64,000 nt of DNA from Cupriavidus basilensis (GTDB taxonomy: Bacteria; Pseudomonadota; Gammaproteobacteria; Burkholderiales; Burkholderiaceae). Below the pieces are notes generated by a model. That model worked only from the letters and a program-made list of their open reading frames with translations. It ran no database searches and was not told the DNA's origin. The first letter of the stretch is position 1. Every line of letters starts with the position of its first letter. The translations under genes and the position numbers were made by a program. The DNA is taken from NCBI RefSeq assembly GCF_000832305.1, contig NZ_CP010537.1, positions 2,914,001 to 2,978,000 on the forward strand, read 5' to 3'. Shown piece by piece: positions 1 to 64,000 of this stretch.

Positions 1-912
1 TTCCTTGGCGTTGCCGCCGCGCATCATCATCACAATGCCGCCGACCGACTCGGTCTGGCCGTTCTTGACCAGCGCGCCCTGCCGTACTTCATGGCCGATG
101 GTCACGTTGGCCACATCCCGCACATAGACCGGCGTGCCCGCGACCTCCTTGAGCACGATGCTGCCGATATCCTCCACGCCCCGGGCCAGGCCCACGCCGC
201 GGATCAGGTACTGCTCGGCGTAGTGCGGCAGCACGCCACCGCCGGAGTTGGCGTTGTTGCGCGCGAGCGACTGGTAGACCTGCTGCAGCGTGACCTGGTA
301 GTGCCGCATGCGGTCCGGGTTGACCAGCACCTGGTATTGCCGCACGAAGCCGCCCTGCGAGTTGATTTCCGCTACGCCCGGGATCGAGCGCAACAGCGGG
401 CGCACCACCCAGTCCTGCGCGATGCGGCGCTCGGAGAGTTCCTCGGCCGTGAGCGCGCGGTTGCCGTCGTCGACGCGGTCCAGCGTGTACTGGTAGACCT
501 CGCCCAGGCCGGTGGAGACCGGGCCGAGCACCGGCGTCACGCCCTCGGGCATGCGGCCGGCCACCTCGATCAGGCGCTCCATCACCAGTTGCCGCGCAAA
601 GTAGACGTCCGTCGCATCGGTAAACACCAGCGTGATCAGCGACAGGCCCGCCTTGTTGAGCGAACGCATTTCTTCCAGGCCGGGCAGCCCGGTCATGGCC
701 ATTTCCACCGGCACGGTGACAAAGCGCTCCACTTCCTCCGGCGAGCGGCCGGTGGCTTCGGTGGCGATCTGCACCTGCACGTTGGTGACGTCGGGGAAGG
801 CATCCACCGACAGTTTGGTTGCCGCGCGCAGGCCAAAGAAGAACAGCACCACCGCCAGCACGCAAACCACCAGCCGCTGCTTGATGGCGGCTTCCACAAG
901 GGATTTCAGCAT
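1..912 (-). CDS. czcA: CzcA-family heavy-metal RND efflux pump, N-terminal part (cut by window start)
   Basis: Inner-membrane pump of a tripartite divalent-metal/proton antiporter (HME-RND family). The 304 codons seen begin at ATG 910-912 with a first membrane helix at about residues 10-30. The periplasmic porter domain follows, with family stretches such as SPEEVERFVTVPVEMAMTGL and TGLGEVYQYTLD. The gene runs off the left edge, so the charged residues of the proton relay in the later membrane helices cannot be checked. It follows czcB by 6 bp in the usual C-B-A order. These genomes carry several HME-RND paralogs (Zn/Cd/Co, Ni/Co, Cu/Ag) and the metal cannot be assigned from this fragment; czcA is used as a family name. 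Confidence 0.9.
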   Translation of the reverse strand, partial: MLKSLVEAAIKQRLVVCVLAVVLFFFGLRAATKLSVDAFPDVTNVQVQIATEATGRSPEEVERFVTVPVEMAMTGLPGLEEMRSLNKAGLSLITLVFTDATDVYFARQLVMERLIEVAGRMPEGVTPVLGPVSTGLGEVYQYTLDRVDDGNRALTAEELSERRIAQDWVVRPLLRSIPGVAEINSQGGFVRQYQVLVNPDRMRHYQVTLQQVYQSLARNNANSGGGVLPHYAEQYLIRGVGLARGVEDIGSIVLKEVAGTPVYVRDVANVTIGHEVRQGALVKNGQTESVGGIVMMMRGGNAKE

Positions 913-918
913 GATCGA

Positions 919-2079
919 TTACCCCTGTTCCAGGCGCTTGCGCTCGTTATCGAGGTGGAAGGCGCCATCCACCACGATGCGCTCGCCCGCTTTCACCCCG
1001 CTTTGCACCACGCGCATGCCGTCGCTCTCGGCGCCCAGCTTGACCTTGACCTGGCGGTACAGGCCGCCGGGCTGCTCCACGTAGACCAGCTCGTCGTTGC
1101 CGTCGCGCACGATGGCGGACTCCGGGATCACCAGTTGCTCGGACGCAGCGCTGGCAATCAGCATGCTGGCCAGCATGGCCGGCTTCAGGCGCCCTTCGCG
1201 GTTATCCAGCTCGGTGCGGACCAGCACGGTGCGCGTTTGCGGATTCACGGTGCGGCCCACGTAGATGAGCTTGCCGGTGATCTGCTTCTGGCCCGCGCCG
1301 TTGCCAAGGGACGGCACCTCGATGTCCACGCTCTGGCCCTCGGCCACCAGCGCGGCCTGCTGCTCGGGCACTTCCGCCACCACCCACACACGCGACAGGT
1401 CGGCCACGGTGTAGAGCGCATCGGCCGGCTGCACCACCTGGCCTTGCGCGACGTTGCGCTCCACCACGGTGCCGCTGATGCTGGAGAACACCGGCGAGTA
1501 GGAATCGATGCTGCCGCTCTTGGCCAGTTGCGCCACCGCGGCGGCCGACATGCCAAGCACGCGCAGCTGGTCGCGATAGGCGCGCATCTCGGCCGAGGAA
1601 ATGGCCAGCTCGCTCTCGCGGCGTTGCAGCTCGCCGCGGCCGATCACGTCGGCGGCGAACAACTGGCGCGCGCGCTCGGCGTTGCGGGCCTGCAGCTCGG
1701 TCTGCGCCTCGGCCTTGAGGAAGGCCATCTGGGCCGCGCCCAGCTCGCTGCTATGCAGGCGGGCGAGCACCTGGCCCGCCTTGACCTCCTGGCCCAGGAT
1801 GCCGTAGAGATCCGTCACGCGGCCAGTCACGCTGGCGCCAATGCGCGCCACGCGCTGCTCGTCGAAATCGATGCGTCCGGACACGCGCAGCACTTCGCTG
1901 AACGGGCTGGCAGCCACCGCGGCCACCTTCAGGGTTTTTTGCAGCGCCTGTTCCGGCTTGACCACGCCGGGCGGCTGCCTGGGCGGCTCGGCGGCCGGTG
2001 CGGGTTCATCGGAGCAGCCAGCGAGGGAAAACAGCAGGGCTGCGGTTGCCGTCAGGGTAAGTAGAAAATGGGGGCGCAT
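919..2079 (-). CDS. czcB: CzcB-type RND periplasmic adaptor (membrane-fusion lipoprotein)
   Basis: Periplasmic adaptor linking the CzcA pump to the CzcC outer-membrane channel. The ATG at 2077-2079 gives 386 residues. The N-terminus is a lipoprotein signal with lipobox LAGC (Cys22). A lipoyl-like half-motif, an alpha-helical hairpin rich in Ala/Gln/Glu (about residues 130-210), a second lipoyl half and beta-barrel domains follow (GKLIYVGRTVNPQTRTVLVR). Longer in-frame extension upstream overlaps czcC and lacks a signal, so this start is preferred. It begins 2 bp after the czcC stop, implying translational coupling. No His-rich metal-binding N-terminus like that of some CzcB proteins is seen. 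Confidence 0.9.
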   Translation of the reverse strand: MRPHFLLTLTATAALLFSLAGCSDEPAPAAEPPRQPPGVVKPEQALQKTLKVAAVAASPFSEVLRVSGRIDFDEQRVARIGASVTGRVTDLYGILGQEVKAGQVLARLHSSELGAAQMAFLKAEAQTELQARNAERARQLFAADVIGRGELQRRESELAISSAEMRAYRDQLRVLGMSAAAVAQLAKSGSIDSYSPVFSSISGTVVERNVAQGQVVQPADALYTVADLSRVWVVAEVPEQQAALVAEGQSVDIEVPSLGNGAGQKQITGKLIYVGRTVNPQTRTVLVRTELDNREGRLKPAMLASMLIASAASEQLVIPESAIVRDGNDELVYVEQPGGLYRQVKVKLGAESDGMRVVQSGVKAGERIVVDGAFHLDNERKRLEQG

Positions 2080-2081
2080 GC

Positions 2082-3383
2082 TTATTTGGTTTCCGTAGTT
2101 GCCGTGGGGGCCGAGGGTGCCGTGGGCGCCGCGGTCTGCCCGGGCACGCTGGACAGCAGCTTCTCGATCTGGATGGTGGCGGCCTGCAGCTCGAACTGCG
2201 CGGCAATCAGATCGCTGCGCGCGCCGCGCAGCACGCGCTGGGCATCGAGGTAGTCCAGGATGCCGCGCTCGCCGAAGCGATACGCCGACTCGGCCACCGC
2301 CAGCGCGGATTCGGCCTGGCGCACGATGCCGCCTTCCAGCGCGCTTACCTGCGACTGCGTGATCTCGTACTGGCGGTAAGCCGATTCCAGCTCCTGCGTG
2401 AGCTCGAACTCGCGGGCTTCCAGCGCCGTGCGGGCCTGGATCGCCTGCGCGGCCGCCTCGCCCACCGGGCCGCTGCGGCGGTCCCACAACGGGATGGTGA
2501 GGACCAGGCCAACCTGCGAGACCGTGTTGTCCGGCTGGCGCTCGGCGCTGGCGCGCACCGCCAGCTCGGGCAGGCGCAGCGAGCGCTGGTAGTCCACGGC
2601 CAGGCTGGCCCGGTCCGCTTCCAGGCGGCGCTGGGTCAGCTCGGCGTTGGCGCCGGTCAAGGTGTCGCGCAGCGTGGGCAGGGCCGGCAGCGCGGGGGGC
2701 TGGCTCAGGCTGCCGGACAGCGAATAAGCCGCGGGCATGGCGCCGCCCACTTGCTGGCGCAGCGCCGCCTTGGCCTGGTTGACGCGCAGCTGGGCGCTTT
2801 GCAGCGTCTTCTGCGCGCTCAGCAGCTCGGTCTCGGCCTTGATCAGCTCATAGCGCGGGGCTTCGCCCACCTCCACCCGCAGCCGGGCGCGGTCCTGGAT
2901 CTGCCGCATCATGGCCAGGTCTTCCTTGGCGGCGGCCAGCTCCATCTCGCGACGTAGCACATCGAAGTACGACGTCTTGACCCGCGCCGCCAGGTCCGCG
3001 CGGAATGCCTGGCGGCCGGCTTCGGTGGCCTCCAGGCTGCGCCCGGCGATCTCGGCGCGCAGCTTGCGCTGCTGCGGATAGTCCAGCTTCTGGGTGATGG
3101 CCATGGTCGGCGCGGCGCCACCGGTCACACCGGAAGTGCGCGGCGACAGACGGCCGTACATCACCTCGACCTGCGGGTTGGGATAGGCGCGCGCGCTGGT
3201 CACGGCGGCGCTGGCGGCATCGACGCCAGCCTGCGCCGCCTCCACGCCTTTGTTGGTGGACTGCGAAAGGGACAGCAGTTGCGGCAAGGTGAACGTTTCC
3301 GCCGCGAGAGCCGGCAAGGCTCCGAGCGACAGCAACGCCACCATGGAAAACATGGTGATTTGTTTGATCTGTTTGATCTGCAT
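2082..3383 (-). CDS. czcC: CzcC-type outer-membrane efflux protein (TolC superfamily)
   Basis: Outer-membrane channel of the metal efflux complex, 433 residues, with the two OEP halves expected of the family (long helices around residues 60-220 and 250-410). A signal peptide ends near LGALPALAAE. The ATG at 3381-3383 precedes a short QIKQIKQI stretch encoded by a 9-bp tandem repeat. An internal ATG 10 codons later (MFSMVALLS) is an equally good start and would leave a more normal signal peptide. First gene of the C-B-A set; a small exported protein gene lies 160 bp upstream. Confidence 0.88.
   Translation of the reverse strand: MQIKQIKQITMFSMVALLSLGALPALAAETFTLPQLLSLSQSTNKGVEAAQAGVDAASAAVTSARAYPNPQVEVMYGRLSPRTSGVTGGAAPTMAITQKLDYPQQRKLRAEIAGRSLEATEAGRQAFRADLAARVKTSYFDVLRREMELAAAKEDLAMMRQIQDRARLRVEVGEAPRYELIKAETELLSAQKTLQSAQLRVNQAKAALRQQVGGAMPAAYSLSGSLSQPPALPALPTLRDTLTGANAELTQRRLEADRASLAVDYQRSLRLPELAVRASAERQPDNTVSQVGLVLTIPLWDRRSGPVGEAAAQAIQARTALEAREFELTQELESAYRQYEITQSQVSALEGGIVRQAESALAVAESAYRFGERGILDYLDAQRVLRGARSDLIAAQFELQAATIQIEKLLSSVPGQTAAPTAPSAPTATTETK
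3356..3382. repeat. 9-bp tandem repeat at the czcC start
   Basis: Three consecutive 9-bp units (tgatttgtt, tgatctgtt, tgatctgca) lie directly over the first codons of czcC and encode QIKQIKQI before the hydrophobic signal segment. The repeat is in frame, so unit gain or loss would not break the gene. Confidence 0.8.
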
Positions 3384-3546
3384 GACGAATGGGGGCAGGC
3401 GAAACGGCTGCGCGCCCGCCGCCGGCGCACGCGAAAAGCGCGCGCCAACGGTCAGCCAGCGATCGCGGACGCGATCGGGCCAAGGCGCCCAGGCAATAGG
3501 AACGCAGCCCCGGCGCGCAAGCTGCGCGCCCGGGTTGCCAGGACTG

Positions 3547-4026
3547 TCAGATCAGGGAGATGGGGGGCTTGAAGAACGCCGCGGGCAATGGATCCGGGCG
3601 TGCGGGCAGCGGTTGCGCGATCTCGTTGGGGGGCAACGAAACACGCACGGTGGGCAGCGCGAAGAGCGCGCTGGATTCTTCGATCTCGTCGAGCATGTCG
3701 AGAGGGTCGAGCAAGTCGGCGGACCAGATCTCGCAGTAGCCGGGAGGATCGTCCTCCACCGCCGCTGCCGCCATCGCTTCACCCGCCAGGCCATCGTCGC
3801 CCGGCGCCACGACGCGCTCCAGGCCGGCACCGCCGTCCAGTTCGTCGAGGGTGCGGGAGAACGCCGCTTCGGCAATCAGGCGTTCGGCGCGAACGGGATC
3901 AGATGCAGACCCCGCTGGCCCCTCAGACCCCTCAGACCCCGATATACCGGCGTGCGTGTTCGCCGCTGCCCCGAAGGACAGCGCAGACAAGCACAAAACG
4001 GTGATCAGGAGCAGCAGGGATCGCAT
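3547..4026 (-). CDS. Small exported protein upstream of czcCBA (CzcI-like position)
   Basis: Predicted periplasmic protein of 159 residues from ATG 4024-4026 (MRSLLLLITVLCLSALSFG signal). A start 19 codons upstream would add an Arg/Phe-rich stretch ahead of the signal and is less likely. The mature part begins GISGSEGSEG, encoded by a 9-bp repeat (3921-3938), then is acidic (DDPPGYCEIW, DLLDPLDMLDEIEES) and ends Pro-rich. The position immediately upstream of czcC on the same strand is where czcI-type small periplasmic proteins lie in metal-efflux operons. Sequence similarity to CzcI is not obvious, so the link is positional only. Confidence 0.6.
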   Translation of the reverse strand: MRSLLLLITVLCLSALSFGAAANTHAGISGSEGSEGPAGSASDPVRAERLIAEAAFSRTLDELDGGAGLERVVAPGDDGLAGEAMAAAAVEDDPPGYCEIWSADLLDPLDMLDEIEESSALFALPTVRVSLPPNEIAQPLPARPDPLPAAFFKPPISLI

Positions 4027-4138
4027 GAACCGGGATAGCGCGAATCGGGGTGGAGCGAATCGGGTTGGAGCAACAAGGGCCAAACCAGCGCGGACGGTGA
4101 TAAATCAGCCACCCGCTGCCGATGGTGCACCACAGCAT

Positions 4139-4154
4139 TGTAACGCGGATGTAA
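4139..4154. promoter_or_regulatory. TGTAA-N6-TGTAA direct repeat upstream of the metal-efflux operon
   Basis: Two TGTAA half-sites start exactly 11 bp apart, about 115 bp upstream of the first gene of the czc operon. On the operon strand they read TTACA-N6-TTACA and the second overlaps a TACAAT -10-like hexamer. An 11-bp direct-repeat spacing is typical for OmpR/PhoB-family response regulators, which control many metal-efflux operons. The assignment is inference; no regulator gene for it is in the window. Confidence 0.4.
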
Positions 4155-4437
4155 GTCATAGACCGCCAAAGGGCCGGTGCGTTCCGGCCGAGCCTGACAA
4201 AAGTTGCTTGCGCGCGGGCTGGGCTGCGACGGCGCCAAGGGGGACGGCGCCCTGGCCGGCTTCACCGGGCTGAAGCCCATCCGCATCCCGGCGGGGACTG
4301 CCGCAAGGGATGGCGGTGGCGGCTATGTGGGTTTCCCGTCTGGCTGCGCCTCGCAGCCGCCGGAAATGTTAAAAAAAATAATATTTACGCAAATAAAGCT
4401 GCGTTTAGTTGGCTTTCGATTGGCGCTGGCGCGCCCA
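4155..4437. other. Intergenic region between czc operon and sdsB
   Basis: No credible gene. The stretch carries an A/T-rich patch at about 4367-4400 just past the sdsB stop, in a GC-rich surrounding. It may serve as a transcription end for sdsB, but no clear hairpin accompanies it. Confidence 0.4.
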
Positions 4438-5346
4438 TCAAGCGGCGGCCAGCACGGCTGCCACCGCCCTTTGCGCCGCCGGCGACAGCGTGCGCTGCGC
4501 CAGGTGCACGACGACAAAGTCCATGGCCATGGAGACCGTGCTTGCCAGCGCCAGCGGCACCAGCGCGCCGCTCTCCAGCTCCGCCCTGAGCGCCCGCGCG
4601 GGCGCCAGCAGCAGCACATCGGATTGGCACGCCAGATGCTTGAGCGCATGAAGATCATTGCTCTGCACCTGAAACGGCAGGCTCTCGCCCGGCCGGCAGC
4701 CAAGCAGCCTGCGCAACTGCTCATGGCCATGATCCGGCAACGGCACGGACACCAGGGTAGCCTCGCGCAATTGCGCCGGCGTGACACGCTCGCCCGCAAG
4801 GGGATGGCCCGGGCGCGCAAACCAGCCCGATGGCTCGGGCCGCAGGCGCCGGACTTCCAGCTCTGCCGCCGCTGGCATGGTACGGCGCTCGGCAACCAGA
4901 AAATCCAGCGTCTCCGCGTGCAGGGCGGCGAGCAGCGCCGGGGCGCTGTTGACCTCGGCCTTCACCCGCAGCTTCGGCCAGTCCCGGTTGAGGGCGCACA
5001 GCACGCCGGGCAGCAGGATAGCGGCGGGAAACGGCCCCATCCCCATCTGCACGCTGCCGATCTCATGCTGCTGCACCAGCGCGAGATCGCGCGCCAGGCA
5101 ACGCGTCTCGAACAGGATCCGCCGTGCCCGCTCCGCCACCATGCGCCCGGCCGCGGTCAGCGCCACGCCGCGCGGGCCGCGATCGAACAGCGGCATGCCG
5201 GCCTCGGCCTCCAGCGCCTGGATGCTGCGGGTCAGCGCGGGCTGGCTCAGGTGCACGCGGCGGGCGGCCCCCGCCAGCGAGCCCTCTTCGGCCACCGCGA
5301 TCAGGTGCTCCAGCCGTTTCAGGTTCAAGACATGCGCTCCTTGCAT
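4438..5346 (-). CDS. sdsB: LysR-family regulator divergent from alkylsulfatase (SdsB-like)
   Basis: LysR-type transcriptional regulator, 302 residues: N-terminal winged helix-turn-helix (LIAVAEEGSLAGAARRVHLS then QPALTRSIQALEAE, about residues 14-48) and a periplasmic-binding-protein-like effector domain from about 90. Its start lies 82 bp from the start of the divergent alkylsulfatase gene. This is the arrangement of sdsB/sdsA in pseudomonads, where SdsB activates SdsA. The gene symbol rests on that arrangement rather than on close sequence comparison. ATG 5344-5346. Confidence 0.75.
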   Translation of the reverse strand: MQGAHVLNLKRLEHLIAVAEEGSLAGAARRVHLSQPALTRSIQALEAEAGMPLFDRGPRGVALTAAGRMVAERARRILFETRCLARDLALVQQHEIGSVQMGMGPFPAAILLPGVLCALNRDWPKLRVKAEVNSAPALLAALHAETLDFLVAERRTMPAAAELEVRRLRPEPSGWFARPGHPLAGERVTPAQLREATLVSVPLPDHGHEQLRRLLGCRPGESLPFQVQSNDLHALKHLACQSDVLLLAPARALRAELESGALVPLALASTVSMAMDFVVVHLAQRTLSPAAQRAVAAVLAAA

Positions 5347-5428
5347 CGCTGAGATAAAAAACTTGCAATTGAATTATAGGTGGCGGTGGACTCCAATAGA
5401 CGTCCTCTTCGTGTCACCGAGCCTTGCC

Positions 5429-7405
5429 ATGCCCCTTCGCCGTATCCTCCCCGCCATCCTGGCGCTTGTTGCCTTCCAGTGCGCCACCGCCCAGACGGCC
5501 AGCGCGCCTGCCTCGCCCGTCACCGTGCAAGCCAATGCGGCGTGGCTGCAGGCACTGCCCTTTGGCGACCGGCAGGATTTCGAGGATGCGCACCGCGGCC
5601 TGGTGGCCCGCTTCCCCGAAGGCACCATCCGCGGCGCGGACGGCCGCGTGGCATGGGACTTCAACGCCTACGCCTTCGAGCGCGCCGATGCCGCGCCGGC
5701 CACGGTAAACCCGAGCCTGTGGCGGCTCGCGCAGTTGAACAATGAAGCCGGCCTGTTCAAGGTCACCGACCGCCTCTATCAGGTGCGCGGGGCCGACCTG
5801 TCGAACATGAACATCATCGAAGGCGACACCGGCATCATCGTGATGGACCCGCTGATCACCGCCGAGACCGCGCGCGCGGCGCTGGCGCTGTACTATGCGC
5901 ACCGGCCGCGCAAGCCGGTGGTCGCCGTGATTTACACGCACAGCCACGTCGACCATTTCGGCGGCGCCAAGGGCATCGTCGACGAAGCCGACGTGAAGGC
6001 CGGCAAGGTGGCGGTGATCGCGCCGGCGGGCTTCATGGAAGAGGCCATCAGCGAGAACGTGCTGGCGGGCAACGCCATGAGCCGGCGCGCGCAATACATG
6101 TACGGCACCACCCTGCCCCGCAACGCGACCGGGCAAGTCGACGCGGGCCTGGGCAAGGCCACCTCGCGCGGCACGGTCACGCTGCTGGCGCCCACCGATC
6201 TCATCGACAAGACCATCGACACCCGCCGCATCGATGGCATCGATATCGAGTTCCAGCTCACGCCCGGCACCGAGGCGCCGGCCGAGATGAACCTCTACTT
6301 CCCGCAGCTGCGCACGCTGTGCATCGCGGAGAACGCTGCCCGCACCCAGCACAACATCCTGACCATCCGCGGCGCGCAGGTGCGCGATGCCAAGGCCTGG
6401 TCGTTCTATATCGGCCAGGCGCTGGCCCGCTACGGCGAGCGCAGCGACATCCTGATCGCCCAGCACCACTGGCCCACCTGGGGCAAGGCGCGCATCAACG
6501 AGTTCCTGTCGGACCAGCGCGACATGTACGCCTACCTGAACGACCAGACGCTGCGCCTGATGAACCATGGCCTCACGCCCACGGACATTGCCGACACGCT
6601 GCGCAAGCTGCCTGAGCCGCTGGCCAGCAAATGGTATGCGCGCGACTACTACGGCTCGGTCAGCCACAACGTGCGCGCCGTGTACCAGCGCTACCTCGGG
6701 TTCTACGATGGCAACCCGGCCCACCTGAACCCATTGCCGCCGGTGCAGGGCGCGAAGAAGACGATCGAATGGATGGGCGGCGCGGACGCTGTCCTGGCCA
6801 AGGCGCGCGAAGCCTACGCCCGCGGCGAATACCGCTGGGTGGCGCAGATCGGCAACGAGCTGGTCTTTGCCGACCCGGCCAACACCGCGGCCCGCGCGCT
6901 ACAGGCCGACGCGCTGGAGCAGCTTGGCTACCAGGCCGAAAACGCGACCTGGCGCAATGCCTACCTGACCGGCGCGCAGGAACTGCGCAACGGCATCAGG
7001 CGGGGCGCGCCCGGCGGCACGACGTCGCCCGACCTGGTGCGCGCGCTGACCGTGCCGCATTTCTTCGACTACCTGGCGGTGCGCCTGAATGCGGACAAGT
7101 CCGCCGGCAAGGCCATGACGCTGAACTGGAACTTCACCGACCTGCAGGAGCGCTACGCCATGACGCTGCGCAACAGCGCCCTGACCTACCTGGCCGACGC
7201 GCAAGCCGCGCAGGCCACGGCAACCATCACGCTGGACAAGGCCACGCTCGACCGCATCAGCCTGAAGCAACTGACGCTGCCGGACGCGATCCGCGATGGC
7301 AGCATCCGCATTGACGGCAGCCCGCAAGCGGTGGTGTCGCTGTTCGGCATGCTGGATACGTTTGACGGGTACTTCAGCATTGTGACGCCACAAGCCGCAC
7401 CCTGA
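5429..7405 (+). CDS. sdsA: Secreted/periplasmic linear alkylsulfatase (SdsA/BDS1-type metallo-beta-lactamase fold)
   Basis: Class-III alkylsulfatase hydrolysing primary alkyl sulfates such as dodecyl sulfate to alcohol and sulfate. The ATG at 5429 gives 658 residues with a signal peptide (MPLRRILPAILALVAFQCATAQ). The N-terminal beta-lactamase-fold domain holds the binuclear zinc motif THSHVDHFGG (His171, His173, Asp175, His176). A further metal-site region AENAARTQHN and the motif GSVSHNVRAVYQRYLGFYDG follow. A helical dimerisation domain and a C-terminal SCP2-like domain (about residues 530-655, LTLPDAIRDGSIRIDG) complete the usual three-domain plan. Length fits the family. Long upstream in-frame extension is antisense to sdsB and is not coding. 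Confidence 0.88.
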   Translation: MPLRRILPAILALVAFQCATAQTASAPASPVTVQANAAWLQALPFGDRQDFEDAHRGLVARFPEGTIRGADGRVAWDFNAYAFERADAAPATVNPSLWRLAQLNNEAGLFKVTDRLYQVRGADLSNMNIIEGDTGIIVMDPLITAETARAALALYYAHRPRKPVVAVIYTHSHVDHFGGAKGIVDEADVKAGKVAVIAPAGFMEEAISENVLAGNAMSRRAQYMYGTTLPRNATGQVDAGLGKATSRGTVTLLAPTDLIDKTIDTRRIDGIDIEFQLTPGTEAPAEMNLYFPQLRTLCIAENAARTQHNILTIRGAQVRDAKAWSFYIGQALARYGERSDILIAQHHWPTWGKARINEFLSDQRDMYAYLNDQTLRLMNHGLTPTDIADTLRKLPEPLASKWYARDYYGSVSHNVRAVYQRYLGFYDGNPAHLNPLPPVQGAKKTIEWMGGADAVLAKAREAYARGEYRWVAQIGNELVFADPANTAARALQADALEQLGYQAENATWRNAYLTGAQELRNGIRRGAPGGTTSPDLVRALTVPHFFDYLAVRLNADKSAGKAMTLNWNFTDLQERYAMTLRNSALTYLADAQAAQATATITLDKATLDRISLKQLTLPDAIRDGSIRIDGSPQAVVSLFGMLDTFDGYFSIVTPQAAP

Positions 7406-7439
7406 GGGGGGACGGGCGGCACGTCACCGGCGAGGGCTT

Positions 7440-8369
7440 TCAGCGCGGCGGGGGCGGCCCTGGCTTGCCCAGGGCCGCCTCGAAAAACTGCATCAGTGCC
7501 TGTACCCGCGCCGTGCGGCCCCGCCGCGTGGGCACCAGCAGGGTCACCGGCGCGCTGTCGAACTCCCAGCCGGCCAACACCCGGACCAGCGTGCCGCGCG
7601 CCACCGCATCCGCCGTATCCCACTCCGAGCGCAGCACCAGGCCAAGCCCCTGTTCCGCCCACTGGCGCGCCACGCTGCCGTCGTTGGTCGTAAAGGCCGG
7701 GACAACGCGCAGCGTCTCGCGGGCCGATGGCCGCCGCGCGGTGCCGGAACCCGCCCGGCGAAAACGCCACAGCGTCACGTCCTCGTCGTTCTCGCGAATG
7801 CAGATGCACGCGTGCCCCAGCAAGTCGCGCGGCTCTTGCGGCGTGCCGTGGGCGCGCAGGTAAGCCGGGCTTGCGCACAGCCAGCGTGCATTGGGGGCGA
7901 GCGTGCGGGCAATCCAGGATGAGTCCCGCACGGCGCCGATATGCACCACCGCGTCCGAGTCATGCTTGTCCGGCCAGGGCACCTCGCGCAGATCCAGCTG
8001 CAGGCGCAAACCGGGGTGGCACTGCGCAAAGCGCGCGAGCACCGGCGCCACGTGGTGCCGGCCATAGCCGAAGGGGGCGGCGACGCGCAGCGTGCCCGTC
8101 AGGCGGCTGTCTTCCCGGCGGAACGACTCGGGCAGCGCCTCGAGCTGCGCCAGCAGCGCCGCGCCTTCCTGCGCAAAGCGCTCGCCCTCGGGCGTGAGGC
8201 TCAGGCGCCGGGCGGTGCGGGTGGCGAGCGCCAGGCCCAGCGTGGCCTCCAGCTTGCGCAGGCGCATGGACAGCGCTGGCGGCGTCACATTGAGCGCGCG
8301 GGCGGCTGCGCTCAGGGACGGGGCCTGCGCCAGCGCCTCGACCAGCCGCAGGTCTTCGATCTGGATCAT
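7440..8369 (-). CDS. LysR-family regulator, likely controlling the adjacent HAD/PLP/RidA operon
   Basis: LysR-type regulator of 309 residues. The N-terminal HTH (EALAQAPSLSAAARALNVTP then PALSMRLRKLEATLG) is followed by the effector-binding domain (TGTLRVAAPFGYGRHHVAPV). The Arg/Pro-rich C-terminal tail (KPGPPPPR) is unremarkable. The gene is divergent from the HAD-hydrolase operon with 131 bp between starts. Its stop faces the sdsA stop (35 bp apart). Regulation of the divergent operon is the usual LysR arrangement and is inference. Confidence 0.82.
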   Translation of the reverse strand: MIQIEDLRLVEALAQAPSLSAAARALNVTPPALSMRLRKLEATLGLALATRTARRLSLTPEGERFAQEGAALLAQLEALPESFRREDSRLTGTLRVAAPFGYGRHHVAPVLARFAQCHPGLRLQLDLREVPWPDKHDSDAVVHIGAVRDSSWIARTLAPNARWLCASPAYLRAHGTPQEPRDLLGHACICIRENDEDVTLWRFRRAGSGTARRPSARETLRVVPAFTTNDGSVARQWAEQGLGLVLRSEWDTADAVARGTLVRVLAGWEFDSAPVTLLVPTRRGRTARVQALMQFFEAALGKPGPPPPR

Positions 8370-8500
8370 TCACTTCAGCTTAACGATTGATGTTCCGGTA
8401 TTTAACCACGGACCACGTACTACTTCCTACACTGAGGGCCAGTTGTTCCACAGCCCTGCGGCCCGCCGCTCTGCTGTCCCGCCCACGCAAAAAGGAATGT

Positions 8501-9202
8501 ATGGAAATCATCGACCAATCGCCCGCCCCTGCCTGGCCCCGCGCCGTGCTGTTCGACCTGCTCACCGCGCTGCTGGATTCCTGGACCGTATGGAACGCCG
8601 CCGCCGGCTCGCAGGCGCAAGGCCGGGCCTGGCGCGCGGAGTACCTGAAGCGCACTTACGGCTGCGGCGCCTACGTTCCCTACGAGCAACTGGTGCGCGA
8701 GGCGGCCAGCCACGTGGGCCTGCCCGCCAGCGCGCCGCAGGCGCTCGACGCAGGCTGGGACAAGCTCCCCGCGTGGGACGGTGCACGGGAGCTGCTGCGA
8801 GCCCTGCGCCCGCATTGCCGCCTGGCGGTGGTCACGAACTGCTCCGAGCGGCTGGGGCGGCGCGCCGCGGACTTGCTGGAGATCGACTGGGATGTCGTGG
8901 TCACCTCCGAGCAAGCGGGCTTCTACAAGCCGGATCCGCGCCCCTACCAGCTCGCGCTGGAGCAACTGGGCGTGCAGGCAACGGATGCCGCGTTTGTCGC
9001 GGGCTCGGGCTACGACATGTTCGGCACCTCGGCCGTGGGGCTGCGCACCTACTGGCATAACCGGGTCGGCCTGGCGCTGCCCGCCGGCGCGCCAGTGCCC
9101 GATGCGGAGTCCGCCACGCTGGAGCCCGCGCTGCCCTGGCTGCGGTCCTTTCATGCGGCTACCCCAACCCGGCTGCAGGCCAACGTCCAGTTGCTGGACT
9201 GA
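8501..9202 (+). CDS. HAD-superfamily hydrolase (2-haloacid-dehalogenase-like)
   Basis: Cytosolic HAD hydrolase of 233 residues. The ATG at 8501 follows AAAGGAATGT as ribosome-binding site. Motif I reads AVLFDLLTALLDSW: the nucleophile Asp is present but the second Asp of the phosphatase DxD motif is Leu, as in L-2-haloacid-dehalogenase-type members, which do not use the +2 Asp. Motif II is VVTNCSE, motif III Lys lies in FYKPDPRPYQLALE, and motif IV is in FVAGSGYDMFGT. It starts an operon with a PLP D-amino-acid enzyme (21 bp gap) and RidA, so the substrate may be a small chiral acid rather than a phosphate ester; this is speculative. Confidence 0.8.
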   Translation: MEIIDQSPAPAWPRAVLFDLLTALLDSWTVWNAAAGSQAQGRAWRAEYLKRTYGCGAYVPYEQLVREAASHVGLPASAPQALDAGWDKLPAWDGARELLRALRPHCRLAVVTNCSERLGRRAADLLEIDWDVVVTSEQAGFYKPDPRPYQLALEQLGVQATDAAFVAGSGYDMFGTSAVGLRTYWHNRVGLALPAGAPVPDAESATLEPALPWLRSFHAATPTRLQANVQLLD

Positions 9203-9223
9203 CCGATCACGCTCAAGAACGCT

Positions 9224-10378
9224 ATGAACACTGCCAACCACACACTCGCGAGCCTGGAAACACCGGCAGCGGTGATCGACCTGCCCCGCATGCAACACAA
9301 CATCCAGCGCATGCAGGCGCGCATGGACGCGCTTGGCGTGCGGTTCCGCCCACATGCCAAGACCAGCAAATGCTCGGCGGTCGTGCAAGCCCAGATCGAT
9401 GCGGGCGCGCGCGGCATCACCGTTTCCACCCTGAAGGAAGCCGCGCATTTCTTTGCCGATGGCATCACGGACATTCTCTACGGCGTCGGCATGGTCTCGA
9501 CCAAACTGCCCCAGGCCCTGGCGCTGCGCCGCCAGGGCTGCGACCTGAAGATCGTCACCGATAGCGTGACGTCCGCCGAGGCCATCGTCGCGTTCGGCGC
9601 CGCGCATGGCGAGTCGTTCGAGGTCTGGATCGAGATCGACACCGATGGCCACCGCTCTGGCATCCGCCCGGACGAAGCCGCGCTGATCGACGTGGCCCGC
9701 GTGCTGCATGAAGGCGGCGCCCGCCTGGGCGGCGTGATGACGCACGCCGGCTCCAGCTACGACCTGGATACGCCTGAAGCCCTGGCGGCGATGGCGGAGC
9801 AGGAGCGGGCCGGCTGCGTCATGGCGGCCGAGCGGCTGCGCGCGGCCGGGTTGCCATGCGCGGTGGTCAGCGTCGGCTCGACCCCCACGGCGCTATCCGC
9901 AACGCGCCTGGAAGGCGTCACCGAGGTGCGCGCGGGCGTCTACGTGTTCTTCGACCTGGTGATGCGCAACGTTGGCGTGTGCGCAACGCAGGACGTGGCG
10001 CTGAGCGTGCTGACCACCGTGATCGGGCACCAGGCGGACAAGGGCTGGGCCATCGTCGATGCCGGCTGGATGGCCATGAGCCGCGACCGTGGTACGCAAA
10101 AGCAGAAGTGCGATTTCGGCTACGGGCAGGTCTGCGGCATCGACGGCACCGTGCTCCCGGGCTATGTGCTCAGCGGGGCCAATCAGGAACATGGCATCGT
10201 GTCGCGCGAAGGCGGGGAAAGCGCGCCCGAGCCGGACATCGCGGCGCGCTTGCCGATTGGCACGGTGCTGCGCATCTTGCCCAACCACGCCTGTGCGACT
10301 GGCGCGCAGTTCCCCGAATATCACGCGCTTGCGCAAGACGGCACGCTCGCTGCCTGGAGCCGGTTCCATGGATGGTGA
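9224..10378 (+). CDS. D-threonine aldolase / D-serine dehydratase-type PLP enzyme (alanine-racemase fold)
   Basis: PLP- and metal-dependent enzyme of the DSD1/D-threonine-aldolase family, 384 residues. The PLP lysine is in RPHAKTSK (Lys46), at the end of the first strand of the alanine-racemase-like barrel. The C-terminal beta domain carries the metal-binding NHACAT motif (His and Cys). The family either retro-aldol-cleaves D-3-hydroxy amino acids or dehydrates D-serine or D-3-hydroxyaspartate. The immediate downstream overlap with a RidA gene (11 bp) favours a dehydratase or other activity releasing a reactive enamine. ATG 9224. Confidence 0.82.
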   Translation: MNTANHTLASLETPAAVIDLPRMQHNIQRMQARMDALGVRFRPHAKTSKCSAVVQAQIDAGARGITVSTLKEAAHFFADGITDILYGVGMVSTKLPQALALRRQGCDLKIVTDSVTSAEAIVAFGAAHGESFEVWIEIDTDGHRSGIRPDEAALIDVARVLHEGGARLGGVMTHAGSSYDLDTPEALAAMAEQERAGCVMAAERLRAAGLPCAVVSVGSTPTALSATRLEGVTEVRAGVYVFFDLVMRNVGVCATQDVALSVLTTVIGHQADKGWAIVDAGWMAMSRDRGTQKQKCDFGYGQVCGIDGTVLPGYVLSGANQEHGIVSREGGESAPEPDIAARLPIGTVLRILPNHACATGAQFPEYHALAQDGTLAAWSRFHGW

Positions 10379-10799
10379 TCAGGCGAGCGCCACGGTCAAG
10401 GTGGTCAAAACGGTCAAGACGGTCAACCCCGCCGGGCTATCCGCGCCGGGCGGGCACTACAGCCATGCCACCGTGGCCAATGGCTTCGTGTTCGTATCCG
10501 GGCAGTTGCCCATCACGCCCGCCGGCGAAAAGCTCGTCGGCGCGCCCTTCGAAGATCAGGCGCGCCAGGTGCTGGCCAACGTGGAAGCGGCGCTGATCGC
10601 AGCCGGCAGCGGCATCGGCGGCCTGGCGCAGGTGCGGGTCTATGTGGACGCCATTGAACACTGGCCGGCATTCAATACCATCTACGCGGCGTGGGCAGGC
10701 AGCGCGTGCCCGGCACGCGCCGTGGTGCCGACCGGCGCGCTGCACTTTGGCCTGAACGTGGAGGTGGAAGCGGTGGCGGTGCTCCTGCCCGCTGCGTAG
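10368..10799 (+). CDS. RidA-family enamine/imine deaminase
   Basis: RidA/YjgF/UK114 family, 143 residues, expected to hydrolyse reactive 2-aminoacrylate-type enamines and imines. Family stretches are GGHYSHATVANGFVFVSGQL, FEDQARQVLANVEAAL and the signature region RVYVDAIEHWPAFNTIYAAW followed by CPARAVVPTGAL, which contains the substrate-binding Arg. The ATG at 10368 lies inside the upstream gene (11 bp overlap). The N-terminus is extended by TVKVVKTVKTVN, encoded by four 9-bp tandem units, and is not part of the family fold. Co-transcription with a PLP lyase/dehydratase makes an enamine-scavenging partnership likely. Confidence 0.85.
   Translation: MDGDQASATVKVVKTVKTVNPAGLSAPGGHYSHATVANGFVFVSGQLPITPAGEKLVGAPFEDQARQVLANVEAALIAAGSGIGGLAQVRVYVDAIEHWPAFNTIYAAWAGSACPARAVVPTGALHFGLNVEVEAVAVLLPAA
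10392..10427 (+). repeat. 9-bp tandem repeat in the 5' end of the RidA gene
   Basis: Four consecutive 9-bp units (acggtcaag, gtggtcaaa, acggtcaag, acggtcaac) encode the N-terminal extension TVKVVKTVKTVN. In frame and outside the conserved fold. Confidence 0.85.
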
Positions 10800-10847
10800 C
10801 GGCCAAGCGGCTAAACGGCTGAGCGGCTACGCAGCCAGGCGGTGGCG

Positions 10848-11933
10848 TCAGCCCATCTGCGGCTGCGTCGCGACAAAGCTTGGCCGCTCGCGCATCACTG
10901 CCTGCGCGCGCCGCACGTTGGGGCATTTCTCCAGCAAGGCGGCGCCCTCGGGAAACATGCCGACGTACGCCAGGATTGGCGCGAGAAACAGGTCCGCCAT
11001 CGACATCGCCGTGCCGACCAGGTAATCGCGATTGCCGTAGGCTTCGTCGAACGCGCCTAGCTGCGTGGCTATCTCCGGCAGCGCGGCATCGATCACCGCG
11101 CGCTCGGGCTGGCCGTTTTCGCCTTTGGGGAAGATGTACTGCAATACGTAGCGGCGCACCATGGCGTCGTAGGCGTGGCAATTGATCAGGCTGATCCATT
11201 GCTCGCAGCGCGCATGGCCAATGGCGCCTGCTTGTCGCGCAAGCAGGCTCGGGCCCTCGAAGGCTTCCTCGATATAGGCCAGGATGGCGCGGGTCTCATA
11301 GAAGGAAAGCGGGCCATCGCTCAATACCGGAATGCGGCCGAACGGGCTATGCGCAAGCACCTCCGGCGAGTGCGGCGGCACGGGCTGCAGCTTGTAGGCC
11401 ACGCCCTTCTCGGCCAGCGCCATGCGCACCGTGCGGCAATAGCTGCTGCGCGGGTCCCCGATCACGGTGACGGAGCCGGCGCTGCCCTCCGGGTCCAGGA
11501 AATCGCTGAGGCGATTGAACACCGATTGCCAGCCGCCCATGTGCGAATCGCGCTGACCCGCCTCGGGAAAGCCACTGTGGCGCATATGCAGGTGCGTGCC
11601 GCCATCCTTGGCGGTCAGCGTGACTTCAATCAGCGTCTTGATCTGCGGCGGCATCGGGCCGGTTTCCCAGAACCAGGTATAGGCAAGGAAATCCGCCCGG
11701 TCGATCGCCTGGTACTCGCCGCCCACGATGTGCCTGGCACCATCACGCCCACCCATGACGATGCGGTACCTGCCGCCCACACGCGCGTCGGCGCTGGCCT
11801 CCAGCACGTGCATGCCGCGCGGGCAATGCCACTCGGACAGTGCGGCCTGGCTGGTGAATGCGTCGAACACCTTCTCGCGCGGGGCGCGGATGAAGCGGTC
11901 CATTTCCAGATGGAAGGTAGCAGCTTGGGTCAT
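10848..11933 (-). CDS. Fusion of SRPBCC (AHSA1/START-like) domain and glutathione S-transferase
   Basis: 361-residue two-domain protein. Residues about 1-150 are an AHSA1-type SRPBCC ligand-binding domain (FIRAPREKVFDAFTSQAALS, GGRYRIVMGG, HMGGWQSVFNRLSDFL). Residues about 153-361 are a complete GST: thioredoxin-fold start VTVIGDPRSSYCRTVRMALA, FGRIPVLSDG with the cis-Pro, SFYETRAILAYIEE for glutathione gamma-glutamyl binding, and an all-helical C-terminal domain. ArsR-SRPBCC pairs are common; the GST fused to the SRPBCC is unusual. The open frame is continuous through the junction with no stop or frameshift sign. The start overlaps the arsR stop by 4 bp, so the two are translationally coupled. 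Confidence 0.85.
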   Translation of the reverse strand: MTQAATFHLEMDRFIRAPREKVFDAFTSQAALSEWHCPRGMHVLEASADARVGGRYRIVMGGRDGARHIVGGEYQAIDRADFLAYTWFWETGPMPPQIKTLIEVTLTAKDGGTHLHMRHSGFPEAGQRDSHMGGWQSVFNRLSDFLDPEGSAGSVTVIGDPRSSYCRTVRMALAEKGVAYKLQPVPPHSPEVLAHSPFGRIPVLSDGPLSFYETRAILAYIEEAFEGPSLLARQAGAIGHARCEQWISLINCHAYDAMVRRYVLQYIFPKGENGQPERAVIDAALPEIATQLGAFDEAYGNRDYLVGTAMSMADLFLAPILAYVGMFPEGAALLEKCPNVRRAQAVMRERPSFVATQPQMG

Positions 11934-12313
11934 GGTTTTTTCCCTCGGGCTTTGCCTGCGTTGCCGGTGCCTTCGGTCGAGCCCGCCGCATGGGTGCGTT
12001 CGACGAACTCGACAAGGCGATCGAGATTGCCCTCCCAGTGGCGCCGGTAGGCGCCCAGCCAGTCATGCGCGTCGCGCAGCGCATCCGCGCGCAGATGGCA
12101 GATGCGCCAGCGGGCGCTGACTTCCCGCTCGATCAGCCCGGCGTCCGCCAGCACGCGCAGGTGCTTGGAGATGGCCGGAGCCGACATGTCGAACGGCCGC
12201 GCCAGCTCGCTCACCGGCGCCTCCCCTTCGGCCAGGCGTGCAAGGATGGCGCGGCGAGTGGGATCAGCCAGTGCGGCAAAGATGGGGGTCAGCGGATCGG
12301 TGGAGGATGGCAT
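11930..12313 (-). CDS. ArsR-family winged-helix repressor
   Basis: 127-residue ArsR/SmtB-type regulator: DPTRRAILARLAEGEAPVSE, then the recognition helix region MSAPAISKHLRVLADAGLIE. It lacks the CxC metal site of ArsR proper and belongs to the subgroup paired with SRPBCC-domain proteins. It is first in a two-gene operon with the SRPBCC-GST fusion (ATGA overlap). A perfect palindrome lies immediately upstream of its start and is probably its own operator. Confidence 0.85.
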   Translation of the reverse strand: MPSSTDPLTPIFAALADPTRRAILARLAEGEAPVSELARPFDMSAPAISKHLRVLADAGLIEREVSARWRICHLRADALRDAHDWLGAYRRHWEGNLDRLVEFVERTHAAGSTEGTGNAGKARGKKP

Positions 12314-12318
12314 GGATT

Positions 12319-12340
12319 CATTTAACCAATAGGTTAAATG
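12319..12340. promoter_or_regulatory. Perfect 22-bp palindrome upstream of arsR (probable operator)
   Basis: CATTTAACC-AATA-GGTTAAATG: 9-bp perfect arms, 4-bp spacer, starting 6 bp upstream of the ArsR ATG. Its size and location fit autorepression by the ArsR dimer. The overlap with the start region means binding would block transcription or initiation. Functional assignment is inference. Confidence 0.7.
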
Positions 12341-12388
12341 AAAGTCAAGAAAGCAGATGGCGTGCCGTCGGCGTGTTGCCGCACCTGG

Positions 12389-12709
12389 TTAGTGCCCTGA
12401 ATCACGTACGGCAACGGATCGTGGGGTTGTCCTAAGCCCGACGCGTCGCAAGAGGGTCTGAATGGCAGCGGTGGCGACGTCATCCGTTTCGTGCACATCC
12501 TTGAGCACCGCCCGAATCCGCAAGGCCAGTGCTTCGGCAAGCCTGGCAGCCGTCACGCGCAGCGGACAAGCGTCGCATCGCGCATACAGCGCAACATCCC
12601 TGACCAGCGTATCGCCTCGGTAGATAGCCACCAGGACTTTGGGTTGGTAGCTACCGTCGACGAGCGCCTTTGCGCGCGGCGTGACGCGATAAGTCACCGC
12701 CTCACGCAT
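12389..12709 (-). CDS. Conserved-looking small protein of unknown function, partner of RHH gene
   Basis: 106 residues from the ATG at 12707-12709, chosen because GGAAG lies 6 nt upstream; a TTG start at 12790 would abut the RHH gene. The sequence opens with a beta-rich part (AVTYRVTPRAKALVDG, KVLVAIYRGDTLVRDVALYA), then CDACPLRVTAARLAEALALR and a helical tail. A CxxC pair (CDAC) is the only possible metal or redox feature. Not recognised. It lies downstream of the ribbon-helix-helix gene on the same strand and is probably co-transcribed. Confidence 0.5.
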   Translation of the reverse strand: MREAVTYRVTPRAKALVDGSYQPKVLVAIYRGDTLVRDVALYARCDACPLRVTAARLAEALALRIRAVLKDVHETDDVATAAIQTLLRRVGLRTTPRSVAVRDSGH

Positions 12710-12793
12710 GGACATCTTCCGATCGTTGCAAGAGCCTGCTCCAGTCTTGTCACGCAGTGACAGCAGTATTGAAATCCGCGATGCGGACAACGG

Positions 12794-12997
12794 TCACTCG
12801 CCGTCCTTCTTGGCCAGAACCGTGGCGCCAACCTGGGACCGGGTTGCATAGGCCACCCCATGCTGCTCCAGATAGTCGCGAATCAACTGACGCACGACCT
12901 GTGATGGCGTTTGATCCTGCGCCGCGCACAGTGCCTCAAAGGCTTTCTTCTTCACGGGGTCGATCAACACGGTGAAACGGGCAGTCTTGGATTCCAT
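12794..12997 (-). CDS. Ribbon-helix-helix DNA-binding protein (CopG/Arc-like)
   Basis: 67-residue protein from ATG 12995-12997: beta strand ARFTVLIDP, helix KKKAFEALCAAQ, then TPSQVVRQLIRDYLEQHG, the classic RHH plan. Upstream in-frame codons overlap an AT-rich palindrome and are not likely coding. Proteins of this size are antitoxins or autoregulators. The gene downstream is not a recognisable toxin, so a toxin-antitoxin role is unproven. Confidence 0.7.
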   Translation of the reverse strand: MESKTARFTVLIDPVKKKAFEALCAAQDQTPSQVVRQLIRDYLEQHGVAYATRSQVGATVLAKKDGE

Positions 12998-13017
12998 ACG
13001 CTTCAGAGTAGTATTGT

Positions 13018-13036
13018 ATGATAATAGCATTATCAT
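13018..13036. promoter_or_regulatory. Palindromic operator/promoter of the RHH gene
   Basis: ATGATAAT-AGC-ATTATCAT has perfect 8-bp arms and a 3-bp spacer, 21 bp upstream of the RHH start. On the minus strand it overlaps a TATAAT-like -10 element (13034-13043 region). This fits autorepression by the RHH protein. Confidence 0.6.
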
Positions 13037-13040
13037 TATA

Positions 13041-13331
13041 TACAACTGATCAGCCAAGTGCGGCCTGGCAACCGCCTTCGCCGGAAGGTCTTGAAGGCCT
13101 TGAAGGCATGCCGGAACCACGCAATGCGATCTTTAAATATCTTTTATGTCCCTCAGGGCCAATCCGACGACGCTTTTTCGGCCTGAGGCTGAAAGCTGAG
13201 CGACTCTCGCCGCGGGCGGGAGCCCAGGCGCGTATCCGGGCCACCGGCACGGACGAAATTGCTGCCGAGAAGTCATCGCCGCGCTGTTGACCGAGTGACA
13301 AATCGAATAACAAGCCTGATCGAGCCCGCAG
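13041..13331. other. Intergenic region with a 9-bp tandem repeat
   Basis: No credible gene. At 13084-13110 there are three 9-bp units (gaaggtctt, gaaggcctt, gaaggcatg). The rest is leader sequence of the spermidine-synthase-like gene, with no clear promoter recognised. Confidence 0.5.
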
Positions 13332-14147
13332 ATGGATCCCAGCCGTACCTCCTTTGAAGCCTACTTGAAGTTCCTCTCCGAAGCCCCGGACGACGGCACC
13401 CCGACCGTGCTGGAAACCCCGCTTGCACTTTCACTGCATTTCGACGCGCTCGCGACCCAAAGCATCATGTCGCGGCATGACCCCGACAAGCTTGTGCTCG
13501 GCTACACGCGGACGATGATGGCTTTTTTGCTGCTGCAGCCGGCACCCGCCAGGATCTCGATGATTGGCCTGGGCGGGGGATCATTGCTCAAGTATTGCTA
13601 TCGGCATCTTCCGCAGGCAAAGGTTGTTGCCATTGAAATCGATCCGGCAGTGATCGCCTTGCGCGATACCTTCCACATCCCGCCCGACGACGAGCGGCTC
13701 GAAGTGGTCTGCGCGGATGGCGCCGAGTATGTCAAGAGTCAGGACGCGCGGCCGGAGGTCATCCTGGTGGATGGCTTTCTCGCCCATGGCATGCCGGCAC
13801 AATTGGGGAACGCCGCCTTCTACGCAGCGTGCCATGCGCGGCTCGCCGACGATGGGGTACTGGTGGCCAACTACCTCGACAGCGATGCAGATATCCCGTT
13901 CTACCTGGAAGAGATCCGTTCGGTGTTCGGGGAATCATTTTCCATCGCCCTGTCCGAGGACAGTTGCAACTACACGCTGTTCGCGTGGAAGGGGGCGCGG
14001 GCGCTTCCCTCCCAGGACGAGCTGCTGACGCGGGCTCGCGCCCTGGAAGCCACGCACCCGCTGAATCTGCGGGCGGCCGCGCGTCGCCTGAAGCAGGGCA
14101 AACGGCTCGCGTCGGATCACACATTCTGGCAAAAGCTCGCGGGCTGA
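13332..14147 (+). CDS. Spermidine-synthase-like class I methyltransferase-fold protein
   Basis: 271 residues, ATG 13332. Rossmann-type S-adenosyl-ligand motif ISMIGLGGGSLLKYCYRHLP is followed by VVAIEIDPAVIALRDTF (acidic strand-2 residue) and LEVVCADGAEYV, then EVILVDGFLAHGMPAQLGN in place of the polyamine-synthase active site. The family includes spermidine synthases and many proteins of unknown substrate. There is no speD or other polyamine gene nearby, so polyamine synthesis should not be assumed. The next gene is a small YkgJ-like Cys protein. Confidence 0.75.
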   Translation: MDPSRTSFEAYLKFLSEAPDDGTPTVLETPLALSLHFDALATQSIMSRHDPDKLVLGYTRTMMAFLLLQPAPARISMIGLGGGSLLKYCYRHLPQAKVVAIEIDPAVIALRDTFHIPPDDERLEVVCADGAEYVKSQDARPEVILVDGFLAHGMPAQLGNAAFYAACHARLADDGVLVANYLDSDADIPFYLEEIRSVFGESFSIALSEDSCNYTLFAWKGARALPSQDELLTRARALEATHPLNLRAAARRLKQGKRLASDHTFWQKLAG

Positions 14148-14248
14148 AGGACTCGGCCAGGATGGCAATCGCAGCGAGCCGTGACGGTTCCGCACCCGGT
14201 GCCTGGGCATACGAAACCGGCCACCGGGCCAATGAAGAGGGACGCCAA

Positions 14249-14596
14249 ATGATCAGTCAGAAAATCAGGTTCTTCCGCTCACGGATTCCCGCATTCGCGT
14301 GCACCCCGGGCTGCCACGACTGCTGCGGGCCGGTGATGACCTCGACGCACGAGATGTCGCGGCTTCCGGTCAAAAGCGATGCCGAGCACGAAGCCGCGCT
14401 GACAGACCTCAGTTGCCCGCATCTTGGCAGCCAGGGTTGCCAGGTCTATGCGGAGCGCCCGCTGATCTGCCGCTTGTTCGGCACGACGCCGCGGCTGCCC
14501 TGCCCGAACGGGAACCGGCCCGAGGAGATGGTCGATCCGGAGATAGATCGCCAGATTCAACGCTTCTTCGTTGAAACACGTCACGTGCTGGTTTGA
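14249..14596 (+). CDS. YkgJ-family cysteine cluster protein
   Basis: 115 residues from the ATG at 14249, preceded by AGAGGGA at good spacing; an upstream ATG at 14162 would add 29 residues. The cysteine pattern CTPGCHDCCGP, then CPHLGSQGCQVYAERPLICR and a late Cys in LPCPNG is the YkgJ-type metal (Fe-S or Zn) cluster motif. Function of the family is unknown. Same strand as the spermidine-synthase-like gene and likely co-transcribed. Confidence 0.78.
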   Translation: MISQKIRFFRSRIPAFACTPGCHDCCGPVMTSTHEMSRLPVKSDAEHEAALTDLSCPHLGSQGCQVYAERPLICRLFGTTPRLPCPNGNRPEEMVDPEIDRQIQRFFVETRHVLV

Positions 14597-14669
14597 AGCA
14601 AACAGCGAGTTCGCCGCCCCGCGCGGGCGGAAAGACCAACTGCCGCGCGGGACGTGGTTCAGCCGCCCG

Positions 14670-15872
14670 TCAGGCCGCGGGCGCCAGCACGCTGGCAATC
14701 GCTTGCGCCACCTGGGTCACGTTGCGCTCGTTCAGCCCGGCCACGCACATGCGCCCCGAACGCAGCAGGTACACGCCGTGCTCCGTGCGCAGGCGGTCCA
14801 CCTGGTCGGCCGTCAGCCCGGTGTAGGTGAACATGCCACGCTGCGTGAGGTAGCGCGACAGCGCCTCGCCGCTCACGTGGGCGGCCAGGCCCTTGTGGAT
14901 GGCCGCGCGCATCTTGGCGATGCGCTCGCACTTGCCCGCCAGCTCGCGCTCCCAGATCGTACGCAGCGCCGGCGTGGTCAACACCCGGGCCACCACCCGG
15001 GCGCCGTGCGTGGGCGGGTTGCTGTAGTTGGCGCGCACCGCGCCCGTCAGCTGGCCGAGCACCCGGCCGGTTTCTTCGGCGCTGTCGCAAACCACGCTCA
15101 GGCCGCCGCAACGCTCGCCGTACAGCGAGAAGTTCTTCGAGAACGAGTTCGCCACCAGGCACGGCACGCCCTGGGCCACCAGCTCGCGTACCGCGAAGGC
15201 GTCGTCGTCCAGGCCGGCGCCAAAGCCCTGGTAGGCCATGTCGACGAAAGGCAGCAGCTCATGCTGCTTGAGCAGCGTGATGAGCTGGCGCCATTGGTCG
15301 TGGTTCAGGTCCACGCCGGTGGGGTTGTGGCAGCAGGCGTGCAGCAGCACGATGCTGCGCTTGGGGATCAGCCGCAGCGCGTCCAGCATGGCGTCGAACT
15401 TCAGGCCGCCGGTGGCGTCGTCGTAGTACGGGTACGTGTTGACGGTGAAGCCCGTGCGCTCGAAGATCACGCGGTGGTTCTCCCAGCTCGGGTCGCTGAT
15501 CCAGACCTGGGCGTCAGGGAAATAACGCTTGAGGAAATCCGCGCCCACGCGCAGCGCGCCGGAGCCGCCCAGCGTCTGCACCGTCGCGATGCGCCCTTCG
15601 GCGCGCGCCTGGCACGGCTGGCCAAAAACCAGCGCCTGCACCGCGTCGCGATATGCCGCAAACCCAGCCATCGGCAGGTAGGGGCGCGGGCCCATGTCGG
15701 CCATCAGCGCGGCTTCGGCTTCGCGCACGGCCTGCATCACCGGCAAGCGGCCTTCGTCGTCGAAGTAGATGCCGATGCTCAGGTTGACCTTATCGGTCCT
15801 GGGATCGAGTTGAAAGCTCTCGTTGAGGGAGAGGATCGGGTCGCCCGGATAGGCATCGATGTGTTCGAACAT
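14670..15872 (-). CDS. tyrB: Aromatic-amino-acid / aspartate aminotransferase (class I, TyrB-type)
   Basis: PLP transaminase of 400 residues, the usual length for TyrB/AspC. ATG 15870-15872. Features: TLGGSGALRVGADFLK cofactor-phosphate loop, HACCHNPTGVD (Asn183), DMAYQGFG (Asp211, Tyr214), and the Schiff-base lysine in ANSFSKNFSLYGERCG (Lys246). It lies downstream of an aromatic amino acid permease and hpd on the same strand, so its role here is tyrosine (or phenylalanine) to 4-hydroxyphenylpyruvate. The track's longer upstream extension overlaps the permease gene and is not used. Confidence 0.9.
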   Translation of the reverse strand: MFEHIDAYPGDPILSLNESFQLDPRTDKVNLSIGIYFDDEGRLPVMQAVREAEAALMADMGPRPYLPMAGFAAYRDAVQALVFGQPCQARAEGRIATVQTLGGSGALRVGADFLKRYFPDAQVWISDPSWENHRVIFERTGFTVNTYPYYDDATGGLKFDAMLDALRLIPKRSIVLLHACCHNPTGVDLNHDQWRQLITLLKQHELLPFVDMAYQGFGAGLDDDAFAVRELVAQGVPCLVANSFSKNFSLYGERCGGLSVVCDSAEETGRVLGQLTGAVRANYSNPPTHGARVVARVLTTPALRTIWERELAGKCERIAKMRAAIHKGLAAHVSGEALSRYLTQRGMFTYTGLTADQVDRLRTEHGVYLLRSGRMCVAGLNERNVTQVAQAIASVLAPAA

Positions 15873-15937
15873 TGGATACTCTGGCTGGAGTGCTGGGATG
15901 GGTCGGAGCCGGCGGCCGGTGGCCGCCAGGGTCATCA

Positions 15938-17335
15938 TTATGCCGATACGCGCTCGGGCAGCGCCGGTTCGGCGCGCTTCTGCTTTTGCCTGAGACGGTA
16001 GCTCAGGCCCAGTACGGCCAGCCATGCCGGAATCAGGTACACCGAGATGCGCAGGCCTGGCGTGAGGTACATCACGTAAAGGATACCTGCCAGGAAGGCC
16101 AGGCACACATAGTTTGTCAGCGGGTAGCCCAGGCTCTTGAAGCGCGTTTCCTGGCCGGCTGCGCGCTTGTCGCGGCGGAACTTGAGGTGAATGATGCTGA
16201 TCATCGCCCAGTTGATGATCAGTGCCGAGACCACCAGCCCCATCAGCAGCTCAAAGGCCTCGCCGGGCATGAAATAGTTGATCACCACGCAAGCCGCGGT
16301 GGCCAGCGCGGAAACACCCAGTGCGGCCAGCGGGATCCCGCGCTTGTTGACCTTCAACAGCGCCTTGGGCGCATTGCCCTGCTTGGCCAGCCCGAACAGC
16401 ATGCGGCTGTTGCAATACACGCCGCTGTTGTAGACCGACAGCGCGGCGGTCAGCACCACGGCGTTCAGCACCGTGGCAACGATGTCGCTGTTCATCGCGT
16501 GGAAGATCAGCACGAACGGGCTGCCGCCGGTGACGACCTTCTCCCACGGGTACAGCGAGAGCAACACGCCGAGCGCGCCAACGTAGAAGATCAGGATGCG
16601 GTAGATGACCTGGTTGGTGGCTTTGGGAATGGTCTTTTCCGGCTCATCCGCTTCTGCCGCGGTAATGCCCACCAGCTCCAGCCCGCCGAACGAGAACATG
16701 ATCACCGCCATGGCCATGACCAGGCCGGAGATCCCGTTCGGGAAAAAGCCGCCGTGCTGCCACAGGTTGGACACGCTGGCCTGCGGGCCGGCCGTGCCGG
16801 ACGCCAGCAGGTAGCCGCCGAACACGATCATGCCGACGATGGCCAGCACCTTGACGATGGAGAACCAGAACTCCATTTCGCCGAAGGACTTGACGCTGGT
16901 CAGGTTGATGGCGTTGATCAGCAGGAAGAACCCCAGCGCGGAAGCCCAGGTGGGGATATGCGGCCACCAGTACTGGACATAGATGCCCACCGCCGAGAGC
17001 TCCGCCATGCTGACCAGGATATACAGCACCCAGTAGTTCCAGCCCGACATGAAGCCCGCGAAGCTGCCGCAGTATTTGTTGGCGAAATGGCTGAAGGAGC
17101 CTGCCACGGGTTCGTCGACCACCATTTCGCCGAGCTGGCGCATGATGAAGAACGCGATGATGCCGGCCACCGCGTAGCCGAGCAGGACCGAGGGCCCCGC
17201 CATCTTGATGGTCTGGGCAATGCCCAGGAACAGCCCGGTGCCAATCGCGCCACCTAGCGCAATCAGCTGGATGTGCCGGTTTTTCAAGCCACGCTTGAGC
17301 GTCGCGTCTGTATTGTCGGAAGCGTTGGGAACCAT
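15938..17335 (-). CDS. aroP: Aromatic amino acid permease (AAT family, AroP/PheP-like)
   Basis: Inner-membrane amino acid/proton symporter of 465 residues with about 12 hydrophobic helices. The family N-terminus LKRGLKNRHIQLIALGGAIG and TGLFLG, and the helix-3/4 region GWNYWVLYILVSMAELSAVG, are typical of AroP, PheP and related permeases. The ATG at 17333-17335 follows AGAGAGACAAAG; a GTG six codons earlier is possible. It sits between hpd and tyrB, which points to tyrosine/phenylalanine uptake. Confidence 0.85.
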   Translation of the reverse strand: MVPNASDNTDATLKRGLKNRHIQLIALGGAIGTGLFLGIAQTIKMAGPSVLLGYAVAGIIAFFIMRQLGEMVVDEPVAGSFSHFANKYCGSFAGFMSGWNYWVLYILVSMAELSAVGIYVQYWWPHIPTWASALGFFLLINAINLTSVKSFGEMEFWFSIVKVLAIVGMIVFGGYLLASGTAGPQASVSNLWQHGGFFPNGISGLVMAMAVIMFSFGGLELVGITAAEADEPEKTIPKATNQVIYRILIFYVGALGVLLSLYPWEKVVTGGSPFVLIFHAMNSDIVATVLNAVVLTAALSVYNSGVYCNSRMLFGLAKQGNAPKALLKVNKRGIPLAALGVSALATAACVVINYFMPGEAFELLMGLVVSALIINWAMISIIHLKFRRDKRAAGQETRFKSLGYPLTNYVCLAFLAGILYVMYLTPGLRISVYLIPAWLAVLGLSYRLRQKQKRAEPALPERVSA

Positions 17336-17478
17336 CTTTGTCTCTCTACCCACTCTTTTGGAATGTCGGCCTGCGCCTCTCGCGTGTCGCGGGCGCTTCG
17401 GCTTCGGCCAGGCACCGCCGGCGCGCAGTCATGCTGCTGCGCCGGCGGTGTTGATATGGTCAGCTTGCCTTGTGGGCC

Positions 17479-18552
17479 TCAGACCTTGAGCGTGCCGCGC
17501 TCAATCTGGTCGCGCTCGAGCGATTCGAACAGCGCCTTGAAGTTGCCTTCGCCAAAGCCTTCGTCGCCCTTGCGCTGGATGAACTCGAAGAACACCGGGC
17601 CGAGCGAAGCCTTGGAGAAGATCTGCAGCAGCAGGCGGGGCTTGCCGCCTTCGGTGGTGCCGTCGACCAGGATGCCGCGCGCCTTGAGCTGATCCACGGG
17701 CTGGCCGTGGCCGGGCAGGCGCGCTTCCAGGCCGTCGTAGTAATAGTCGTTGGGCGCCGTCATCAGGGGCACGCCGGCCATCTGCAGGCTGTCGATGACT
17801 TCGATCAGGTTGTCCGTCAGGAAGGCGATGTGCTGGATGCCTTCGCCATTGAAGGCCATCAGGAATTCCTCGATCTGGCCGCTGCCCTTGGACGATTCTT
17901 CGTTCAGCGGGATGCGGATCTTGCCATCCGGCGCGGTCATGGCCTTCGAGGTCAGGCCGGTGTATTCGCCCTGGATATCGAAATAGCGGATTTCGCGGAA
18001 GTTGAAGAGCTTTTCGTAGAAATTAGCCCAGTAAGCCATGCGTCCACGGTAGACGTTGTGCGTCAGGTGGTCGATCAGGCGCAGGCCGAGGCCCACCGGA
18101 TGACGGTCCACGCCATCGATGAATTCGAAGTCGATGTCGTAGATGGACTTGCCTTCTTCAAAGCGGTCGATCAGGTACAGCGGCGCGCCGCCGATGCCCT
18201 TGATCGCCGGCAGGCGCAGCTCCATCGGGCCGGTGGCGATTTCCACCGGCTGCGCGCCGAGTTCCAGCGCGCGGGCATAGGCCTTGTGCGAATCCTTGAC
18301 GCGGAACGCCATGCCGCAGGCGCTGGGGCCGTGCTCGGCGGCAAAGTAGGCAGCCGGGCTGTGCGGCTCGCGGTTGACGATGAAATTGATGTCGCCCTGG
18401 CGGTACAGCACCACGTCCTTGGAGCGGTGGCGCGCCACCAGCGTGAAGCCCATCTGCTCGAAGATCGGTTCCAGTAGGTTGGGAGTGGGCGAGGCGAATT
18501 CCACGAATTCGAAGCCCATCAACTGCATCGGGTTTTCAAACAGATCGGCCAT
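17479..18552 (-). CDS. hpd: 4-hydroxyphenylpyruvate dioxygenase
   Basis: Fe(II) dioxygenase converting 4-hydroxyphenylpyruvate to homogentisate. 357 residues, bacterial length. The three iron ligands are in place: His162 ([12 protein letters not shown]), His241 (GIQHIAF) and Glu323 ([10 protein letters not shown]). The C-terminal helix [17 protein letters not shown] that gates the active site is intact. It is the first gene of the hpd, permease, tyrB run and is divergent from an Lrp-type regulator 235 bp away. Homogentisate dioxygenase and later steps are not in the window. Confidence 0.95.
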
Positions 18553-18747
18553 GGTGTGTTCAACGAAAAGTTGGGGGACGAGAGAAATAATATTGCGGCT
18601 CCTGCGCGCCAGCGCATCAATGCGCAGTGCCAGGCACGTGCGGAACAGGCTCTCATTTACCCGTGCGCACTGCTAATCTGGCGTTCAGTGTATATTCCGG
18701 GCCGCAAAATAGGATTTCGTAATCCACGCAGGCAAACCCTAAATCAT

Positions 18748-18762
18748 GAGATAAAATTTCAC
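18748..18762. promoter_or_regulatory. Lrp-like operator between hpd and the Lrp-type regulator
   Basis: GAGATAAAATTTCAC is an imperfect AT-centred dyad resembling the 15-bp Lrp/AsnC consensus. It sits 26 bp upstream of the regulator start in the hpd-lrp divergent region. Assignment is by pattern only. Confidence 0.4.
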
Positions 18763-18787
18763 GATTCATGGTGAGTAGGAAACGAAA

Positions 18788-19261
18788 GTGCACAAAGATG
18801 AGCTAGACCGCATCGACCGGCGCCTGCTGGGAGCGTTGCAGGAAAATGGGCGCGCATCCAACCTGGAACTGGCCGACGCCATCCGCCTGTCGCCAGCCCA
18901 GACGCTGCGCCGCCACCGGCGCCTGGAAGAGCTTGGCGTGATCAAGCGCTACGAGGCCCGGCTGGACTCCGCTAGCCTGGGCTTCGGCGTGGTGGCCTTT
19001 ATCCATGTCACGATGGAGCGCGGCCATATCCGGGACCTGTCGAACTTCAAGGGGTTGGTCGCCGAGCTGGCGCAGATCCAGGAGTGCTTCTCCGTGACCG
19101 GCGATATCGACTATGTGCTCAAGGTGGTGGCGCGCGACCTGAAGTCGCTGTCGGACTTCCTGCTCGACACCCTGATGCGCATCCCGGGCGTGAGCGGCGT
19201 GAAATCCAGCGTCTGCCTGGACGAGATCAAGTGCACCAGCGCCATGCCGCTGGAGCCTTGA
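18788..19261 (+). CDS. Lrp/AsnC-family regulator, probably of tyrosine catabolism
   Basis: 157 residues from a GTG at 18788 (GTAGGAAACGAAA upstream). N-terminal HTH: LDRIDRRLLGALQENGRASN, then LSPAQTLRRHRRLEELGVIK. The C-terminal RAM/effector domain holds the ligand-loop region VTGDIDYVLKVVARDLKSLS. Divergent placement next to hpd strongly suggests it senses an aromatic amino acid and controls the hpd-permease-tyrB genes. Confidence 0.85.
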   Translation: MHKDELDRIDRRLLGALQENGRASNLELADAIRLSPAQTLRRHRRLEELGVIKRYEARLDSASLGFGVVAFIHVTMERGHIRDLSNFKGLVAELAQIQECFSVTGDIDYVLKVVARDLKSLSDFLLDTLMRIPGVSGVKSSVCLDEIKCTSAMPLEP

Positions 19262-19324
19262 GCCCGGACCCTCTGACTGCTGGCGTGCCGAGGCCGCGGG
19301 GTTCGGGGCCGGTTCAGCGCCCGT

Positions 19325-20599
19325 TCAGCGCTTGATCACGGACGGGCTGGATGGGCTGAAGAAATACGGCGCCACGGCAAGCGCCACGACCACGGCAGCC
19401 GTGAGAAAGATCGTCGAATAGGTCTTCGCCACCGGCCAGTGCCGGGCGTCGCCCATGCTGGCGATCATGCCGAATCCCCACGACGCCAGCGCCGAGCCCA
19501 GGAACACAAAGGTGTTGAGCACGCCAAGCCCGCGCCCGCGTGAAGACGGCGGCACCAGCCCGCGCCCCTGCGCCATGACCAGCGGATGCAGCATGCCGAT
19601 GGTCGACAGCAAGGCCATCAGCGCCACACCGCTGACGATGCCATGCGTGGGCCAGAGGCTCAGCGCAATGGCGCCCGACATCGCAAAGCAGGACCATCCC
19701 GCGATGGTGGTCTTGAGCGAGCTGCGCCGGACCAGCACGGGCAGGAAGAACGCCGTGAGGAACCCGCTCACGCTCAGCAGCGTAAGCGCGATGCCCCGCG
19801 AGCCGGAATTCAAGCCGTACACGCTGGCCAGGTAAGGGCCGCTCCATGCGTTGCGGAACGCCGTGCCGGCCGCCATGGCGACGCACATCGGGATCAGGGT
19901 CCACAAGGGGACGATGGCCAGCAGCTTGGCGCTTTGCGAGAGCATGGAGCCCAGCGGCACACCGCGCGCCTCGGCATGGCCATCATCGCGCACGAAGCGC
20001 CAGACACCGTAGCAGGCCACCACCATGCACAGCGCCGCGACGGACATCGCCACGCGCCAGCCGAGCAGATGCATGGCCCATCCGAGCGGCGCCGTGGCGC
20101 ACAGCGCGCCGATCATGCCGGTGGCATTGGACTGGCTGACAACCCGCGTGTAGTTTTTCTCGGACAGCTGCTCGGAAGCAAAATGCAGCAGCCCCATGAA
20201 GACCGGCGCGCAAGCCAGCCCCAGCCCGGCCTGCGCCAGCATGGCGACGGTACCGTTCGGCGCCAGCGAGAACACCACGGCGGACACCGCGCCAATGGCC
20301 AGCAGCAAGGACGTCGGCTTGCCCACACCATACCGGTCGAACGCAATCCCCACGGGAATCTGCGCAACCGCGAATGCCAGGAAGAAGGAGGAAGACAAGG
20401 TGCCGAAGCCCGCCGCCGACAGGCCGAAGTCGTGCTGGAGCTCCGGCGCCATCACCGCCAGGCAACTGCGATAGAACTGGCTCAGCGCGAACGCGAAGGT
20501 CAGCAGGACGATGCCCCGGCGCGCGCGCCGCGCCAGGGTCTCGGCGTCGGCCGCCGAGGTGAGCTCGCGATGATGCGCAGCGCTGGCCGGATTGTTCAA
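19325..20599 (-). CDS. Major facilitator superfamily transporter
   Basis: 12-helix MFS permease, 424 residues. The loop-2/3 signature region reads AQIPVGIAFDRYGVGKPTSL and helix 4 LAQAGLGLACAPVFMGLLHF. The central loop is around residue 205 and a mirrored second half follows. The start is a TTG at 20597-20599 preceded by GAAGAGA at 7 nt. Substrate unknown; neighbours give no clear hint. Convergent with the Lrp-type gene. Confidence 0.8.
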   Translation of the reverse strand: MNNPASAAHHRELTSAADAETLARRARRGIVLLTFAFALSQFYRSCLAVMAPELQHDFGLSAAGFGTLSSSFFLAFAVAQIPVGIAFDRYGVGKPTSLLLAIGAVSAVVFSLAPNGTVAMLAQAGLGLACAPVFMGLLHFASEQLSEKNYTRVVSQSNATGMIGALCATAPLGWAMHLLGWRVAMSVAALCMVVACYGVWRFVRDDGHAEARGVPLGSMLSQSAKLLAIVPLWTLIPMCVAMAAGTAFRNAWSGPYLASVYGLNSGSRGIALTLLSVSGFLTAFFLPVLVRRSSLKTTIAGWSCFAMSGAIALSLWPTHGIVSGVALMALLSTIGMLHPLVMAQGRGLVPPSSRGRGLGVLNTFVFLGSALASWGFGMIASMGDARHWPVAKTYSTIFLTAAVVVALAVAPYFFSPSSPSVIKR

Positions 20600-20717
20600 C
20601 TTGATGTCTCTTCTCGTGGTAAGGCTGCCTTTTACCAGGCTTGTCCCGCAACTTGCCGGAGCATTCGGGATGCAGGACCGGTATTCTACGCCCGCTCCCG
20701 CTGGCCTGCTCCCCGCG

Positions 20718-21047
20718 CTATGCCCCGGCAGTGAACATCGCGAATGAGGCGATGATCGCGATCAGAAGGATGGGGAACGCCCAATACTGCATGGGAATCC
20801 AGAACAGCGTATGGCGCTTGCGCAATTCCACGGATTCCTGCGTGTTGGGATCGACCAGGATGCGCCCAGGACGCGAATTGAGGCGCTTGCCGAGATAGAA
20901 GACTGCCGCGGCCGACAGGATCAGCGATAGCACGATGGTCGCGATGTTGGAGAGATTCACCAGCGCGCCTAGCAGGCTCATGACGAGCAGGACGGCAAGG
21001 GGCAAGATGACAACCAGAAAACCTAAACCTTGCCAGATCAGAAACAT
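20718..21047 (-). CDS. Small membrane protein of unknown function
   Basis: 109 residues with three hydrophobic helices (about 5-28, 33-50, 86-106). A cytosolic loop between helices 2 and 3 carries RPGRILVDPNTQESVELRKR. ATG 21045-21047, with GGGAG-type RBS (ccgggagttttcc on the coding strand). The family is not recognised; the composition is that of small conserved membrane proteins in Burkholderiales. Confidence 0.65.
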   Translation of the reverse strand: MFLIWQGLGFLVVILPLAVLLVMSLLGALVNLSNIATIVLSLILSAAAVFYLGKRLNSRPGRILVDPNTQESVELRKRHTLFWIPMQYWAFPILLIAIIASFAMFTAGA

Positions 21048-21320
21048 GGAAAACTCCCGGGTATGGATATCAAGCGGATAAAAAGACGAATGCCCCGGAT
21101 CCGGGGCATTGACGACGAATTATATCCATGCGACGGATAAATCACAAACGAGAATCGCCGGCCGTCTCCTCGTTATGTCGGACCGGGGCTGGTCACAACG
21201 CCCTGGAACTCGACTTCCGCCTTCGAAGCCTCGCGGCAATGGGGCAATGCGGAGGATTGCAAGGACGCGGCACCCCGCGCCAAAACCCCGGCATCGGCAG
21301 CGGCCAGCGCAAGCTAGCTT

Positions 21321-23918
21321 TCAGCGCGCGGCGACGCCTCTTTCGATGTAGCGCGCCAACGCATCGGCGCTCACACCGCTATACGGCCTGGCGCGCGCCT
21401 TCATGCGCATGTCGCAATTGCCGGCCTTGGCGGCGCCTTGCATGACATGGCTGACCGCACCCGCCATTTCCGGGCTGATGGCCTTGGCGGCATTGCCCAG
21501 CTGCCATGACAGCACATCCGCCACGGCCATGCCGCAGCGTTGCGGGTCGCGGTATAGCGCGGCGTCGCGCTCCAGCAGCATCTTTACCTTGGCTTGCTGG
21601 CCTAGCTGCATCATGATCACCAGCGGCAGCGCGTCGTTCTGGTCCACGCCGTTGATGCGCATGCCGCCGTCGCTGCGGTCGGTCTGGTCGGCCCCCGCCT
21701 TCAGCCACGCCAGGTACAGGTCATCCGGCAGCCATGGCGCGCTCAGCGGCGCGATCGCGTTGTCCTTCATGCCCTGCGCGCTGTTCTGGTAGCTGAGGCT
21801 GACGCCGGCCGCAACCATCCGCTCGGCCGTGGCGCGCGCGCTGGCGCGCAGGCCGTCCCACGCGGGGCTGTCCTTGCTGGCTCGCGCGCGTGCCTCCAGG
21901 TAGCTCCACGCGCGCAGCAGGGCCGACAGGGGCTCGCTGGTCAGCGGCGCCGCCGGCTTGCGCGAGGCCTGCACCAGCCGGTCTACCAGCGCGGGCTGCA
22001 AATAGGAGGCCGAGAGGCGCAGCGCCTCGTCCAGGCCGTTGCGCGCCACAGCGTCCTTGCCGCCATAGCCGCCCACCGAAGCGTCCGCGCCACGATCGAG
22101 CACAAAGGCCACGCGCTCCGGGATGGCGAGGGCTGCGCCCGGCTTCAACTCGCCGTCCGACTCGCGCAGCGCTTCCAGCAAGGGCGTTTCCCACATGGGG
22201 CTGTTGCCGTAGTACATGCGGATGTAGGCCGCGTTGATGTCGGCACCCTTGGCCAGCAGCTGATCCGCAAACCAGCGCGTGCGCAAGTTGCTGATGGCGG
22301 CGTGCAGCACGGTGCGGCCTTTCTTGTCATGCGTGTTCGGATCCGCGCCGTGGGACAGCAGGTATTCCAGCGTGGCGCGATCGTCCCCATAGTAGGACGT
22401 GCGCGTGATCAGCAAAGGCGTGCCGTTGATGTCGGGCGCCTCCAGCGAGGCGCCCGCCGCCAGCAGGATGTCCGCGATGGCGTAGCGCTGCGCCAGGGGC
22501 CGCTGGTCGCGTCCGTCCGGCATGGCCGAAGCCATCAAGGCCGGGCCCCGGTTCGGCCCGTTCACCTTGACGCCGCCGGCCAGCAAGGCGCGCACGATCG
22601 CTTCCTGCTGGTAGTACACCGCCACGCTCAGCGCGGATACGCCATGCTCGTTGACCCCGTTCGGATCCTGGCCGCGCGCCAGTTGCAGGCGCACCGCCTG
22701 CAGGTCGCCGGCCTTGATCGCCGGGAAGATCTCCAGGCGCGGCCGGCAGGTGGCCGCGCTCAGTTGCGTCTCGTCCAGCGCGGTGCTGATGCGGGCCGCC
22801 ACATTGGACGGGATGGCGTTGTTGGACACCAGCCGCAGGCTGCAGTACTGGCGGTAGTCCTCGCGCGCCAGCGCCAGGTAATAGTCGCGCTTTTCCGGGT
22901 TGCGCTCGCGCTCGCGCTGCTGCCAGCGCGCGTCCGCGCGGTTCAGGTAGGCGGCGATGCGCGACGGGTCCCGGCGCAGCACCTCGCCCAGGATCAGGTC
23001 GGCCTGGGCGGCATCGCCGGTCTCGGCCAGCCAGAATCCGTAGTCGTTCAGTGCGACCAGCGTGTCGGGGTATTCGCCCTTGGGATCGATCTCGCGATAA
23101 TCCTGCGCCAAAACGAAGGTGCGCAACTGCGCCAGCGCGCGGGCGAATTCCGTGGTCTTCAAGCGGGGGATGGCGCGCGCTGCCTGGTGCAGCGCCCGGA
23201 AGGCAGCCAGTGTGTCGACCGGCGGGCGCTGCACGAAGCGCAAGTCGGCCGGCATGGCCGTCAGGCGGCTGGGATAGCTCACCAAGGCTTTGCGCAGCGT
23301 GGCCATGGCCTGTGCCTGGCGCGCCGCGTCCCAGGGCCGCGTGCTGGTCACCGTCGCGGTGCCGGCGTCGGCGCGCACCGTGATGGCTTCGCCGGCTGTG
23401 TCCACCAGGTAGCCGTTGACCTGCTTGCCGTCGACATCGTTGTAGGTATAGGCCACCCAGTAAAAGGTCTCGTCGCCCCTGGGCGTGGTGACGGACACGT
23501 TTTCCTCGTGCGCCGGCCGCCAGGTGCCGGGGTCGATCACCAGCGGCGCAGAGCGAAACGCCAGCCTGGACGTGCTGCCTTCGCGCACGTAGCGGTAGAA
23601 GAACAAGCGGTTTTCGACCTGGCCGACCAGCAGCGCATCGCGCGCGTTCTCTGTGCCCCACACGCGCCGCTCAGGCGCGTTCAGGGCATAGCGGCTAAGG
23701 CGCATGGCGTCGATCACCGCGCCGATATCGTAGGCCAGCGCGTGGCGCGGCGTGCCGGCGAGGCAGGCTAGTGCCAGCGCCGCGGCGCCGAGCAAGCGGA
23801 AGATGCGGGGGAAGCGAGGGAAGCGAGGGAAGCGAGGGAAGCGAGGGAAGCGAGGGAAGCGGGGAACGAAGGAAACGTGGAGAGCTTGAGATTGAGCCGT
23901 GGCAGGAATGCGCAACAT
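21321..23918 (-). CDS. Large exported ankyrin-repeat protein
   Basis: 865 residues. A positively charged RFPRFP run precedes a hydrophobic signal (LLGAAALALACLAGTPRHALA, to about 62). Residues about 65-390 are a non-repeat region ending in a TPR-like segment (FWLAETGDAAQADLILGEVL). Ankyrin repeats follow: FPAIKAGDLQAVRLQLARGQ, GVSALSVAVYYQQEAIVRAL, LEYLLSHGADPNTHDKKGRT and VLHAAISNLRTRWFADQLLA with KGADIN. They continue to about 800. Ankyrin domains mediate protein binding; an exported one in a proteobacterium may act in the periplasm. No effector-secretion gene is adjacent. Function unknown. Confidence 0.78.
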   Translation of the reverse strand: MLRIPATAQSQALHVSFVPRFPRFPRFPRFPRFPRFPRIFRLLGAAALALACLAGTPRHALAYDIGAVIDAMRLSRYALNAPERRVWGTENARDALLVGQVENRLFFYRYVREGSTSRLAFRSAPLVIDPGTWRPAHEENVSVTTPRGDETFYWVAYTYNDVDGKQVNGYLVDTAGEAITVRADAGTATVTSTRPWDAARQAQAMATLRKALVSYPSRLTAMPADLRFVQRPPVDTLAAFRALHQAARAIPRLKTTEFARALAQLRTFVLAQDYREIDPKGEYPDTLVALNDYGFWLAETGDAAQADLILGEVLRRDPSRIAAYLNRADARWQQRERERNPEKRDYYLALAREDYRQYCSLRLVSNNAIPSNVAARISTALDETQLSAATCRPRLEIFPAIKAGDLQAVRLQLARGQDPNGVNEHGVSALSVAVYYQQEAIVRALLAGGVKVNGPNRGPALMASAMPDGRDQRPLAQRYAIADILLAAGASLEAPDINGTPLLITRTSYYGDDRATLEYLLSHGADPNTHDKKGRTVLHAAISNLRTRWFADQLLAKGADINAAYIRMYYGNSPMWETPLLEALRESDGELKPGAALAIPERVAFVLDRGADASVGGYGGKDAVARNGLDEALRLSASYLQPALVDRLVQASRKPAAPLTSEPLSALLRAWSYLEARARASKDSPAWDGLRASARATAERMVAAGVSLSYQNSAQGMKDNAIAPLSAPWLPDDLYLAWLKAGADQTDRSDGGMRINGVDQNDALPLVIMMQLGQQAKVKMLLERDAALYRDPQRCGMAVADVLSWQLGNAAKAISPEMAGAVSHVMQGAAKAGNCDMRMKARARPYSGVSADALARYIERGVAAR
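23809..23862 (-). repeat. 9-bp tandem repeat encoding (RFP)n in the ankyrin protein
   Basis: Six head-to-tail units of gggaagcga (last unit gggaagcgg) encode the RFPRFPRFP stretch just ahead of the hydrophobic signal. Being in frame, copy-number change would lengthen or shorten the charged N-region of the signal peptide. Confidence 0.9.
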
Positions 23919-24099
23919 CCGGGACCGGGAAGAGTGACGGGCGGCCCGATGATACTCCGGTCACCCGTCAATGCCACGATTAATCCACTTTTCATCCGCT
24001 TTTCATCCACTTTTGATGCAGTATTCCGTATCGGCAGGCAGGCCGCCAGCAGCCAGCGCCCCGCCCGGTCAGCGGCGGCAGCGCCGGCAACGAGGCCGC

Positions 24100-24522
24100 T
24101 CAGTAATGGCGCACAGGTGTATCCGCCTTCTGGTGCGCGTCCGCGTCGAGCGACTTTTCCGCATCGTCCCCCGAGAGTCCCTTGTAGTACAGGTGCACCC
24201 CGATCGCCAGCGAGTCGTGGCGGATTTCCTGGAACGCTTTCCATGCCTTGGCGGGGTCCTTGAAGACCAGGTAGTGCGCTTCCTGCGAGACCAGCGTGGC
24301 CACCTCGTGCAGGCCGTGGCCGTGCAGCGTGCTGACCAGCGTGTCGAGGCTTTGGTGCGTGCGCGCGTCGGTGCGCGGGTACAGCATGTGCAGCACGGCC
24401 ACGCGCTGGTCGGCTACCAGCGCCGACAAGGCGACGACGATCTCCTGGTGGTTGAGCGCGGTAACGACGCTGTCGGCGGCGCCTTGTTGCTTCGGGAACA
24501 GTGCTTCGATCGTGGAGCTCAT
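24100..24522 (-). CDS. Hypothetical protein, 140 residues
   Basis: The ATG at 24520-24522 has a strong ribosome site (AGGAAAGGAAG, about 8 nt upstream), which decides the start over a longer frame. A soluble, helical and His-rich sequence: QGAADSVVTALNHQEIVVAL, RVAVLHMLYPRTDARTHQSL, AWKAFQEIRHDSLAIGVHLY. No signal peptide or membrane segment. Family not recognised. It is separated from the next upstream gene by more than 500 bp and appears monocistronic. Confidence 0.65.
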   Translation of the reverse strand: MSSTIEALFPKQQGAADSVVTALNHQEIVVALSALVADQRVAVLHMLYPRTDARTHQSLDTLVSTLHGHGLHEVATLVSQEAHYLVFKDPAKAWKAFQEIRHDSLAIGVHLYYKGLSGDDAEKSLDADAHQKADTPVRHY

Positions 24523-25064
24523 GGGTTCACTTCCTTTCCTGCTGACTTGGGTGAAGGCGCACCGGGGGTGCGCCCGGGCACGAGGCCCCGCCAACGGCAT
24601 GAAATCCTGCTTGCCGCTGACAGAGCGCGACATGATCACTGGACACCCTCGGGTTAACGCCGCGCCCGGGGTTCTCGCCGACATCCAGTGCGGCATGGCG
24701 ATGCACGAATTTACTCCTGTCCGGTGATTAGGGGAAACCCTGAGATACACCGATACACTTTCCCGCACGCCAGACAATGCCGCCGGGCCCGCGCCAGCAC
24801 TGGACGAGGCGCCTGCGTTTCTACTGGCGCAATGCATCAATCCGGATTCCGCAACGCCCTGCGATCACGCCGTGGCGTCGAATGCCTCGTGATAGCGCAG
24901 GGCGCAGGCGCGCCCGGCACGACCCCTGAATCGTTAGCACCGCTGCCAAGCTCAACCGCTGGCAGCGCGAGACGCTCCCGCCAACCAATATCCTCCGGCG
25001 ATCGTTCACGCAATGGATACAGGCCGCGGTCGCGGCCTGTTTGAAGCACCGCAGCCTGGCTATG
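24523..25064. other. Intergenic region (about 540 bp)
   Basis: No gene with convincing codon pattern. It holds the leader of the 140-residue gene and, at its right end, a perfect hairpin just past the lipoprotein gene stop (25019-25040). Confidence 0.5.
25019..25040 (-). terminator. Hairpin downstream of the lipoprotein operon
   Basis: ACAGGCCGCG-GT-CGCGGCCTGT has perfect 10-bp arms, 25 bp beyond the stop of the lipoprotein gene. No U-tract follows on the minus strand, so intrinsic termination is only a candidate function. Confidence 0.45.
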
Positions 25065-25679
25065 TTATGGCTTTGCGAGTGCGGACTGGAAGGCAGGATC
25101 CACCAACAAAACGCCCACCAGCTTGCGGTAGAGCGCCTCGTACTGCCCAGCTGCCTGCGGGATGGCAACCGCGCCGACGAAGGGCGAGTCCCACGTGGCA
25201 TTGACATCGAGCTGCTTGTCGTAGCACACGTTGCCGGCGCGGGTCACGACAAAACGGGCTCCGAGCGATGCTGTTCCCTGGCCAATTGGCGCATCTACCT
25301 GGCTGTCCGATAAAACACCGGTCACTACGGCATCCGCGCCAGGATCCAGCAAGCCGGCAGAAGCCAGTTCCACCCGCAACGTTTGCCGTAAATACTGCGC
25401 AAAGGAATCCTCGACAGGCGAACGCAGCTTATTGCTCCGGATGCTGACGCCCTGGTCCAGCCCCGCACCCTTTGCCGGGTCTGGTGTAAAACGGCCGACC
25501 TCCACGGGCGCCAGGCCGGCCCCACGGAGCTTTGCCGCGTTCTCGATCGTCGCCTTCGGCTGACCCATGCGCATCTCCGCGCAACCCGCCAGCTGCAGCA
25601 GCCCTGCCATGCAAATCAGCAGGGCTGCCAAGCGGCAGGCACGCCCGCGAACGCCAGCATCAATGGAAGGATGCGTCAT
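25065..25679 (-). CDS. Putative lipoprotein, 204 residues
   Basis: Signal peptide with lipobox LAGC (Cys33), then a region (PKATIENAAKLRGAGLAPVE) and a beta-rich body (LRVELASAGLLDPGADAVVT, GARFVVTRAGNVCYDKQLDV). The pattern resembles periplasmic lipoproteins of the GNA1162/CsgG-like helper type, but I cannot name the family. Its start lies inside the end of the preceding lipoprotein gene (20 bp overlap), so the two form one translational unit and probably one complex. Confidence 0.7.
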   Translation of the reverse strand: MTHPSIDAGVRGRACRLAALLICMAGLLQLAGCAEMRMGQPKATIENAAKLRGAGLAPVEVGRFTPDPAKGAGLDQGVSIRSNKLRSPVEDSFAQYLRQTLRVELASAGLLDPGADAVVTGVLSDSQVDAPIGQGTASLGARFVVTRAGNVCYDKQLDVNATWDSPFVGAVAIPQAAGQYEALYRKLVGVLLVDPAFQSALAKP

Positions 25680-26316
25680 CGGACAGGTCCTTCAAGGCAT
25701 TGCTCAGCACATCGCGCGTCATCTTCTGAGCCGCTACTGCCATGCTCTCGGACTTCACGGCACCGGCAGGGGGGCTGGCATTGCCCAGCGTCGTATGGAT
25801 GGCGTGGCGCGCCGTCTTCACGATGGGGGTGGATTGCCCGGCCGGAAGATAGCTGACGGTACAGATATAGCCATCCGTAACGGCACTGCCCGCCAGGCCA
25901 AAGGTGAGTCCCGTCACGAAGCCCTTGCTCGCCGCGTCCGTGGTCAAGGGAACATTATTGAGTGTCACGCTGAGCAGGGAAGCACCCGGCACCGGCTCTG
26001 TTGCAACAGTGGAAAACAGGCCGCTCTCCTTAACCTGCTTGGCCACATCTTCCTTCAAGAAACTCGTGACCCGTGCATTGGGCGCGCCCTTTGTCTGGAA
26101 CTCGAACACGAGTTGCACTTGCTTTGGCTGATCCGGCTTTTTCATGCTGGCTACGGGGACCTCCTTGGTCGCGGTATCCACATAGGTGCTGGCACATCCG
26201 GTCAGCAGCGCGGCGCCGCTGACCAACAAGGCTAGCGAGAGCTGACGAATGAAAGAACGACCCGAATTACCTGAATTACCCGAATTACCCGAATGATTTC
26301 TGTTCTTGTATTGCAT
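25660..26316 (-). CDS. Putative lipoprotein, 218 residues, with NSG repeat ahead of signal
   Basis: Lipoprotein with LTGC lipobox (Cys41). The N-region before the hydrophobic core is MQYKNRNHSGNSGNSGNSGR, encoded by a 9-bp tandem repeat. The mature body includes QVQLVFEFQTKGAPNARVTS and a glycine-rich hydrophobic part (KGFVTGLTFGLAGSAVTDGY) suggesting membrane or barrel interaction. ATG 26314-26316. Upstream partner of the overlapping lipoprotein gene. Family not recognised. Confidence 0.7.
   Translation of the reverse strand: MQYKNRNHSGNSGNSGNSGRSFIRQLSLALLVSGAALLTGCASTYVDTATKEVPVASMKKPDQPKQVQLVFEFQTKGAPNARVTSFLKEDVAKQVKESGLFSTVATEPVPGASLLSVTLNNVPLTTDAASKGFVTGLTFGLAGSAVTDGYICTVSYLPAGQSTPIVKTARHAIHTTLGNASPPAGAVKSESMAVAAQKMTRDVLSNALKDLSDDASFH
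26261..26296 (-). repeat. 9-bp tandem repeat encoding NSG units
   Basis: Four 9-bp units (cccgaatta, cctgaatta, cccgaatta, cccgaatga on the plus strand) encode NSGNSGNSG at residues about 8-19 of the lipoprotein, again just before the signal core. Confidence 0.9.
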
Positions 26317-26842
26317 GACTCTTCTTCTGTTTATTGGGTTTTATCCGTCAGGCTACGGGTGACCGAGATGCCCGCCAGCCAAAGGATAGCTACCACAAAG
26401 TGGCGGCATTCATAGTAACGGACAGGTAAAGCGGAGATAGACCCTACCGAGGGAGGGGGCGCGTAGCAAACAGGGTGCCGCGCACAGACGAACGAAATGA
26501 TCGCATCAACGTCAGTACTGGGAATCTGACGGATGCGCCGATTGCCTTCAAGCTAGTGCAGCCAAGTCCCGCACCGGTCGCCGCGATTTCGGCCAACGCG
26601 GCCCCGGGGATCGCCAGGCAGCATCGGCCATTGCCTGGCTCCGTTTTCCGCGCCGGGCTTCGCGCCGAACGCGCCGAGGAAGATCACCAGCGATAAGGCG
26701 GAAACTGTCGGCTTACCGAGCTTGATTCGATAGGACATGGATGCGTGTTCGATGCGTTACAGTGCGCGGCCAATGTCGACAGCGCGTGGCCCAATGCAAT
26801 GCGCCAGCCAATGGATCAGGCGTTCGGGCGGGCGCTTTTGTT
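26317..26842. other. Intergenic region (about 525 bp)
   Basis: Separates the APS kinase end from the lipoprotein start. A possible 61-codon ORF on the minus strand (26553-26738, MSYRIKLGKPTVSALSLVIF start) looks like a truncated exported protein but lacks a ribosome site; I do not call it. No other gene or clear terminator seen. Confidence 0.4.
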
Positions 26843-27478
26843 TCATGCCTGCGCTGTCCACGACGCCCGCGCCGCCAGCACCTCGCAGATCAAATCCGCC
26901 GCCTGCTCCGGCCCGACGACTTCGGTATCGATCGCCAGGTCAGGCGCAAGGGGGGCTTCGTACGGAGCGCTCAGGCCGGTGAACTGGCTGATCTGCCCGG
27001 CCGACGCCCTGGCATAGAGCCCCTTGGCATCGCGCTGCGCGCAAGCCGCGAAGCTGGCGCTGAGAAACACTTCAACGAACGCATCCCCGCCGATGATCTC
27101 GCGCGCCTGCTGGCGCTGGCTGCGCAGCGGCGAGATGAATGCCGCCACCACCCACAGGCCGCTGCGATTGGCGAGCCTGGCCACTTCAGCGGCGCGGCGG
27201 ATGTTCTCCGTGCGGTCCGCGTCCGAAAAGCCCAGATCGCGGTTGAGGCCAGCGCGCATTTCATCGCCATCGAGCAGCAGCACCGGATGGCCGGCGGCCA
27301 GCATCCGCTTGCGCAGGGCGTGGCTGAGCGTGGTCTTGCCCGCCCCTGATAGCCCGGTGATCCAGATCGTTCCCGGCCGGCGCCCGGTGTCGTGCGTTGC
27401 ATCTGGCGTGAGGTGCGTAAGGTGCGTGAGGTGCATGCTGTGCGTGATCCGGTATTTGGCGTCGGGCTGCGCGATCAA
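26843..27478 (-). CDS. cysC: Adenylyl-sulfate (APS) kinase
   Basis: Makes PAPS from APS and ATP. P-loop GLSGAGKTT (residues 42-50), LLLDGDEMRAGLNRDLGFSD and ENIRRAAEVARLA (APS binding), VVAAFISPLRSQRQQAREII, VFLSASFAACAQRDAKGLYA and FTGLSAPYEAPLAPDLAIDT are all intact CysC motifs. Two starts are possible. TTG 27476-27478 overlaps the upstream stop by 4 bp (TTGA). ATG 27434-27436 falls inside a 9-bp repeat encoding HLTHLTHLT. It closes the export operon and its product feeds the PAPS-dependent sulfotransferase at the operon head. No ATP sulfurylase or PAPS reductase is adjacent, arguing against plain sulfate assimilation. Confidence 0.9.
   Translation of the reverse strand: MIAQPDAKYRITHSMHLTHLTHLTPDATHDTGRRPGTIWITGLSGAGKTTLSHALRKRMLAAGHPVLLLDGDEMRAGLNRDLGFSDADRTENIRRAAEVARLANRSGLWVVAAFISPLRSQRQQAREIIGGDAFVEVFLSASFAACAQRDAKGLYARASAGQISQFTGLSAPYEAPLAPDLAIDTEVVGPEQAADLICEVLAARASWTAQA
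27411..27446 (-). repeat. 9-bp tandem repeat at the start of cysC
   Basis: Units aggtgcgta, aggtgcgtg, aggtgcatg, ctgtgcgtg cover the alternative ATG of cysC and encode HLTHLTHLT. A fifth degenerate unit precedes them. Confidence 0.85.
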
Positions 27479-29574
27479 AGGCCGCGTTCGCGCTGCATCA
27501 GACCCAGCAGCGCAGTCCAGGCATCGCCCGCCAGGCTATGGCGCTGGCGCGCCAGCAGCACGGTACCGGGCAGTTCGCGAGAAAGAGGGAGCGAATCGCA
27601 ATGCGACAAGCGCACGCGGAAGATGGCCGTGGTGGGCGCCAGCCCGTTGTGCTGGCTGCGCGTGACCGCGATGGGGCCGCCATAGAGGCTGGCCAGCGTG
27701 CGCTGCTCCAGGCCGGCTACATTGACCTGGTCCGTCTGCGCGGCGGTGCAGCGCACCGAGCCGAATTCCGGGAGGTTGGCGACAAAGACGCCGCTGCTGC
27801 CGGCGGTGAGCGCGGCATGGTCTTGCTCGCCGATGAAGGCCTCCGCCTTGAGCTCGCTACCCTGGCCGACGATATGGTAAAGCGGTTCGCCGCGCGCCAG
27901 CCATGCGCCATCGGCGAGGAACAGGTTGGCATCCACCACGCGCCCGGCGAACGGTGCGCGCACTTCCATGCGCTTGCGCTCTTCGGCAAGGCCCGCCACC
28001 TCCGCCTGGGCGGCGGCCCAGCGGCGGCGCAGCACATCGCCCTCCTCGCGCAGTTTGGTGGCAAACGGCTGCTGCTCCATTTGCCAGCGCAGTTGCTGCG
28101 CCTGCGCCTGCGCGGCGGCCAGGCGGAAGTCCAGTTCCGGCGAGACCAGCTGCGCCAGCAACTGGCCTGCGGCGACAGTCTGCCCGGCTTGCACCGCGCC
28201 GCCGCTCACATAGCCGGGCTGGGCCGCATAGAGCGACTGGCTCTGGCTGGCGCTGAGCACGGCCGGTGCGCGAATGGTGCCGCCCCAGGGGATCACGACC
28301 ACGGCCAGCAGCACGCCGAGCAAGACCACGGCGCGCCGGGTCTGCGCGTTCCAGTGGATATCCGCACGGCGGTGGCGCCACGCCAGCACTTCGCGAACGA
28401 CCGGCATGACGATGAACACGCCAAGCTCGATGGCCAGCAGGGCCAGCCCCAGCGTCTTGAAAAACAGGTGATAGACGGTCAGCGCGATGCCAAAGAACAA
28501 GCCGAGCCGGTAAAGCCAGGTCAGGATGGCGAAGACAATGAGGAAGCGGCGCCGCGAGGCGGAAAAGGATTCGGGTGCCGGATCCGCGAAGCCGAACAGC
28601 CGCTCCCGCAGCCACCAGCGCGCCATCGCGAATGCCCGGTCGTGCAGGTTGGGCATATTGAGCCAGTCCGCCAGCAGGAAGTAGCCGTCGAAGCGCATGA
28701 ACGGGCTGGCATTGATGGCGAGGGTCAGCAGCCACGTGCTGGTTGCCAGCATGAACGCGCCCGCACGCAGCGGCCCGTCCGGCAGGAAGCTCCACGCCAC
28801 CGTGGCAAAGGCGGCCAGCGCCAGTTCCGAGAGCATGCCGGCGGCGCCGATCTTGAGCCGGTCCTCGCGCCGCATCAGCTTCCAGGCTTCGTTGGTGTCC
28901 GTATAGAGTACCGGCCACATCACCAGGAAGGCGACCCCCATGGTGGGTACGCGGCAGCCGTAACGGTAGGCGGTAGCGGCGTGGCCCAGTTCATGCAGCA
29001 CCTTGGCCAGCGACAGCGCCAGCCCGATGCCCAGCAATCCCTGCAGGCCCGCATAGGAGGCAAAGGTATGGGTAAATTCATCCCAGCGGCGCGAGACCAG
29101 GTAAAGGCCAAGCAGGGCCACCAGCCCCACGCCCCACCAGAAGCGCGGCTTGAACGCCCATTCGACCCACGGCGCGCAGCGCTGCAGCATGGGCATGGGC
29201 CGCACCAGCGGCACGCGGAAGAACAAGTAATGCTTGAGCAGCCACATGGCCTTGCTCACGCGGTGCGCGCCCGCGATGCGGCCCAGACGCGCGCTGTCCT
29301 GCGCCCGCCACGCAAGCAGCAGGTTGTGCCGGTGGAGCAGCTGCACCACCGCTTCGAGTTCGTCCTCGCCCACGGTCAGCGTGGTCTCGCGGTTCACCGC
29401 ATCGAGCAGCGCGCGCGCTTCGCCAAGCGGCCAGCGCGAGAGGATCTCGAATGCCGGCCAGGATAGTTGATAGAACTTGTTGGCGGCCGGATCGTGCAAG
29501 GTCCAGGTGGGTGCGCCGCTGGGCTCGGCCGGACCGGGGTGCAGCGTGAGGTCCTGGCGTAATGGGGGCAACAC
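27475..29574 (-). CDS. PqqD-like / M50 zinc metalloprotease / HlyD-domain fusion, membrane exporter component
   Basis: 699-residue polytopic protein. Residues about 15-95 look like a PqqD-type peptide-recognition winged helix (TWTLHDPAANKFYQLSWPAF, then LLHRHNLL). A membrane region at about 145-430 carries the site-2-protease motif HELGH (His194, Glu195, His198) and the second metal-site region NASPFMRFDGYF (Asp296), so the protease looks catalytically competent. After a last helix near 405-425, a HlyD-type adaptor domain runs to the C-terminus: lipoyl halves AAQPGYVSGGAVQAGQTVAA and VRAPFAGRVVDANLFLADGA around a coiled hairpin. GTG start 1 bp after the upstream stop. It may take the place of the missing ABC ATPase and could cut a leader; both are inference. 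Confidence 0.82.
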   Translation of the reverse strand: MLPPLRQDLTLHPGPAEPSGAPTWTLHDPAANKFYQLSWPAFEILSRWPLGEARALLDAVNRETTLTVGEDELEAVVQLLHRHNLLLAWRAQDSARLGRIAGAHRVSKAMWLLKHYLFFRVPLVRPMPMLQRCAPWVEWAFKPRFWWGVGLVALLGLYLVSRRWDEFTHTFASYAGLQGLLGIGLALSLAKVLHELGHAATAYRYGCRVPTMGVAFLVMWPVLYTDTNEAWKLMRREDRLKIGAAGMLSELALAAFATVAWSFLPDGPLRAGAFMLATSTWLLTLAINASPFMRFDGYFLLADWLNMPNLHDRAFAMARWWLRERLFGFADPAPESFSASRRRFLIVFAILTWLYRLGLFFGIALTVYHLFFKTLGLALLAIELGVFIVMPVVREVLAWRHRRADIHWNAQTRRAVVLLGVLLAVVVIPWGGTIRAPAVLSASQSQSLYAAQPGYVSGGAVQAGQTVAAGQLLAQLVSPELDFRLAAAQAQAQQLRWQMEQQPFATKLREEGDVLRRRWAAAQAEVAGLAEERKRMEVRAPFAGRVVDANLFLADGAWLARGEPLYHIVGQGSELKAEAFIGEQDHAALTAGSSGVFVANLPEFGSVRCTAAQTDQVNVAGLEQRTLASLYGGPIAVTRSQHNGLAPTTAIFRVRLSHCDSLPLSRELPGTVLLARQRHSLAGDAWTALLGLMQRERGL

Positions 29575-29575
29575 G

Positions 29576-30919
29576 TTAAATGCCTATCCACTGGCGCGCG
29601 ACCGTCAACGGACGGCGCAGCGCATGATAGAGAAAAGGAACCCAGCCGGCCGACAGCCGCGCGGTGCCGCGCAGGCCAAGCCGCGGCAGGTCCTTGGCGG
29701 CAAAGCTGGCGCGCACGCGGTAGGCCAGCACGCCGCCATCGGTTTCGGCCGCAGCGTAGGATACGCTGATGATGCGGGCATCGAATGCCTGGGTCGGGTT
29801 GGCGTCCGGGTAAAAAGTGATCGTGTCGCCGGCCTGGATGCTGACCTGCTCGGCCACCGGCATCTGCGCGGTGAGTTCCACCTTGGCCGGGTCGGCCAGC
29901 AGCAAGACCTTCTCGCCAATGGTGACGGCCTTGCCCTGCCAGTCGTTCACATCGCCGAAAACGGCCACGCCCTCGCGCTCGGCCTTGACCTGCACGCGCG
30001 CCAGCTGCCTGGCGGTGTAGTCGAGTTCCAGCGCCTTCTGGTCCAGTTCCCCGCGGGTCTGGGCCATCTTGAGGCGGCTCTCGTCGTCGGTCACCGCCAT
30101 CTGCGCGGACTGGCGGTACGTCTCCTGCGCCGTATCGTAAGCGCGCTCGGCCACGGCGCGGCGGGTCTGCAGCGCCACCGTGTCCAGGCTGAACAGCGGC
30201 GCGCCTTGCGGCACCGGCTGGTTCGGCTGGACGTACACGCGTTCGATCACGCCATCGAGCGGCGCGCGCACCAGGAACGGATCCCGCGCAGACACCTCGG
30301 CCGGGGCCAGCACCGTGAGCCGCATGGGAATGAGGCAGACCACCAGCAGGCCGAGCAGGACCCGGCGGCGGGTTCGCCCCGGCCGCAGCATGGCCTTGAG
30401 CCGCTGGCCCAGCGGCTGCGCGGGCCGGAACGCCGCCAGGGCGTGGCCGTAGGCATGCGTGACTTCGGCCAGCACCGCCAGCTCGTGCTCGGTAAACGGC
30501 GCTTCGCGCGCGAGCAGCAGCGCGCCGTCGCGCCGGCCGAGCTGGTCTTTGAGCGGCAGCCACAGGGCGTGCGCGGGCAGCCAGTCTGCCCAGTCGGCGC
30601 TGGTTTTAGCGGGCGCGGCACCCGCATCGACGGGCGTGGTATCGGCGTGGGCATGAGCCAGCCCACGGCAGAGCTGGGTCAGCCATTGCAGATAAGGCGC
30701 GTTGGGGTCGACCTGCGGCAGGCCGGATACGGCCGAGACCTGGCCCAGGCCGCTCTCCAGCCAGACCGCCGCCTGCCGGTACGGCACGAGGCTGAGCGTC
30801 TCGTTGGCCATCACAAACCCGAGCGCCTCCACGCTTTGCGCTTCGCGCGCGCGGCGCTCCAGCTGCAGCAGCGCGAGCAGCGGGGCAACCGCCGTTGGTG
30901 CATCGGCGCCTTGCGTCAT
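29576..30919 (-). CDS. GAF-like domain fused to HlyD-type adaptor
   Basis: 447 residues. Residues about 10-165 form a GAF-like cytosolic domain (SLVPYRQAAVWLESGLGQVS, HALWLPLKDQLGRRDGALLL). One membrane helix (about 186-200) follows, then a periplasmic HlyD-type adaptor: lipoyl half APLDGVIERVYVQPNQPVPQ, an alpha hairpin (about 250-310), then VAVFGDVNDWQGKAVTIGEK and a beta-barrel domain. A sensory-type cytosolic domain on an adaptor is unusual and suggests gating of export by a ligand or by the substrate. ATGA overlap with the upstream HlyD gene. Confidence 0.8.
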   Translation of the reverse strand: MTQGADAPTAVAPLLALLQLERRAREAQSVEALGFVMANETLSLVPYRQAAVWLESGLGQVSAVSGLPQVDPNAPYLQWLTQLCRGLAHAHADTTPVDAGAAPAKTSADWADWLPAHALWLPLKDQLGRRDGALLLAREAPFTEHELAVLAEVTHAYGHALAAFRPAQPLGQRLKAMLRPGRTRRRVLLGLLVVCLIPMRLTVLAPAEVSARDPFLVRAPLDGVIERVYVQPNQPVPQGAPLFSLDTVALQTRRAVAERAYDTAQETYRQSAQMAVTDDESRLKMAQTRGELDQKALELDYTARQLARVQVKAEREGVAVFGDVNDWQGKAVTIGEKVLLLADPAKVELTAQMPVAEQVSIQAGDTITFYPDANPTQAFDARIISVSYAAAETDGGVLAYRVRASFAAKDLPRLGLRGTARLSAGWVPFLYHALRRPLTVARQWIGI

Positions 30920-31686
30920 TTGTCCGCGAAACTCGCCCAGCCGCTCATGCCCGGCAGCAAGGAAGCCTGGCTGCCGTCGATCTTGCCGGTGATGGAAATC
31001 GCCTGGCTCACCGGGTCGATCCTGGCGCCGATGCGGCTGACCTTGGCCGGGAACGACTGGTTGAGCTCATCGACCAGGACCGTGAACGGCGTGCCGGGCT
31101 TGATGCGCGCCAGCCACCTGGACGGCACGATCATCTGCAGCTCAAGATCGCTGGAATCGACAATCTCAAGCAGCGGCTTACCCGGCGTGACAAACTCGTG
31201 CGCCATCGCCAGGCGCTTTGTCACGCGGCCCGAGAACGGCGCCGCGATGCTGCACTTGCTGACGGTGGAGCGCATATAGGCGGCCTCCGCGGCCGATTCC
31301 TTGGCCTTGGCTTGCGCCTGCTCGATCTCCAGCTTGCCGACCGAGTTCAGTTCCGCCAGGCGCTTGTTGACGGCAAGCACCTGCTGCGCGGCCTCGGCCG
31401 AGGCGTCGGCCTTGCGCAGCTGCGCGCTGAACAGCGCGCAGTCGAACGAGACCAGCGTCTGGCCGGCGCGGAAGCTGTCGCCGTCACGCAACGGCAGGCG
31501 GTCGATCTTGGCGTTGATCTCGCTGGAGATGGTGGCGAACTCGCGCGCTGCCAGCTGGGTCCGGATTCGGCCATCCTTGTCGGCGCCGGCAAACGTGGTG
31601 GGCGCGGCCACGGGTGCGGCACCAGCCGCTGCTGCCACCAGCAGCAGCGGCAGCAAAGCAGTGGCGTTTAATGCAAAGCGTTTCAT
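30916..31686 (-). CDS. HlyD-type periplasmic adaptor protein
   Basis: 256 residues from ATG 31684-31686 with a Sec signal (MKRFALNATALLPLLLVAAA). Lipoyl halves (RLPLRDGDSFRAGQTLVSFD and IAAPFSGRVTKRLAMAHEFV) flank a helical hairpin rich in Ala/Glu. A barrel domain follows (ELQMIVPSRWLARIKPGTPF). A TTG 21 codons upstream is possible but adds nothing signal-like. It is a soluble or lipid-free periplasmic adaptor, the third HlyD-type protein of the operon. Confidence 0.82.
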   Translation of the reverse strand: MKRFALNATALLPLLLVAAAAGAAPVAAPTTFAGADKDGRIRTQLAAREFATISSEINAKIDRLPLRDGDSFRAGQTLVSFDCALFSAQLRKADASAEAAQQVLAVNKRLAELNSVGKLEIEQAQAKAKESAAEAAYMRSTVSKCSIAAPFSGRVTKRLAMAHEFVTPGKPLLEIVDSSDLELQMIVPSRWLARIKPGTPFTVLVDELNQSFPAKVSRIGARIDPVSQAISITGKIDGSQASLLPGMSGWASFADK

Positions 31687-31770
31687 TACGGAGTGACGGT
31701 AAGACTGGATTACGGGATGACTGGCTTGCTCGATTGCTTGGTTGCTCAATTCGATTGCCTGGCTGCTTGA

Positions 31771-33336
31771 TTACTGAGCCTGCTTGGGCGGCTCAACCAA
31801 GGTCTTCTCGTGCTCGGCGATGGCCGCGCGCAAGGTCGGCAGGTCATAGCCGCCAACCGCGGTCGGCAACGGGTCCAGGCCCAGGGTTGCCATCATCTGG
31901 CCAGAGGCATTCTGCAGCGCGCCATAGGCTTGATACAGCCGCAGCTCGGACATCACCGCGCTGGCGCCTGCCCGAATCTCGGCCAGCTTGCCGGTTGCAT
32001 CGGAACGGGTGGCATTCTGCGTATGCGTCAGGATGCGCTGATCGACGTCGTTCATCTTGCCGGACAACTCGAAGGCACGCTTGTAGCCGATGTAACCACG
32101 ATATGCCACGTGCACCTGCGTCAGCACCGCCATGTTCAGCGCCAGGCGCTGCTGCTTGGCGACTTCATACTGCGCATCGGCGGCGGCACGGATGTTGCCG
32201 GCGTTGAGCAGGTTGAGCAGGTTCCAGCTCATGCGCAGGCCGATGTTGTTCCAGGCGTTGTTCACCAGGAAGTTGTCGGTGTCGAAGTTCGCGCCCAGCT
32301 GGAAGGTCACGCCCGGCAGCAGCTTGGCTAGGGCCTTCTTGGTTTCATCCAGGCCAATGCGCTCGTTGTAGCCCGCCTCGACCAGTTCGGGCCGGTTGAC
32401 CAGGGCGGTTTCTTCCATCTTGTCGGCGGCCACCGGTAGCTTGGGCAGGCTGAAGCCCGTTGGCGCGGCCAGCGTGTAGTCATCGCCCGGCGGCACGTTC
32501 ATGATCGAGGCCAGGCGCGGCTTGGCTTGCGCCAGCTCGTCGCGCACGGCTTCGAGCTGGCGCAGGATGTCCAGCAGCTGGCGCTGGTAGTTCAGCGTTT
32601 CCAGCGGCGACTGCAGCCTCTCCTTCTCGATGCGCTGGGAGTCGTCCAGCGCCGCTTGCGTCAGCTTGAGGATGGGTTCGACCTTGGCTTCGAGCTGCTG
32701 CGCGCCCACGGCTTGCCAGTAGGCTTGCCTGACCTGCTGCATCATCAGGTGAACCACCTTGCGGCGGCGCTCGCTCATCACCAGCACGCGGTCGGCCTGC
32801 TGGCGCGCGGTGTAGTAGCTGACGCCGAAGTCCAGCACGTTCCACGACAGGTTCAGGTCGCCGTTATAGTGCGAGCGCTCGGACGAGGTCGACGGCACCA
32901 GGGACTGCTGCCCGGTGACCACGTCCCTGGAGGACGAGGCGAGTTCGTTGCTGCGCCAGGCGTAACCGGCGTCGGCCGTCAGGCGCGGCAGCATGTCCCA
33001 GCGCGACAGGTCGAGCTGGCGCTGCGCCATGGCTTCTTCCATCAGTTTGAGCCGGCCGTCGAGGTTGTACTTCAGCGCGCGCGCCATGGCCTCCTCGAGC
33101 GTAACCGGGCCGGCCAGCGCCTCCTGGTTCTGGAACATCGCCTGGCGTTGGTCAGGCAGCTCGGCCTGGCGCTCGGCCAGGGTGGTGGCGACGGGCTGGA
33201 TGGCACAGCCGCCCAGCATCGCGGTGGCGGCCAGCACGGAAACCAGCCGTTTGGGTCCGGGTTGGACAAGGCGAGAGATAGCGTTCGACAACGGATTTTC
33301 CTCTTTCCGGGGATGCTGCGTTTTATATTGATTCAT
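31771..33336 (-). CDS. TolC-type outer-membrane factor (lipoprotein)
   Basis: 521 residues. Lipoprotein-type signal with LGGC (Cys44), then two OEP halves: VTLEEAMARALKYNLDGRLK, LNLSWNVLDFGVSYYTARQQ, VNRPELVEAGYNERIGLDET and LRMSWNLLNLLNAGNIRAAA are typical of TolC-like channels. It lies directly between the adhesin and the adaptor genes, on the same strand, so it is the outer-membrane exit of the export system. ATG 33334-33336. Confidence 0.88.
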   Translation of the reverse strand: MNQYKTQHPRKEENPLSNAISRLVQPGPKRLVSVLAATAMLGGCAIQPVATTLAERQAELPDQRQAMFQNQEALAGPVTLEEAMARALKYNLDGRLKLMEEAMAQRQLDLSRWDMLPRLTADAGYAWRSNELASSSRDVVTGQQSLVPSTSSERSHYNGDLNLSWNVLDFGVSYYTARQQADRVLVMSERRRKVVHLMMQQVRQAYWQAVGAQQLEAKVEPILKLTQAALDDSQRIEKERLQSPLETLNYQRQLLDILRQLEAVRDELAQAKPRLASIMNVPPGDDYTLAAPTGFSLPKLPVAADKMEETALVNRPELVEAGYNERIGLDETKKALAKLLPGVTFQLGANFDTDNFLVNNAWNNIGLRMSWNLLNLLNAGNIRAAADAQYEVAKQQRLALNMAVLTQVHVAYRGYIGYKRAFELSGKMNDVDQRILTHTQNATRSDATGKLAEIRAGASAVMSELRLYQAYGALQNASGQMMATLGLDPLPTAVGGYDLPTLRAAIAEHEKTLVEPPKQAQ

Positions 33337-33355
33337 GGCGTGATTCGCTATCGGC

Positions 33356-36300
33356 CTAGGCCTGCTCCGGTTGTGCTTGTGCTGGCGCTTGTGCTTGTGC
33401 TGGCGCTTGCGGCTGCCGGCTCATTTGCAGGTGGCGCAGCAACGCCGCATTGGCGGCCTGTTGCGCGGGCCGGCCAAACTGATCGAACTGCACCGCCAGC
33501 GCCGGCTTGCCGGCCGGCTGCGCCGTGGCGGCTTGCAGCAGGCTGGCCAACGGATCGGCATGGCTGGCGTCGCCCTGCGCGAGCGTGTCGGCGTGCTCCA
33601 GGCCCGCACGCGAGCCAGCCGGCGCTTTTACGTTCAGGTCCAGATGGCTGCTGGCGCGATTGCCCTTGCTGTCCCTTGCGGTGACTTCGATCTGGAATTG
33701 CTGGTTCATGCCTTGCGGCGGCTTGCCGGCCAGCGTGCCGGTCACCGGATCGAACTTGAGCCACGGCGGCAGCGGGCGGCCGTTGGCCAGGCGCACCTCC
33801 ACCGTCACCGTGGCTTCGCGGTCGCTCGTACGGAACAGGGAAGCCGGCAGCGCGATGCTGACCGCCTCGCCCGCCTGCGCCGAGAAACTGCCGATCTCCG
33901 GCATGGCCTGCAGGCCGACGCTGCCGGCGCCGCCAAAGTCGACCAGATTCATGCGCCCTTCCGGCGCCTGCAGTGCATAGCTCAGGCTGCCGGCCGAAAG
34001 CGGATCCGCATTGAACGGGTTCCTGCCAACGGCGTCGGCGCTGAAGCCGGTGCCGTTGCCGGCCGGGTTGAGCGTCGGCGCGTCGATGCCAGGCGCCGAG
34101 TCGAGCGCGGTCAGCGTGATCAGCGGCGCCGACGGGACTGGCGCCAGTGGTGCCGGCCCCGGCACGGGCACCGGGGCTGGCGCGGGCTGCGTCGTCAGAT
34201 GGACAGTCGAGCGCACCTCGTACGGATCGCCGCTCGCGCCCGCAACGAGCGTGTTGCCCGCGCGGTCGGCAATGCCCGTGCCGCTTGCATTGAGCGTCAG
34301 GCCAATCTGCCCGGAGCCGCCGAGACCGGTGACAAGCACGGTATAGGTCCGCGCATCGACCTGGGTGACGCTGCTGATCGTACCCGTTGCAGAGCCGGTC
34401 CGGGTCAGCGCGAAGTCGGCCGCATCCACGCCGGTGACGCCTTCGGCGAACGTCACGGTGTAGCTCACCGCGCGGCCCGAGGTGGGCGACGCATCCACGC
34501 GCGCAATGCCCACGGCCGTGGGCGGCGTGGTGTCCACCGTCACGGCCCGCGTATCCGCCACGCCGTGCAGGGACACATCGATCGCATTGCCGGCGCTGTC
34601 GCGCATCGTGCCACCGTTGGCCTGCAAGGCGGTCACGGTGATGCCGTCGGTGTCGTTCTGGCCAGCCGCAACGATGTAGCGGAAGGTCAGCGCGGTGGTC
34701 CCGCTCCCGGACACGTAATCCGCGTACACGGTCTGGCCACCGACATCGAGCGCCAGGCGCGGCGTGCCTCGGGTGGCATCGATCACCGTGTTCTCGGACA
34801 GGCTCACCGTGAAATCAAGCACCTTGCCAGCGTTGTAGTCGCCACCGGCCGGCGCGCTCACGCCAAGCACGACCGGGGCGGTGTGGTCGACCACGTAGCG
34901 CTGGCCAGCCAGGCCGCCGGCAATGGCATTGCCCGCCACATCGGCTATGCCGGTGCCGCTGGCCTTCAGGTCCAGGCCCAGTTGGCCGTCGCCGGTCACG
35001 TTGTTCACCACCACGCTATAGGTATGCCCATCGACCTGCGTCACCGAGGCAATCTGGCCGGCGGCCGTACCGGTGCCAGACAAGACGAAATCGCTCACGT
35101 CCACACCGGTGACGTTCTCGCTGAAGGTCACCGTGAAGTGCACGGCGCTGCCTGCGCTCGGCGTGGGGTCCGTGGCGATGACCGCTACCGCTGACGGCGC
35201 CACGGCATCGACCAGTACCCCGGTGGTGGATGCCACACTGTTCAGCGCGGTCACCGCATCGTTGCCCGCGACATCGCGCACCGTGCCGCCGTGGAGATCC
35301 AGCGCGGAGCCAACGGCCACGCCATTGCTGTCGAGCTGGCCGCTCGCCACTGTCAGGCGGAATGTCAGGGCACTGGTGCCGGAGCCGGACACGTAGCTGG
35401 CGTAGACCGTGCCGCCGGTGTCCAGCGTCACGGCGATGCGCGGCGTGCCCCCGGTGGTGTCGACCACCACGGCCTCGCTGTAGTTGACGGTGAAATCGAG
35501 GTTCTGGCCTGCGATGTAGGTACCGTTGGCCGGCACGCTGACGGTGGCCACCGTCGGCGCAATGCCATCGACCACGATGTCATGCTGGCCACCCATCGAA
35601 TGGGCACCGCCCACGGCGGGCAGGGTCAGTACCGCGGCATCGCTGCTGGCGTTGGTGATCACGCCGCCGTTCAATGCCAGCGCGGCTGACGACGCCACAT
35701 CGAGATCGGCGCTGCTGTCGCCCGCCTGCACGGTATAGCGGAACGTGAGCGTATTGGTGCCGGAGCCCGAGACGTAGGTGGCATTGCGGTCCACCGCGCC
35801 GGTTTCCAGCAGCAGGGTCGGCGTGCCGCCCGTGGTGTCGACGGTTACCGCCTGGTCGAACGTCACCACCACGCTGACCGTATCGCCAACCTTGTAAGTG
35901 CCATTGGCGGTAAGGGCATCGACGTTGGTGACGACGGGATTGATGCTGTTGACGGTGATCGCGATCGTATCGGTAGCCGTCTTGGCGCCGCCGGACCCCG
36001 TCAGCCCCAGGTCGTTCGTGGTGATCTGGATGCTGCCTGCGCCGTGATAGCCGGGCGTAGGCGTATAGACAAGGCCATTGAGCGCGGCGTTGATGTTCGC
36101 CAGCGTCCCCGTGAATGTCATGGTGGCGTCACCCGCACCGGTGCCGGTCAGAAAGGTCAGGCTCGACGTGCCGGAGAGCGTGATCACGCCGTTGGTTGCC
36201 GTCAGCGTCACTTGTTCGACGCCGCCGGCGGAATCGGCATCGCTGACCGAGATCAGGCTGCCGTTGCCGACGCTGAATGTCAGCGCGCTGTTCTGATCGA

Positions 36301-39300
36301 CACTCTGGGCCACTGGAACGGCGTTGAGCGGGCTGTCATTGACGGAATCCACGCTGACAAGCTTGGTGGCAGCGGCACTGTCGGCCGTGCCATCGTTGAG
36401 CGTGAAGCTGATGGTGCGGCTGCTGGTATTCGGCAGGTCCGACGTATTCGTATACGTGACGGATCGCAGCGCCGCCTGCCACTGGGCCGTCGTGGCGGTC
36501 GCACCTGCCGAGGTCAGCGTCATCACCCCGGTCCCGATGCTGTAACTTGCCGAGATATTGCCCATGGTGGCGCCGTCGTTGGTAAACGCCAGCACGTCCT
36601 CGGCGCCGTGGAAATTGCCGGTGATCGACACGGTGGCGCTGGCGAGCGTGGTGTTGTCCAGGTCGCTGACCGTCAATCCGCTGTCGATGACAACCGGCGT
36701 GCTGACGACGTTGTTGCCCTCGGTGAACGCGGTGGTGCCACCGCTAGCCGTTGCAATGGGCGTGTCATCGACCGCGGCAACGCTGACCGTCTTGGTGACC
36801 GTATTGCTATCGGCCGTGCCGTCGTTGACGGTAAAGCTGATGGTGCGGTTGCTGGTGTTCGGCGTGTCCGAGCTATCGGTGTAGGTGACCGAGCGCAGCG
36901 CCGCTTGCCACTGCGCCGTCGTGGCGCTCGCGCCGGCCGAGGTCAGGGTCATCACCCCGGTCGCGCTGTTGTAGCTCGCCGAGATGTTACCCATCGTGGC
37001 CGGGTTGTTGGTGAAGGCCAGCACGTCTTCACCGCCGTGGAAGTTGCCGGTGATGGCAACGGTGGCGCTGGCGAGCGTGGTGTTGTCCGCATCACTGACC
37101 GTGAAGCCGCCATCAATGGCAACCGGCGTGCTGGTGACGTTGTTGCCTTCGGTGAACGCGGTGGTGCCGCCGCTGGCCGTTGCAATGGGCGTGTCGTCGA
37201 CCGCGGTCACGCTGACCGTCTTGGTGGTCGTATTGCTGTCAACCGCGCCGTCATTGACGGTGAAACTGATGGTGCGGCTGCTGGTGTTCGGCGTGTCCGA
37301 GGCATCGGTGTACGTGACCGAGCGCAGCGCTGCTTGCCACTGCGCCGTCGTGGCGGTCGCGCCGGACGAGGTCAGCGTCATCACCCCGGTCGCGCTGTTG
37401 TAGCTCGCCGTGATATTGCCGTAGGTACTCGCGCTGGTATTGATAAACGCCAGTACATCTTCGCCGCTGTGGAAGTTGCCGGTAATCGCCACCCTGCCGC
37501 TGGCGAGCGTGGTGTTGTCCGCATCGCTCAGCGTGATGCCGCTATCGATGACAACCGGCGTGCTGGCAACGTTGTTGCCTTCGGTAAACGCGGTGGTGCC
37601 GCCGGAACCGGTGGCAACGGGCGAGTCATCGACGGCCGCGACGGTAACGACCTTGGTCGCCGTATTGCCATTGGCCGTGCCGTCATTGACGGTAAAGCTG
37701 ATGGTGCGGTTGCTGGTGTTCGGCAGGTCCGACGTATCCGTGTACGTGACGGATCGCAGCGCCGCTTGCCACTGCGCCGTCGTGGCGCTCGCGCCGGACG
37801 AGGTCAGCGTCATCACCCCGGTCGCGCTGTTGTAGCTTGCCGAGATATTGCCCATGGTGGCGCCGTCGTTGGTAAACGCCAGCACATCCTCGGCGCTGTG
37901 GAAATTGCCGGTAACGGCAACGGTGGCGCTGGCGAGCGTGGTGTTGTCCAGGTCGCTGACCGTGAAGCCGCCATCGATGGCAACCGGCGTGCTCGCGACG
38001 TTGTTGCCCTCGGTGAACGCGGTGGTGCCACCGCTGGTGGTAGCCACCGGCGTGTCATCGACCGCCGTCACGCTGACCGTCTTGGTGACCGTATTGCTAT
38101 CGACCGTGCCGTCATTGACGGTGAAGCTGATGGTGCGGTTGCTGGTGTCCGGCGTGTCCGAGCTATCGGTATAGGTGACCGAGCGCAGCGCCGCTTGCCA
38201 CTGCGCCGTCGTGGCGATCGCGCCGGCCGAGGTCAGGGTCATCACCCCGGTCGCGCTGTCGTAGCTCGCCGCGATATTGCCCATGGTGGCGGGGTTGTTG
38301 GTGAAGGCCAGCATGTCTTCACCGCCGTGGAAGTTGCCGGTAATGGCAACTGTGGCGCGGGCCAGCGTGGTGTTGTCCGCATCGCTGACCGTGAAGCCGC
38401 CATCGATGGCAACCGGCGTGCTGGTGACGTTGTTGCCTTCGGTGAACGCGGTGGTGCCGCCGCTGGCCGTTGCAATGGGCGAGTCGTCGACCGCGGCAAC
38501 GCTGACCGTCTTGGCCGCGGCATTGCTATCGGACGTGCCGTCATTGACGGTAAAGGTGATGGTGCGGCTGCTGGTGTTCGGCGTGTCCGAGCTATCGGTG
38601 TACGTGACCGAGCGCAGCGCTGCCTGCCACTGCGCCGTGGTGGCGGTCGCGCCGGCCGAGGTCAGCGTCATCACCCCGGTCGCGCCGTTGTAGCTCGCCG
38701 AGATATTGCCCATGGTGGCGGGGTTGCTGGTAAAGGCCAGCACGTCTTCGCCGCTGTGGAAATTGCCGGTAATCGCCACCTTGCCGCTGGCGAACGTGGT
38801 GTTGTCCGCATCGCTGAACGTGACGCCGCCATCGACCACCACCGGCGTGCTGGCAACGTTGTTGCCTTCGGTGAACGCGGTCGTGCCGCCGCTCGTGGTG
38901 GCAACGGGGGCGGCGTTCGGGACGTAGGTCTTGTCGAGGACACCGCCGGTGTCGTTGTAGATCTTGTCCGTGGCTGTGGGGCTGATACCGGTAGCCCCTC
39001 CGCCGAGTGCCGGGCCGCCGGCCCCGCTTGCGCCTGCGTTGCCGGCTATCGCCGCATAGGCCGAAGCCGTGATATGCACAGTGCCCTGGTTCCATATGGC
39101 ACCCACGCCCAGGCCACCGGCACCGCCGTTTGAGGCGCTCCCGCCCGAGCCCCCACCACCACCGCCGCCCCCGCCTGCGCCCAGGTTGTTGCTGATGATC
39201 GAGTTGCCAACCACATTGAGGGTTGCGCCAGTCGCGTTGAAGATGCCGCCTGCCGCGCTGCCACCGCCGCCGCCGGTGGCATCCCAGCCGCTGCCGCCGC

Positions 39301-40855
39301 CGCCGCCGCCGATCCAGATGGAGCCGTTGGTGGCAGTCCCCCCCCTGCCGCCGTTCGAATAGCCTGCAGTGCCGGTGCCCCCCGCACCGCCAGTGGTAGC
39401 GCCGCCACGGCCTCCCATGTAGGCCGGGTCGTAACCGCCGCCGTTGCCGCCAACGCCGGTATGGCCTGACGTACCGGCATAGACACCTGTTCCTAAGCCA
39501 GCCGCGCCCCCCGCTCCACCGCCAACGCCGGACATGCCACCGCCGCCGCCGCCGCCGCCGCCAACAGCGCCGCCAGCATAGGGGGCGTGCACACCACCGC
39601 CACCGCCGCCACCGGAAGCCGCGTTGGCCGTGACGGTGACATCCGTCAGCGTCAGCGTCCCGGCGTTGTAGATACCGCCGCCCTGCGCGGCGGTTGCAGT
39701 CACCCCGCCGGCCCCGCCCGCCCCAGAAACCAGGCCATGCTCGATGACCAGCCCCTCCAGCCCGACGGTCGAGCCCGAGGTGATTTCCAGCACACGGCCG
39801 TTGTATTGCCCATCGAGCGTGACGTCGGCGACGCCGTCGTGATTGATGTCGCCATCAATGGTGAGGTTCTTGCTGATCACCAGCAGCGAACTGGGCGACG
39901 TGAGGGTCGACAGGTTGATCGTCATGCCGGTGCTGAAGGTGATGGTGTCACCTGCCTGCGCCGAATTGATCGCGTTGCGCAACGTACCGGTACCGCTATC
40001 TCCGGTGCTCGTCACGGTGATCAGCGCCAGCTCGTGCGCATAGGCGGATTCCGCGCTGGCCGAGAGCACCGAGGTGGCTTCGATCTGGCCGGTGGTGATT
40101 TCCAGGTTCCAGTCGCTGCCCGCGCCGGTGCGGTTGTCCGAGGCAGCAATATCGCGGCCCGTCAGCGCCGCCAGCGAGTCGACGAACGACAGGCCGGCCG
40201 CGCCTTGCGCGGTGCTGCAGGCATAGATCAGGATGTCGCCACCGCTCTGGATGCCGCTGCCGATCCTGGCCAGGCTGCTGGCGTAATTGCCAACGTTGTC
40301 GCCGGACAGATAGGTATTGCCAAGCCACAGGTCGCCGGCCTCGCCGTGCGCAATGATCTGGACGGACTTGGCGCCGGGGTGGGCCGACAGGTAATCGGCC
40401 ATCTGGGCCAGGCCGTCCGCGTTGCGGTTCAGGTAGACGATATCCGTGCCGGGCGCGACACCGGCCAGCAGGCTCGCGCTGTCTTCCACCCGGCTATCCA
40501 CGAACAGCACGTTGTGGCCGGATGGCGCCGGGGCCGGCGATACCGGCGCGGCGGCTTCGGCCGGCGCGGGAGCATGGCCGGCGGCGTCCGCCGGCTGGGC
40601 AGTGGCTGGCGCTGCGGCCGGTGCCACATGGCTATCCGTGAGGTGGCTATCCGCTGCGTGGCTGTCCGCCGGCGCGCCATGGCTATCGGCTGCCGGGTGC
40701 GGCGCCGCGGCTGCCGTCGCGACCGCGGCCCCGTCAAACATGATGCGGGGCTCCAGCGCCATGATCAGCGACGAGGAGAGCGGGCTGGACCGCTTTGCGG
40801 GCCGGGCCGGGATTGCAACCGCGCCCTCTACCTTCTGCTTCCGGGTCCACCACAT
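33356..40855 (-). CDS. Giant LEPR-motif / DUF4347 repeat adhesin (export substrate)
   Basis: About 2,499 residues from ATG 40853-40855, chosen because GAGGAG lies just upstream; an ATG six codons earlier is possible (numbering below uses that longer form). There is no Sec signal. The leader carries LEPRIMFDGA (40-49), as in other LEPR-type giant proteins. Then: DSH repeats (63-82); a DUF4347 domain (about 119-262) with HG (His176) and YACSTA (Cys219); a beta-helix segment opening GTLRNAINSAQAGDTITF; a very Gly-rich part (about 400-640); six 143-residue repeats (656-1512); about six Ig-like units (to about 2180); a Pro-rich linker; a putative-Ig domain (LPPWLKFDPVTGTLAGKPP); and an Ala/Gln/Pro tail. 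No RTX GGxGxD repeats are present. Likely surface or released adhesin. Confidence 0.88.
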   Translation of the reverse strand: MWWTRKQKVEGAVAIPARPAKRSSPLSSSLIMALEPRIMFDGAAVATAAAAPHPAADSHGAPADSHAADSHLTDSHVAPAAAPATAQPADAAGHAPAPAEAAAPVSPAPAPSGHNVLFVDSRVEDSASLLAGVAPGTDIVYLNRNADGLAQMADYLSAHPGAKSVQIIAHGEAGDLWLGNTYLSGDNVGNYASSLARIGSGIQSGGDILIYACSTAQGAAGLSFVDSLAALTGRDIAASDNRTGAGSDWNLEITTGQIEATSVLSASAESAYAHELALITVTSTGDSGTGTLRNAINSAQAGDTITFSTGMTINLSTLTSPSSLLVISKNLTIDGDINHDGVADVTLDGQYNGRVLEITSGSTVGLEGLVIEHGLVSGAGGAGGVTATAAQGGGIYNAGTLTLTDVTVTANAASGGGGGGGVHAPYAGGAVGGGGGGGGGMSGVGGGAGGAAGLGTGVYAGTSGHTGVGGNGGGYDPAYMGGRGGATTGGAGGTGTAGYSNGGRGGTATNGSIWIGGGGGGSGWDATGGGGGSAAGGIFNATGATLNVVGNSIISNNLGAGGGGGGGGGSGGSASNGGAGGLGVGAIWNQGTVHITASAYAAIAGNAGASGAGGPALGGGATGISPTATDKIYNDTGGVLDKTYVPNAAPVATTSGGTTAFTEGNNVASTPVVVDGGVTFSDADNTTFASGKVAITGNFHSGEDVLAFTSNPATMGNISASYNGATGVMTLTSAGATATTAQWQAALRSVTYTDSSDTPNTSSRTITFTVNDGTSDSNAAAKTVSVAAVDDSPIATASGGTTAFTEGNNVTSTPVAIDGGFTVSDADNTTLARATVAITGNFHGGEDMLAFTNNPATMGNIAASYDSATGVMTLTSAGAIATTAQWQAALRSVTYTDSSDTPDTSNRTISFTVNDGTVDSNTVTKTVSVTAVDDTPVATTSGGTTAFTEGNNVASTPVAIDGGFTVSDLDNTTLASATVAVTGNFHSAEDVLAFTNDGATMGNISASYNSATGVMTLTSSGASATTAQWQAALRSVTYTDTSDLPNTSNRTISFTVNDGTANGNTATKVVTVAAVDDSPVATGSGGTTAFTEGNNVASTPVVIDSGITLSDADNTTLASGRVAITGNFHSGEDVLAFINTSASTYGNITASYNSATGVMTLTSSGATATTAQWQAALRSVTYTDASDTPNTSSRTISFTVNDGAVDSNTTTKTVSVTAVDDTPIATASGGTTAFTEGNNVTSTPVAIDGGFTVSDADNTTLASATVAITGNFHGGEDVLAFTNNPATMGNISASYNSATGVMTLTSAGASATTAQWQAALRSVTYTDSSDTPNTSNRTISFTVNDGTADSNTVTKTVSVAAVDDTPIATASGGTTAFTEGNNVVSTPVVIDSGLTVSDLDNTTLASATVSITGNFHGAEDVLAFTNDGATMGNISASYSIGTGVMTLTSAGATATTAQWQAALRSVTYTNTSDLPNTSSRTISFTLNDGTADSAAATKLVSVDSVNDSPLNAVPVAQSVDQNSALTFSVGNGSLISVSDADSAGGVEQVTLTATNGVITLSGTSSLTFLTGTGAGDATMTFTGTLANINAALNGLVYTPTPGYHGAGSIQITTNDLGLTGSGGAKTATDTIAITVNSINPVVTNVDALTANGTYKVGDTVSVVVTFDQAVTVDTTGGTPTLLLETGAVDRNATYVSGSGTNTLTFRYTVQAGDSSADLDVASSAALALNGGVITNASSDAAVLTLPAVGGAHSMGGQHDIVVDGIAPTVATVSVPANGTYIAGQNLDFTVNYSEAVVVDTTGGTPRIAVTLDTGGTVYASYVSGSGTSALTFRLTVASGQLDSNGVAVGSALDLHGGTVRDVAGNDAVTALNSVASTTGVLVDAVAPSAVAVIATDPTPSAGSAVHFTVTFSENVTGVDVSDFVLSGTGTAAGQIASVTQVDGHTYSVVVNNVTGDGQLGLDLKASGTGIADVAGNAIAGGLAGQRYVVDHTAPVVLGVSAPAGGDYNAGKVLDFTVSLSENTVIDATRGTPRLALDVGGQTVYADYVSGSGTTALTFRYIVAAGQNDTDGITVTALQANGGTMRDSAGNAIDVSLHGVADTRAVTVDTTPPTAVGIARVDASPTSGRAVSYTVTFAEGVTGVDAADFALTRTGSATGTISSVTQVDARTYTVLVTGLGGSGQIGLTLNASGTGIADRAGNTLVAGASGDPYEVRSTVHLTTQPAPAPVPVPGPAPLAPVPSAPLITLTALDSAPGIDAPTLNPAGNGTGFSADAVGRNPFNADPLSAGSLSYALQAPEGRMNLVDFGGAGSVGLQAMPEIGSFSAQAGEAVSIALPASLFRTSDREATVTVEVRLANGRPLPPWLKFDPVTGTLAGKPPQGMNQQFQIEVTARDSKGNRASSHLDLNVKAPAGSRAGLEHADTLAQGDASHADPLASLLQAATAQPAGKPALAVQFDQFGRPAQQAANAALLRHLQMSRQPQAPAQAQAPAQAQPEQA
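33371..33406 (-). repeat. 18-bp (2 x 9) direct repeat at the adhesin 3' end
   Basis: Two exact copies of an 18-bp unit encode the QAPAQA-QAPAQA tail that ends the adhesin. Confidence 0.85.
36330..38910 (-). repeat. Six tandem ~429-bp repeats in the adhesin gene
   Basis: Six units of 429 bp (one of 432 bp) encode near-identical 143-residue modules, each with SGGTTAFTEGNNV, then DNTTLASATVAITGNFH, EDVLAFTN, GNISASYNSATGVMTLTS, TTAQWQAALRSVTYTD and SFTVNDGT. Differences are scattered single substitutions, so the array was amplified or homogenised recently and is prone to recombination. Confidence 0.92.
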
Positions 40856-40996
40856 ATCGCTCTCCTCGCGCATCCGCGCCGGGCACGGCTCAGGAGGCGC
40901 GCGGCGGGCTGCAATTTTCTGGTCAGTATTCTGAAATCGGCCAGCGAGTGCCAGCCCTTGTTCGTCGAACTAAACGCGCCAATCGATTCAATCGCG

Positions 40997-41836
40997 CTAA
41001 TCGAGCTTTGCGCGGATGACATTGGCCGCGCTTTTGCTGCCGTCCTCCCAGAACGACAACGCCGCGTACTTCTCGAACAGGTCCGGCGGCAGGATGCTGC
41101 GCCGTGCTTGCTTTGCCACCTTGGATTTCACCTGATGCAGGCCGGACACGCCCAGCGCCTGATCGAACTCCGGCGCGTCGTACTGCACGTTGTTGAAATC
41201 GTGCGCAAACCACGGCTCGCCGATAAAGTCATAAACCAGGCGCATTACCTTGTCGGGCGCCTGACTGAGCAGATCGTAGTCGACCAGCAGCAGGGAACCG
41301 GCGTTCTCGCCGTAGTAGGCTTCCTTGAGCGCGGCCCACGCAAAGCCAACCAGGCGATTGCGCTGCGCCAGGGTATCGACCCGGCTATAGACGGTGCTGC
41401 GTTCGGCGTCATCGGAAAACAGCTTGGTGTTTTCATACGGATTGGCGCGATACAAACGCTCAAGGCTGTCCATGACCCAGGCGACATTGCGCACGCAGGC
41501 AATCACCTTGGCATTGGGGAACAGATCCTGCAGCGCGGGCAGGCGTGCGCACCAGTTGCGATTGGTGTCGAACACCACGCCCTTGCCGGCCTTGTCCGCG
41601 TAATAGCTATCGAACAGGCCACGCAGCAGCCGGCGGCGCTGGTCCTGGGCGATCACCGGCCCGAATTCGCTGCCGGCGCTGCATTGCGCCAGCACGGCAT
41701 TGAACAGCGTCCCCACCGGACTCGTCATCCCCGCGTGGAACCGGGGATTCTGCAGCAGTAGCGCGGACAGCAAGGTTGACCCTGAGCGGGGTAGACCTGA
41801 GATGAAGTGGAACTGGTTGGAAGACACCCGATTCAC
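40997..41836 (-). CDS. PAPS-dependent sulfotransferase
   Basis: 279 residues. The 5'-phosphosulfate loop is FISGLPRSGSTLLSALL (residues 11-27) and the 3'-phosphate motif is VIACVRNVAWVMDSLERLYR (Arg116, Ser124); both are intact. Other segments (GLFDSYYADKAGKGVVFDTN, LLLVDYDLLSQAPDKVMRLV) fit bacterial protein/small-molecule sulfotransferases of the TPST-like type. GTG start, no clear Shine-Dalgarno. It leads the operon just before the giant adhesin and is matched by an APS kinase at the end, so PAPS-driven sulfation of the adhesin (perhaps on Tyr) or of a glycan is the natural hypothesis. Three degenerate 9-bp units straddle its stop codon. Confidence 0.88.
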   Translation of the reverse strand: MNRVSSNQFHFISGLPRSGSTLLSALLLQNPRFHAGMTSPVGTLFNAVLAQCSAGSEFGPVIAQDQRRRLLRGLFDSYYADKAGKGVVFDTNRNWCARLPALQDLFPNAKVIACVRNVAWVMDSLERLYRANPYENTKLFSDDAERSTVYSRVDTLAQRNRLVGFAWAALKEAYYGENAGSLLLVDYDLLSQAPDKVMRLVYDFIGEPWFAHDFNNVQYDAPEFDQALGVSGLHQVKSKVAKQARRSILPPDLFEKYAALSFWEDGSKSAANVIRAKLD

Positions 41837-42422
41837 CGCTGTTTTTATCTTTTAAGCCGGTAGTCTATGCGATGGACATGGCGCTCGTACATATGACAGA
41901 CGGGCAAGCTCGGGGCCGCCGCAAGGATTTTCAGCGGACTTGCATTGCAGGATATTGGCGTGCGGCAAGGCGCTTTCCCGCAAATCGCGCACCCGCGCGG
42001 GTTGGTGAATTGATACCCCTACAACGAGGGGATCGTATGCAATCTCCATAGCTGCGCTCAGGTATTCCCAGGCACCGGCCGAAGTGTTGACGGCAAACAA
42101 CGCCCGGCAGCGCCGTGGCCGACAAATACCTGAAACGAGGTACTTCACCGCCTTCCGGGGAAGGCTGCCCGGATTTTCAGGAAGACGTAACCGGTTTGCG
42201 AACGTACCGCCTCGCGCCGCTTGTTGACATGAGGGTTCAAGATTCAGCAGGAGGGGAAAAGGCGTGCAATTCGGACGCTCGCCGCCGACCGGCCGGCCGG
42301 TCACAAGCTGTCAGACTTGTGGTACTGCAGCATCCCTATTTGCGCACGTCCCAATACCCCAGCGGTCGTGCGGCTTGGCCGACATCCTTCATTTTCTGAA
42401 GAATTGATGCGCCAGTTTGACT
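41837..42422. other. Intergenic region upstream of the export operon (about 590 bp)
   Basis: This must hold the operon promoter and a long leader. A GTG-initiated 150-codon minus-strand frame (41852-42304) crosses it but has no family signature or ribosome site and is not called. A small hairpin (cccctcgttgtagggg on the minus strand) lies near 42015-42030. No known riboswitch class recognised. Confidence 0.4.
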
Positions 42423-42518
42423 CTACTGCAGATACGACAGGACCGCATTGAGCGCCGCGATATCACTAGCAGTTGCATTTTCACCTGTTACTTTAAAATC
42501 TTCTGCGACGAATGTCAT
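42423..42518 (-). pseudogene. Truncated toxin-like gene, copy A (N-terminal 31 codons)
   Basis: ATG 42516-42518 encodes MTFVAEDFKVTGENATASDI followed by AALNAVLSYLQ and a stop. It aligns with the start of the longer broken gene at 45085-45425 (AADLTVTSASQSDIAAVNAA, LRYPQ), so it is either a truncated copy or a short peptide. It lies 35 bp downstream of exported protein A on the same strand, mirroring the order at copy B. Confidence 0.5.
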
Positions 42519-42553
42519 GGAGATTATTAATAATAAAAATAGAGAGGATGATT

Positions 42554-43114
42554 TTATTTGCCTCGAAATCTACCAATGAAATATTCACATTTTCTAACCG
42601 GATCTAGTTTTGCGGCAAATCGATATAAATCTTCCAGTAGAGATTTTTTGGCCGCAATCTTGCGTCCATCTGCAAGGCCAAGTAGCTTCGGATAATTCTC
42701 ATATGCCCTACCAAATTTGATGGCGATTTTCTTGTCGTTGCTCGTATGCAGATAAATTGCCTCGCGATATTCGAAATTCTGCAAAGAAAAATTTTCACCC
42801 TGTAAATCAGAATCATCAATAGTCTTAATTAGATCGGCAATCAATTTGGGATCACCTGTTTTGTATTCGCAGCCAACTTGTTTTAGGCGATTTTCATCTA
42901 ATTTAGTAAGATAGTATCTATCGGGGAGGGCAATGTATAATGTAATTTCCAGCGCCGTCTGCATGCTGGAATGCAAATTTTCTTTTGCCCAATATTCTTT
43001 CTCGATTTGGTTGATTACTTCCGAATCCGGAATGGCGGGCGCAGGCTGGCAAAAAACCAACTGACTTGCACCTGCGGCGCATGCCAGGACGAGAGATGAA
43101 ATTACTGCCTTCAT
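42554..43114 (-). CDS. Small exported protein A of a duplicated pair
   Basis: 186 residues from ATG 43112-43114 (GGAG 8 nt upstream). A Sec signal ends near SQLVFCQ. The body is homologous to the protein at 45468-46010. Shared: LKQVGCEYKTGD / LRQIGCRYETDD, FEYREAIYLHT / FEPREAIYLQS, FAAKLDPVRKCEYF / WAAKLPPVEKCESF. Two Cys are conserved (one per motif end), suggesting a disulfide in the periplasm. AT-rich codon use unlike the rest of the window marks transfer. Next to toxin-like fragments, a periplasmic immunity protein is one reading; the family is not recognised. Confidence 0.7.
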   Translation of the reverse strand: MKAVISSLVLACAAGASQLVFCQPAPAIPDSEVINQIEKEYWAKENLHSSMQTALEITLYIALPDRYYLTKLDENRLKQVGCEYKTGDPKLIADLIKTIDDSDLQGENFSLQNFEYREAIYLHTSNDKKIAIKFGRAYENYPKLLGLADGRKIAAKKSLLEDLYRFAAKLDPVRKCEYFIGRFRGK

Positions 43115-43435
43115 ATTCTTGACTCCTTCCAAATTCTTAATCTTCGTCTTCCAAGAGTCTCGTGGCTGGAGGTGGCATTGATTTTTTTAATCCACCAATG
43201 CACGTCATTCGACATCGAGTCGAATATGATTCTTCTAAAACGTCATTTTCCTCCGGATCGGCCAGTGCATACAGAGACTATGAGAACACGCGTGAATAGT
43301 AAAAAGCTTCATATCTTCTCGCATCAAAGTCACGTTGTCGTACAAATCCGTCAAATTGCATATTTTTATTTCACAATAAAATTTAGACTCAACTTCAATT
43401 CGATTGAGGTGGTTAATTTATAATATTAATACAAT

Positions 43436-44200
43436 TCAAGGAATTGCCTTGATGTAAAATTTATCAACGCACGTCATGCCGTCGTCCTTACCAAAAGGCC
43501 CAAGGTAATGAAGATAGTGATGAATTCGCAAAACACTATTTCCCAATACAAGATAGTCAGCCATCGCGTCCGCTGTATGCGCCCACGATTTCTTGACATT
43601 ATATTTCCACCCGGAGTCCAGTAGCATCTTTGTTGCCTCTGCGGCAACTACACAATTCCCTGCCATCCAATTCCCGAATGTATCGATTGGCCATTCCATA
43701 TCAAGAGCAGTGAAAATGCCACCAGGCGCCAATGGATGGGTAACATCCCTATACCCGAGCTTATACTCGTACAAGGCGACATTAAAATACCATTCATCCC
43801 CTGCCAGGAGGCCGTAGTTAGTCGCTTCAGCATTATCGACAGCTTTTCGGAGTTTTATATCGAAAGCCTTCTCAAATTGCTCATGCTTTAAATAGCCGTG
43901 ATTAGCGCTAATCACATCAACTATTTTTCCCCAAAATTCCATCGGCCCAAAAGGAGGAGGCGGCCGAAATTTCGGAATATTGTCACTGTCCGTTCTCACT
44001 ACGGCCCCTCTCTCGTCGCTTATCGATAACGAGGAAGCTTCAATTGAAATTGGACTTGCTGCAATGCGAATCTGTGCGTCAACCGGATCGTTGTGAGCAA
44101 GAAGAAACGCGCAAAGAGGAAGAGACAATACCCGCAGCACGATAGAGTGCAGAGTCGGTGTGCCCCATTTACATGGGTTTCGTTCTGGCATTTTCTTCAT
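43436..44200 (-). CDS. Exported hypothetical protein, 254 residues
   Basis: Start placed at ATG 44198-44200 (MKKMPERNPCKWGTPTLHSI, hydrophobic SLPLCAFLLAHN, cleavage near DAQ), because a longer frame to 44440 runs back through a duplicated promoter-like repeat. The body has no recognised domain: IVDVISANHGYLKHEQFEKA, NYGLLAGDEWYFNVALYEYK, TFGNWMAGNCVVAAEATKML, SVLRIHHYLHYLGPFG. A Cys, several His and an Asn/Gly-rich loop could be catalytic but this is a guess. AT-rich; shares its upstream region with exported protein B, so both are expressed from copies of one promoter. Confidence 0.6.
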   Translation of the reverse strand: MKKMPERNPCKWGTPTLHSIVLRVLSLPLCAFLLAHNDPVDAQIRIAASPISIEASSLSISDERGAVVRTDSDNIPKFRPPPPFGPMEFWGKIVDVISANHGYLKHEQFEKAFDIKLRKAVDNAEATNYGLLAGDEWYFNVALYEYKLGYRDVTHPLAPGGIFTALDMEWPIDTFGNWMAGNCVVAAEATKMLLDSGWKYNVKKSWAHTADAMADYLVLGNSVLRIHHYLHYLGPFGKDDGMTCVDKFYIKAIP

Positions 44201-44424
44201 GTTCAACCAAGAATGTTGTGAGACGATGCTTAGGATCGCGGGCAGAAGACGAACAGGAGGCCCATTAACATTGATTTGGCCTCGATAGCTTTGACACGCG
44301 ATGCGACGAAAATATGTTTCGATCAGGAGGTAAGTGTCATCTTCGCCCTTGGATTCTGGAGACTGCAGGTTTCCGGATAATGTGAATATCAGAGGTGCGA
44401 CAATGATGCGGTTATGCGTTATGG

Positions 44425-44603
44425 GCATGATGATGCACACACGCGAAATGTGTCAAAGATTAAAAAATTACATACGGTTACGTACGCAACTTCAAATGAT
44501 TTTTCGTAAATACATTTCATGAGCGGCCTGGCAGTACCAACGCCAGGCGGCTGTGCCGACTTTGACGGCGGGTACGGCAAATGCGTGGCGGTCCAGAGTC
44601 GAA
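44425..44603. repeat. Duplicated promoter-like region, copy A
   Basis: Two blocks (44425-44489 and 44549-44603) match blocks at 46086-46149 and 46207-46262. Shared cores are aaatgtgtcaaagat, ttacat, gtacg, and gcgtggcggtccagagtcga. On the minus strand a TTGACA hexamer sits in the first block. Each copy lies upstream of an exported-protein gene on the minus strand. Confidence 0.75.
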
Positions 44604-44649
44604 CAACATCAGGCTTCGGAAATTTCAAACTCCAACTTGCGCCCCGGTG

Positions 44650-45075
44650 CCGGGCGCCTTGTTTTGTTGGCTGATTGAGCAGCGCTACCTGCCGGCCAAT
44701 CCCTTTGCCGTATCAAGGTGCGCAGTCGCACGCGGGTCGCGGCACCCGATACCTCGCGCGGCTTTACCGAAGGCGAATGGCTGCTGGTGCGCACTATTGC
44801 CGATGGAGTGGAATGGTCGAACGGCTGGGACGCGCCCGCGGTGCGGCGATTGCGTTTTAATCTCGATTTCGCCTGCGCGGCCGGTCTGCCGGCCTGCGAA
44901 CTGATTGGCGCAACGCGTCACGATATCCCGATATCCGCGCGAATAAGCACCACGATCACTGGCGGCCCTTGGTTGGCAAGGGAAGTCGGCCTGACAAAGT
45001 GGCGCTATCGCCGCTTTCGTCCGCGACACTCAATCAATTTCTCGTGTATCGCAGCCCGCGACGCCTGAGCACCAT
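44650..45075 (+). pseudogene. Tyrosine recombinase (integrase) remnant with two frameshifts
   Basis: Three plus-strand frames in succession read like one integrase. GALFCWLIEQRYLPANPFA lies in the first. TSRGFTEGEWLLVRTIADGV with FNLDFACAAGLPACELIGAT lies in the second. LVGKGSRPDKVALSPLSSAT and LNQFLVYRSPRRLS lie in the third. This is the middle of a phage-type integrase up to the first catalytic-core strands. The C-terminal part with the His-x-x-Arg and Tyr is missing. It marks the island as formerly mobile. Confidence 0.7.
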
Positions 45076-45084
45076 TAGGAAATC

Positions 45085-45425
45085 CCCAGGCACATTCGTG
45101 TTCGGGGTGTTCGCCGTCAAATTCGGATCCGTCAACTGGGCACCTTCGTGCGCAAGATTGACCGCAGCGGATTGGACGCCAGTATTGACCAGACCAGTTT
45201 GATCGGTAATGGTCAGCGCCTGGCCCGGATTCCAGTTGATGGTGTTATTTCCCATTTATGCGCCGTTTGCGCGAGTCATGTTGATGATAGTCCCGGCCGC
45301 GACCATCTTGCTGACAATGTCAGCGCCAGTCCGGCTTTTTTGCGGGTATCTCAGTGCTGCGTTGACGGCGGCGATATCCGATTGACTGGCGCTCGTAACT
45401 GTGAGATCAGCTGCAATGTGGTCAT
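45085..45425 (-). pseudogene. Broken toxin-like gene, copy B (M91-type metallopeptidase-like)
   Basis: From ATG 45423-45425 the reading frame needs a 1-nt shift to give AADLTVTSASQSDIAAVNAA, then KSRTGADIVSKMVAAGTIIN. A TAA follows at 45256-45258, and immediately afterwards MGNNTINWNPGQALTITDQT and VQSAAVNLAHEGAQLTDPN. The WNPG...SAAVNLAHE arrangement resembles the HExxH region of M91/NleD-type secreted metallopeptidase effectors, but the second His is not present. The end runs into the integrase remnant on the other strand. Similarity is from memory of the family and needs a profile search. Confidence 0.5.
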
Positions 45426-45467
45426 ATTAATTTGGCGGCTAATGGGGTGGGTATGCCATGTTTGCTG

Positions 45468-46010
45468 CTAGCGATACTGGCGCAGGAAAGATTCGCATTT
45501 CTCCACGGGGGGGAGTTTCGCCGCCCAGCGATATATGTCGCTTATTACCGATTGAGATGCCGATATTTTTTTATTGTCCACCATTCCCTCAGCATTGGGG
45601 ACGTTTGTCGAGTATCTATCGAATAGTAGTGTCGTTCGGCTCCCGCCCAGTGACTGCAGGTAAATTGCTTCGCGAGGTTCGAATGTTTTTTCGCTTTTAA
45701 TCCTTGCCGCTTCGGGATTGGCTTGACCAACCAATCGCGCCAGTTCCGCTAGCATTTCTGCGTCATCGGTTTCGTACCTGCATCCAATCTGCCTCAAGCG
45801 CTCTTCGGTCAGGCCTCTTTCTGCGATATATATAAGTGGCGCAAGATAAACTACGACCGATTTCGAAAGAAGCATTTTGGTTGCAAGTTCTTTTGCATCA
45901 AACGATCTTTCCGGTTTTGATTCAGTGAGTCCGAGCGACGATTGGGCGAACGACGGTTTCAGTAGCACCAACAATATTAATATAATTAATCTAAATATAT
46001 TAGATTTCAA
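45468..46010 (-). CDS. Small exported protein B of a duplicated pair
   Basis: 180 residues from a TTG at 46008-46010, supported by AGGAA 7 nt upstream. Sec signal MKSNIFRLIILILLVLLKPS, cleavage near FAQ. Homologous to the protein at 42554-43114 with the two conserved cysteines (RQIGCRYE, VEKCESFL). It is followed by toxin-like fragment B, the same order as copy A. AT-rich. Unknown family; exported immunity or accessory protein is possible. Confidence 0.68.
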   Translation of the reverse strand: MKSNIFRLIILILLVLLKPSFAQSSLGLTESKPERSFDAKELATKMLLSKSVVVYLAPLIYIAERGLTEERLRQIGCRYETDDAEMLAELARLVGQANPEAARIKSEKTFEPREAIYLQSLGGSRTTLLFDRYSTNVPNAEGMVDNKKISASQSVISDIYRWAAKLPPVEKCESFLRQYR

Positions 46011-46085
46011 TTTTCAATTCCTATTGGAAAATACTGAAACTTCGTTTCATTCTTTGGGGATCAATGGCGCGCTGACACTCCATGA

Positions 46086-46262
46086 GCATGATGGCGCACA
46101 CATGCAAAATGTGTCAAAGATGAAAAATTACATGCAATTACGTACGTAATCTCACCTGACTTTGAATCAATACAATACAAGCGGACTGACTACGCCGGCG
46201 TTAGGCTGCTGTGACCGATTTTGACGGCAGCGACGGAATGCGTGGCGGTCCAGAGTCGAGCA
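46086..46262. repeat. Duplicated promoter-like region, copy B
   Basis: Second copy of the blocks described at 44425-44603, about 1.66 kb away in the same orientation, 76 bp upstream of exported protein B. In this copy the last block runs directly into a later part of the integrase remnant, about 340 bp having been lost relative to copy A. Confidence 0.75.
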
Positions 46263-46385
46263 CCACGATCACTGGCTGCACTTGGTTGAACGCGCTTCTA
46301 TCACCTCTTTCGCAGGGCGCTCAATCAGCATCTCGTGCAGCGCGGCCAGCCGGTGTCGCGAAAAGGGGCGATCTGGCAGGGGTTC
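46262..46385 (+). pseudogene. Second integrase remnant
   Basis: Plus-strand frames give HHDHWLHLV and, after a shift, ALNQHLVQRGQPVSRKG. These align with the third-frame part of the remnant at 44650-45075 (WRPLVGKG, LNQFLVYR). It confirms that the island contains two copies of the same decayed unit. Confidence 0.6.
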
Positions 46386-47251
46386 TCGCCCACAAGTTCA
46401 AGATCAACAAGCAAGAGATATTGCTGTCGTATGCGTTCACGGCGAACGAACTGATCCTGCTGAGCTTAGGTTCGCGCGAGAATTTTTATCGGAATCTAAC
46501 GCGTTAGGAAAGGCAGAACGCCGCTTGCATCGTGCCGGCATGACAGGATTCGAGCACGCGTACTCAGTGGCCCCTCCAGGAGGCAATCACGCGCCCGCGA
46601 GGGCATCATGGGAGAGGATAGCCGCGCTCGTTCGCAGTCACTATTCTCGCGCCAACTAGAAGGAGGAAGCGCGCCAGATGGCAAAGACGCTCACCCGATT
46701 CGATTTGCATGTCCCCGGGCCGGTGCTGCCGGCACCGAGGAACCGCCGCCCAAGGGCGACGCCGAACCTGCGACTGATGCCACCATAGGACTCGAGCACC
46801 GGCGAAGCCGAATGCGTCCCCCCTGAAGCGAGATGCCCGGGATGCACGCTCTTCGGAGCGTGTCATCGCAACTTGCCGGATTGTTTCAAGGCCGCCGTTG
46901 GCCTGTGTGTCGACCACGCGACATCTCGAATGCGACCGACACAAGATGTCGTCGCAGTCTGCGAGGCTGCTGCATTCCAATGCGTGGTGGAGCCGCACGG
47001 TTCTTGCGCAACGATCAAGCGCGGCGTGCAATCCACGCTGCTCTATAATCCACATCTGCTTTCCTGAACCCGTGTTTCGGGGCAGCGGGCGTCCTTGATG
47101 CATCCATCGGGTTCCATGCATAGCGCTGCCGCCATGAGATGCCGACCAGGGACCGGCGCACCGAGGACGAAGGAGCGGCATTAGCGTAGCAGTTGGCAGA
47201 CTTTTTCTCTTCCGCCGTCCTGCATCCGTGCAACCATTTGAGTATTGAAGA
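46386..47251. other. Gene-poor stretch at the island edge (about 860 bp)
   Basis: Only short frames, none with a family signature. A plus-strand frame MAKTLTRFDLHVPGPVLPAP (46678 on) breaks after about 35 codons and another Cys-rich frame follows (46873-47067); both look like debris. GC content returns to the genome norm here. The IclR leader begins near 47180. Confidence 0.45.
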
Positions 47252-48085
47252 ATGCGGAAGTCAGAGTCATCGGTCGCCGCCGCGGCACCATCCCCCACCC
47301 CGCTCACCGAATACCCCGGAGAGGACCCCCGCGCCGCGCGGGCAGGCATCCAGGTCATTGCGCGGGCGGCGGAAATACTGCGCACGTTGAGCAGCCACCC
47401 GGGCGGCCTGAGTCTCGGCGCCATTGCAAAAGAGGTGGATTTGCCGCGCTCGACCGTGCAGCGGATTGTCGATGCCCTGGGCGCGGAGGGTCTGACAATG
47501 TCCGCTTCGGGCGGCAGTGGCGTGCGGCTTGGTCCGGCTATCCTCTCGCTGGCCAATGCGACGAAATTCGAGATCGCGGACCTGGTCCGCGACGCGCTTG
47601 TCGACTTGTCGAAAGCGACGGGAGAAACGGTGGACTTGTCGATACTGGATCAGAACAAGGCGGTGTTTATCGATCAGGTACAGGGCACGCATGTGCTGCG
47701 GGCCGTTTCCGCTGTCGGAGCCGCTTTCCCGTTGCATTGCTCGGCAAATGGCAAGGCCCTGCTCGCCATGCTGGACGACGCGGCCCTGGCCAAGATGAAA
47801 GGCAAGCTGAAGTTCGAGCAACTGACACCGCATACCCTTCGCAGCTGGGACGATCTCGCAAAGGATATTGAGTCAACGCGGGCCACCCATGTCGCCGTGG
47901 ACCGCGAGGAGAACTCATTGGGGATCTGCGCCGTTGCAATCGGCTTGCTCGGGCCAATGGACCAGCGCATCGCCATCTCGGTGCCGACCCCGACCCACCG
48001 TTTCGTGCAAAACGAAGCGCTTCTCACTGAGAAGCTTGTGGAATGCAGGGCGCGGCTCCTGGCAGGACCGCTGCGCAGGGCCTGA
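47252..48085 (+). CDS. IclR-family regulator of the adjacent catabolic cluster
   Basis: 277 residues: a Pro/Ala-rich leader, then the IclR winged helix (QVIARAAEILRTLSSHPGGL, LGAIAKEVDLPRSTVQRIVD) and the effector domain (VFIDQVQGTHVLRAVSAVGA, FPLHCSANGKALLAMLDD, GICAVAIGLLG). It faces the dehydrogenase gene of the catabolic cluster and is the only regulator there, so it probably binds the shared operators at 49090-49320 and senses a pathway aromatic. Confidence 0.88.
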   Translation: MRKSESSVAAAAPSPTPLTEYPGEDPRAARAGIQVIARAAEILRTLSSHPGGLSLGAIAKEVDLPRSTVQRIVDALGAEGLTMSASGGSGVRLGPAILSLANATKFEIADLVRDALVDLSKATGETVDLSILDQNKAVFIDQVQGTHVLRAVSAVGAAFPLHCSANGKALLAMLDDAALAKMKGKLKFEQLTPHTLRSWDDLAKDIESTRATHVAVDREENSLGICAVAIGLLGPMDQRIAISVPTPTHRFVQNEALLTEKLVECRARLLAGPLRRA

Positions 48086-48135
48086 CCCAGGTTCCGGCCC
48101 TCTTCCCGAGGGCTACGCCTTACGCCTTAACAGGC

Positions 48136-49059
48136 TTACGCCTGGGCATCGCCGCGTTCCTTTAGCGCGGCGGCAAGATACGCCAGGAGCTGCTCCCTGA
48201 CGTCCTGCGCACTCGAATGCGTCCATTCGTAGAATCCCTTTCCGGACTTCATGCCGAGGTTGCCGTCGCGCACGCTGTTGGTCACGATACGGTTCGGCCA
48301 CGAGGTGCTATCCAACGTCGGCAGGATAACGGCGTGAATGTCCTGCGTCAGGTCCAGCCCGACCAGGTCAGCATTCTCCAGCGGCCCCAACACCGGTAGC
48401 CGCAGGCCAAACGAGTTCTTGACGACCAGATCGACCGTGCGCGCATCGCAGATGCCTTGCGACACAAGGGCAATTGCCTCGCGCCAGAGCGCATGCTGCA
48501 AGCGATTGCCGACGAAGCCGGGAACATCCTTCCTGACGTGTACCGCCACCTTGCCGACCGATTCCAGCAGCGAGATCGTGCGTTCGACGACCTGCTGGTT
48601 CGTTGCCGTCGCCTGCACGACTTCCACCAACGGGATAAGGAAGGGCGGATTCCACCAGTGCGTTCCGACGAGGCGATCCTTTTTGCTGACAGCTTCGCCG
48701 ATATGGCCGATGGGTATGACGGAGGTGTTGGACGCGATGATGCACTCGCCAGATACGACCGCCTCGATCTGGCGCATGACGTGATGCTTGATCTCGAGCT
48801 TTTCGGGCACGGCTTCGAACACGATCTGGCAGCCGGATAAGGCTTCGCTGATGTTGTCGCTCAGCTTGAGCTTTGCGAAAGACACAGCGGGACGTCCCAG
48901 CGCTTTCAGATTGGAAGCGATGCGCTCCTGCACGGTTTCGATCAAGCCTGGCGCGGCGTCGTAAACGCTCACATCGAACCGGCCGTCCTCCAGGAATACC
49001 TGCGCGATGCCGTGGCCCATCAACCCGGCACCGACGACACCAATACACATTGAATTCAA
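48136..49059 (-). CDS. 3-hydroxyacyl-CoA-dehydrogenase-family enzyme (candidate 3-hydroxy-5-oxohexanoate dehydrogenase)
   Basis: 307 residues. The N-terminal NAD domain starts IGVVGAGLMGHGIAQVFLED and continues IVFEAVPEKLEIKHHVMRQI. The catalytic region is IIASNTSVIP and GTHWWNPPFLIPLVEVVQA with the family His, followed by the C-terminal helical domain (GFVGNRLQHALWREAIALVS, SGKGFYEW). The TTG at 49057-49059 is chosen because GGGAGAG lies 4-6 nt upstream; the ATG at 49050 lacks this. Single-domain size fits 3-hydroxybutyryl-CoA-dehydrogenase relatives acting on free 3-hydroxy acids. Divergent from the BKACE gene with matching promoter elements, so it belongs to the same regulon. Confidence 0.85.
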   Translation of the reverse strand: MNSMCIGVVGAGLMGHGIAQVFLEDGRFDVSVYDAAPGLIETVQERIASNLKALGRPAVSFAKLKLSDNISEALSGCQIVFEAVPEKLEIKHHVMRQIEAVVSGECIIASNTSVIPIGHIGEAVSKKDRLVGTHWWNPPFLIPLVEVVQATATNQQVVERTISLLESVGKVAVHVRKDVPGFVGNRLQHALWREAIALVSQGICDARTVDLVVKNSFGLRLPVLGPLENADLVGLDLTQDIHAVILPTLDSTSWPNRIVTNSVRDGNLGMKSGKGFYEWTHSSAQDVREQLLAYLAAALKERGDAQA

Positions 49060-49089
49060 TGTTCTCTCCCTCTTAATTTAACCGTATAT

Positions 49090-49105
49090 CGGTACACATG
49101 TACCG
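49090..49105. promoter_or_regulatory. Palindromic operator upstream of the dehydrogenase gene
   Basis: CGGTACA-CA-TGTACCG: 7-bp perfect arms, about 30 bp upstream of the minus-strand start. The flanking sequence (TAACCTCAATGCGGTAC on the minus strand) matches the elements next to the BKACE start. Probable IclR site. Confidence 0.6.
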
Positions 49106-49282
49106 CATTGAGGTTAACGATAGGCAGCAAACCGGCATCGGTCAACCAAGGGTAAACGCTGTCGAACAGCCGGATTCCCAGTCCTGGCGCGGGCTGCGAG
49201 GCAATTGCATGTCTCCCGTTGAACGCGTCACAGGGAAAGCCGCTGCGTGCACGCTTGACAACGCTGATGGCGATCCATAAAG

Positions 49283-49320
49283 TAACCGCAAAGCGATACA
49301 ACATAACCGCAATACGGTAC
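49283..49320. promoter_or_regulatory. Tandem operator-like elements upstream of BKACE
   Basis: taaccgcaaagcgatac and taaccgcaatacggtac are direct repeats starting exactly 21 bp apart (two helical turns), 20-58 bp upstream of the BKACE ATG. The second copy matches in inverted orientation the element near the divergent gene. The layout suggests cooperative binding of one regulator to both promoters. Confidence 0.6.
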
Positions 49321-49340
49321 GGATATAAAAGGAGACAGCC

Positions 49341-50273
49341 ATGGCAGCTGAGAAGGTCATCATTTCATGCGCGGTGACGGGGGCGATCCACACGCCCACG
49401 ATGTCGCCCTATCTGCCAATCACGCCCCAGGACATCGCGCAGCAGGCGGTCGACGCCGCGCGGGCGGGAGCGTCGATCCTGCATCTGCATGCGCGCGATC
49501 CGCTGGACGGCCGCCCGAGTGCCGATCCCGACGTCTTTATGCAGTTCCTTCCGGAGATCAAGCGGCAGACCGATGCCGTGATCAACATCACGAGCGGCGG
49601 CAGCACGAAGATGACGCTGGAGGAGCGGCTCGCGCCCCCATTGCGCGCGCAGCCCGAGATGGCCTCGCTCAACATGGGCTCGATGAACTTCTCGATCCAC
49701 CCGGCCGCTTCGAAGATTGCCCGGTGGGAGCACGATTGGGAGAAGCCATACGTGGAGGGCACGGAAGATACGATCTTTCGCAATACCTTCAAGGACATCC
49801 GACGCATCCTCATGGAGCTTGGCGAAGGATGCGGGACCCGGTTCGAGTTCGAGTGCTATGACGTAGGGCATCTCTACAACCTGGCCCACTTCGTCGATGC
49901 CGGCCTGGTGAAGCCGCCGTTTTTCGTGCAGACGATCTTCGGGATCCTGGGCGGTATCGGGCCTGCGGCCGAGAACGTGACGTTCATGCGCGAGACGGCT
50001 AACCGGCTGTTCGGCCGCGACTATTACTGGTCCGTGCTGGGTGCCGGGCGCCACCAGATGCCGTTGCTGACCTACGCATCGATCATGGGGGCGAACGTGC
50101 GGGTCGGTCTCGAAGACAGCCTGTACCTCGGGCGCGGCAAGCTGGCGCAGTCCAATGCCGACCAGGTCAGGAAGATCCGCCACATCCTGGAAGAACTCGG
50201 TTTCGAGATCGCATCGCCCGCCGAAGCGCGATCCATGCTGCAGCTCAAAGGGCGCGACAACGTCGCGTTCTGA
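49341..50273 (+). CDS. Beta-keto acid cleavage enzyme (BKACE, DUF849), candidate triacetate-acetoacetate lyase
   Basis: 310 residues, ATG 49341 with AGGAGA upstream. TIM-barrel zinc lyase: metal ligands in SILHLHARDP (His48, His50), substrate loop NITSGGSTKMTLEERL, SLNMGSMNF, FECYDVGHLYNLA, and FFVQTIFGILGGIG. The family condenses a beta-keto acid with acetyl-CoA to give acetoacetate and a shorter acyl-CoA. With the neighbouring reductase, cyclohydrolase-like and dehydrogenase genes, 3,5-dioxohexanoate (triacetate) is the attractive substrate. Other beta-keto acids cannot be excluded. Confidence 0.9.
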   Translation: MAAEKVIISCAVTGAIHTPTMSPYLPITPQDIAQQAVDAARAGASILHLHARDPLDGRPSADPDVFMQFLPEIKRQTDAVINITSGGSTKMTLEERLAPPLRAQPEMASLNMGSMNFSIHPAASKIARWEHDWEKPYVEGTEDTIFRNTFKDIRRILMELGEGCGTRFEFECYDVGHLYNLAHFVDAGLVKPPFFVQTIFGILGGIGPAAENVTFMRETANRLFGRDYYWSVLGAGRHQMPLLTYASIMGANVRVGLEDSLYLGRGKLAQSNADQVRKIRHILEELGFEIASPAEARSMLQLKGRDNVAF

Positions 50274-50314
50274 ACCCATCGAAATTACGCCATCCTTTCT
50301 ACCACGGAGACATC

Positions 50315-51136
50315 ATGTCGATATCCGCATACCCCGCCACGCCCCCTTCCAATACCGACGGCGTCGAATTCGTCGAACTGAGCCACCCCTGGGGTCACGG
50401 CGTGCCTAACTGGCCGTACTTCGAGGACGTGAAGATCGAACGGATCCACTACATGGCGAAGTCCGGCGTGTTGACGCAACGCATTACCACCGTCATGCAC
50501 AGCGGTACGCATATCGATGCGCCTGCCCACGTGATCGAAGGCACGCCGTTCCTGGACGAGATCCCGCTGGACCGTTTCTTCGGCACAGGCGTGGTGGTCA
50601 GCATCCCCAAGAAAAAGTGGGAGGTGATCACGGCCAAGGACCTGGAGAACGCCTATCCGAAGATCCAGCGTGGCGACATCGTCATGATCAACACCGGCTG
50701 GCACCATCACTACGGCGACAACAGCCAGTACTACGCCTACTCGCCCGGCCTGTACAAGGAAGCGGGCGAATGGCTGGCCGAAAAGGGCGTGAAGATGGTC
50801 GGCGTCGACCAGCAGGCCCTTGATCATCCGCTGGGCACCGCGATCGGCCGCCACGGGGTCGGCCCGCTCTTGCCGCGGGTATGCGAGGAGTATGAGCGTG
50901 AAACGGGCCGCTCCGTCGAGCAGGACTTTCCGCACTGGGAGCCGGCGCATCGGGCGCTGCTCGAAGCGGGCATCCCGGGTATCGAGAATGTCGGGGGCGA
51001 TCTCGACAAGGTGACCGGAAAGCGGGTGACGATAGCGGCGTTCCCCTGGCGCTGGGTAAAGGGGGACGGATGCATCGTACGTGTGGTGGCGATGCAGGAC
51101 AAGAGCCAGTCCTTCCGTATCGAAAGCGGCCTGTAA
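50315..51136 (+). CDS. Cyclase-family metal-dependent hydrolase (candidate dihydrophloroglucinol cyclohydrolase)
   Basis: 273 residues, ATG 50315 with CGGAG upstream. The family metal motif HSGTHIDAPAH (His62, His66, Asp68, His72) is intact, with a second region VGVDQQALDHPLGTAIGRHG. The family includes kynurenine formamidase and ring-opening hydrolases of cyclic diketones. The sequence is longer than KynB (about 210 residues) because of an inserted segment (about 175-235). Placed between BKACE and the SDR, ring opening of a cyclic beta-diketone is the fitting step. Confidence 0.85.
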   Translation: MSISAYPATPPSNTDGVEFVELSHPWGHGVPNWPYFEDVKIERIHYMAKSGVLTQRITTVMHSGTHIDAPAHVIEGTPFLDEIPLDRFFGTGVVVSIPKKKWEVITAKDLENAYPKIQRGDIVMINTGWHHHYGDNSQYYAYSPGLYKEAGEWLAEKGVKMVGVDQQALDHPLGTAIGRHGVGPLLPRVCEEYERETGRSVEQDFPHWEPAHRALLEAGIPGIENVGGDLDKVTGKRVTIAAFPWRWVKGDGCIVRVVAMQDKSQSFRIESGL

Positions 51137-51147
51137 CGGAAGCGGCC

Positions 51148-51522
51148 ATGGAAGTCAAACGGCTGCATGCCGCGGCCCGCTATGACGCGGCCAGGCATTT
51201 CGACATGCGGTCCCTGCGGTTGCAGGGGCTGGACGCCACGCACGTGGAGCATTTTTGGGTCGGCCTGTCGCACTTCTTGCCAGACGGCGGTGCGCAATGG
51301 GACGCAGGGCCGACAGAGAAGGTCTACGTGGTGCTGAGCGGTGAGATCACGCTCACCACCGCCGGCGGGGACGTCGTGCTCAAGGCATTGGACTCGTGCG
51401 TGATTCCGGCCGGCGAAGGGCGAAGCATCAGGAATGATTCCAGGCTGCCGGCGTCGATGCTCGTGATCCTGGCTTCGGCCTTGCCCGGCAGCCAATCTAC
51501 AGGAGAAGGAAACAATGGCTAG
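51148..51522 (+). CDS. Cupin-domain protein
   Basis: 124 residues from ATG 51148, 11 bp after the cyclase stop. Single cupin barrel: GLSHFLPDGGAQWDAGPTEK, VYVVLSGEITLTTAGGDVVL, LDSCVIPAGEGRSIRND. The usual first-motif His residues are replaced (GGAQWDAGPTEK), so metal binding is doubtful. It overlaps the SDR start by 8 bp, so the two are coupled. It could be an isomerase, a lactone/enol accessory or a sensor; function not assigned. Confidence 0.75.
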   Translation: MEVKRLHAAARYDAARHFDMRSLRLQGLDATHVEHFWVGLSHFLPDGGAQWDAGPTEKVYVVLSGEITLTTAGGDVVLKALDSCVIPAGEGRSIRNDSRLPASMLVILASALPGSQSTGEGNNG

Positions 51523-52303
51523 TACCAGTGCCGCCTTTGGTTTGTCAGGCAAGGTAGGCGTGATTACCGGTGCCACCGGCGCGTTCGGGCGGGCTGCGGC
51601 ACGCAGCCTGGCCGATGCCGGCGCGAGACTCGTGATCGCGGGGGCGAATGCGCAGGCGCTGCGCGAACTCGAAATGCAATTGAATGCCGACGGCATCCGG
51701 GTCAAGGCCAAGGCATGCAGGCCCGACACCGAGGCCAATGCCCGCAACCTGATCGACGAAGCGGTTGCGCAGTTCGGCGCCATCGATTTCGTCGTCGTCG
51801 GCTCGGGCACCAACGATCCCGCGCCGATCCAGGATATGACCACGGAGCAGTGGGAACACGTGATGGCAGCCAACGTGCGCGGATCGTGGCTGGTCTGCAA
51901 GGCCTTCGCCACCCACTGTATCGAGACGGCGCAGCGCGGCAGGGTTGTCCTGCTGTCGTCCACGCGCGGCAAGCTCGGGCTTGCCGCCGGTTACTCGGCT
52001 TACTGCCCCTCAAAGGCGGCGATCGATGGCTTGACGCGGACACTGGCATGCGAGCTGGGCCGCTACGGCATCAACGTCAACGCCATCGCGCCGACGGTGT
52101 TCCGATCCGAACTCACGGCATGGATGTTCGCCGATGACGATCGCGGCCGTGCAGCGCGCGAAGGGATGCTCGCGCGTATTCCGCTCGGGCGCCTGGGGGA
52201 ACCCGAGGATCTCGTCGGTGCGTTGCAGTTCCTGCTTTCCAGGGCGTCGGAGTTTTGCACCGGCCAGACGCTATACATCGACGGAGGCTACACGGCCGGA
52301 TAG
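51515..52303 (+). CDS. Short-chain dehydrogenase/reductase (candidate phloroglucinol reductase)
   Basis: 262 residues, classical SDR. Nucleotide motif GVITGATGAFGRAAARSLAD (residues 15-34), Asn120 in MAANVRGSW, catalytic Ser149, Tyr163 and Lys167 (LLSSTRGKLGLAAGYSAYCP, then SK). The C-terminus GQTLYIDGGYTAG is standard. Phloroglucinol reductases of anaerobes are NADPH-dependent SDRs of this size. The pathway context supports that reading, but the family is broad and the cofactor is not determined here (Ala/Gly after strand 2, IAGANA, would permit NADPH). Confidence 0.85.
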   Translation: MASTSAAFGLSGKVGVITGATGAFGRAAARSLADAGARLVIAGANAQALRELEMQLNADGIRVKAKACRPDTEANARNLIDEAVAQFGAIDFVVVGSGTNDPAPIQDMTTEQWEHVMAANVRGSWLVCKAFATHCIETAQRGRVVLLSSTRGKLGLAAGYSAYCPSKAAIDGLTRTLACELGRYGINVNAIAPTVFRSELTAWMFADDDRGRAAREGMLARIPLGRLGEPEDLVGALQFLLSRASEFCTGQTLYIDGGYTAG

Positions 52304-52402
52304 TGATTCGCCCTGCCCGCAGCGGCAGGTACGAAAGGCAAGCGGTTCCAAAGAAGAACCGCGCCGACATGTGCATGACATGAGCATGACAGGAGACAAG
52401 AC

Positions 52403-53716
52403 ATGAAGAAGGAAACGGAAGGTGGCACTGTCCACCGGATGCGCTTCGCCGGGCGCCGCGCCACCTTGCGCGGCCTGGTGGCGCTGGGCGCGGCCACGGT
52501 TGGCGCGCAATCGATCCGGCCCGCTTCGGCGGCCGCGCGGCCGCTGAAGATTGGCTACGTGAGCCCGCGAACCGGGCCGCTCGCCCCGTTCGCGGAGACC
52601 GATGGATTCATGCTGCAGCGCGTGCGCGCAGCAATTGCGAACGGCATCTCTGTCGCGGGCAATGTGCATCCTGTGCTGATCATTGAAAAGGATAGCCAGT
52701 CGAATCCGAATCGCGCCGCCGAAGTCACGGCAAGCCTGATTAAGGACGACAAGGTGGATCTGATTGTGTCCGCGTGCACTGCGGACACCGTCAACCCCGT
52801 ATCCGATCAATGCGAGCTGAGCCGGATCCCCTGCATCACCACGAACTGCCCGTGGCAACCTTACTACTTCGGGCGAGGCGGCTCGCCGGCGAAGGGCTTC
52901 GAGTACACCTATCACTTTTGCTGGGGACTGGAAGACCTGATCGCGGTGTATACGGCCATCTGGGACAGCACCGGAGCTGCCACCAATCGCACCGTCGGCG
53001 CGCTCTGGCCGAACGATGCGGAAGGCAACGCGTTCAGTGACAAGGCATTCGGCTTTCCGCCGGCGCTTGCCGCGAACGGCTACAAGCTTGTCGACCTTGG
53101 CCGGTTCCAGCCAGGCGCCAATGATTTCTCGGCGCAGATCCGCGCGTTCAAGGCGGCAAAGGTGGAGATCGTGACGGGCGTCCTGCCGCCCGCGGCATTC
53201 GCCACATTCTGGAGCCAGGCGGCACAGCAGGGTTTCAAGCCGAAGATCGTGACCTTTGCCAAGGCACTGCTCTTCCCTTCCGCGGTTGCAGGACTCGGGC
53301 CGCGCGGTGTGGGCTTGTCCACGGAGGTCGCGTGGTCGCCGGCCTATCCCTATCGCTCCAGACTGACTGGCGAGACCAGTGCACAGTTTGCCGATGCTTA
53401 TGAAGCAGCGACCGGCCGGCAATGGGTGCAACCCCTTGGCGCAACGCTGTCCCTGTTCGAGGTCGCGCTCGATGTGCTCAGGCGGACCACCGTGCTAACG
53501 CCACAGGGCATTGTCGCCTCGATCCGTGCCACGGACTACGCGTCAGCCGTCGGTCCCGTCAAGTGGACCGGAAGCCCGGTCAAGAACGTCACCAAGACGC
53601 CGCTGGTCGGTGCGCAGTGGACCGCGGGCAACAGGCATCCACTGGATCTGCAGATCGTGAGCGCAACGCTCGCGAAGGATATCGGCGTGCAGAAGCGCCT
53701 GGCAATTCTCACCTGA
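52403..53716 (+). CDS. Branched-chain-amino-acid-type ABC substrate-binding protein
   Basis: 437 residues. A twin-arginine-like signal (AGRRATLRGLVALGAATVGA) is followed by a type-I periplasmic binding fold: LKIGYVSPRTGPLAPFAETD, LIVSACTADTVNPVSDQCEL, PGANDFSAQIRAFKAAKVEI. It heads a complete Liv-type transporter. Such systems in Burkholderiales often import aromatic acids or other catabolic substrates rather than amino acids. A run of ATG-containing repeats (catgacatgagcatgac) precedes the start. Expected ligand: the substrate of this cluster. Confidence 0.88.
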   Translation: MKKETEGGTVHRMRFAGRRATLRGLVALGAATVGAQSIRPASAAARPLKIGYVSPRTGPLAPFAETDGFMLQRVRAAIANGISVAGNVHPVLIIEKDSQSNPNRAAEVTASLIKDDKVDLIVSACTADTVNPVSDQCELSRIPCITTNCPWQPYYFGRGGSPAKGFEYTYHFCWGLEDLIAVYTAIWDSTGAATNRTVGALWPNDAEGNAFSDKAFGFPPALAANGYKLVDLGRFQPGANDFSAQIRAFKAAKVEIVTGVLPPAAFATFWSQAAQQGFKPKIVTFAKALLFPSAVAGLGPRGVGLSTEVAWSPAYPYRSRLTGETSAQFADAYEAATGRQWVQPLGATLSLFEVALDVLRRTTVLTPQGIVASIRATDYASAVGPVKWTGSPVKNVTKTPLVGAQWTAGNRHPLDLQIVSATLAKDIGVQKRLAILT

Positions 53717-53724
53717 GGGGTCGT

Positions 53725-54462
53725 ATGGATCATTGTGTCCTTTCCGCCGAAATGCTGGTGAAGCGATTCGGCGCGGTGACGGTTGCCGACAATTTGTCCG
53801 TCACGCTCGATCACGCCGAAGCGCTGGGCGTCATTGGCCCGAACGGTGCGGGAAAAAGCAGCTTCTTCAACTTGCTGAGCGGCAACATCCGCGCGGACAG
53901 CGGCCGTATCCTGCTGGAAGGGCGGGACGTCACCCATGCCTCTCCGAACGAGCGGGCGATTGCCGGGATCGGGCGAACGTACCAGATCCCGCGGCCCTTT
54001 TCCCAGCTCACGGTATTTGAAAACCTGCTCGTGGGCGCGTTCTTTGGCGCCAGGCTGGACGCGCGCCGAGCTCAGCAGCACTGCTACGAAACGCTGGCAC
54101 TGACCGGGTTGCTCCGCCATGCCGACAAACCGGCGGCTGCGCTGTCGCTGCTCGAACGCAAGCGGCTGGAACTGGCGCGAGCGCTGGCGACCCGCCCGAA
54201 GGTCCTGTTGCTCGACGAAATCGCGGGCGGCCTGACGGAGGGCGAGGCGGCGGAGCTGGTTGCGACCATTCAATGCATCCACGCCCAAGGCACCGCCATC
54301 ATCTGGATCGAGCACGTCGTGCACGCGCTCCTCGCGGTTGTTTCCCGGCTGATGGTGCTGAGCTTCGGCAAGAAGCTCATGGAAGGCGAGCCGTCGGCTG
54401 TGATGAACAGCGCCGCCGTGCGGGATGTGTATCTGGGTATCGAGGTGGAATCCCATGCTTAG
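53725..54462 (+). CDS. ABC transporter ATPase (LivG-type)
   Basis: 245 residues from ATG 53725, 9 bp after the binding-protein stop. Walker A GPNGAGKSS, Q-loop YQIPRPFSQLTVFEN, Walker B VLLLDEIAGGLT and switch His WIEHVVHAL are intact. The signature is LSLLERKRLELARAL, a common LivG-type variant of LSGGQ. Pairs with the next ATPase to energise the LivH/LivM pore. Confidence 0.9.
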   Translation: MDHCVLSAEMLVKRFGAVTVADNLSVTLDHAEALGVIGPNGAGKSSFFNLLSGNIRADSGRILLEGRDVTHASPNERAIAGIGRTYQIPRPFSQLTVFENLLVGAFFGARLDARRAQQHCYETLALTGLLRHADKPAAALSLLERKRLELARALATRPKVLLLDEIAGGLTEGEAAELVATIQCIHAQGTAIIWIEHVVHALLAVVSRLMVLSFGKKLMEGEPSAVMNSAAVRDVYLGIEVESHA

Positions 54463-55153
54463 CGTTCATGAACTCGATGCGTACTACGGTGACTTTCAGG
54501 CGCTCTTTGCCCTGAGCCTGACGATCCGGCAAGGCGAGTCGGTGGCGATCATCGGCGCGAATGGCGCCGGGAAATCGACCTTGCTCAAGGCAATCTCGGG
54601 AGCGCTCCCTGTCAGGCACGGCGCGATCCGCCTGCGCGAACACAGCCTCGGACGCGACAGTGCGGCGCAAGTGGTGCGCAAGGGCATTGCGCTCGTTCCC
54701 GAGGGGCGCCGCATGTTTCCGAGCCTGAGCGTGGAGGAAAACCTGCAGATCGGGGCATACGCCAGGCGGCCGGGTCCGTGGAATCTGGGACGCGTCTACA
54801 CGATGTTTCCCCGACTCGCGGAGCGGCGCCGGCAGAACGTGACGTCCCTGAGCGGTGGCGAGCAGCAGATGGTCGCCATCGGGCGTGCGCTCATGTCAAA
54901 CCCCTCCATGCTGATGTGCGATGAGCTGTCGCTGGGCCTGGCGCCCAAGATCATTCGAGAGATGTATGGCCACCTCGCAACCCTCAAGGAGGAAGGCACG
55001 ACTCTGCTGATCGTCGAGCAGGATATTCATCAGGCGCTTCGCTTCTCGGACCGCTACTACTGCATGCAGAAGGGGCGGGTCACGCTGTCCGGCAAATCCG
55101 CATCGGCCAGCAAGGAAGAGATCGGACGCGCGTACTTCGGAGAAGAACAATGA
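54455..55153 (+). CDS. ABC transporter ATPase (LivF-type)
   Basis: 232 residues from ATG 54455, overlapping the LivG stop by 8 bp. Walker A GANGAGKSTLLKAISG, Q-loop PEGRRMFPSLSVEENLQIGA, signature TSLSGGEQQMVAIGRALMS, Walker B MLMCDELSLGLAPKI and switch VEQDIHQAL. The stop overlaps the LivH start (ATGA). Confidence 0.92.
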   Translation: MLSVHELDAYYGDFQALFALSLTIRQGESVAIIGANGAGKSTLLKAISGALPVRHGAIRLREHSLGRDSAAQVVRKGIALVPEGRRMFPSLSVEENLQIGAYARRPGPWNLGRVYTMFPRLAERRRQNVTSLSGGEQQMVAIGRALMSNPSMLMCDELSLGLAPKIIREMYGHLATLKEEGTTLLIVEQDIHQALRFSDRYYCMQKGRVTLSGKSASASKEEIGRAYFGEEQ

Positions 55154-56022
55154 CGGACTGGATCGATGTGATCGTTCAGGGCATGCTTCTGGGCGGCCTC
55201 TACGCCTTGTATGCGAGCGGGCTGTCGCTCATTTTCGGTGTCATGCGATTGGTCAACGTCGCGCACGGCGACCTGATCGTGCTGGCGGCATTCCTTGCCT
55301 TTGCGATTCGCATCCCGGGGGCGGAGACTTCATTTGCCTCGCTGCTGCTAACCGTCCCGGTCATGTTTGCGATCGGCTATGTCTTGCAGCGCGCGCTACT
55401 GAACGGCGCCATGGGCGCCAACGTGCTGCGTCCGATGCTGCTGACGTTCGGCCTGTCCATCGTCCTGCAAAACGGTCTCCTGGAAGTATTCTCGGCGGAT
55501 GCCAGGAAGCTTCCTGGCGGCGCGATCGAGACAATGAGCCTGCCTCTGGGCAACGGCATCGCCGTCGGCATCCTCCCGGTGATCACGCTGCTGGCGGCCA
55601 TTGCCGTTCTTGGCGCGCTCCAGTTCATGCTGCGGCGCACCGCAATCGGACGCGCATTCAGGGCAACCTCCGATGACGCGGAGGCGGCTGGCTGGATGGG
55701 TATCAATCACCGCAACCTGTTCGCGCTGGCGACCGGCATGTCGATGGCCGTCGTCGGCATCGCCGCTGTCTTCATGGGGACGCGGGCGAGTTTCGATCCT
55801 GCCAGCGGACCGGACCGGTTGATCTTTGCGTTTGAAGCGGTGGTCATCGGTGGGCTGGGTTCGCTGTGGGGCACCCTTGCCGGCGGCATCGCGCTCGGCG
55901 TCGCACAGAGCGTCGGCGCATCGCTTGACCCCGACTGGCAACTCCTTGCCGGCCATCTGCTGTTTCTCCTGGTGCTGCTGATCGCGCCCAACGGAATCTT
56001 TCCCCAACGAGGCAACCAATGA
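55150..56022 (+). CDS. ABC transporter permease (LivH-type)
   Basis: 290 residues with about eight membrane helices. Family pieces: GLYALYASGLSLIFGVMRLV, NVAHGDLIVLAAFLAF, the EAA-like cytosolic loop RAFRATSDDAEAAGWMGINH, and FEAVVIGGLGSLWGTLAGG. It starts within the LivF stop and ends in an ATGA overlap with LivM. Confidence 0.92.
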   Translation: MTDWIDVIVQGMLLGGLYALYASGLSLIFGVMRLVNVAHGDLIVLAAFLAFAIRIPGAETSFASLLLTVPVMFAIGYVLQRALLNGAMGANVLRPMLLTFGLSIVLQNGLLEVFSADARKLPGGAIETMSLPLGNGIAVGILPVITLLAAIAVLGALQFMLRRTAIGRAFRATSDDAEAAGWMGINHRNLFALATGMSMAVVGIAAVFMGTRASFDPASGPDRLIFAFEAVVIGGLGSLWGTLAGGIALGVAQSVGASLDPDWQLLAGHLLFLLVLLIAPNGIFPQRGNQ

Positions 56023-57098
56023 GCGCACACCTGACATCTCCCTTGGCGCTGCCTGCCAGCGCGCCGAGGTTTTCGCGCACCGACGGCGCCTTTGCGGCCA
56101 CGGCCGTTGCGCTGGCCGCACTGGCTTTCGTGCTCGATGCGGGACAGCAGTCCATGCTCGTCGAGTTCTTCTATTTCGTCGCGCTCGCACAGCTGTGGAA
56201 TATCCTGGCTGGCTATGGCGGATTCATGTCGCTCGGACAGCAGGCCTACCTTGGCAGCGGAGGCTATGTCCTCTTTGCCCTGGCGATCTTCTTCAAGATG
56301 CCGCCGCTGGCGTCGATTGTCCTGGCCGGGCTATGCGCTGCCGGCATGGCGTGCATCGTCGCATTTGCGGTCTTTCGCCTGGCCGGCCCCTACCTGGCGA
56401 TCGGGACCTGGGTCATCGCCGAGGTGTTCCGGTTGGCATTTTCACAAGCGAGCGCGCTTGGAGCCGGGTCGGGAATCAGCATTCCCCTGGATGCGGTGCG
56501 CTCCCTTGACCTGGGCTGGATGAGTCGCGACATGTTGCTCTATCTCATCGCCCTGCTGCTTGCCGTCGCGGTGAACTATGGCGCGTACCGCATGCTCAGG
56601 TCGAAGTATGGTCTCGCGCTCTGCGCGATACGAGACAACGAGAGTGCGGCGTCCACCATGGGGATTCATCAACGGCACCTCAAGTTCGCTGTCTATATCG
56701 TGGTCAGCGCTGCCTACGGCATGCTGGGGGCGTTTATCTTCCTGACCAAGCTGCGTATTTCGCCCGCTTCCGCGTTCGACATCAACTGGACCGGCTACAT
56801 CATCTTCATTGTGGTGATTGGCGGAATCGGCACGCTTGAGGGCCCGATCATCGGCTGCATCATCTATTTCGTGATGCGGCAGTACCTTGCCGACACCGGC
56901 AGCACCTACCTGATTCTTCTGGGATTGATCGGCATCGTCGTGATGCGCTTCTATCCCAGGGGAATCTGGGGGGAACTCGCCGCGCGCCATGGCATGGCAT
57001 TTCTGCCCACGCGCTGGCACGCCCCGGCCAGGTACCCGGGTGCCCCGCCCGCCCGGGAGGGTGAAGGGCGGGGGGCGGAAGTAGCCGGCAACCGGTGA
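56019..57098 (+). CDS. ABC transporter permease (LivM-type)
   Basis: 359 residues. Helices include QLWNILAGYGGFMSLGQQAY, then the coupling loop CAIRDNESAASTMGIHQRHL and VIGGIGTLEGPIIGCIIYFV. The Pro/Arg/Gly-rich C-terminal tail is cytosolic. Completes the five-gene importer of the catabolic cluster. Confidence 0.92.
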   Translation: MSAHLTSPLALPASAPRFSRTDGAFAATAVALAALAFVLDAGQQSMLVEFFYFVALAQLWNILAGYGGFMSLGQQAYLGSGGYVLFALAIFFKMPPLASIVLAGLCAAGMACIVAFAVFRLAGPYLAIGTWVIAEVFRLAFSQASALGAGSGISIPLDAVRSLDLGWMSRDMLLYLIALLLAVAVNYGAYRMLRSKYGLALCAIRDNESAASTMGIHQRHLKFAVYIVVSAAYGMLGAFIFLTKLRISPASAFDINWTGYIIFIVVIGGIGTLEGPIIGCIIYFVMRQYLADTGSTYLILLGLIGIVVMRFYPRGIWGELAARHGMAFLPTRWHAPARYPGAPPAREGEGRGAEVAGNR

Positions 57099-57106
57099 TG
57101 ACCGAT

Positions 57107-57123
57107 ACGTGACGGCGTCACGT
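57107..57123. promoter_or_regulatory. Palindrome between livM and porin genes
   Basis: ACGTGACG-G-CGTCACGT has perfect 8-bp arms around one base, 8 bp after the livM stop and 66 bp before the porin ATG. Could be an operator for the porin or a short terminator stem; there is no U-tract. Confidence 0.45.
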
Positions 57124-57188
57124 TGCATGGGGCGCGCCGTAGTTCTCGCCCGCAGCGCAGCATACAAGAAAATAACGAGGAGACGACG

Positions 57189-58307
57189 ATGAAAACAACA
57201 AAGACGGTGAAGGCAAGATGGCTGCTGGCGCTGCCGTGTCTTGGATTCGGTGCCGGCGCTTGCGCCCAGAGCAGCGTATCCCTGTTCGGCATGCTCGATG
57301 CCGGCGTGACGTATGTGAGCAATCAATCCGGAAAACGAGGCGTATTGCTCGATACCGGGGTCTATGTGCCAAGCATTTTCGGCATGCGCGGGAACGAGGA
57401 CATTGGCGCAGGCAACAAGGTATTCTTTGAACTGGCCAGCCAGTTCAGCAATGACAATGGCGCAACGATTCCGTCGAACGGTTCGCTCTTCGCCAGGCAG
57501 GCACTGGTCGGTCTTGGCAATGTATCCTGGGGGAAAATTTCCCTGGGAAACCAGTATGACTTCATGACGGAATCCCTGTTGTTCGGCGGTCTTGACGGTG
57601 GCCTGCTATATGGCGGCTTCTACAATTTCCGCAATGGCCCGTTCACTGGCCTCGGCATTCCGAATAACCCAACGGGAGCGACCGACTTCGATCGCGTCGG
57701 CGCCTCCACGCGCGTGGCAAATTCCGTCAAGTATGTGACACCGTCAATTGGCGGCTTCACGCTTGGCGCCCTGTATGGTTTCGGCGAGGTCGCGGGCTCG
57801 ATAACCTCCGGGCGGACCGCCAGCGCCGGGGTGAACTATGAGCGCGGCCCGCTCGCGCTTGGCGCTGCCGTCACGGACGCGCGCTACAGCGCGATCAACA
57901 ATGGCCGGGACGGCATACGCAACGTCGGCGTGGGCGCGCACTATGGATTCCCTTCGGTGCTGGCCCACATTCTTTACACGAACACGCGCAACACACTCTC
58001 CGGTGCCATGGTCAACGTCGTGCAGGCGGGCGCAAACTGGACCCTGTCCGGCGCCCTGACACTTGGGGCCAACTACCAGTGGATGAAGGGAAACGCACAG
58101 CTCAGCCACAACAAGGCGCAACAGATCACATCGACCTTGATGTATGCGCTGTCCAAGCGCACCTCGGTCTACCTGGAAGGCGTCTACCAGCATGCTGCCG
58201 GCGACCACGGCGCGCAGGCATGGATCAACGGACTCTTCGGGCCAGACGCGGCGTCGTCCGGATCCAGTCAGACCATCGGGCGTATCGGGATGGCCACGCG
58301 GTTTTAA
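57189..58307 (+). CDS. Gram-negative (OmpC-type) trimeric porin
   Basis: 372 residues from ATG 57189 with GAGGAG upstream. Signal peptide KARWLLALPCLGFGAGACAQ; mature start SSVSLFGMLDAGVTYVSN is the standard Burkholderiales porin opening. The L3/neck motif region DFMTESLLFGGLDGG and the terminal strand IGRIGMATRF ending in Phe fit an outer-membrane beta barrel. N-terminal codons MKTTKTVK again show a short repeated pattern. Probably the outer-membrane entry for the substrate of this cluster. Confidence 0.92.
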   Translation: MKTTKTVKARWLLALPCLGFGAGACAQSSVSLFGMLDAGVTYVSNQSGKRGVLLDTGVYVPSIFGMRGNEDIGAGNKVFFELASQFSNDNGATIPSNGSLFARQALVGLGNVSWGKISLGNQYDFMTESLLFGGLDGGLLYGGFYNFRNGPFTGLGIPNNPTGATDFDRVGASTRVANSVKYVTPSIGGFTLGALYGFGEVAGSITSGRTASAGVNYERGPLALGAAVTDARYSAINNGRDGIRNVGVGAHYGFPSVLAHILYTNTRNTLSGAMVNVVQAGANWTLSGALTLGANYQWMKGNAQLSHNKAQQITSTLMYALSKRTSVYLEGVYQHAAGDHGAQAWINGLFGPDAASSGSSQTIGRIGMATRF

Positions 58308-58348
58308 GGTGACAGTCAGTTGGTGTTCTTTTTTTGAAGGAGATTCAA

Positions 58349-59035
58349 ATGGATTTGTCTGAAGCGCACGCCTTGCTCGATCCGGCTCCGCTTGCTCTGG
58401 AGACCGGCTATGAACGTCTCGCAAGCGGCGTCTTGCACGTGGCCTGCCGCACGGAACTACACGGCTGTACGGGGGAAATGTTTGAATGGTGGTTCCGCTT
58501 TCGCCCAAATACGCAGCAGTACATCTGGTGGCATCCGGCCGACCATGTCTCCAGCGCGTGGGCAGAGGCTCAGGATGGGACACATATCGGGTCCATTCAT
58601 CTGGTCGAGGAGCATTTCTCCGGATCGCCCGCGGAAAAGCTCGCCATTCAGTTTCGTCATCCCCATGAGTATTTCGATGCCGCGGCATACGACGAAGCCA
58701 GGGACCGCGGCGCCATCAGCGCGGCGGTTTGCGGCCGGGTCGGCATGGGCGATGCGCCTGCCCGCACCGGCAGTGGCGAAATACTTGGCGGCCGGCTGTT
58801 GCACATGGGGCGCGATACGCCATCGGGAATGGCGCTGAGAAGTCATTTCTACCTTGGCGAGGATATGCCCGCGCAAGGGCATGGCGCCGAGGAGATCAAG
58901 GCTGCATTTCCCGATGCGTTCGGACAGGCACTACTCATGCACTGCTACAACGAATTCACCTTCCTTTCCCGCTTTCTGCCCTCGCTCTATATTGCAGAGC
59001 ATCGGGATAGCGTCAAGGTTCGGCTTCCGTGGTGA
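58349..59035 (+). CDS. PhlG-like C-C bond hydrolase (diacetylphloroglucinol / phloretin hydrolase family)
   Basis: 228 residues from ATG 58349 with GAAGGAGA upstream; a TTG five codons earlier is ignored. The DAPG-hydrolase family signature is clear: EMFEWWFRFRPNTQQYIWWH, PADH (His62, His66), HLVEEHF (Glu87/Glu88), and LLMHCYNEFTFLSRFLP (His198 and Glu202, the His-x3-Glu zinc pair of PhlG). The family cleaves acyl groups from phloroglucinol rings (2,4-diacetylphloroglucinol, phloretin) giving phloroglucinol derivatives. It would supply the ring for the reductive genes upstream. Somewhat shorter than PhlG (about 290 residues). Confidence 0.85.
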   Translation: MDLSEAHALLDPAPLALETGYERLASGVLHVACRTELHGCTGEMFEWWFRFRPNTQQYIWWHPADHVSSAWAEAQDGTHIGSIHLVEEHFSGSPAEKLAIQFRHPHEYFDAAAYDEARDRGAISAAVCGRVGMGDAPARTGSGEILGGRLLHMGRDTPSGMALRSHFYLGEDMPAQGHGAEEIKAAFPDAFGQALLMHCYNEFTFLSRFLPSLYIAEHRDSVKVRLPW

Positions 59036-59203
59036 GGGACAGGGAAACTGTTCCGGCCCAATCATTTCCTTCGTTTTTTTGGGTCATGAACTAAACCGGT
59101 CATCGATTGGTGCGCAGCGTGGGCGAAGTCCAAGGCTGCGCATCGGTCGGCAGCCAAGGTCGTGACGGATCGAGGGTTGGCCGGCAGTTACACGAAAATA
59201 TTA

Positions 59204-59584
59204 TTATTTAGCCCTTGATATTGCACCGGTCATATACTCATTCAGATCACGAAAATCCTTTACCGTCCATGTGAACGCAGGTAGTTTTACGCCATTTTCC
59301 CGCAACGTTCTCGGAATCAGATCTCCGTTGGGACGGAGTATGACGGACGATACAATGACACCCGGATAATCGATCAAGCGTCTCTTGAAGGCAGACGTTG
59401 TAAGATCAGGCGTTGAAGGGGTGCTTTTATTGGCCAATGGTCCGGTGCCTTTAATATCAGCACCGTGGCACATAGCGCATCTCTGCAAATAAATGCTCTT
59501 CCCATTGATACTATCCGCAAAGGACATAGACGGCGTCAAAAGCATGATTGTCAATGCAGCGATGACGTTCTCTTTAGCTTTCAT
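59204..59584 (-). CDS. Small periplasmic c-type cytochrome
   Basis: 126 residues from ATG 59582-59584, or 128 from a GTG two codons earlier with better-spaced GGGAG. Signal peptide NVIAALTIMLLTPSMSFA. Haem-binding CAMCH near residue 37 and a later Met region (NEYMTGAI) as possible sixth ligand. A single class-I cytochrome c domain of the electron-carrier type. Less GC-rich than its neighbours. Not part of the plus-strand catabolic operon, and no oxidase or dehydrogenase gene is adjacent. Confidence 0.82.
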   Translation of the reverse strand: MKAKENVIAALTIMLLTPSMSFADSINGKSIYLQRCAMCHGADIKGTGPLANKSTPSTPDLTTSAFKRRLIDYPGVIVSSVILRPNGDLIPRTLRENGVKLPAFTWTVKDFRDLNEYMTGAISRAK

Positions 59585-59590
59585 GCGCAC

Positions 59591-59884
59591 CGCGCTCCCA
59601 ATGTAATCAGCTTGAATCAGCGTCTGGCGCTGTGAGAATTGCCACGATAGCCTAAAAATCTTCGCCCACGATCTTACCGGCTGGCTGCCGGTTGAAGCGA
59701 GCGCGAGAACAACGTCCGAGAAAAAAATCCCGGGCGATTTGGGGAGAAAAGGAGGACGACGGATCAGTCGTCCCAGATCGGCGGCGTGTGTATATCGTTG
59801 ATTCGTGAGGCGGAATGCTCAGGCGCCCGACTGGCCCAGGCTTGCGACGAGTCGGGTCAGAAAACCAAGGTGCAGGCCAACGTG
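59591..59884. other. Intergenic region between cytochrome c and gdhA
   Basis: Leader of the cytochrome gene (minus strand) and the 3' end of the gdhA transcript. No gene recognised. Confidence 0.5.
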
Positions 59885-59907
59885 CGTGGGCTCGCTACGA
59901 GCCCACG
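59885..59907 (-). terminator. Hairpin directly after gdhA
   Basis: CGTGGGCTC-GCTAC-GAGCCCACG has 9-bp perfect arms and a 5-nt loop, ending 2 bp from the gdhA stop codon. No U-tract follows; it is a terminator or 3'-end stabiliser candidate. Confidence 0.55.
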
Positions 59908-59908
59908 A

Positions 59909-61252
59909 TCAAACCACGCCCTGCGCCAGCATCGCGTCCGCGACCTTCACAAACCCGGCCACGTTCGCGCCCTCCACGTAGTTGATGAACCCGTCGGCTT
60001 TCTGGCCGTAGTGGATGCAGTTGCCGTGGATGTCCTTCATGATCGCGTGCAGCTTCTCGTCGACCTCGGCATGGTGCCAGGACATGCGCATGGCGTTCTG
60101 CGACATTTCCAGCCCCGAGGTGGCGACACCGCCGGCATTGCTGGCCTTGCCCGGCGCGTAAAGGATGCGCGCGGCCAGGAAGCGGTCCACGGCGTCCAGC
60201 GTGGCGGGCATGTTGGCGCCTTCGGCCACGCAGAACACGCCGTTGGCCAGCAGGCGTTCGGCGTCATTGCCATCCAGCTCGTTTTGCGTGGCGCAGGGCA
60301 ACGCCACGTCCGCCGGCACGTGCCAGGGTGTGCGGCCGGCTTCGAAGTGCAGGTCCTGCTCGGCGGCGAATTCCGCCAGGCGGCCGCGCGCCTCGTTCTT
60401 GAAAGCCATCAAGGCCGACAATTGTTCGCTGTTCATGCCCTTGGGGTAATGCAGCACGCCACCGGAGTCGGAGACCGTGAGCACCTTGGCGCCCAGTTCG
60501 ATCGCTTTCTCGGCGGCATACTGGGCCACGTTGCCCGAGCCGGACAGCAGCACGCGCAGGCCGCTGAAATCGCGCCCGCGGCGGTGCAGCATCTCCTGCG
60601 CGAAATACACCGTGCCGTAGCCGGTGGCTTCGGGCCGCATCAGGCTGCCCCCGAAGGCCATGCCCTTGCCGGTGAAGACGCTGGCGGAACTGTTTGACAG
60701 CTTTTTCATCATGCCGGCCATGAAGCCGACTTCCCGCGCGCCCACGCCGATATCGCCAGCGGGCACGTCGGTGTCCGGGCCGAGGTGGCGGTAGAGCTCG
60801 GTCATCAGCGCCTGGCAAAAGCGCATCACCTCGCCATCGGACTTGCCCTTGGGATCGAAGTCCGAGCCGCCCTTGCCGCCGCCCATGGGCAGCGTGGTCA
60901 GCGCATTCTTCAGCGTCTGCTCGAAGCCCAGGAATTTCAATACGGAGAGATTGACCGTGGGATGCAGGCGCATGCCGCCCTTGTAGGGGCCGATGGCTGA
61001 GCTGTGCTGCACGCGGAAGCCCCGGTTGACCTGCACCTGGCCGCGGTCGTCGGTCCATGCCACGCGAAACTGGATCACGCGCTCGGGTTCCACCAACCGC
61101 TCCAGCAAGGCCTGTTCGCCGTAGCGCGGATGCTGCTCGACGAAGGGCCAGAGCGTCATCATGACTTCCTTCACGGCCTGGAGGAATTCGGGCTGGTCGG
61201 GGTCGCGCCGGGCAACGCCGGCCAGGAATGTTTCAAGGGAGGCAGATGTCAC
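59909..61252 (-). CDS. gdhA: NADP-specific glutamate dehydrogenase
   Basis: Forms glutamate from 2-oxoglutarate and ammonia with NADPH. GTG at 61250-61252 (AAAGAGA upstream) gives 447 residues, the same length as Escherichia coli GdhA; the longer frame adds non-family sequence. Substrate domain: IQFRVAWTDDRGQVQVNRGF, SSAIGPYKGGMRLH, TLPMGGGKGGSDFDPKGKSD (catalytic Lys). Cofactor domain: VLLSGSGNVAQYAAEKAIEL, then VLTVSDSGG. C-terminal: MRMSWHHAEVDEKLH. A long inverted repeat lies in its upstream region. Confidence 0.95.
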   Translation of the reverse strand: MTSASLETFLAGVARRDPDQPEFLQAVKEVMMTLWPFVEQHPRYGEQALLERLVEPERVIQFRVAWTDDRGQVQVNRGFRVQHSSAIGPYKGGMRLHPTVNLSVLKFLGFEQTLKNALTTLPMGGGKGGSDFDPKGKSDGEVMRFCQALMTELYRHLGPDTDVPAGDIGVGAREVGFMAGMMKKLSNSSASVFTGKGMAFGGSLMRPEATGYGTVYFAQEMLHRRGRDFSGLRVLLSGSGNVAQYAAEKAIELGAKVLTVSDSGGVLHYPKGMNSEQLSALMAFKNEARGRLAEFAAEQDLHFEAGRTPWHVPADVALPCATQNELDGNDAERLLANGVFCVAEGANMPATLDAVDRFLAARILYAPGKASNAGGVATSGLEMSQNAMRMSWHHAEVDEKLHAIMKDIHGNCIHYGQKADGFINYVEGANVAGFVKVADAMLAQGVV

Positions 61253-61640
61253 AAGTGTCTCTTTGTTTCGATGTGCTGGTGCTTGGCAGAAGACGGCCGC
61301 CGCGGATACCTGTCCGGCAGGCGTGCCGAGGGATGCCACGGCGCTGCCCGGATGTTCCGGGGCGGCGCAACTGCGGCGAGCCCGGTGGGTATGTGGCAAC
61401 GGCCGCCGGGCCATGTCAATACATCCAAGACTGGGATTGAATGTATTGCAAAGGGCGAAGCTTAGCATTTGACATGGGCGGCAAGACAGACACAACACCT
61501 TTAACCAGCAGACATATAGAGGCTGCCTGCTTGTATTTTTGTGCGATCAGCGCCCACCAGGCAGGGACTGGCGGCCTCGAAGGCGGGCCTGAGCACGCCG
61601 TACAATGCTCGGATCGCGCACAGACAGGGGGGCAAAGAAC
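61253..61640. promoter_or_regulatory. Divergent promoter region gdhA / PNPOx-like, with inverted repeat 61417-61448
   Basis: About 390 bp without a gene. At 61417-61448 CAATACAT and ATGTATTG (perfect 8-bp arms, 16-bp spacer) form a possible dimeric-regulator site about 165 bp upstream of gdhA. A TTGACA hexamer at 61469-61474 points toward the plus-strand gene. Confidence 0.5.
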
Positions 61641-62291
61641 GTGGAAGTCCCGATCGATCAAGTTGTCAGCCTGCTCCACGAAGCGGCCTACGGCACCCTG
61701 GCGACGCACGCTTGCACCCTGCCCGGCTACCCCTACGCCACCGTGGTGCCGTTCGTGCCCGACGCGGCCAGCGCGCCCGTGATCTGCGTCAGCGCATTGG
61801 CCGAGCACACGCGCAACCTCCTTGCCGATGCGAGAGTGAGCCTGTCGGTGCTGCAGCCCGGCGCCGTTGACGTGCAGAACGCCCCGCGCCTGACGCTGGT
61901 GGGCGATGCCGCCCGCATCGAGCCGAATGCCGACGAGCTGGCGCGTTACCTGCGCTATGCGCCGGCTACCGAGCCATTGCTGGCGCTGGATTTCCAGTTC
62001 TTCCGCATCCACCCGAGCGCCATACGGTTTATCGGCGGCGTCGGCCGGATGGGCTGGATCGGGCAATCGGCGTGGGACGCCTTGCCGCAGGTGGCGCCAG
62101 GCGTCGAGGCCGGGATCGTGCAAGCGGCGTCGCTCGCCGCGCCGGGCGGCGTACGCGTGCTTGGCGTGGATGGCTATGGCATTGACTATGACATCGCGGG
62201 GCACCGCCGCCGCAGGTGCTTTCCCCATGCACCCATCGCGCCGAACGCGTTGGAGGCGACGGCCCTGGCCATTGCGGCCAGCCTCGGCTGA
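61641..62291 (+). CDS. HugZ/pyridoxamine-phosphate-oxidase-like flavin or haem-binding protein
   Basis: 216 residues from GTG 61641 (GGGGGGC upstream), or 228 from ATG 61605. Split-barrel FMN-binding fold: SLLHEAAYGTLATHACTLPG, YPYATVVPFVPDAASAPVIC, LAEHTRNLLADARVSLSVLQ, LTLVGDAARIEPNADELARY, LDFQFFRIHPSAIRFIGGVG. A C-terminal DUF2470-like part follows (GVDGYGIDYDIAGHRRRRCF). HugZ-type members degrade or bind haem; others are of unknown function. Confidence 0.78.
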   Translation: MEVPIDQVVSLLHEAAYGTLATHACTLPGYPYATVVPFVPDAASAPVICVSALAEHTRNLLADARVSLSVLQPGAVDVQNAPRLTLVGDAARIEPNADELARYLRYAPATEPLLALDFQFFRIHPSAIRFIGGVGRMGWIGQSAWDALPQVAPGVEAGIVQAASLAAPGGVRVLGVDGYGIDYDIAGHRRRRCFPHAPIAPNALEATALAIAASLG

Positions 62292-62366
62292 AGCAGCCTT
62301 TGCCGCCCTCAGGCGATGCGCAGCACGTGGACTCCGCTGCGTAGGAAAAACAAAGGTGGAATCTAG

Positions 62367-62822
62367 CGGTCGATCGAGGCCGGCCGGCTCGCCGTCCGGG
62401 AGCAAGAGAAACTCCTGGCCGAAAGCGCATCGTTCGCCGTCGATACCACGCTCTCTGGCAAGCGAGAACTGATCCTGATGGGACGGGCCAAGGCTGCCGG
62501 CTACAAAGTCAATCTCGTCTTCGTCGGCGGCCCCGATCCAGGCCTTTGCATCGCGCGGATCGCCCAGTGAACGGCCGCGGGAGGTCACTGGGTGCCCCCC
62601 GGAGATGTAAGGCGCCGCCACGCCCGAAGCCTTGCCAATTTCGCTCCCGCGTTTGAGATTGCAGACAGGACCTTTGCGCTGGACAACTCCGCTCTGCGTT
62701 CACGCCTGATTCTGTCCAGGGAAAACGACCGCATGCGCCAGCGCTCTTCCAGGCTGCCGCAATGGGCCTTGGATGCATTTCCTGCCCGGCTCTTGCCCCA
62801 GCTCGCCGGACCACGGTATTAG
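62367..62822 (+). pseudogene. Zeta-toxin-family kinase remnant
   Basis: Plus-strand frame encoding IEAGRLAVREQEKLLAESAS, FAVDTTLSGKRELILMGRAK, AAGYKVNLVFVGGPDPGLCI and ARIAQ. A TGA stop (62568-62570) follows, and the same frame goes on as GGHWVPPGDVRRRHARSLAN, then FEIADRTFALDNS. This matches zeta-toxin-like (UDP-GlcNAc kinase/AAA) proteins of soil bacteria. The P-loop N-terminus is missing and one in-frame stop interrupts the rest, so it is inactive. No epsilon-type antitoxin is present. Confidence 0.7.
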
Positions 62823-62887
62823 GCCGCATGCCCGAGCACAGCAGAAAGAAGGCCAACCAAAAGCAAGATCAACCAACTGTGGTAGCC

Positions 62888-62917
62888 GTGTTTCCCGCCC
62901 GAAGGGGCGGGAAACAC
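62888..62917. terminator. Perfect 13-bp-arm hairpin
   Basis: GTGTTTCCCGCCC-GAAG-GGGCGGGAAACAC. Very stable GAAG-loop stem about 65 bp past the zeta-toxin remnant. No U-tract; may be a repeated intergenic element. Confidence 0.6.
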
Positions 62918-62962
62918 CCAAGCGCGATGCGAAGCGAGCCGTGAAGGTGTGCCAAGGCCGTA

Positions 62963-63088
62963 TGGGGCGCCTCGGGATTCGGCGAAAAGAGCGGAAAAGA
63001 GGGACCCATGTCTGAGTATCGCCTTAAGGCGATGCGAGTTTGGGTCCCGGCCGCTCTTTTCGTCGAATCCCGAGGGGTAGTCGCCCCA
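62963..63088. repeat. Large imperfect inverted repeat with nested palindromes
   Basis: Outer arms TGGGGCG...TCGGGATTCGGCGAAAAG / CTTTTCGTCGAATCCCGA...CGCCCCA enclose GGGACCCA...TGGGTCCC and a perfect central 16-bp palindrome ATCGCCTTAAGGCGAT (63018-63033). The whole can fold as one extended cruciform or RNA stem. Confidence 0.8.
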
Positions 63089-63106
63089 TCCGGCGCGCCT
63101 TTTTTG

Positions 63107-63136
63107 CCTACTTTTTTGGCAAGACAAAAAAGTAGG
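63107..63136. terminator. T-rich hairpin (bidirectional terminator candidate)
   Basis: CCTACTTTTTTG-gcaaga-CAAAAAAGTAGG has 12-bp perfect arms. The internal T6/A6 tracts and position between the zeta remnant and the IclR gene fit a terminator. Similar elements are common intergenic repeats in beta- and gammaproteobacteria. Confidence 0.6.
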
Positions 63137-63198
63137 TCGCCGCGCCGCAGGCGTGGTGAAACTGCCGTTGCCTTTTACGTCAAGCAGTTGCAGTTGCT

Positions 63199-63237
63199 CT
63201 CAATCCCCCCCAATCCCCCCCCCAATCCCCCCCCAAT
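63199..63237. repeat. Tandem C-rich repeat
   Basis: Four copies of a 10-12 bp unit (caatcccccc with variable C-run) lie upstream of the second IclR gene. Homopolymer C-runs of this type are prone to slippage. Confidence 0.75.
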
Positions 63238-63356
63238 GCCGGCGCCGCCAAAGCCCACCACAGCAAAAAGCGAATCAAGCCTTGATACACCGCTAGTGAC
63301 CAATGCCTCTGCGGAAGTACAATCAAATCGTCTCGTTTTCCGGAACGGAGTCCGAA

Positions 63357-64000
63357 TTGAAATCGGCAACAGTAGCGGCACCCAAAAAAGCGCCTTCCGA
63401 GGCCCCCAAGAACAAACCCGCAAAACCCGCGCGCGCGAAGGCGTCCCTGCGCCTGGAAGAACCGGCCGCCGCGGCGCCGGTCACGAGCATGGCAGCCGAC
63501 GCGGCAGCGGCGGACCGCGATACCCCCACGCTGCGCGCCTTCGCCCTGCTCGAATTCCTGGTTGCGGCCGACCGCCCCTTGTCGCTGGCGGAAATCATGC
63601 AGGGTTTCGAAGCACCCAAGGCTTCGCTGCACCGCATGCTTGGCGCGCTGGAGGCCGGCGGGCTGGTAATCCGCGAGCCGGGCGCGCGCAATGCTTATGC
63701 CGTGGGGCCGCGCCTGTCGCGCCTTGGCGTGGCCATCGTCACGCATTCGGGTACGCGGCAGTTGCGCCATGCCATCCTGGCGCGGCTGGTGGCGGACATC
63801 GGCGAAACGGTCAACTTGACCATGCTGCACGAAACCTCGGTGCTGTACCTGGACCGCATGGAAGCGCCGTGGCCGCTGCGGCTGGACCTGAAGCCGGGCT
63901 CGCGCGTGCCGCTGCACTGCTCGGCCAGCGGCAAGCTGCTGCTATCGCTGCTGCCGCGCGAGCAGCGCGCCGCGCTGGTGCGGCAGCTGCCGCTGGAGCG
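63357..64000 (+). CDS. IclR-family regulator (cut by window end)
   Basis: Starts at TTG 63357 with GGAG 6 nt upstream; an ATG at 63489 would remove the Lys/Ala/Pro-rich leader (KSATVAAPKKAPSEAPKNKP). The winged helix (LRAFALLEFLVAADRPLSLA, GFEAPKASLHRMLGALEAGG) and the start of the effector domain (LHETSVLYLDRMEAPWPLRL, VPLHCSASGKLLLSLLPREQ) are visible. The remainder lies outside the window and its targets are unknown. Confidence 0.85.
   Translation, partial: MKSATVAAPKKAPSEAPKNKPAKPARAKASLRLEEPAAAAPVTSMAADAAAADRDTPTLRAFALLEFLVAADRPLSLAEIMQGFEAPKASLHRMLGALEAGGLVIREPGARNAYAVGPRLSRLGVAIVTHSGTRQLRHAILARLVADIGETVNLTMLHETSVLYLDRMEAPWPLRLDLKPGSRVPLHCSASGKLLLSLLPREQRAALVRQLPLE

Follow-up and report, generated by a model that had tools for sequence, protein, structure and literature searches.

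The giant-adhesin gene cluster in a 64,000-nucleotide stretch of Cupriavidus basilensis DNA (the "window", meaning the whole stretch analyzed) contains a recurrent five-gene core, which seems, at a probability that we would put at roughly one half, to encode a LEPR-guided, protease-coupled HlyD/TolC export route with a SecA-type motor. The tightest of the links within this gene set is that between the N-terminal LEPR tag of the adhesin and a predicted site-2 protease fused to a membrane-fusion protein (M50-HlyD); no description of an export machine of this kind was found in the open-access literature, and none of the NCBI annotations encountered gives such a machine a name.

Gene content of the locus

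The ORF listing bears out a tight run of seven minus-strand genes (Table 1), separated, from P0007 down to P0001, by 123, 19, 21, -4, 1 and -4 bp. Profile searches assign them, in the same order, to Sulfotransfer_3, DUF4347 with cadherin-like repeats, OEP, HlyD (RND_mfp type), HlyD, Peptidase_M50 with HlyD, and APS kinase. As the preliminary description had stated, there is no ABC transporter gene among the family matches of these ORFs, and the profile matches of the adhesin list no RTX family. For the adhesin, the probable start is the ATG at 40855, which has an AGGAG upstream, and for P0004 the likely one is the ATG at 31686.

Table 1. Genes and sequence features of the adhesin cassette (window coordinates)
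Feature	Position	Strand	Basis
P0001, APS kinase (PAPS supply), lineage-specific accessory	26843..27478	-	PF01583 1e-56
P0002, PqqD-like/M50 site-2 protease/HlyD-MFP fusion, 699 aa, proposed machine core	27475..29574	-	Pfam Peptidase_M50 + HlyD
HlyD/membrane-fusion domain of P0002, about residues 433-676	27547..28278	-	Pfam HlyD_3
HELGH zinc-protease motif of P0002, residues 194-198; partner Asp296 in NASPFMRFDGY	28981..28995	-	
PqqD/RRE-like N-terminal domain of P0002, about residues 1-85, predicted LEPR-tag reader	29320..29574	-	
P0003, GAF-like + one predicted TM helix (187-205) + HlyD, 447 aa	29576..30919	-	HlyD matches; hydropathy; GAF via relatives
P0004, free HlyD adaptor, signal-peptide-like N-terminus	30916..31749	-	TIGR01730 above cut-off
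P0005, TolC/OEP-type outer-membrane channel, lipobox-like LGGC	31771..33336	-	PF02321 3.4e-32; sequence
P0006, giant repeat adhesin, 2,505 aa as listed	33356..40873	-	DUF4347 + cadherin-like repeats; sequence
GKPALAVQF motif at the P0006 C-terminus, common to many LEPR adhesins	33485..33511	-	
DUF4347 domain, predicted caspase/CHAT-clan cysteine-protease-like fold, invariant His + Cys	40031..40510	-	
LEPRIMFDGA tag near the P0006 N-terminus	40727..40756	-	
P0007, PAPS-type sulfotransferase, adhesin-linked accessory	40997..41836	-	Sulfotransfer_3

Recurrence of the core across genomes

The core of five genes (adhesin, TolC, HlyD, GAF-HlyD and PqqD-like/M50/HlyD) is found again in beta-, gamma-, alpha- and deltaproteobacteria, with the gene order shuffled between loci, some of which are on plasmids; as a point against the proposed route, TolC and HlyD were not found near the Zoogloea loci. 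GAF-HlyD is the neighbor of M50-HlyD in 79 of the 80 named loci, and, among 398 genomes, a strong M50-HlyD match and DUF4347 occur jointly in 71, one alone in 7 and 24, and neither in 296; both the adjacency and the co-occurrence exceed chance. A fused ABC exporter is rarely adjacent to the core set: at most 4 of the 80 named loci and 3 of 79 additional stretches have, within 6 kb, an ABC-matching ORF of at least 500 residues, and the consistently adjacent HlyB/LapB-type gene named earlier as a refuting sign was not seen.

The LEPR tag and other adhesin features

The idea that the N-terminal LEPR region is an export signal has held up well, as the region behaves like one, being present with M50-HlyD and mostly missing without it. 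With DUF4347 proteins chosen by a profile that does not include the tag region, LExRxxx[DS] precedes DUF4347 in 52/52 proteins encoded in M50-HlyD loci, and LExR does so in 3/3 proteins from other stretches of M50-HlyD genomes, compared with only 2/30 proteins (28 distinct after two duplicates, from 19 of the 20 DUF4347 genomes without M50-HlyD); an earlier count, whose profile took in the tag region, came to 50/50, 5/5 and 2/29. Five of the DUF4347 proteins lacking M50-HlyD (G090, G210, G320, G362 and G368) begin with a hydrophobic Sec-like segment. Adhesins linked to M50-HlyD that have no DUF4347 (G082, G193, G222 and G298) keep LExR, and DUF4347 is thus tied less closely to the set. Counting against the proposed route, the stretches examined of two M50-positive genomes (G057 and G203) showed no tagged ORF of giant size. 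As a side observation, both LExR positives among the proteins without M50-HlyD come from one genome, G189, which is 57% complete.

The residue following LExRxxx is D in 53/53 tags (sister-type loci L125 and L171 left out) and S in 12/14 tags of another set, as well as in L125 and L171, a pattern that, judged from sequence, may reflect a signal matched to the form of the machine and was counted in favor of LEPR-guided export. NCBI's LEPR-8K model (NF012209) matches 40 of the 398 genomes, and 39 of these 40 also have M50-HlyD; it describes giant proteins that start with an LExR tag as P0006 does, a likeness of tag position and sequence only, but it matches neither P0006 nor anything in genome G000, and the family name covers the motif, not the machine.

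DUF4347 is predicted to adopt a caspase/CHAT-clan (CD) cysteine-protease-like fold, its His and Cys being invariant in 13 sequences, and any catalysis is putative. At the other end of the adhesin, a motif that could be a type I-like signal occurs, by a strict pattern that the P0006 tail fails while fitting by eye, in the last 60 residues of 71/104 long ORFs and in 1/3,639 body windows; judged by eye, it is also present in 12 of 20 complete tails from loci unused in finding it.

The two membrane-anchored HlyD proteins

The preliminary description of P0002 as a PqqD-like/M50/HlyD fusion stands directly for two of its three parts. Peptidase_M50 and HlyD are each matched in 27/27 relatives, the HExxH and NxxPxxDG-type motifs of M50 site-2 proteases lie in membrane helices, and H194, E195, H198 and D296 are invariant across 27 aligned sequences; the AF2 model (pLDDT 84.2) shows an MFP fold, for which Foldseek returned MacA/MexA/EmrA (best E 1.9e-11). 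The PqqD profile, however, matches none of the 27 canonical members, and the N-terminal part is assigned through a sister-form relative, L124 (PqqD PF05402, 1e-4, 22.9 bits, just under the 23.4 cut-off), to which the P0002 family aligns over its full length (hhalign, 100%), and through the beta3-alpha3 layout of the first ~82 modeled residues. The GAF part of P0003 is a similar case: there is no Pfam GAF match in P0003 itself, a weak one in 3/18 orthologues (best E 0.0044) and a clear one in L124 (6.6e-12), with hhalign joining the P0003 and L124 families through the GAF region (98.6%).

The motor and the competing explanations

A clue to the motor comes from a sister form of the cassette, in which a SecA-type ATPase of ~670 residues is encoded beside M50-HlyD. 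In a survey of 80 chosen genomes, a second, short SecA (>100 bits) was found in 17/51 M50-positive and 0/29 M50-negative ones, in 11 genomes lying no more than 3 kb from a sister-type M50-HlyD; SecA_DEAD, PP_bind and P-loop domains were present in 4/4 of those scanned, and the one tested, from L124, scores below every NCBI SecA/SecA2 cut-off among the models matched. The window genome, which has one SecA and one SecY and is not of the accessory Sec type, contains no second SecA, nor do 34 of the 51 M50-positive genomes, and the SecA step is therefore carried over from the sister form; as a housekeeping SecA is present in every genome examined, its presence tests nothing. As 14 of the 17 short-SecA genomes have one SecY (G159 and G143 have two, and in G081 none was found), the short SecA would have to share it.

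In the LEPR-guided route, the PqqD-like domain of P0002 would bind the tag, and a SecA-type motor (the cell's only SecA in the window strain, a dedicated short SecA next to M50-HlyD in the sister cassettes) would push the unfolded adhesin through the inner membrane; the M50 site would presumably cut the tag, and the HlyD proteins would form, with TolC, a duct to the outside, where the caspase/CHAT-like DUF4347 might process the adhesin near its N-terminus. The sulfotransferase and APS kinase may act before export, sulfating either the adhesin or something attached to it. Besides the missing second SecA and the shared SecY, a further finding counts against a SecA route: LEPR segments are less hydrophobic (mean best 12-residue hydropathy 1.49, n=58) than the five Sec-like starts (1.91-2.15), which is unlike ordinary Sec entry.

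The energy might instead come from an ABC exporter whose gene lies outside the cassette, presumably, for the window genome, its one HlyB-like protein (1,019 residues, with an N-terminal extension). This exporter would dock on HlyD/TolC, read the C-terminal motif and pump the adhesin, leaving only trimming to M50: type I secretion in disguise. We consider this unlikely, even though the window genome has that HlyB-like protein (620 bits, below the cut-off of 725.55), the motif is common in LEPR adhesins and 30 of 40 M50-positive genomes, scored on at most 49 first-look candidates each, have a suitable ABC protein above the NCBI cut-offs (HlyB or LssB type in 25; PrtD type, sought only in the 15 left over, in 5), since the remaining 10 have none of these types above the cut-offs, ABC genes are as seldom adjacent as noted above, and neither the sister-form tails seen nor 8 of the 20 unseen complete tails have the motif. 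Less probable again is the original suggestion that the polytopic M50-HlyD protein stands in for the ABC transporter, read here as an inner-membrane pump driven by the proton motive force. It is the most constant partner of the LEPR proteins, in a window cassette holding no transport ATPase gene; site-2 proteases, however, are not known to serve as protein conduits, and the sister cassette adds a SecA-family ATPase next to it, making SecA the likelier motor than the protease. The least probable of the three is a processing or surface-retention system, with the adhesin leaving by Sec or another route and M50/HlyD/TolC maturing it or exporting a small release-controlling peptide or signal (the ORF maps cover ORFs of at least 90 residues). 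The NCBI M50 models nearest to P0002, daptide_HExxH (1.5e-45) and YydH/LiaK (8.6e-07), are RiPP-maturation proteases, with both scores far below cut-off, but the absence of LEPR where M50-HlyD is missing, together with the five Sec-like starts there, points to export itself.

Relation to known systems and implications

Type I secretion of giant adhesins (LapA/LapBCE, HlyBD-TolC) employs an HlyD-type adaptor, a TolC-type channel and a giant repeat adhesin, all three shared with the cassette, which differs in having no linked ABC ATPase, an N-terminal LEPR tag and two membrane-anchored HlyD proteins, one of them a fusion with a site-2 protease. Accessory Sec (SecA2/SecY2) likewise has a second, short SecA beside a giant-surface-protein gene, as in the sister form, which in contrast mostly has a single SecY and is tied to HlyD and M50; the window form differs further in lacking the second SecA. 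RiPP-maturation proteases have the M50 core in common with P0002 and, as far as the sister protein is concerned, a PqqD-like region at the N-terminus, but P0002 is fused to HlyD and linked to giant proteins. The Rax system of Xanthomonas (RaxST, RaxP/Q, RaxABC), as described in PMC4216712, resembles the cassette in the kinds of genes, combining a sulfotransferase and sulfate-activation genes with adaptor/TolC export, but uses a C39 peptidase-ABC transporter for a leader-bearing substrate unidentified at the time, where the cassette has a giant adhesin and M50-HlyD. Caspase/CHAT-clan proteases and the T6SS-linked Tce1 (PA0256; PMC13323088) are the nearest likeness to the fold predicted for DUF4347, with its invariant His and Cys; DUF4347 differs in sitting near an adhesin N-terminus, its activity being putative.

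A broader proposal, possible but on balance somewhat doubtful, is that of a distinct Gram-negative secretion system, in which a membrane-fusion protein with a site-2 protease built in recognizes the LEPR leader and a SecA-type motor feeds an HlyD/TolC duct with no ABC pump, the cargo being, in some lineages, sulfated in the cytosol and self-processed outside by a caspase-like domain. Open frames reach about 19,000 residues in LEPR-8K-positive genomes, and some E. coli strains carry the export genes, mostly on plasmids; if the proposal is true, the largest surface proteins of many proteobacteria, some E. coli included, would leave the cell by a route that belongs to none of the named secretion types and is marked by a short, recognizable tag, with an intramembrane protease acting as its gatekeeper. 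A job would then be found for the LEPR motif and for DUF4347, and the sulfation of bacterial adhesins would become testable.

Sulfation genes

As a set, the seven-gene run holds only for its five core genes. The APS kinase gene is present in 1/80 named and 0/79 further M50-HlyD loci (the P0001 type also in C. basilensis L001, and in no other M50-HlyD locus examined), and a sulfotransferase gene in 0/80 and 2/79. The closest solved protein to P0007 is TPST1 (E 0.0015), and P0006 contains no Tyr with at least three acidic residues within five positions, which speaks against a TPST-type site. As the 10-kb flanks around the named loci stop, for the most part, within the adhesin gene, the fair count for the sulfotransferase is that beside DUF4347 genes with 1 kb upstream covered, namely 6/71; it accompanies some DUF4347 adhesins in either export setting, and, as it adjoins DUF4347 genes also where M50-HlyD is missing, the sulfotransferase and APS kinase are best seen as an add-on.

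Layout of the cassette and its central protein

The cassette forms a single run of seven minus-strand ORFs in an 8.42 Mb, Cupriavidus-like genome (see the table), with gaps of, in order, 123, 19, 21, -4, 1 and -4 bp, and the ORF positions, gaps and family matches confirm it as it appeared in the preliminary description, down to the lack of an ABC gene within the run (none among profile matches across the cassette ORFs). An ABC gene just outside the cassette was rejected, as the nearest ABC matches in the window lie ~24 kb off, next to the gene of a periplasmic binding protein of the amino-acid type. What is said here of signal peptides, lipoboxes and start codons derives from hydropathy and reading of the sequence. 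Three ORFs upstream of the sulfotransferase, without a Pfam or NCBIfam match, may not be genes, and an ankyrin-repeat protein is encoded downstream of the cassette.

Locations of the features discussed
Feature	Location	Strand	Content or context
Cassette, in gene order	window 41836..26843	-	sulfotransferase, giant adhesin, TolC-type channel, free HlyD adaptor, GAF-like/HlyD, PqqD-like/M50/HlyD fusion, APS kinase
Three ORFs	window 41852-44440	-	150, 192 and 334 residues
Ankyrin-repeat protein	window 21321-23918	-	865 residues
Short SecA-type ATPase	L124:9731-11743		sister-type M50-HlyD neighbour
Short SecA-type ATPase	L172:3311-5329		sister-type M50-HlyD neighbour
Short SecA-type ATPase	L174:12066-14045		sister-type M50-HlyD neighbour
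Short SecA-type ATPase	L177:5783-7960		sister-type M50-HlyD neighbour
SapC-family gene	L174:11202-12044		Pfam match
SapC-family gene	L124:4703-5593		sequence likeness only
RTX protein, sulfotransferase, APS kinase	L236:4131-7606		Nostoc sp. UHCC 0302 plasmid

The closest named relative of the PqqD-like/M50/HlyD fusion (P0002, hereafter M50-HlyD) among the matches listed is a C. basilensis OR16 protein of 96% identity. As the zinc-site residues H194, E195 and H198 and their partner D296 show no variation across an alignment of 27 sequences (identity of the relatives to P0002, 39-68%), P0002 is probably an active protease; Pfam matches to both M50 and HlyD were present in 27/27 family members. 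An AlphaFold2 model (pLDDT 84.2, pTM 0.63) depicts a beta3-alpha3 N-terminal domain, a helix bundle and a membrane-fusion fold, the last matching MacA, MexA and EmrA in Foldseek. A PqqD profile match was confined to a relative from the sister form of the cassette (score just under the cut-off), with which the P0002 family aligns over its full length at an hhalign probability of 100.

Recurrence of the gene set

Recurrence in other genomes, which the preliminary description had left to be checked, is far wider than its author could have known: in 80 named loci (the best 80 of at least 563) and 79 further stretches, some sharing one genome, M50-HlyD is adjoined by GAF-HlyD (79/80 and 74/79, respectively) and has nearby HlyD (67/80 and 69/79), TolC (66/80 and 50/79) and, within 12 kb, a giant repeat ORF (62/80 and 58/79), these counts including truncated contigs, since many loci run out at contig or stretch ends. 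Judging by their names, the hosts among the best 80 of at least 563 presumably include beta-, gamma- and alphaproteobacteria, Geobacteraceae, Desulforhopalus and Magnetococcales. Because gene order is shuffled between loci, with the adhesin gene sometimes divergent, the cassette seems to be held together by function rather than by one inherited order. At L063, L065 and L068 (Zoogloea, Azospira), a giant ORF directly precedes GAF-HlyD and M50-HlyD, and neither TolC nor HlyD is encoded nearby; L067, L069, L073 and L076 are similar, but cut by contig ends.

The cassette is also plasmid-borne, as in Burkholderia anthina and, in full, on the E. coli IncF plasmid NZ_CP081687.1 (L219 and L221), where a 13.4 kb gene encodes an adhesin of 4,459 residues with LExR, its start (...FALESRQLFDGA) being followed, by reading, by a DUF4347-like stretch. 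Among 5,426 E. coli genomes, 24 have the M50-HlyD gene of this plasmid, 22 of them with a match spanning 80% or more of the gene, and 21 of its 25 locations are on plasmids. An M50-HlyD relative of 40% identity lies on a contig of the IMG/VR viral collection (L218), which may be phage or host DNA.

Co-occurrence of LEPR/DUF4347 proteins with M50-HlyD, put forward as a check in the preliminary description, was surveyed in 398 Pseudomonadota genomes, two M50-HlyD candidates being scored per genome, so that second copies are undercounted. M50-HlyD was found in 89 of them, which our split by score divides into 78 with the strong and 11 with the weaker sister type, and DUF4347 in 95 (among the matches listed). 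Strong M50-HlyD and DUF4347 were, among those matches, both present in 71 genomes, with M50-HlyD alone in 7, DUF4347 alone in 24 and neither in 296 (Fisher p 5e-49, which is optimistic, the genomes being related). The NCBI motif model LEPR-8K matched in 40/398 genomes, 39 of them M50-HlyD positive; the sole exception, G212, is 86% complete.

The N-terminal tag

The proposal that the LEPR region of the adhesin is the export signal was supported at the level of sequence. With a DUF4347 profile that leaves out the tag region, and only the residues before the domain being read, the pattern LExRxxx[DS] was present in 52/52 proteins of M50-HlyD loci and 3/3 in other stretches of M50-HlyD genomes, whereas in 19 of the 20 genomes that have DUF4347 but no M50-HlyD it was present in 2/30 proteins, these 30 including two duplicates and both positives coming from G189 (57% complete). 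Relaxing the pattern to [LMI]ExR left the same 2 positives, and an initial count, in which the profile took in the tag region and L159, which has no DUF4347, was counted, gave 50/50, 5/5 and 2/29 for the same three sets. In the tag's place, a hydrophobic, Sec-like segment opens the M50-less DUF4347 proteins of G090, G210, G320, G362 and G368; the G320 protein also has a hydrophobic and basic tail which, in our own reading, may resemble a surface-sorting signal.

DUF4347 itself was rejected as the export signal, as the 24 of 398 genomes that have it without strong M50-HlyD (20 of them with no M50-HlyD at all) nearly always lack LEPR. The tag is retained by M50-HlyD adhesins in four DUF4347-less genomes (G082, G193, G222 and G298; in two more, G057 and G203, no tagged giant ORF was present in the stretch examined), and at previously unexamined loci it was found in 18/18 giant ORFs with their start present. 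LEPR thus accompanies the machine, not DUF4347, which is the strongest sign of the tag being an export ticket. Canonical tags of the initial count have D directly after LExRxxx in 53/53 cases (sister-type L125 and L171 left out); sister-type tags, with the consensus [LMI]ExRxLLS[AG][DE], have S in 12 of 14 examined, N in G143 and D in G271, and S also in L125 and L171, although 4 of the 14 (G304, G018, G061 and G006) have no adjoining sister-type M50-HlyD in the stretches examined. There would appear to be two machine types, each with its own tag form.

A universal C-terminal signal was rejected. GKPxLxxQF-like tails end many LEPR adhesins, a strict pattern, written after viewing the set, matching 71/104 long ORFs and 1/3,639 body windows; of 20 previously unseen complete tails, 12 bear the motif by eye and 8 do not, and the C-terminal HMM (trained without rows L039, L063 and L069) was weak there. 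According to PMC12322963, the proteins raised in stationary phase in Burkholderia thailandensis include one with DUF4347, BTH_II1339.

Energy source

Type I secretion is defined by a linked ABC transporter, which this cassette lacks. A consistently adjacent ABC gene, which would have spoken against the preliminary description, was not seen in relatives: at most 4/80 named loci (best 80 of at least 563) and 3/79 further stretches have an ABC-matching ORF of at least 500 residues within 6 kb, both upper bounds, as some counted ORFs look antisense or MacB-like and two of the five ABC seeds (L084, L085) were antisense frames yielding extra false matches. An unlinked ABC partner is possible in the window genome, which has five fused-type exporters above the PF00664 cut-off (cyanophycin-associated, HlyB-like with a long N-terminal extension and below the HlyB cut-off, MsbA and two others). 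A partner of the HlyB, LssB or PrtD type is not universal, because 10 of 40 M50-HlyD-positive genomes chosen by us from the 398 have none of these above cut-off (HlyB in 9, LssB type in 21, together 25; PrtD type in 5 of the remaining 15). No description of the cassette was found in the open-access literature (PMC).

That M50-HlyD replaces the ABC pump, as had been supposed, is less probable; a LEPR-guided, SecA-driven, protease-coupled HlyD/TolC route would fit more of the sequence evidence. In the sister cassette, a SecA-type ORF of ~670 residues lies between or beside M50-HlyD and HlyD, with SecA_DEAD matches of 1e-95 to 1e-100 and preprotein-binding and P-loop domains in 4/4 scanned; the one protein tested (L124) falls under the cut-off of every NCBIfam SecA/SecA2 model matched. 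Among 80 genomes chosen by us from the 398, a second SecA (>100 bits, matches of 20-32 bits not being counted) was found in 17/51 M50-HlyD-positive versus 0/29 negative ones, and in 11 genomes it lies within 3 kb of sister-type M50-HlyD. As the short SecA adjoins sister M50-HlyD and a second SecA occurs, among these 80 genomes, only in M50-HlyD-positive ones, the sister-form machine has a SecA motor physically linked with it. In a SecY survey of 30 genomes, again chosen by us from the 398, the 17 short-SecA genomes have one SecY (14 genomes), two (G159 and G143) or none found (G081). The window genome has one SecA, which we infer its machine to use. SapC-family genes were seen beside two sister cassettes.

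Sulfotransferase and APS kinase

Both were rejected as exporter parts, being rare at M50-HlyD loci: APS kinase was found at 1/80 named (best 80 of at least 563) and 0/79 further loci, and sulfotransferase at 0/80 and 2/79, a weak count, as the named flanks mostly end inside the adhesin. The sulfotransferase, moreover, adjoins DUF4347 genes in both export settings. Of 71 DUF4347 genes for which 1 kb or more of upstream sequence was available, 6 have it beside them on the same strand: three on the M50-HlyD route (the window, G054 and G130) and three with a Sec-like start and no M50-HlyD (G090, G320 and G368). It therefore tracks the adhesin, doing so in a minority of cases. Sulfation of tyrosines in a TPST-like acidic context was rejected, as the window adhesin (P0006) has no such site and the adhesins linked to the six sulfotransferases, some of them incomplete, show no enrichment (median 0 per 1,000 residues versus 0.75 in 74 others). 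The nearest solved protein to the window sulfotransferase (P0007) is TPST1, a weak match. The Rax genes, as presented in PMC4216712, have an architecture similar to that of the cassette. A Komagataeibacter sulfotransferase has neither an RTX-protein nor an APS-kinase partner at its locus, and a Nostoc plasmid carries an RTX protein, a sulfotransferase 58.6% identical to P0007 and an APS kinase in succession, so that a sulfation pair apparently accompanies a secreted protein of a different kind.
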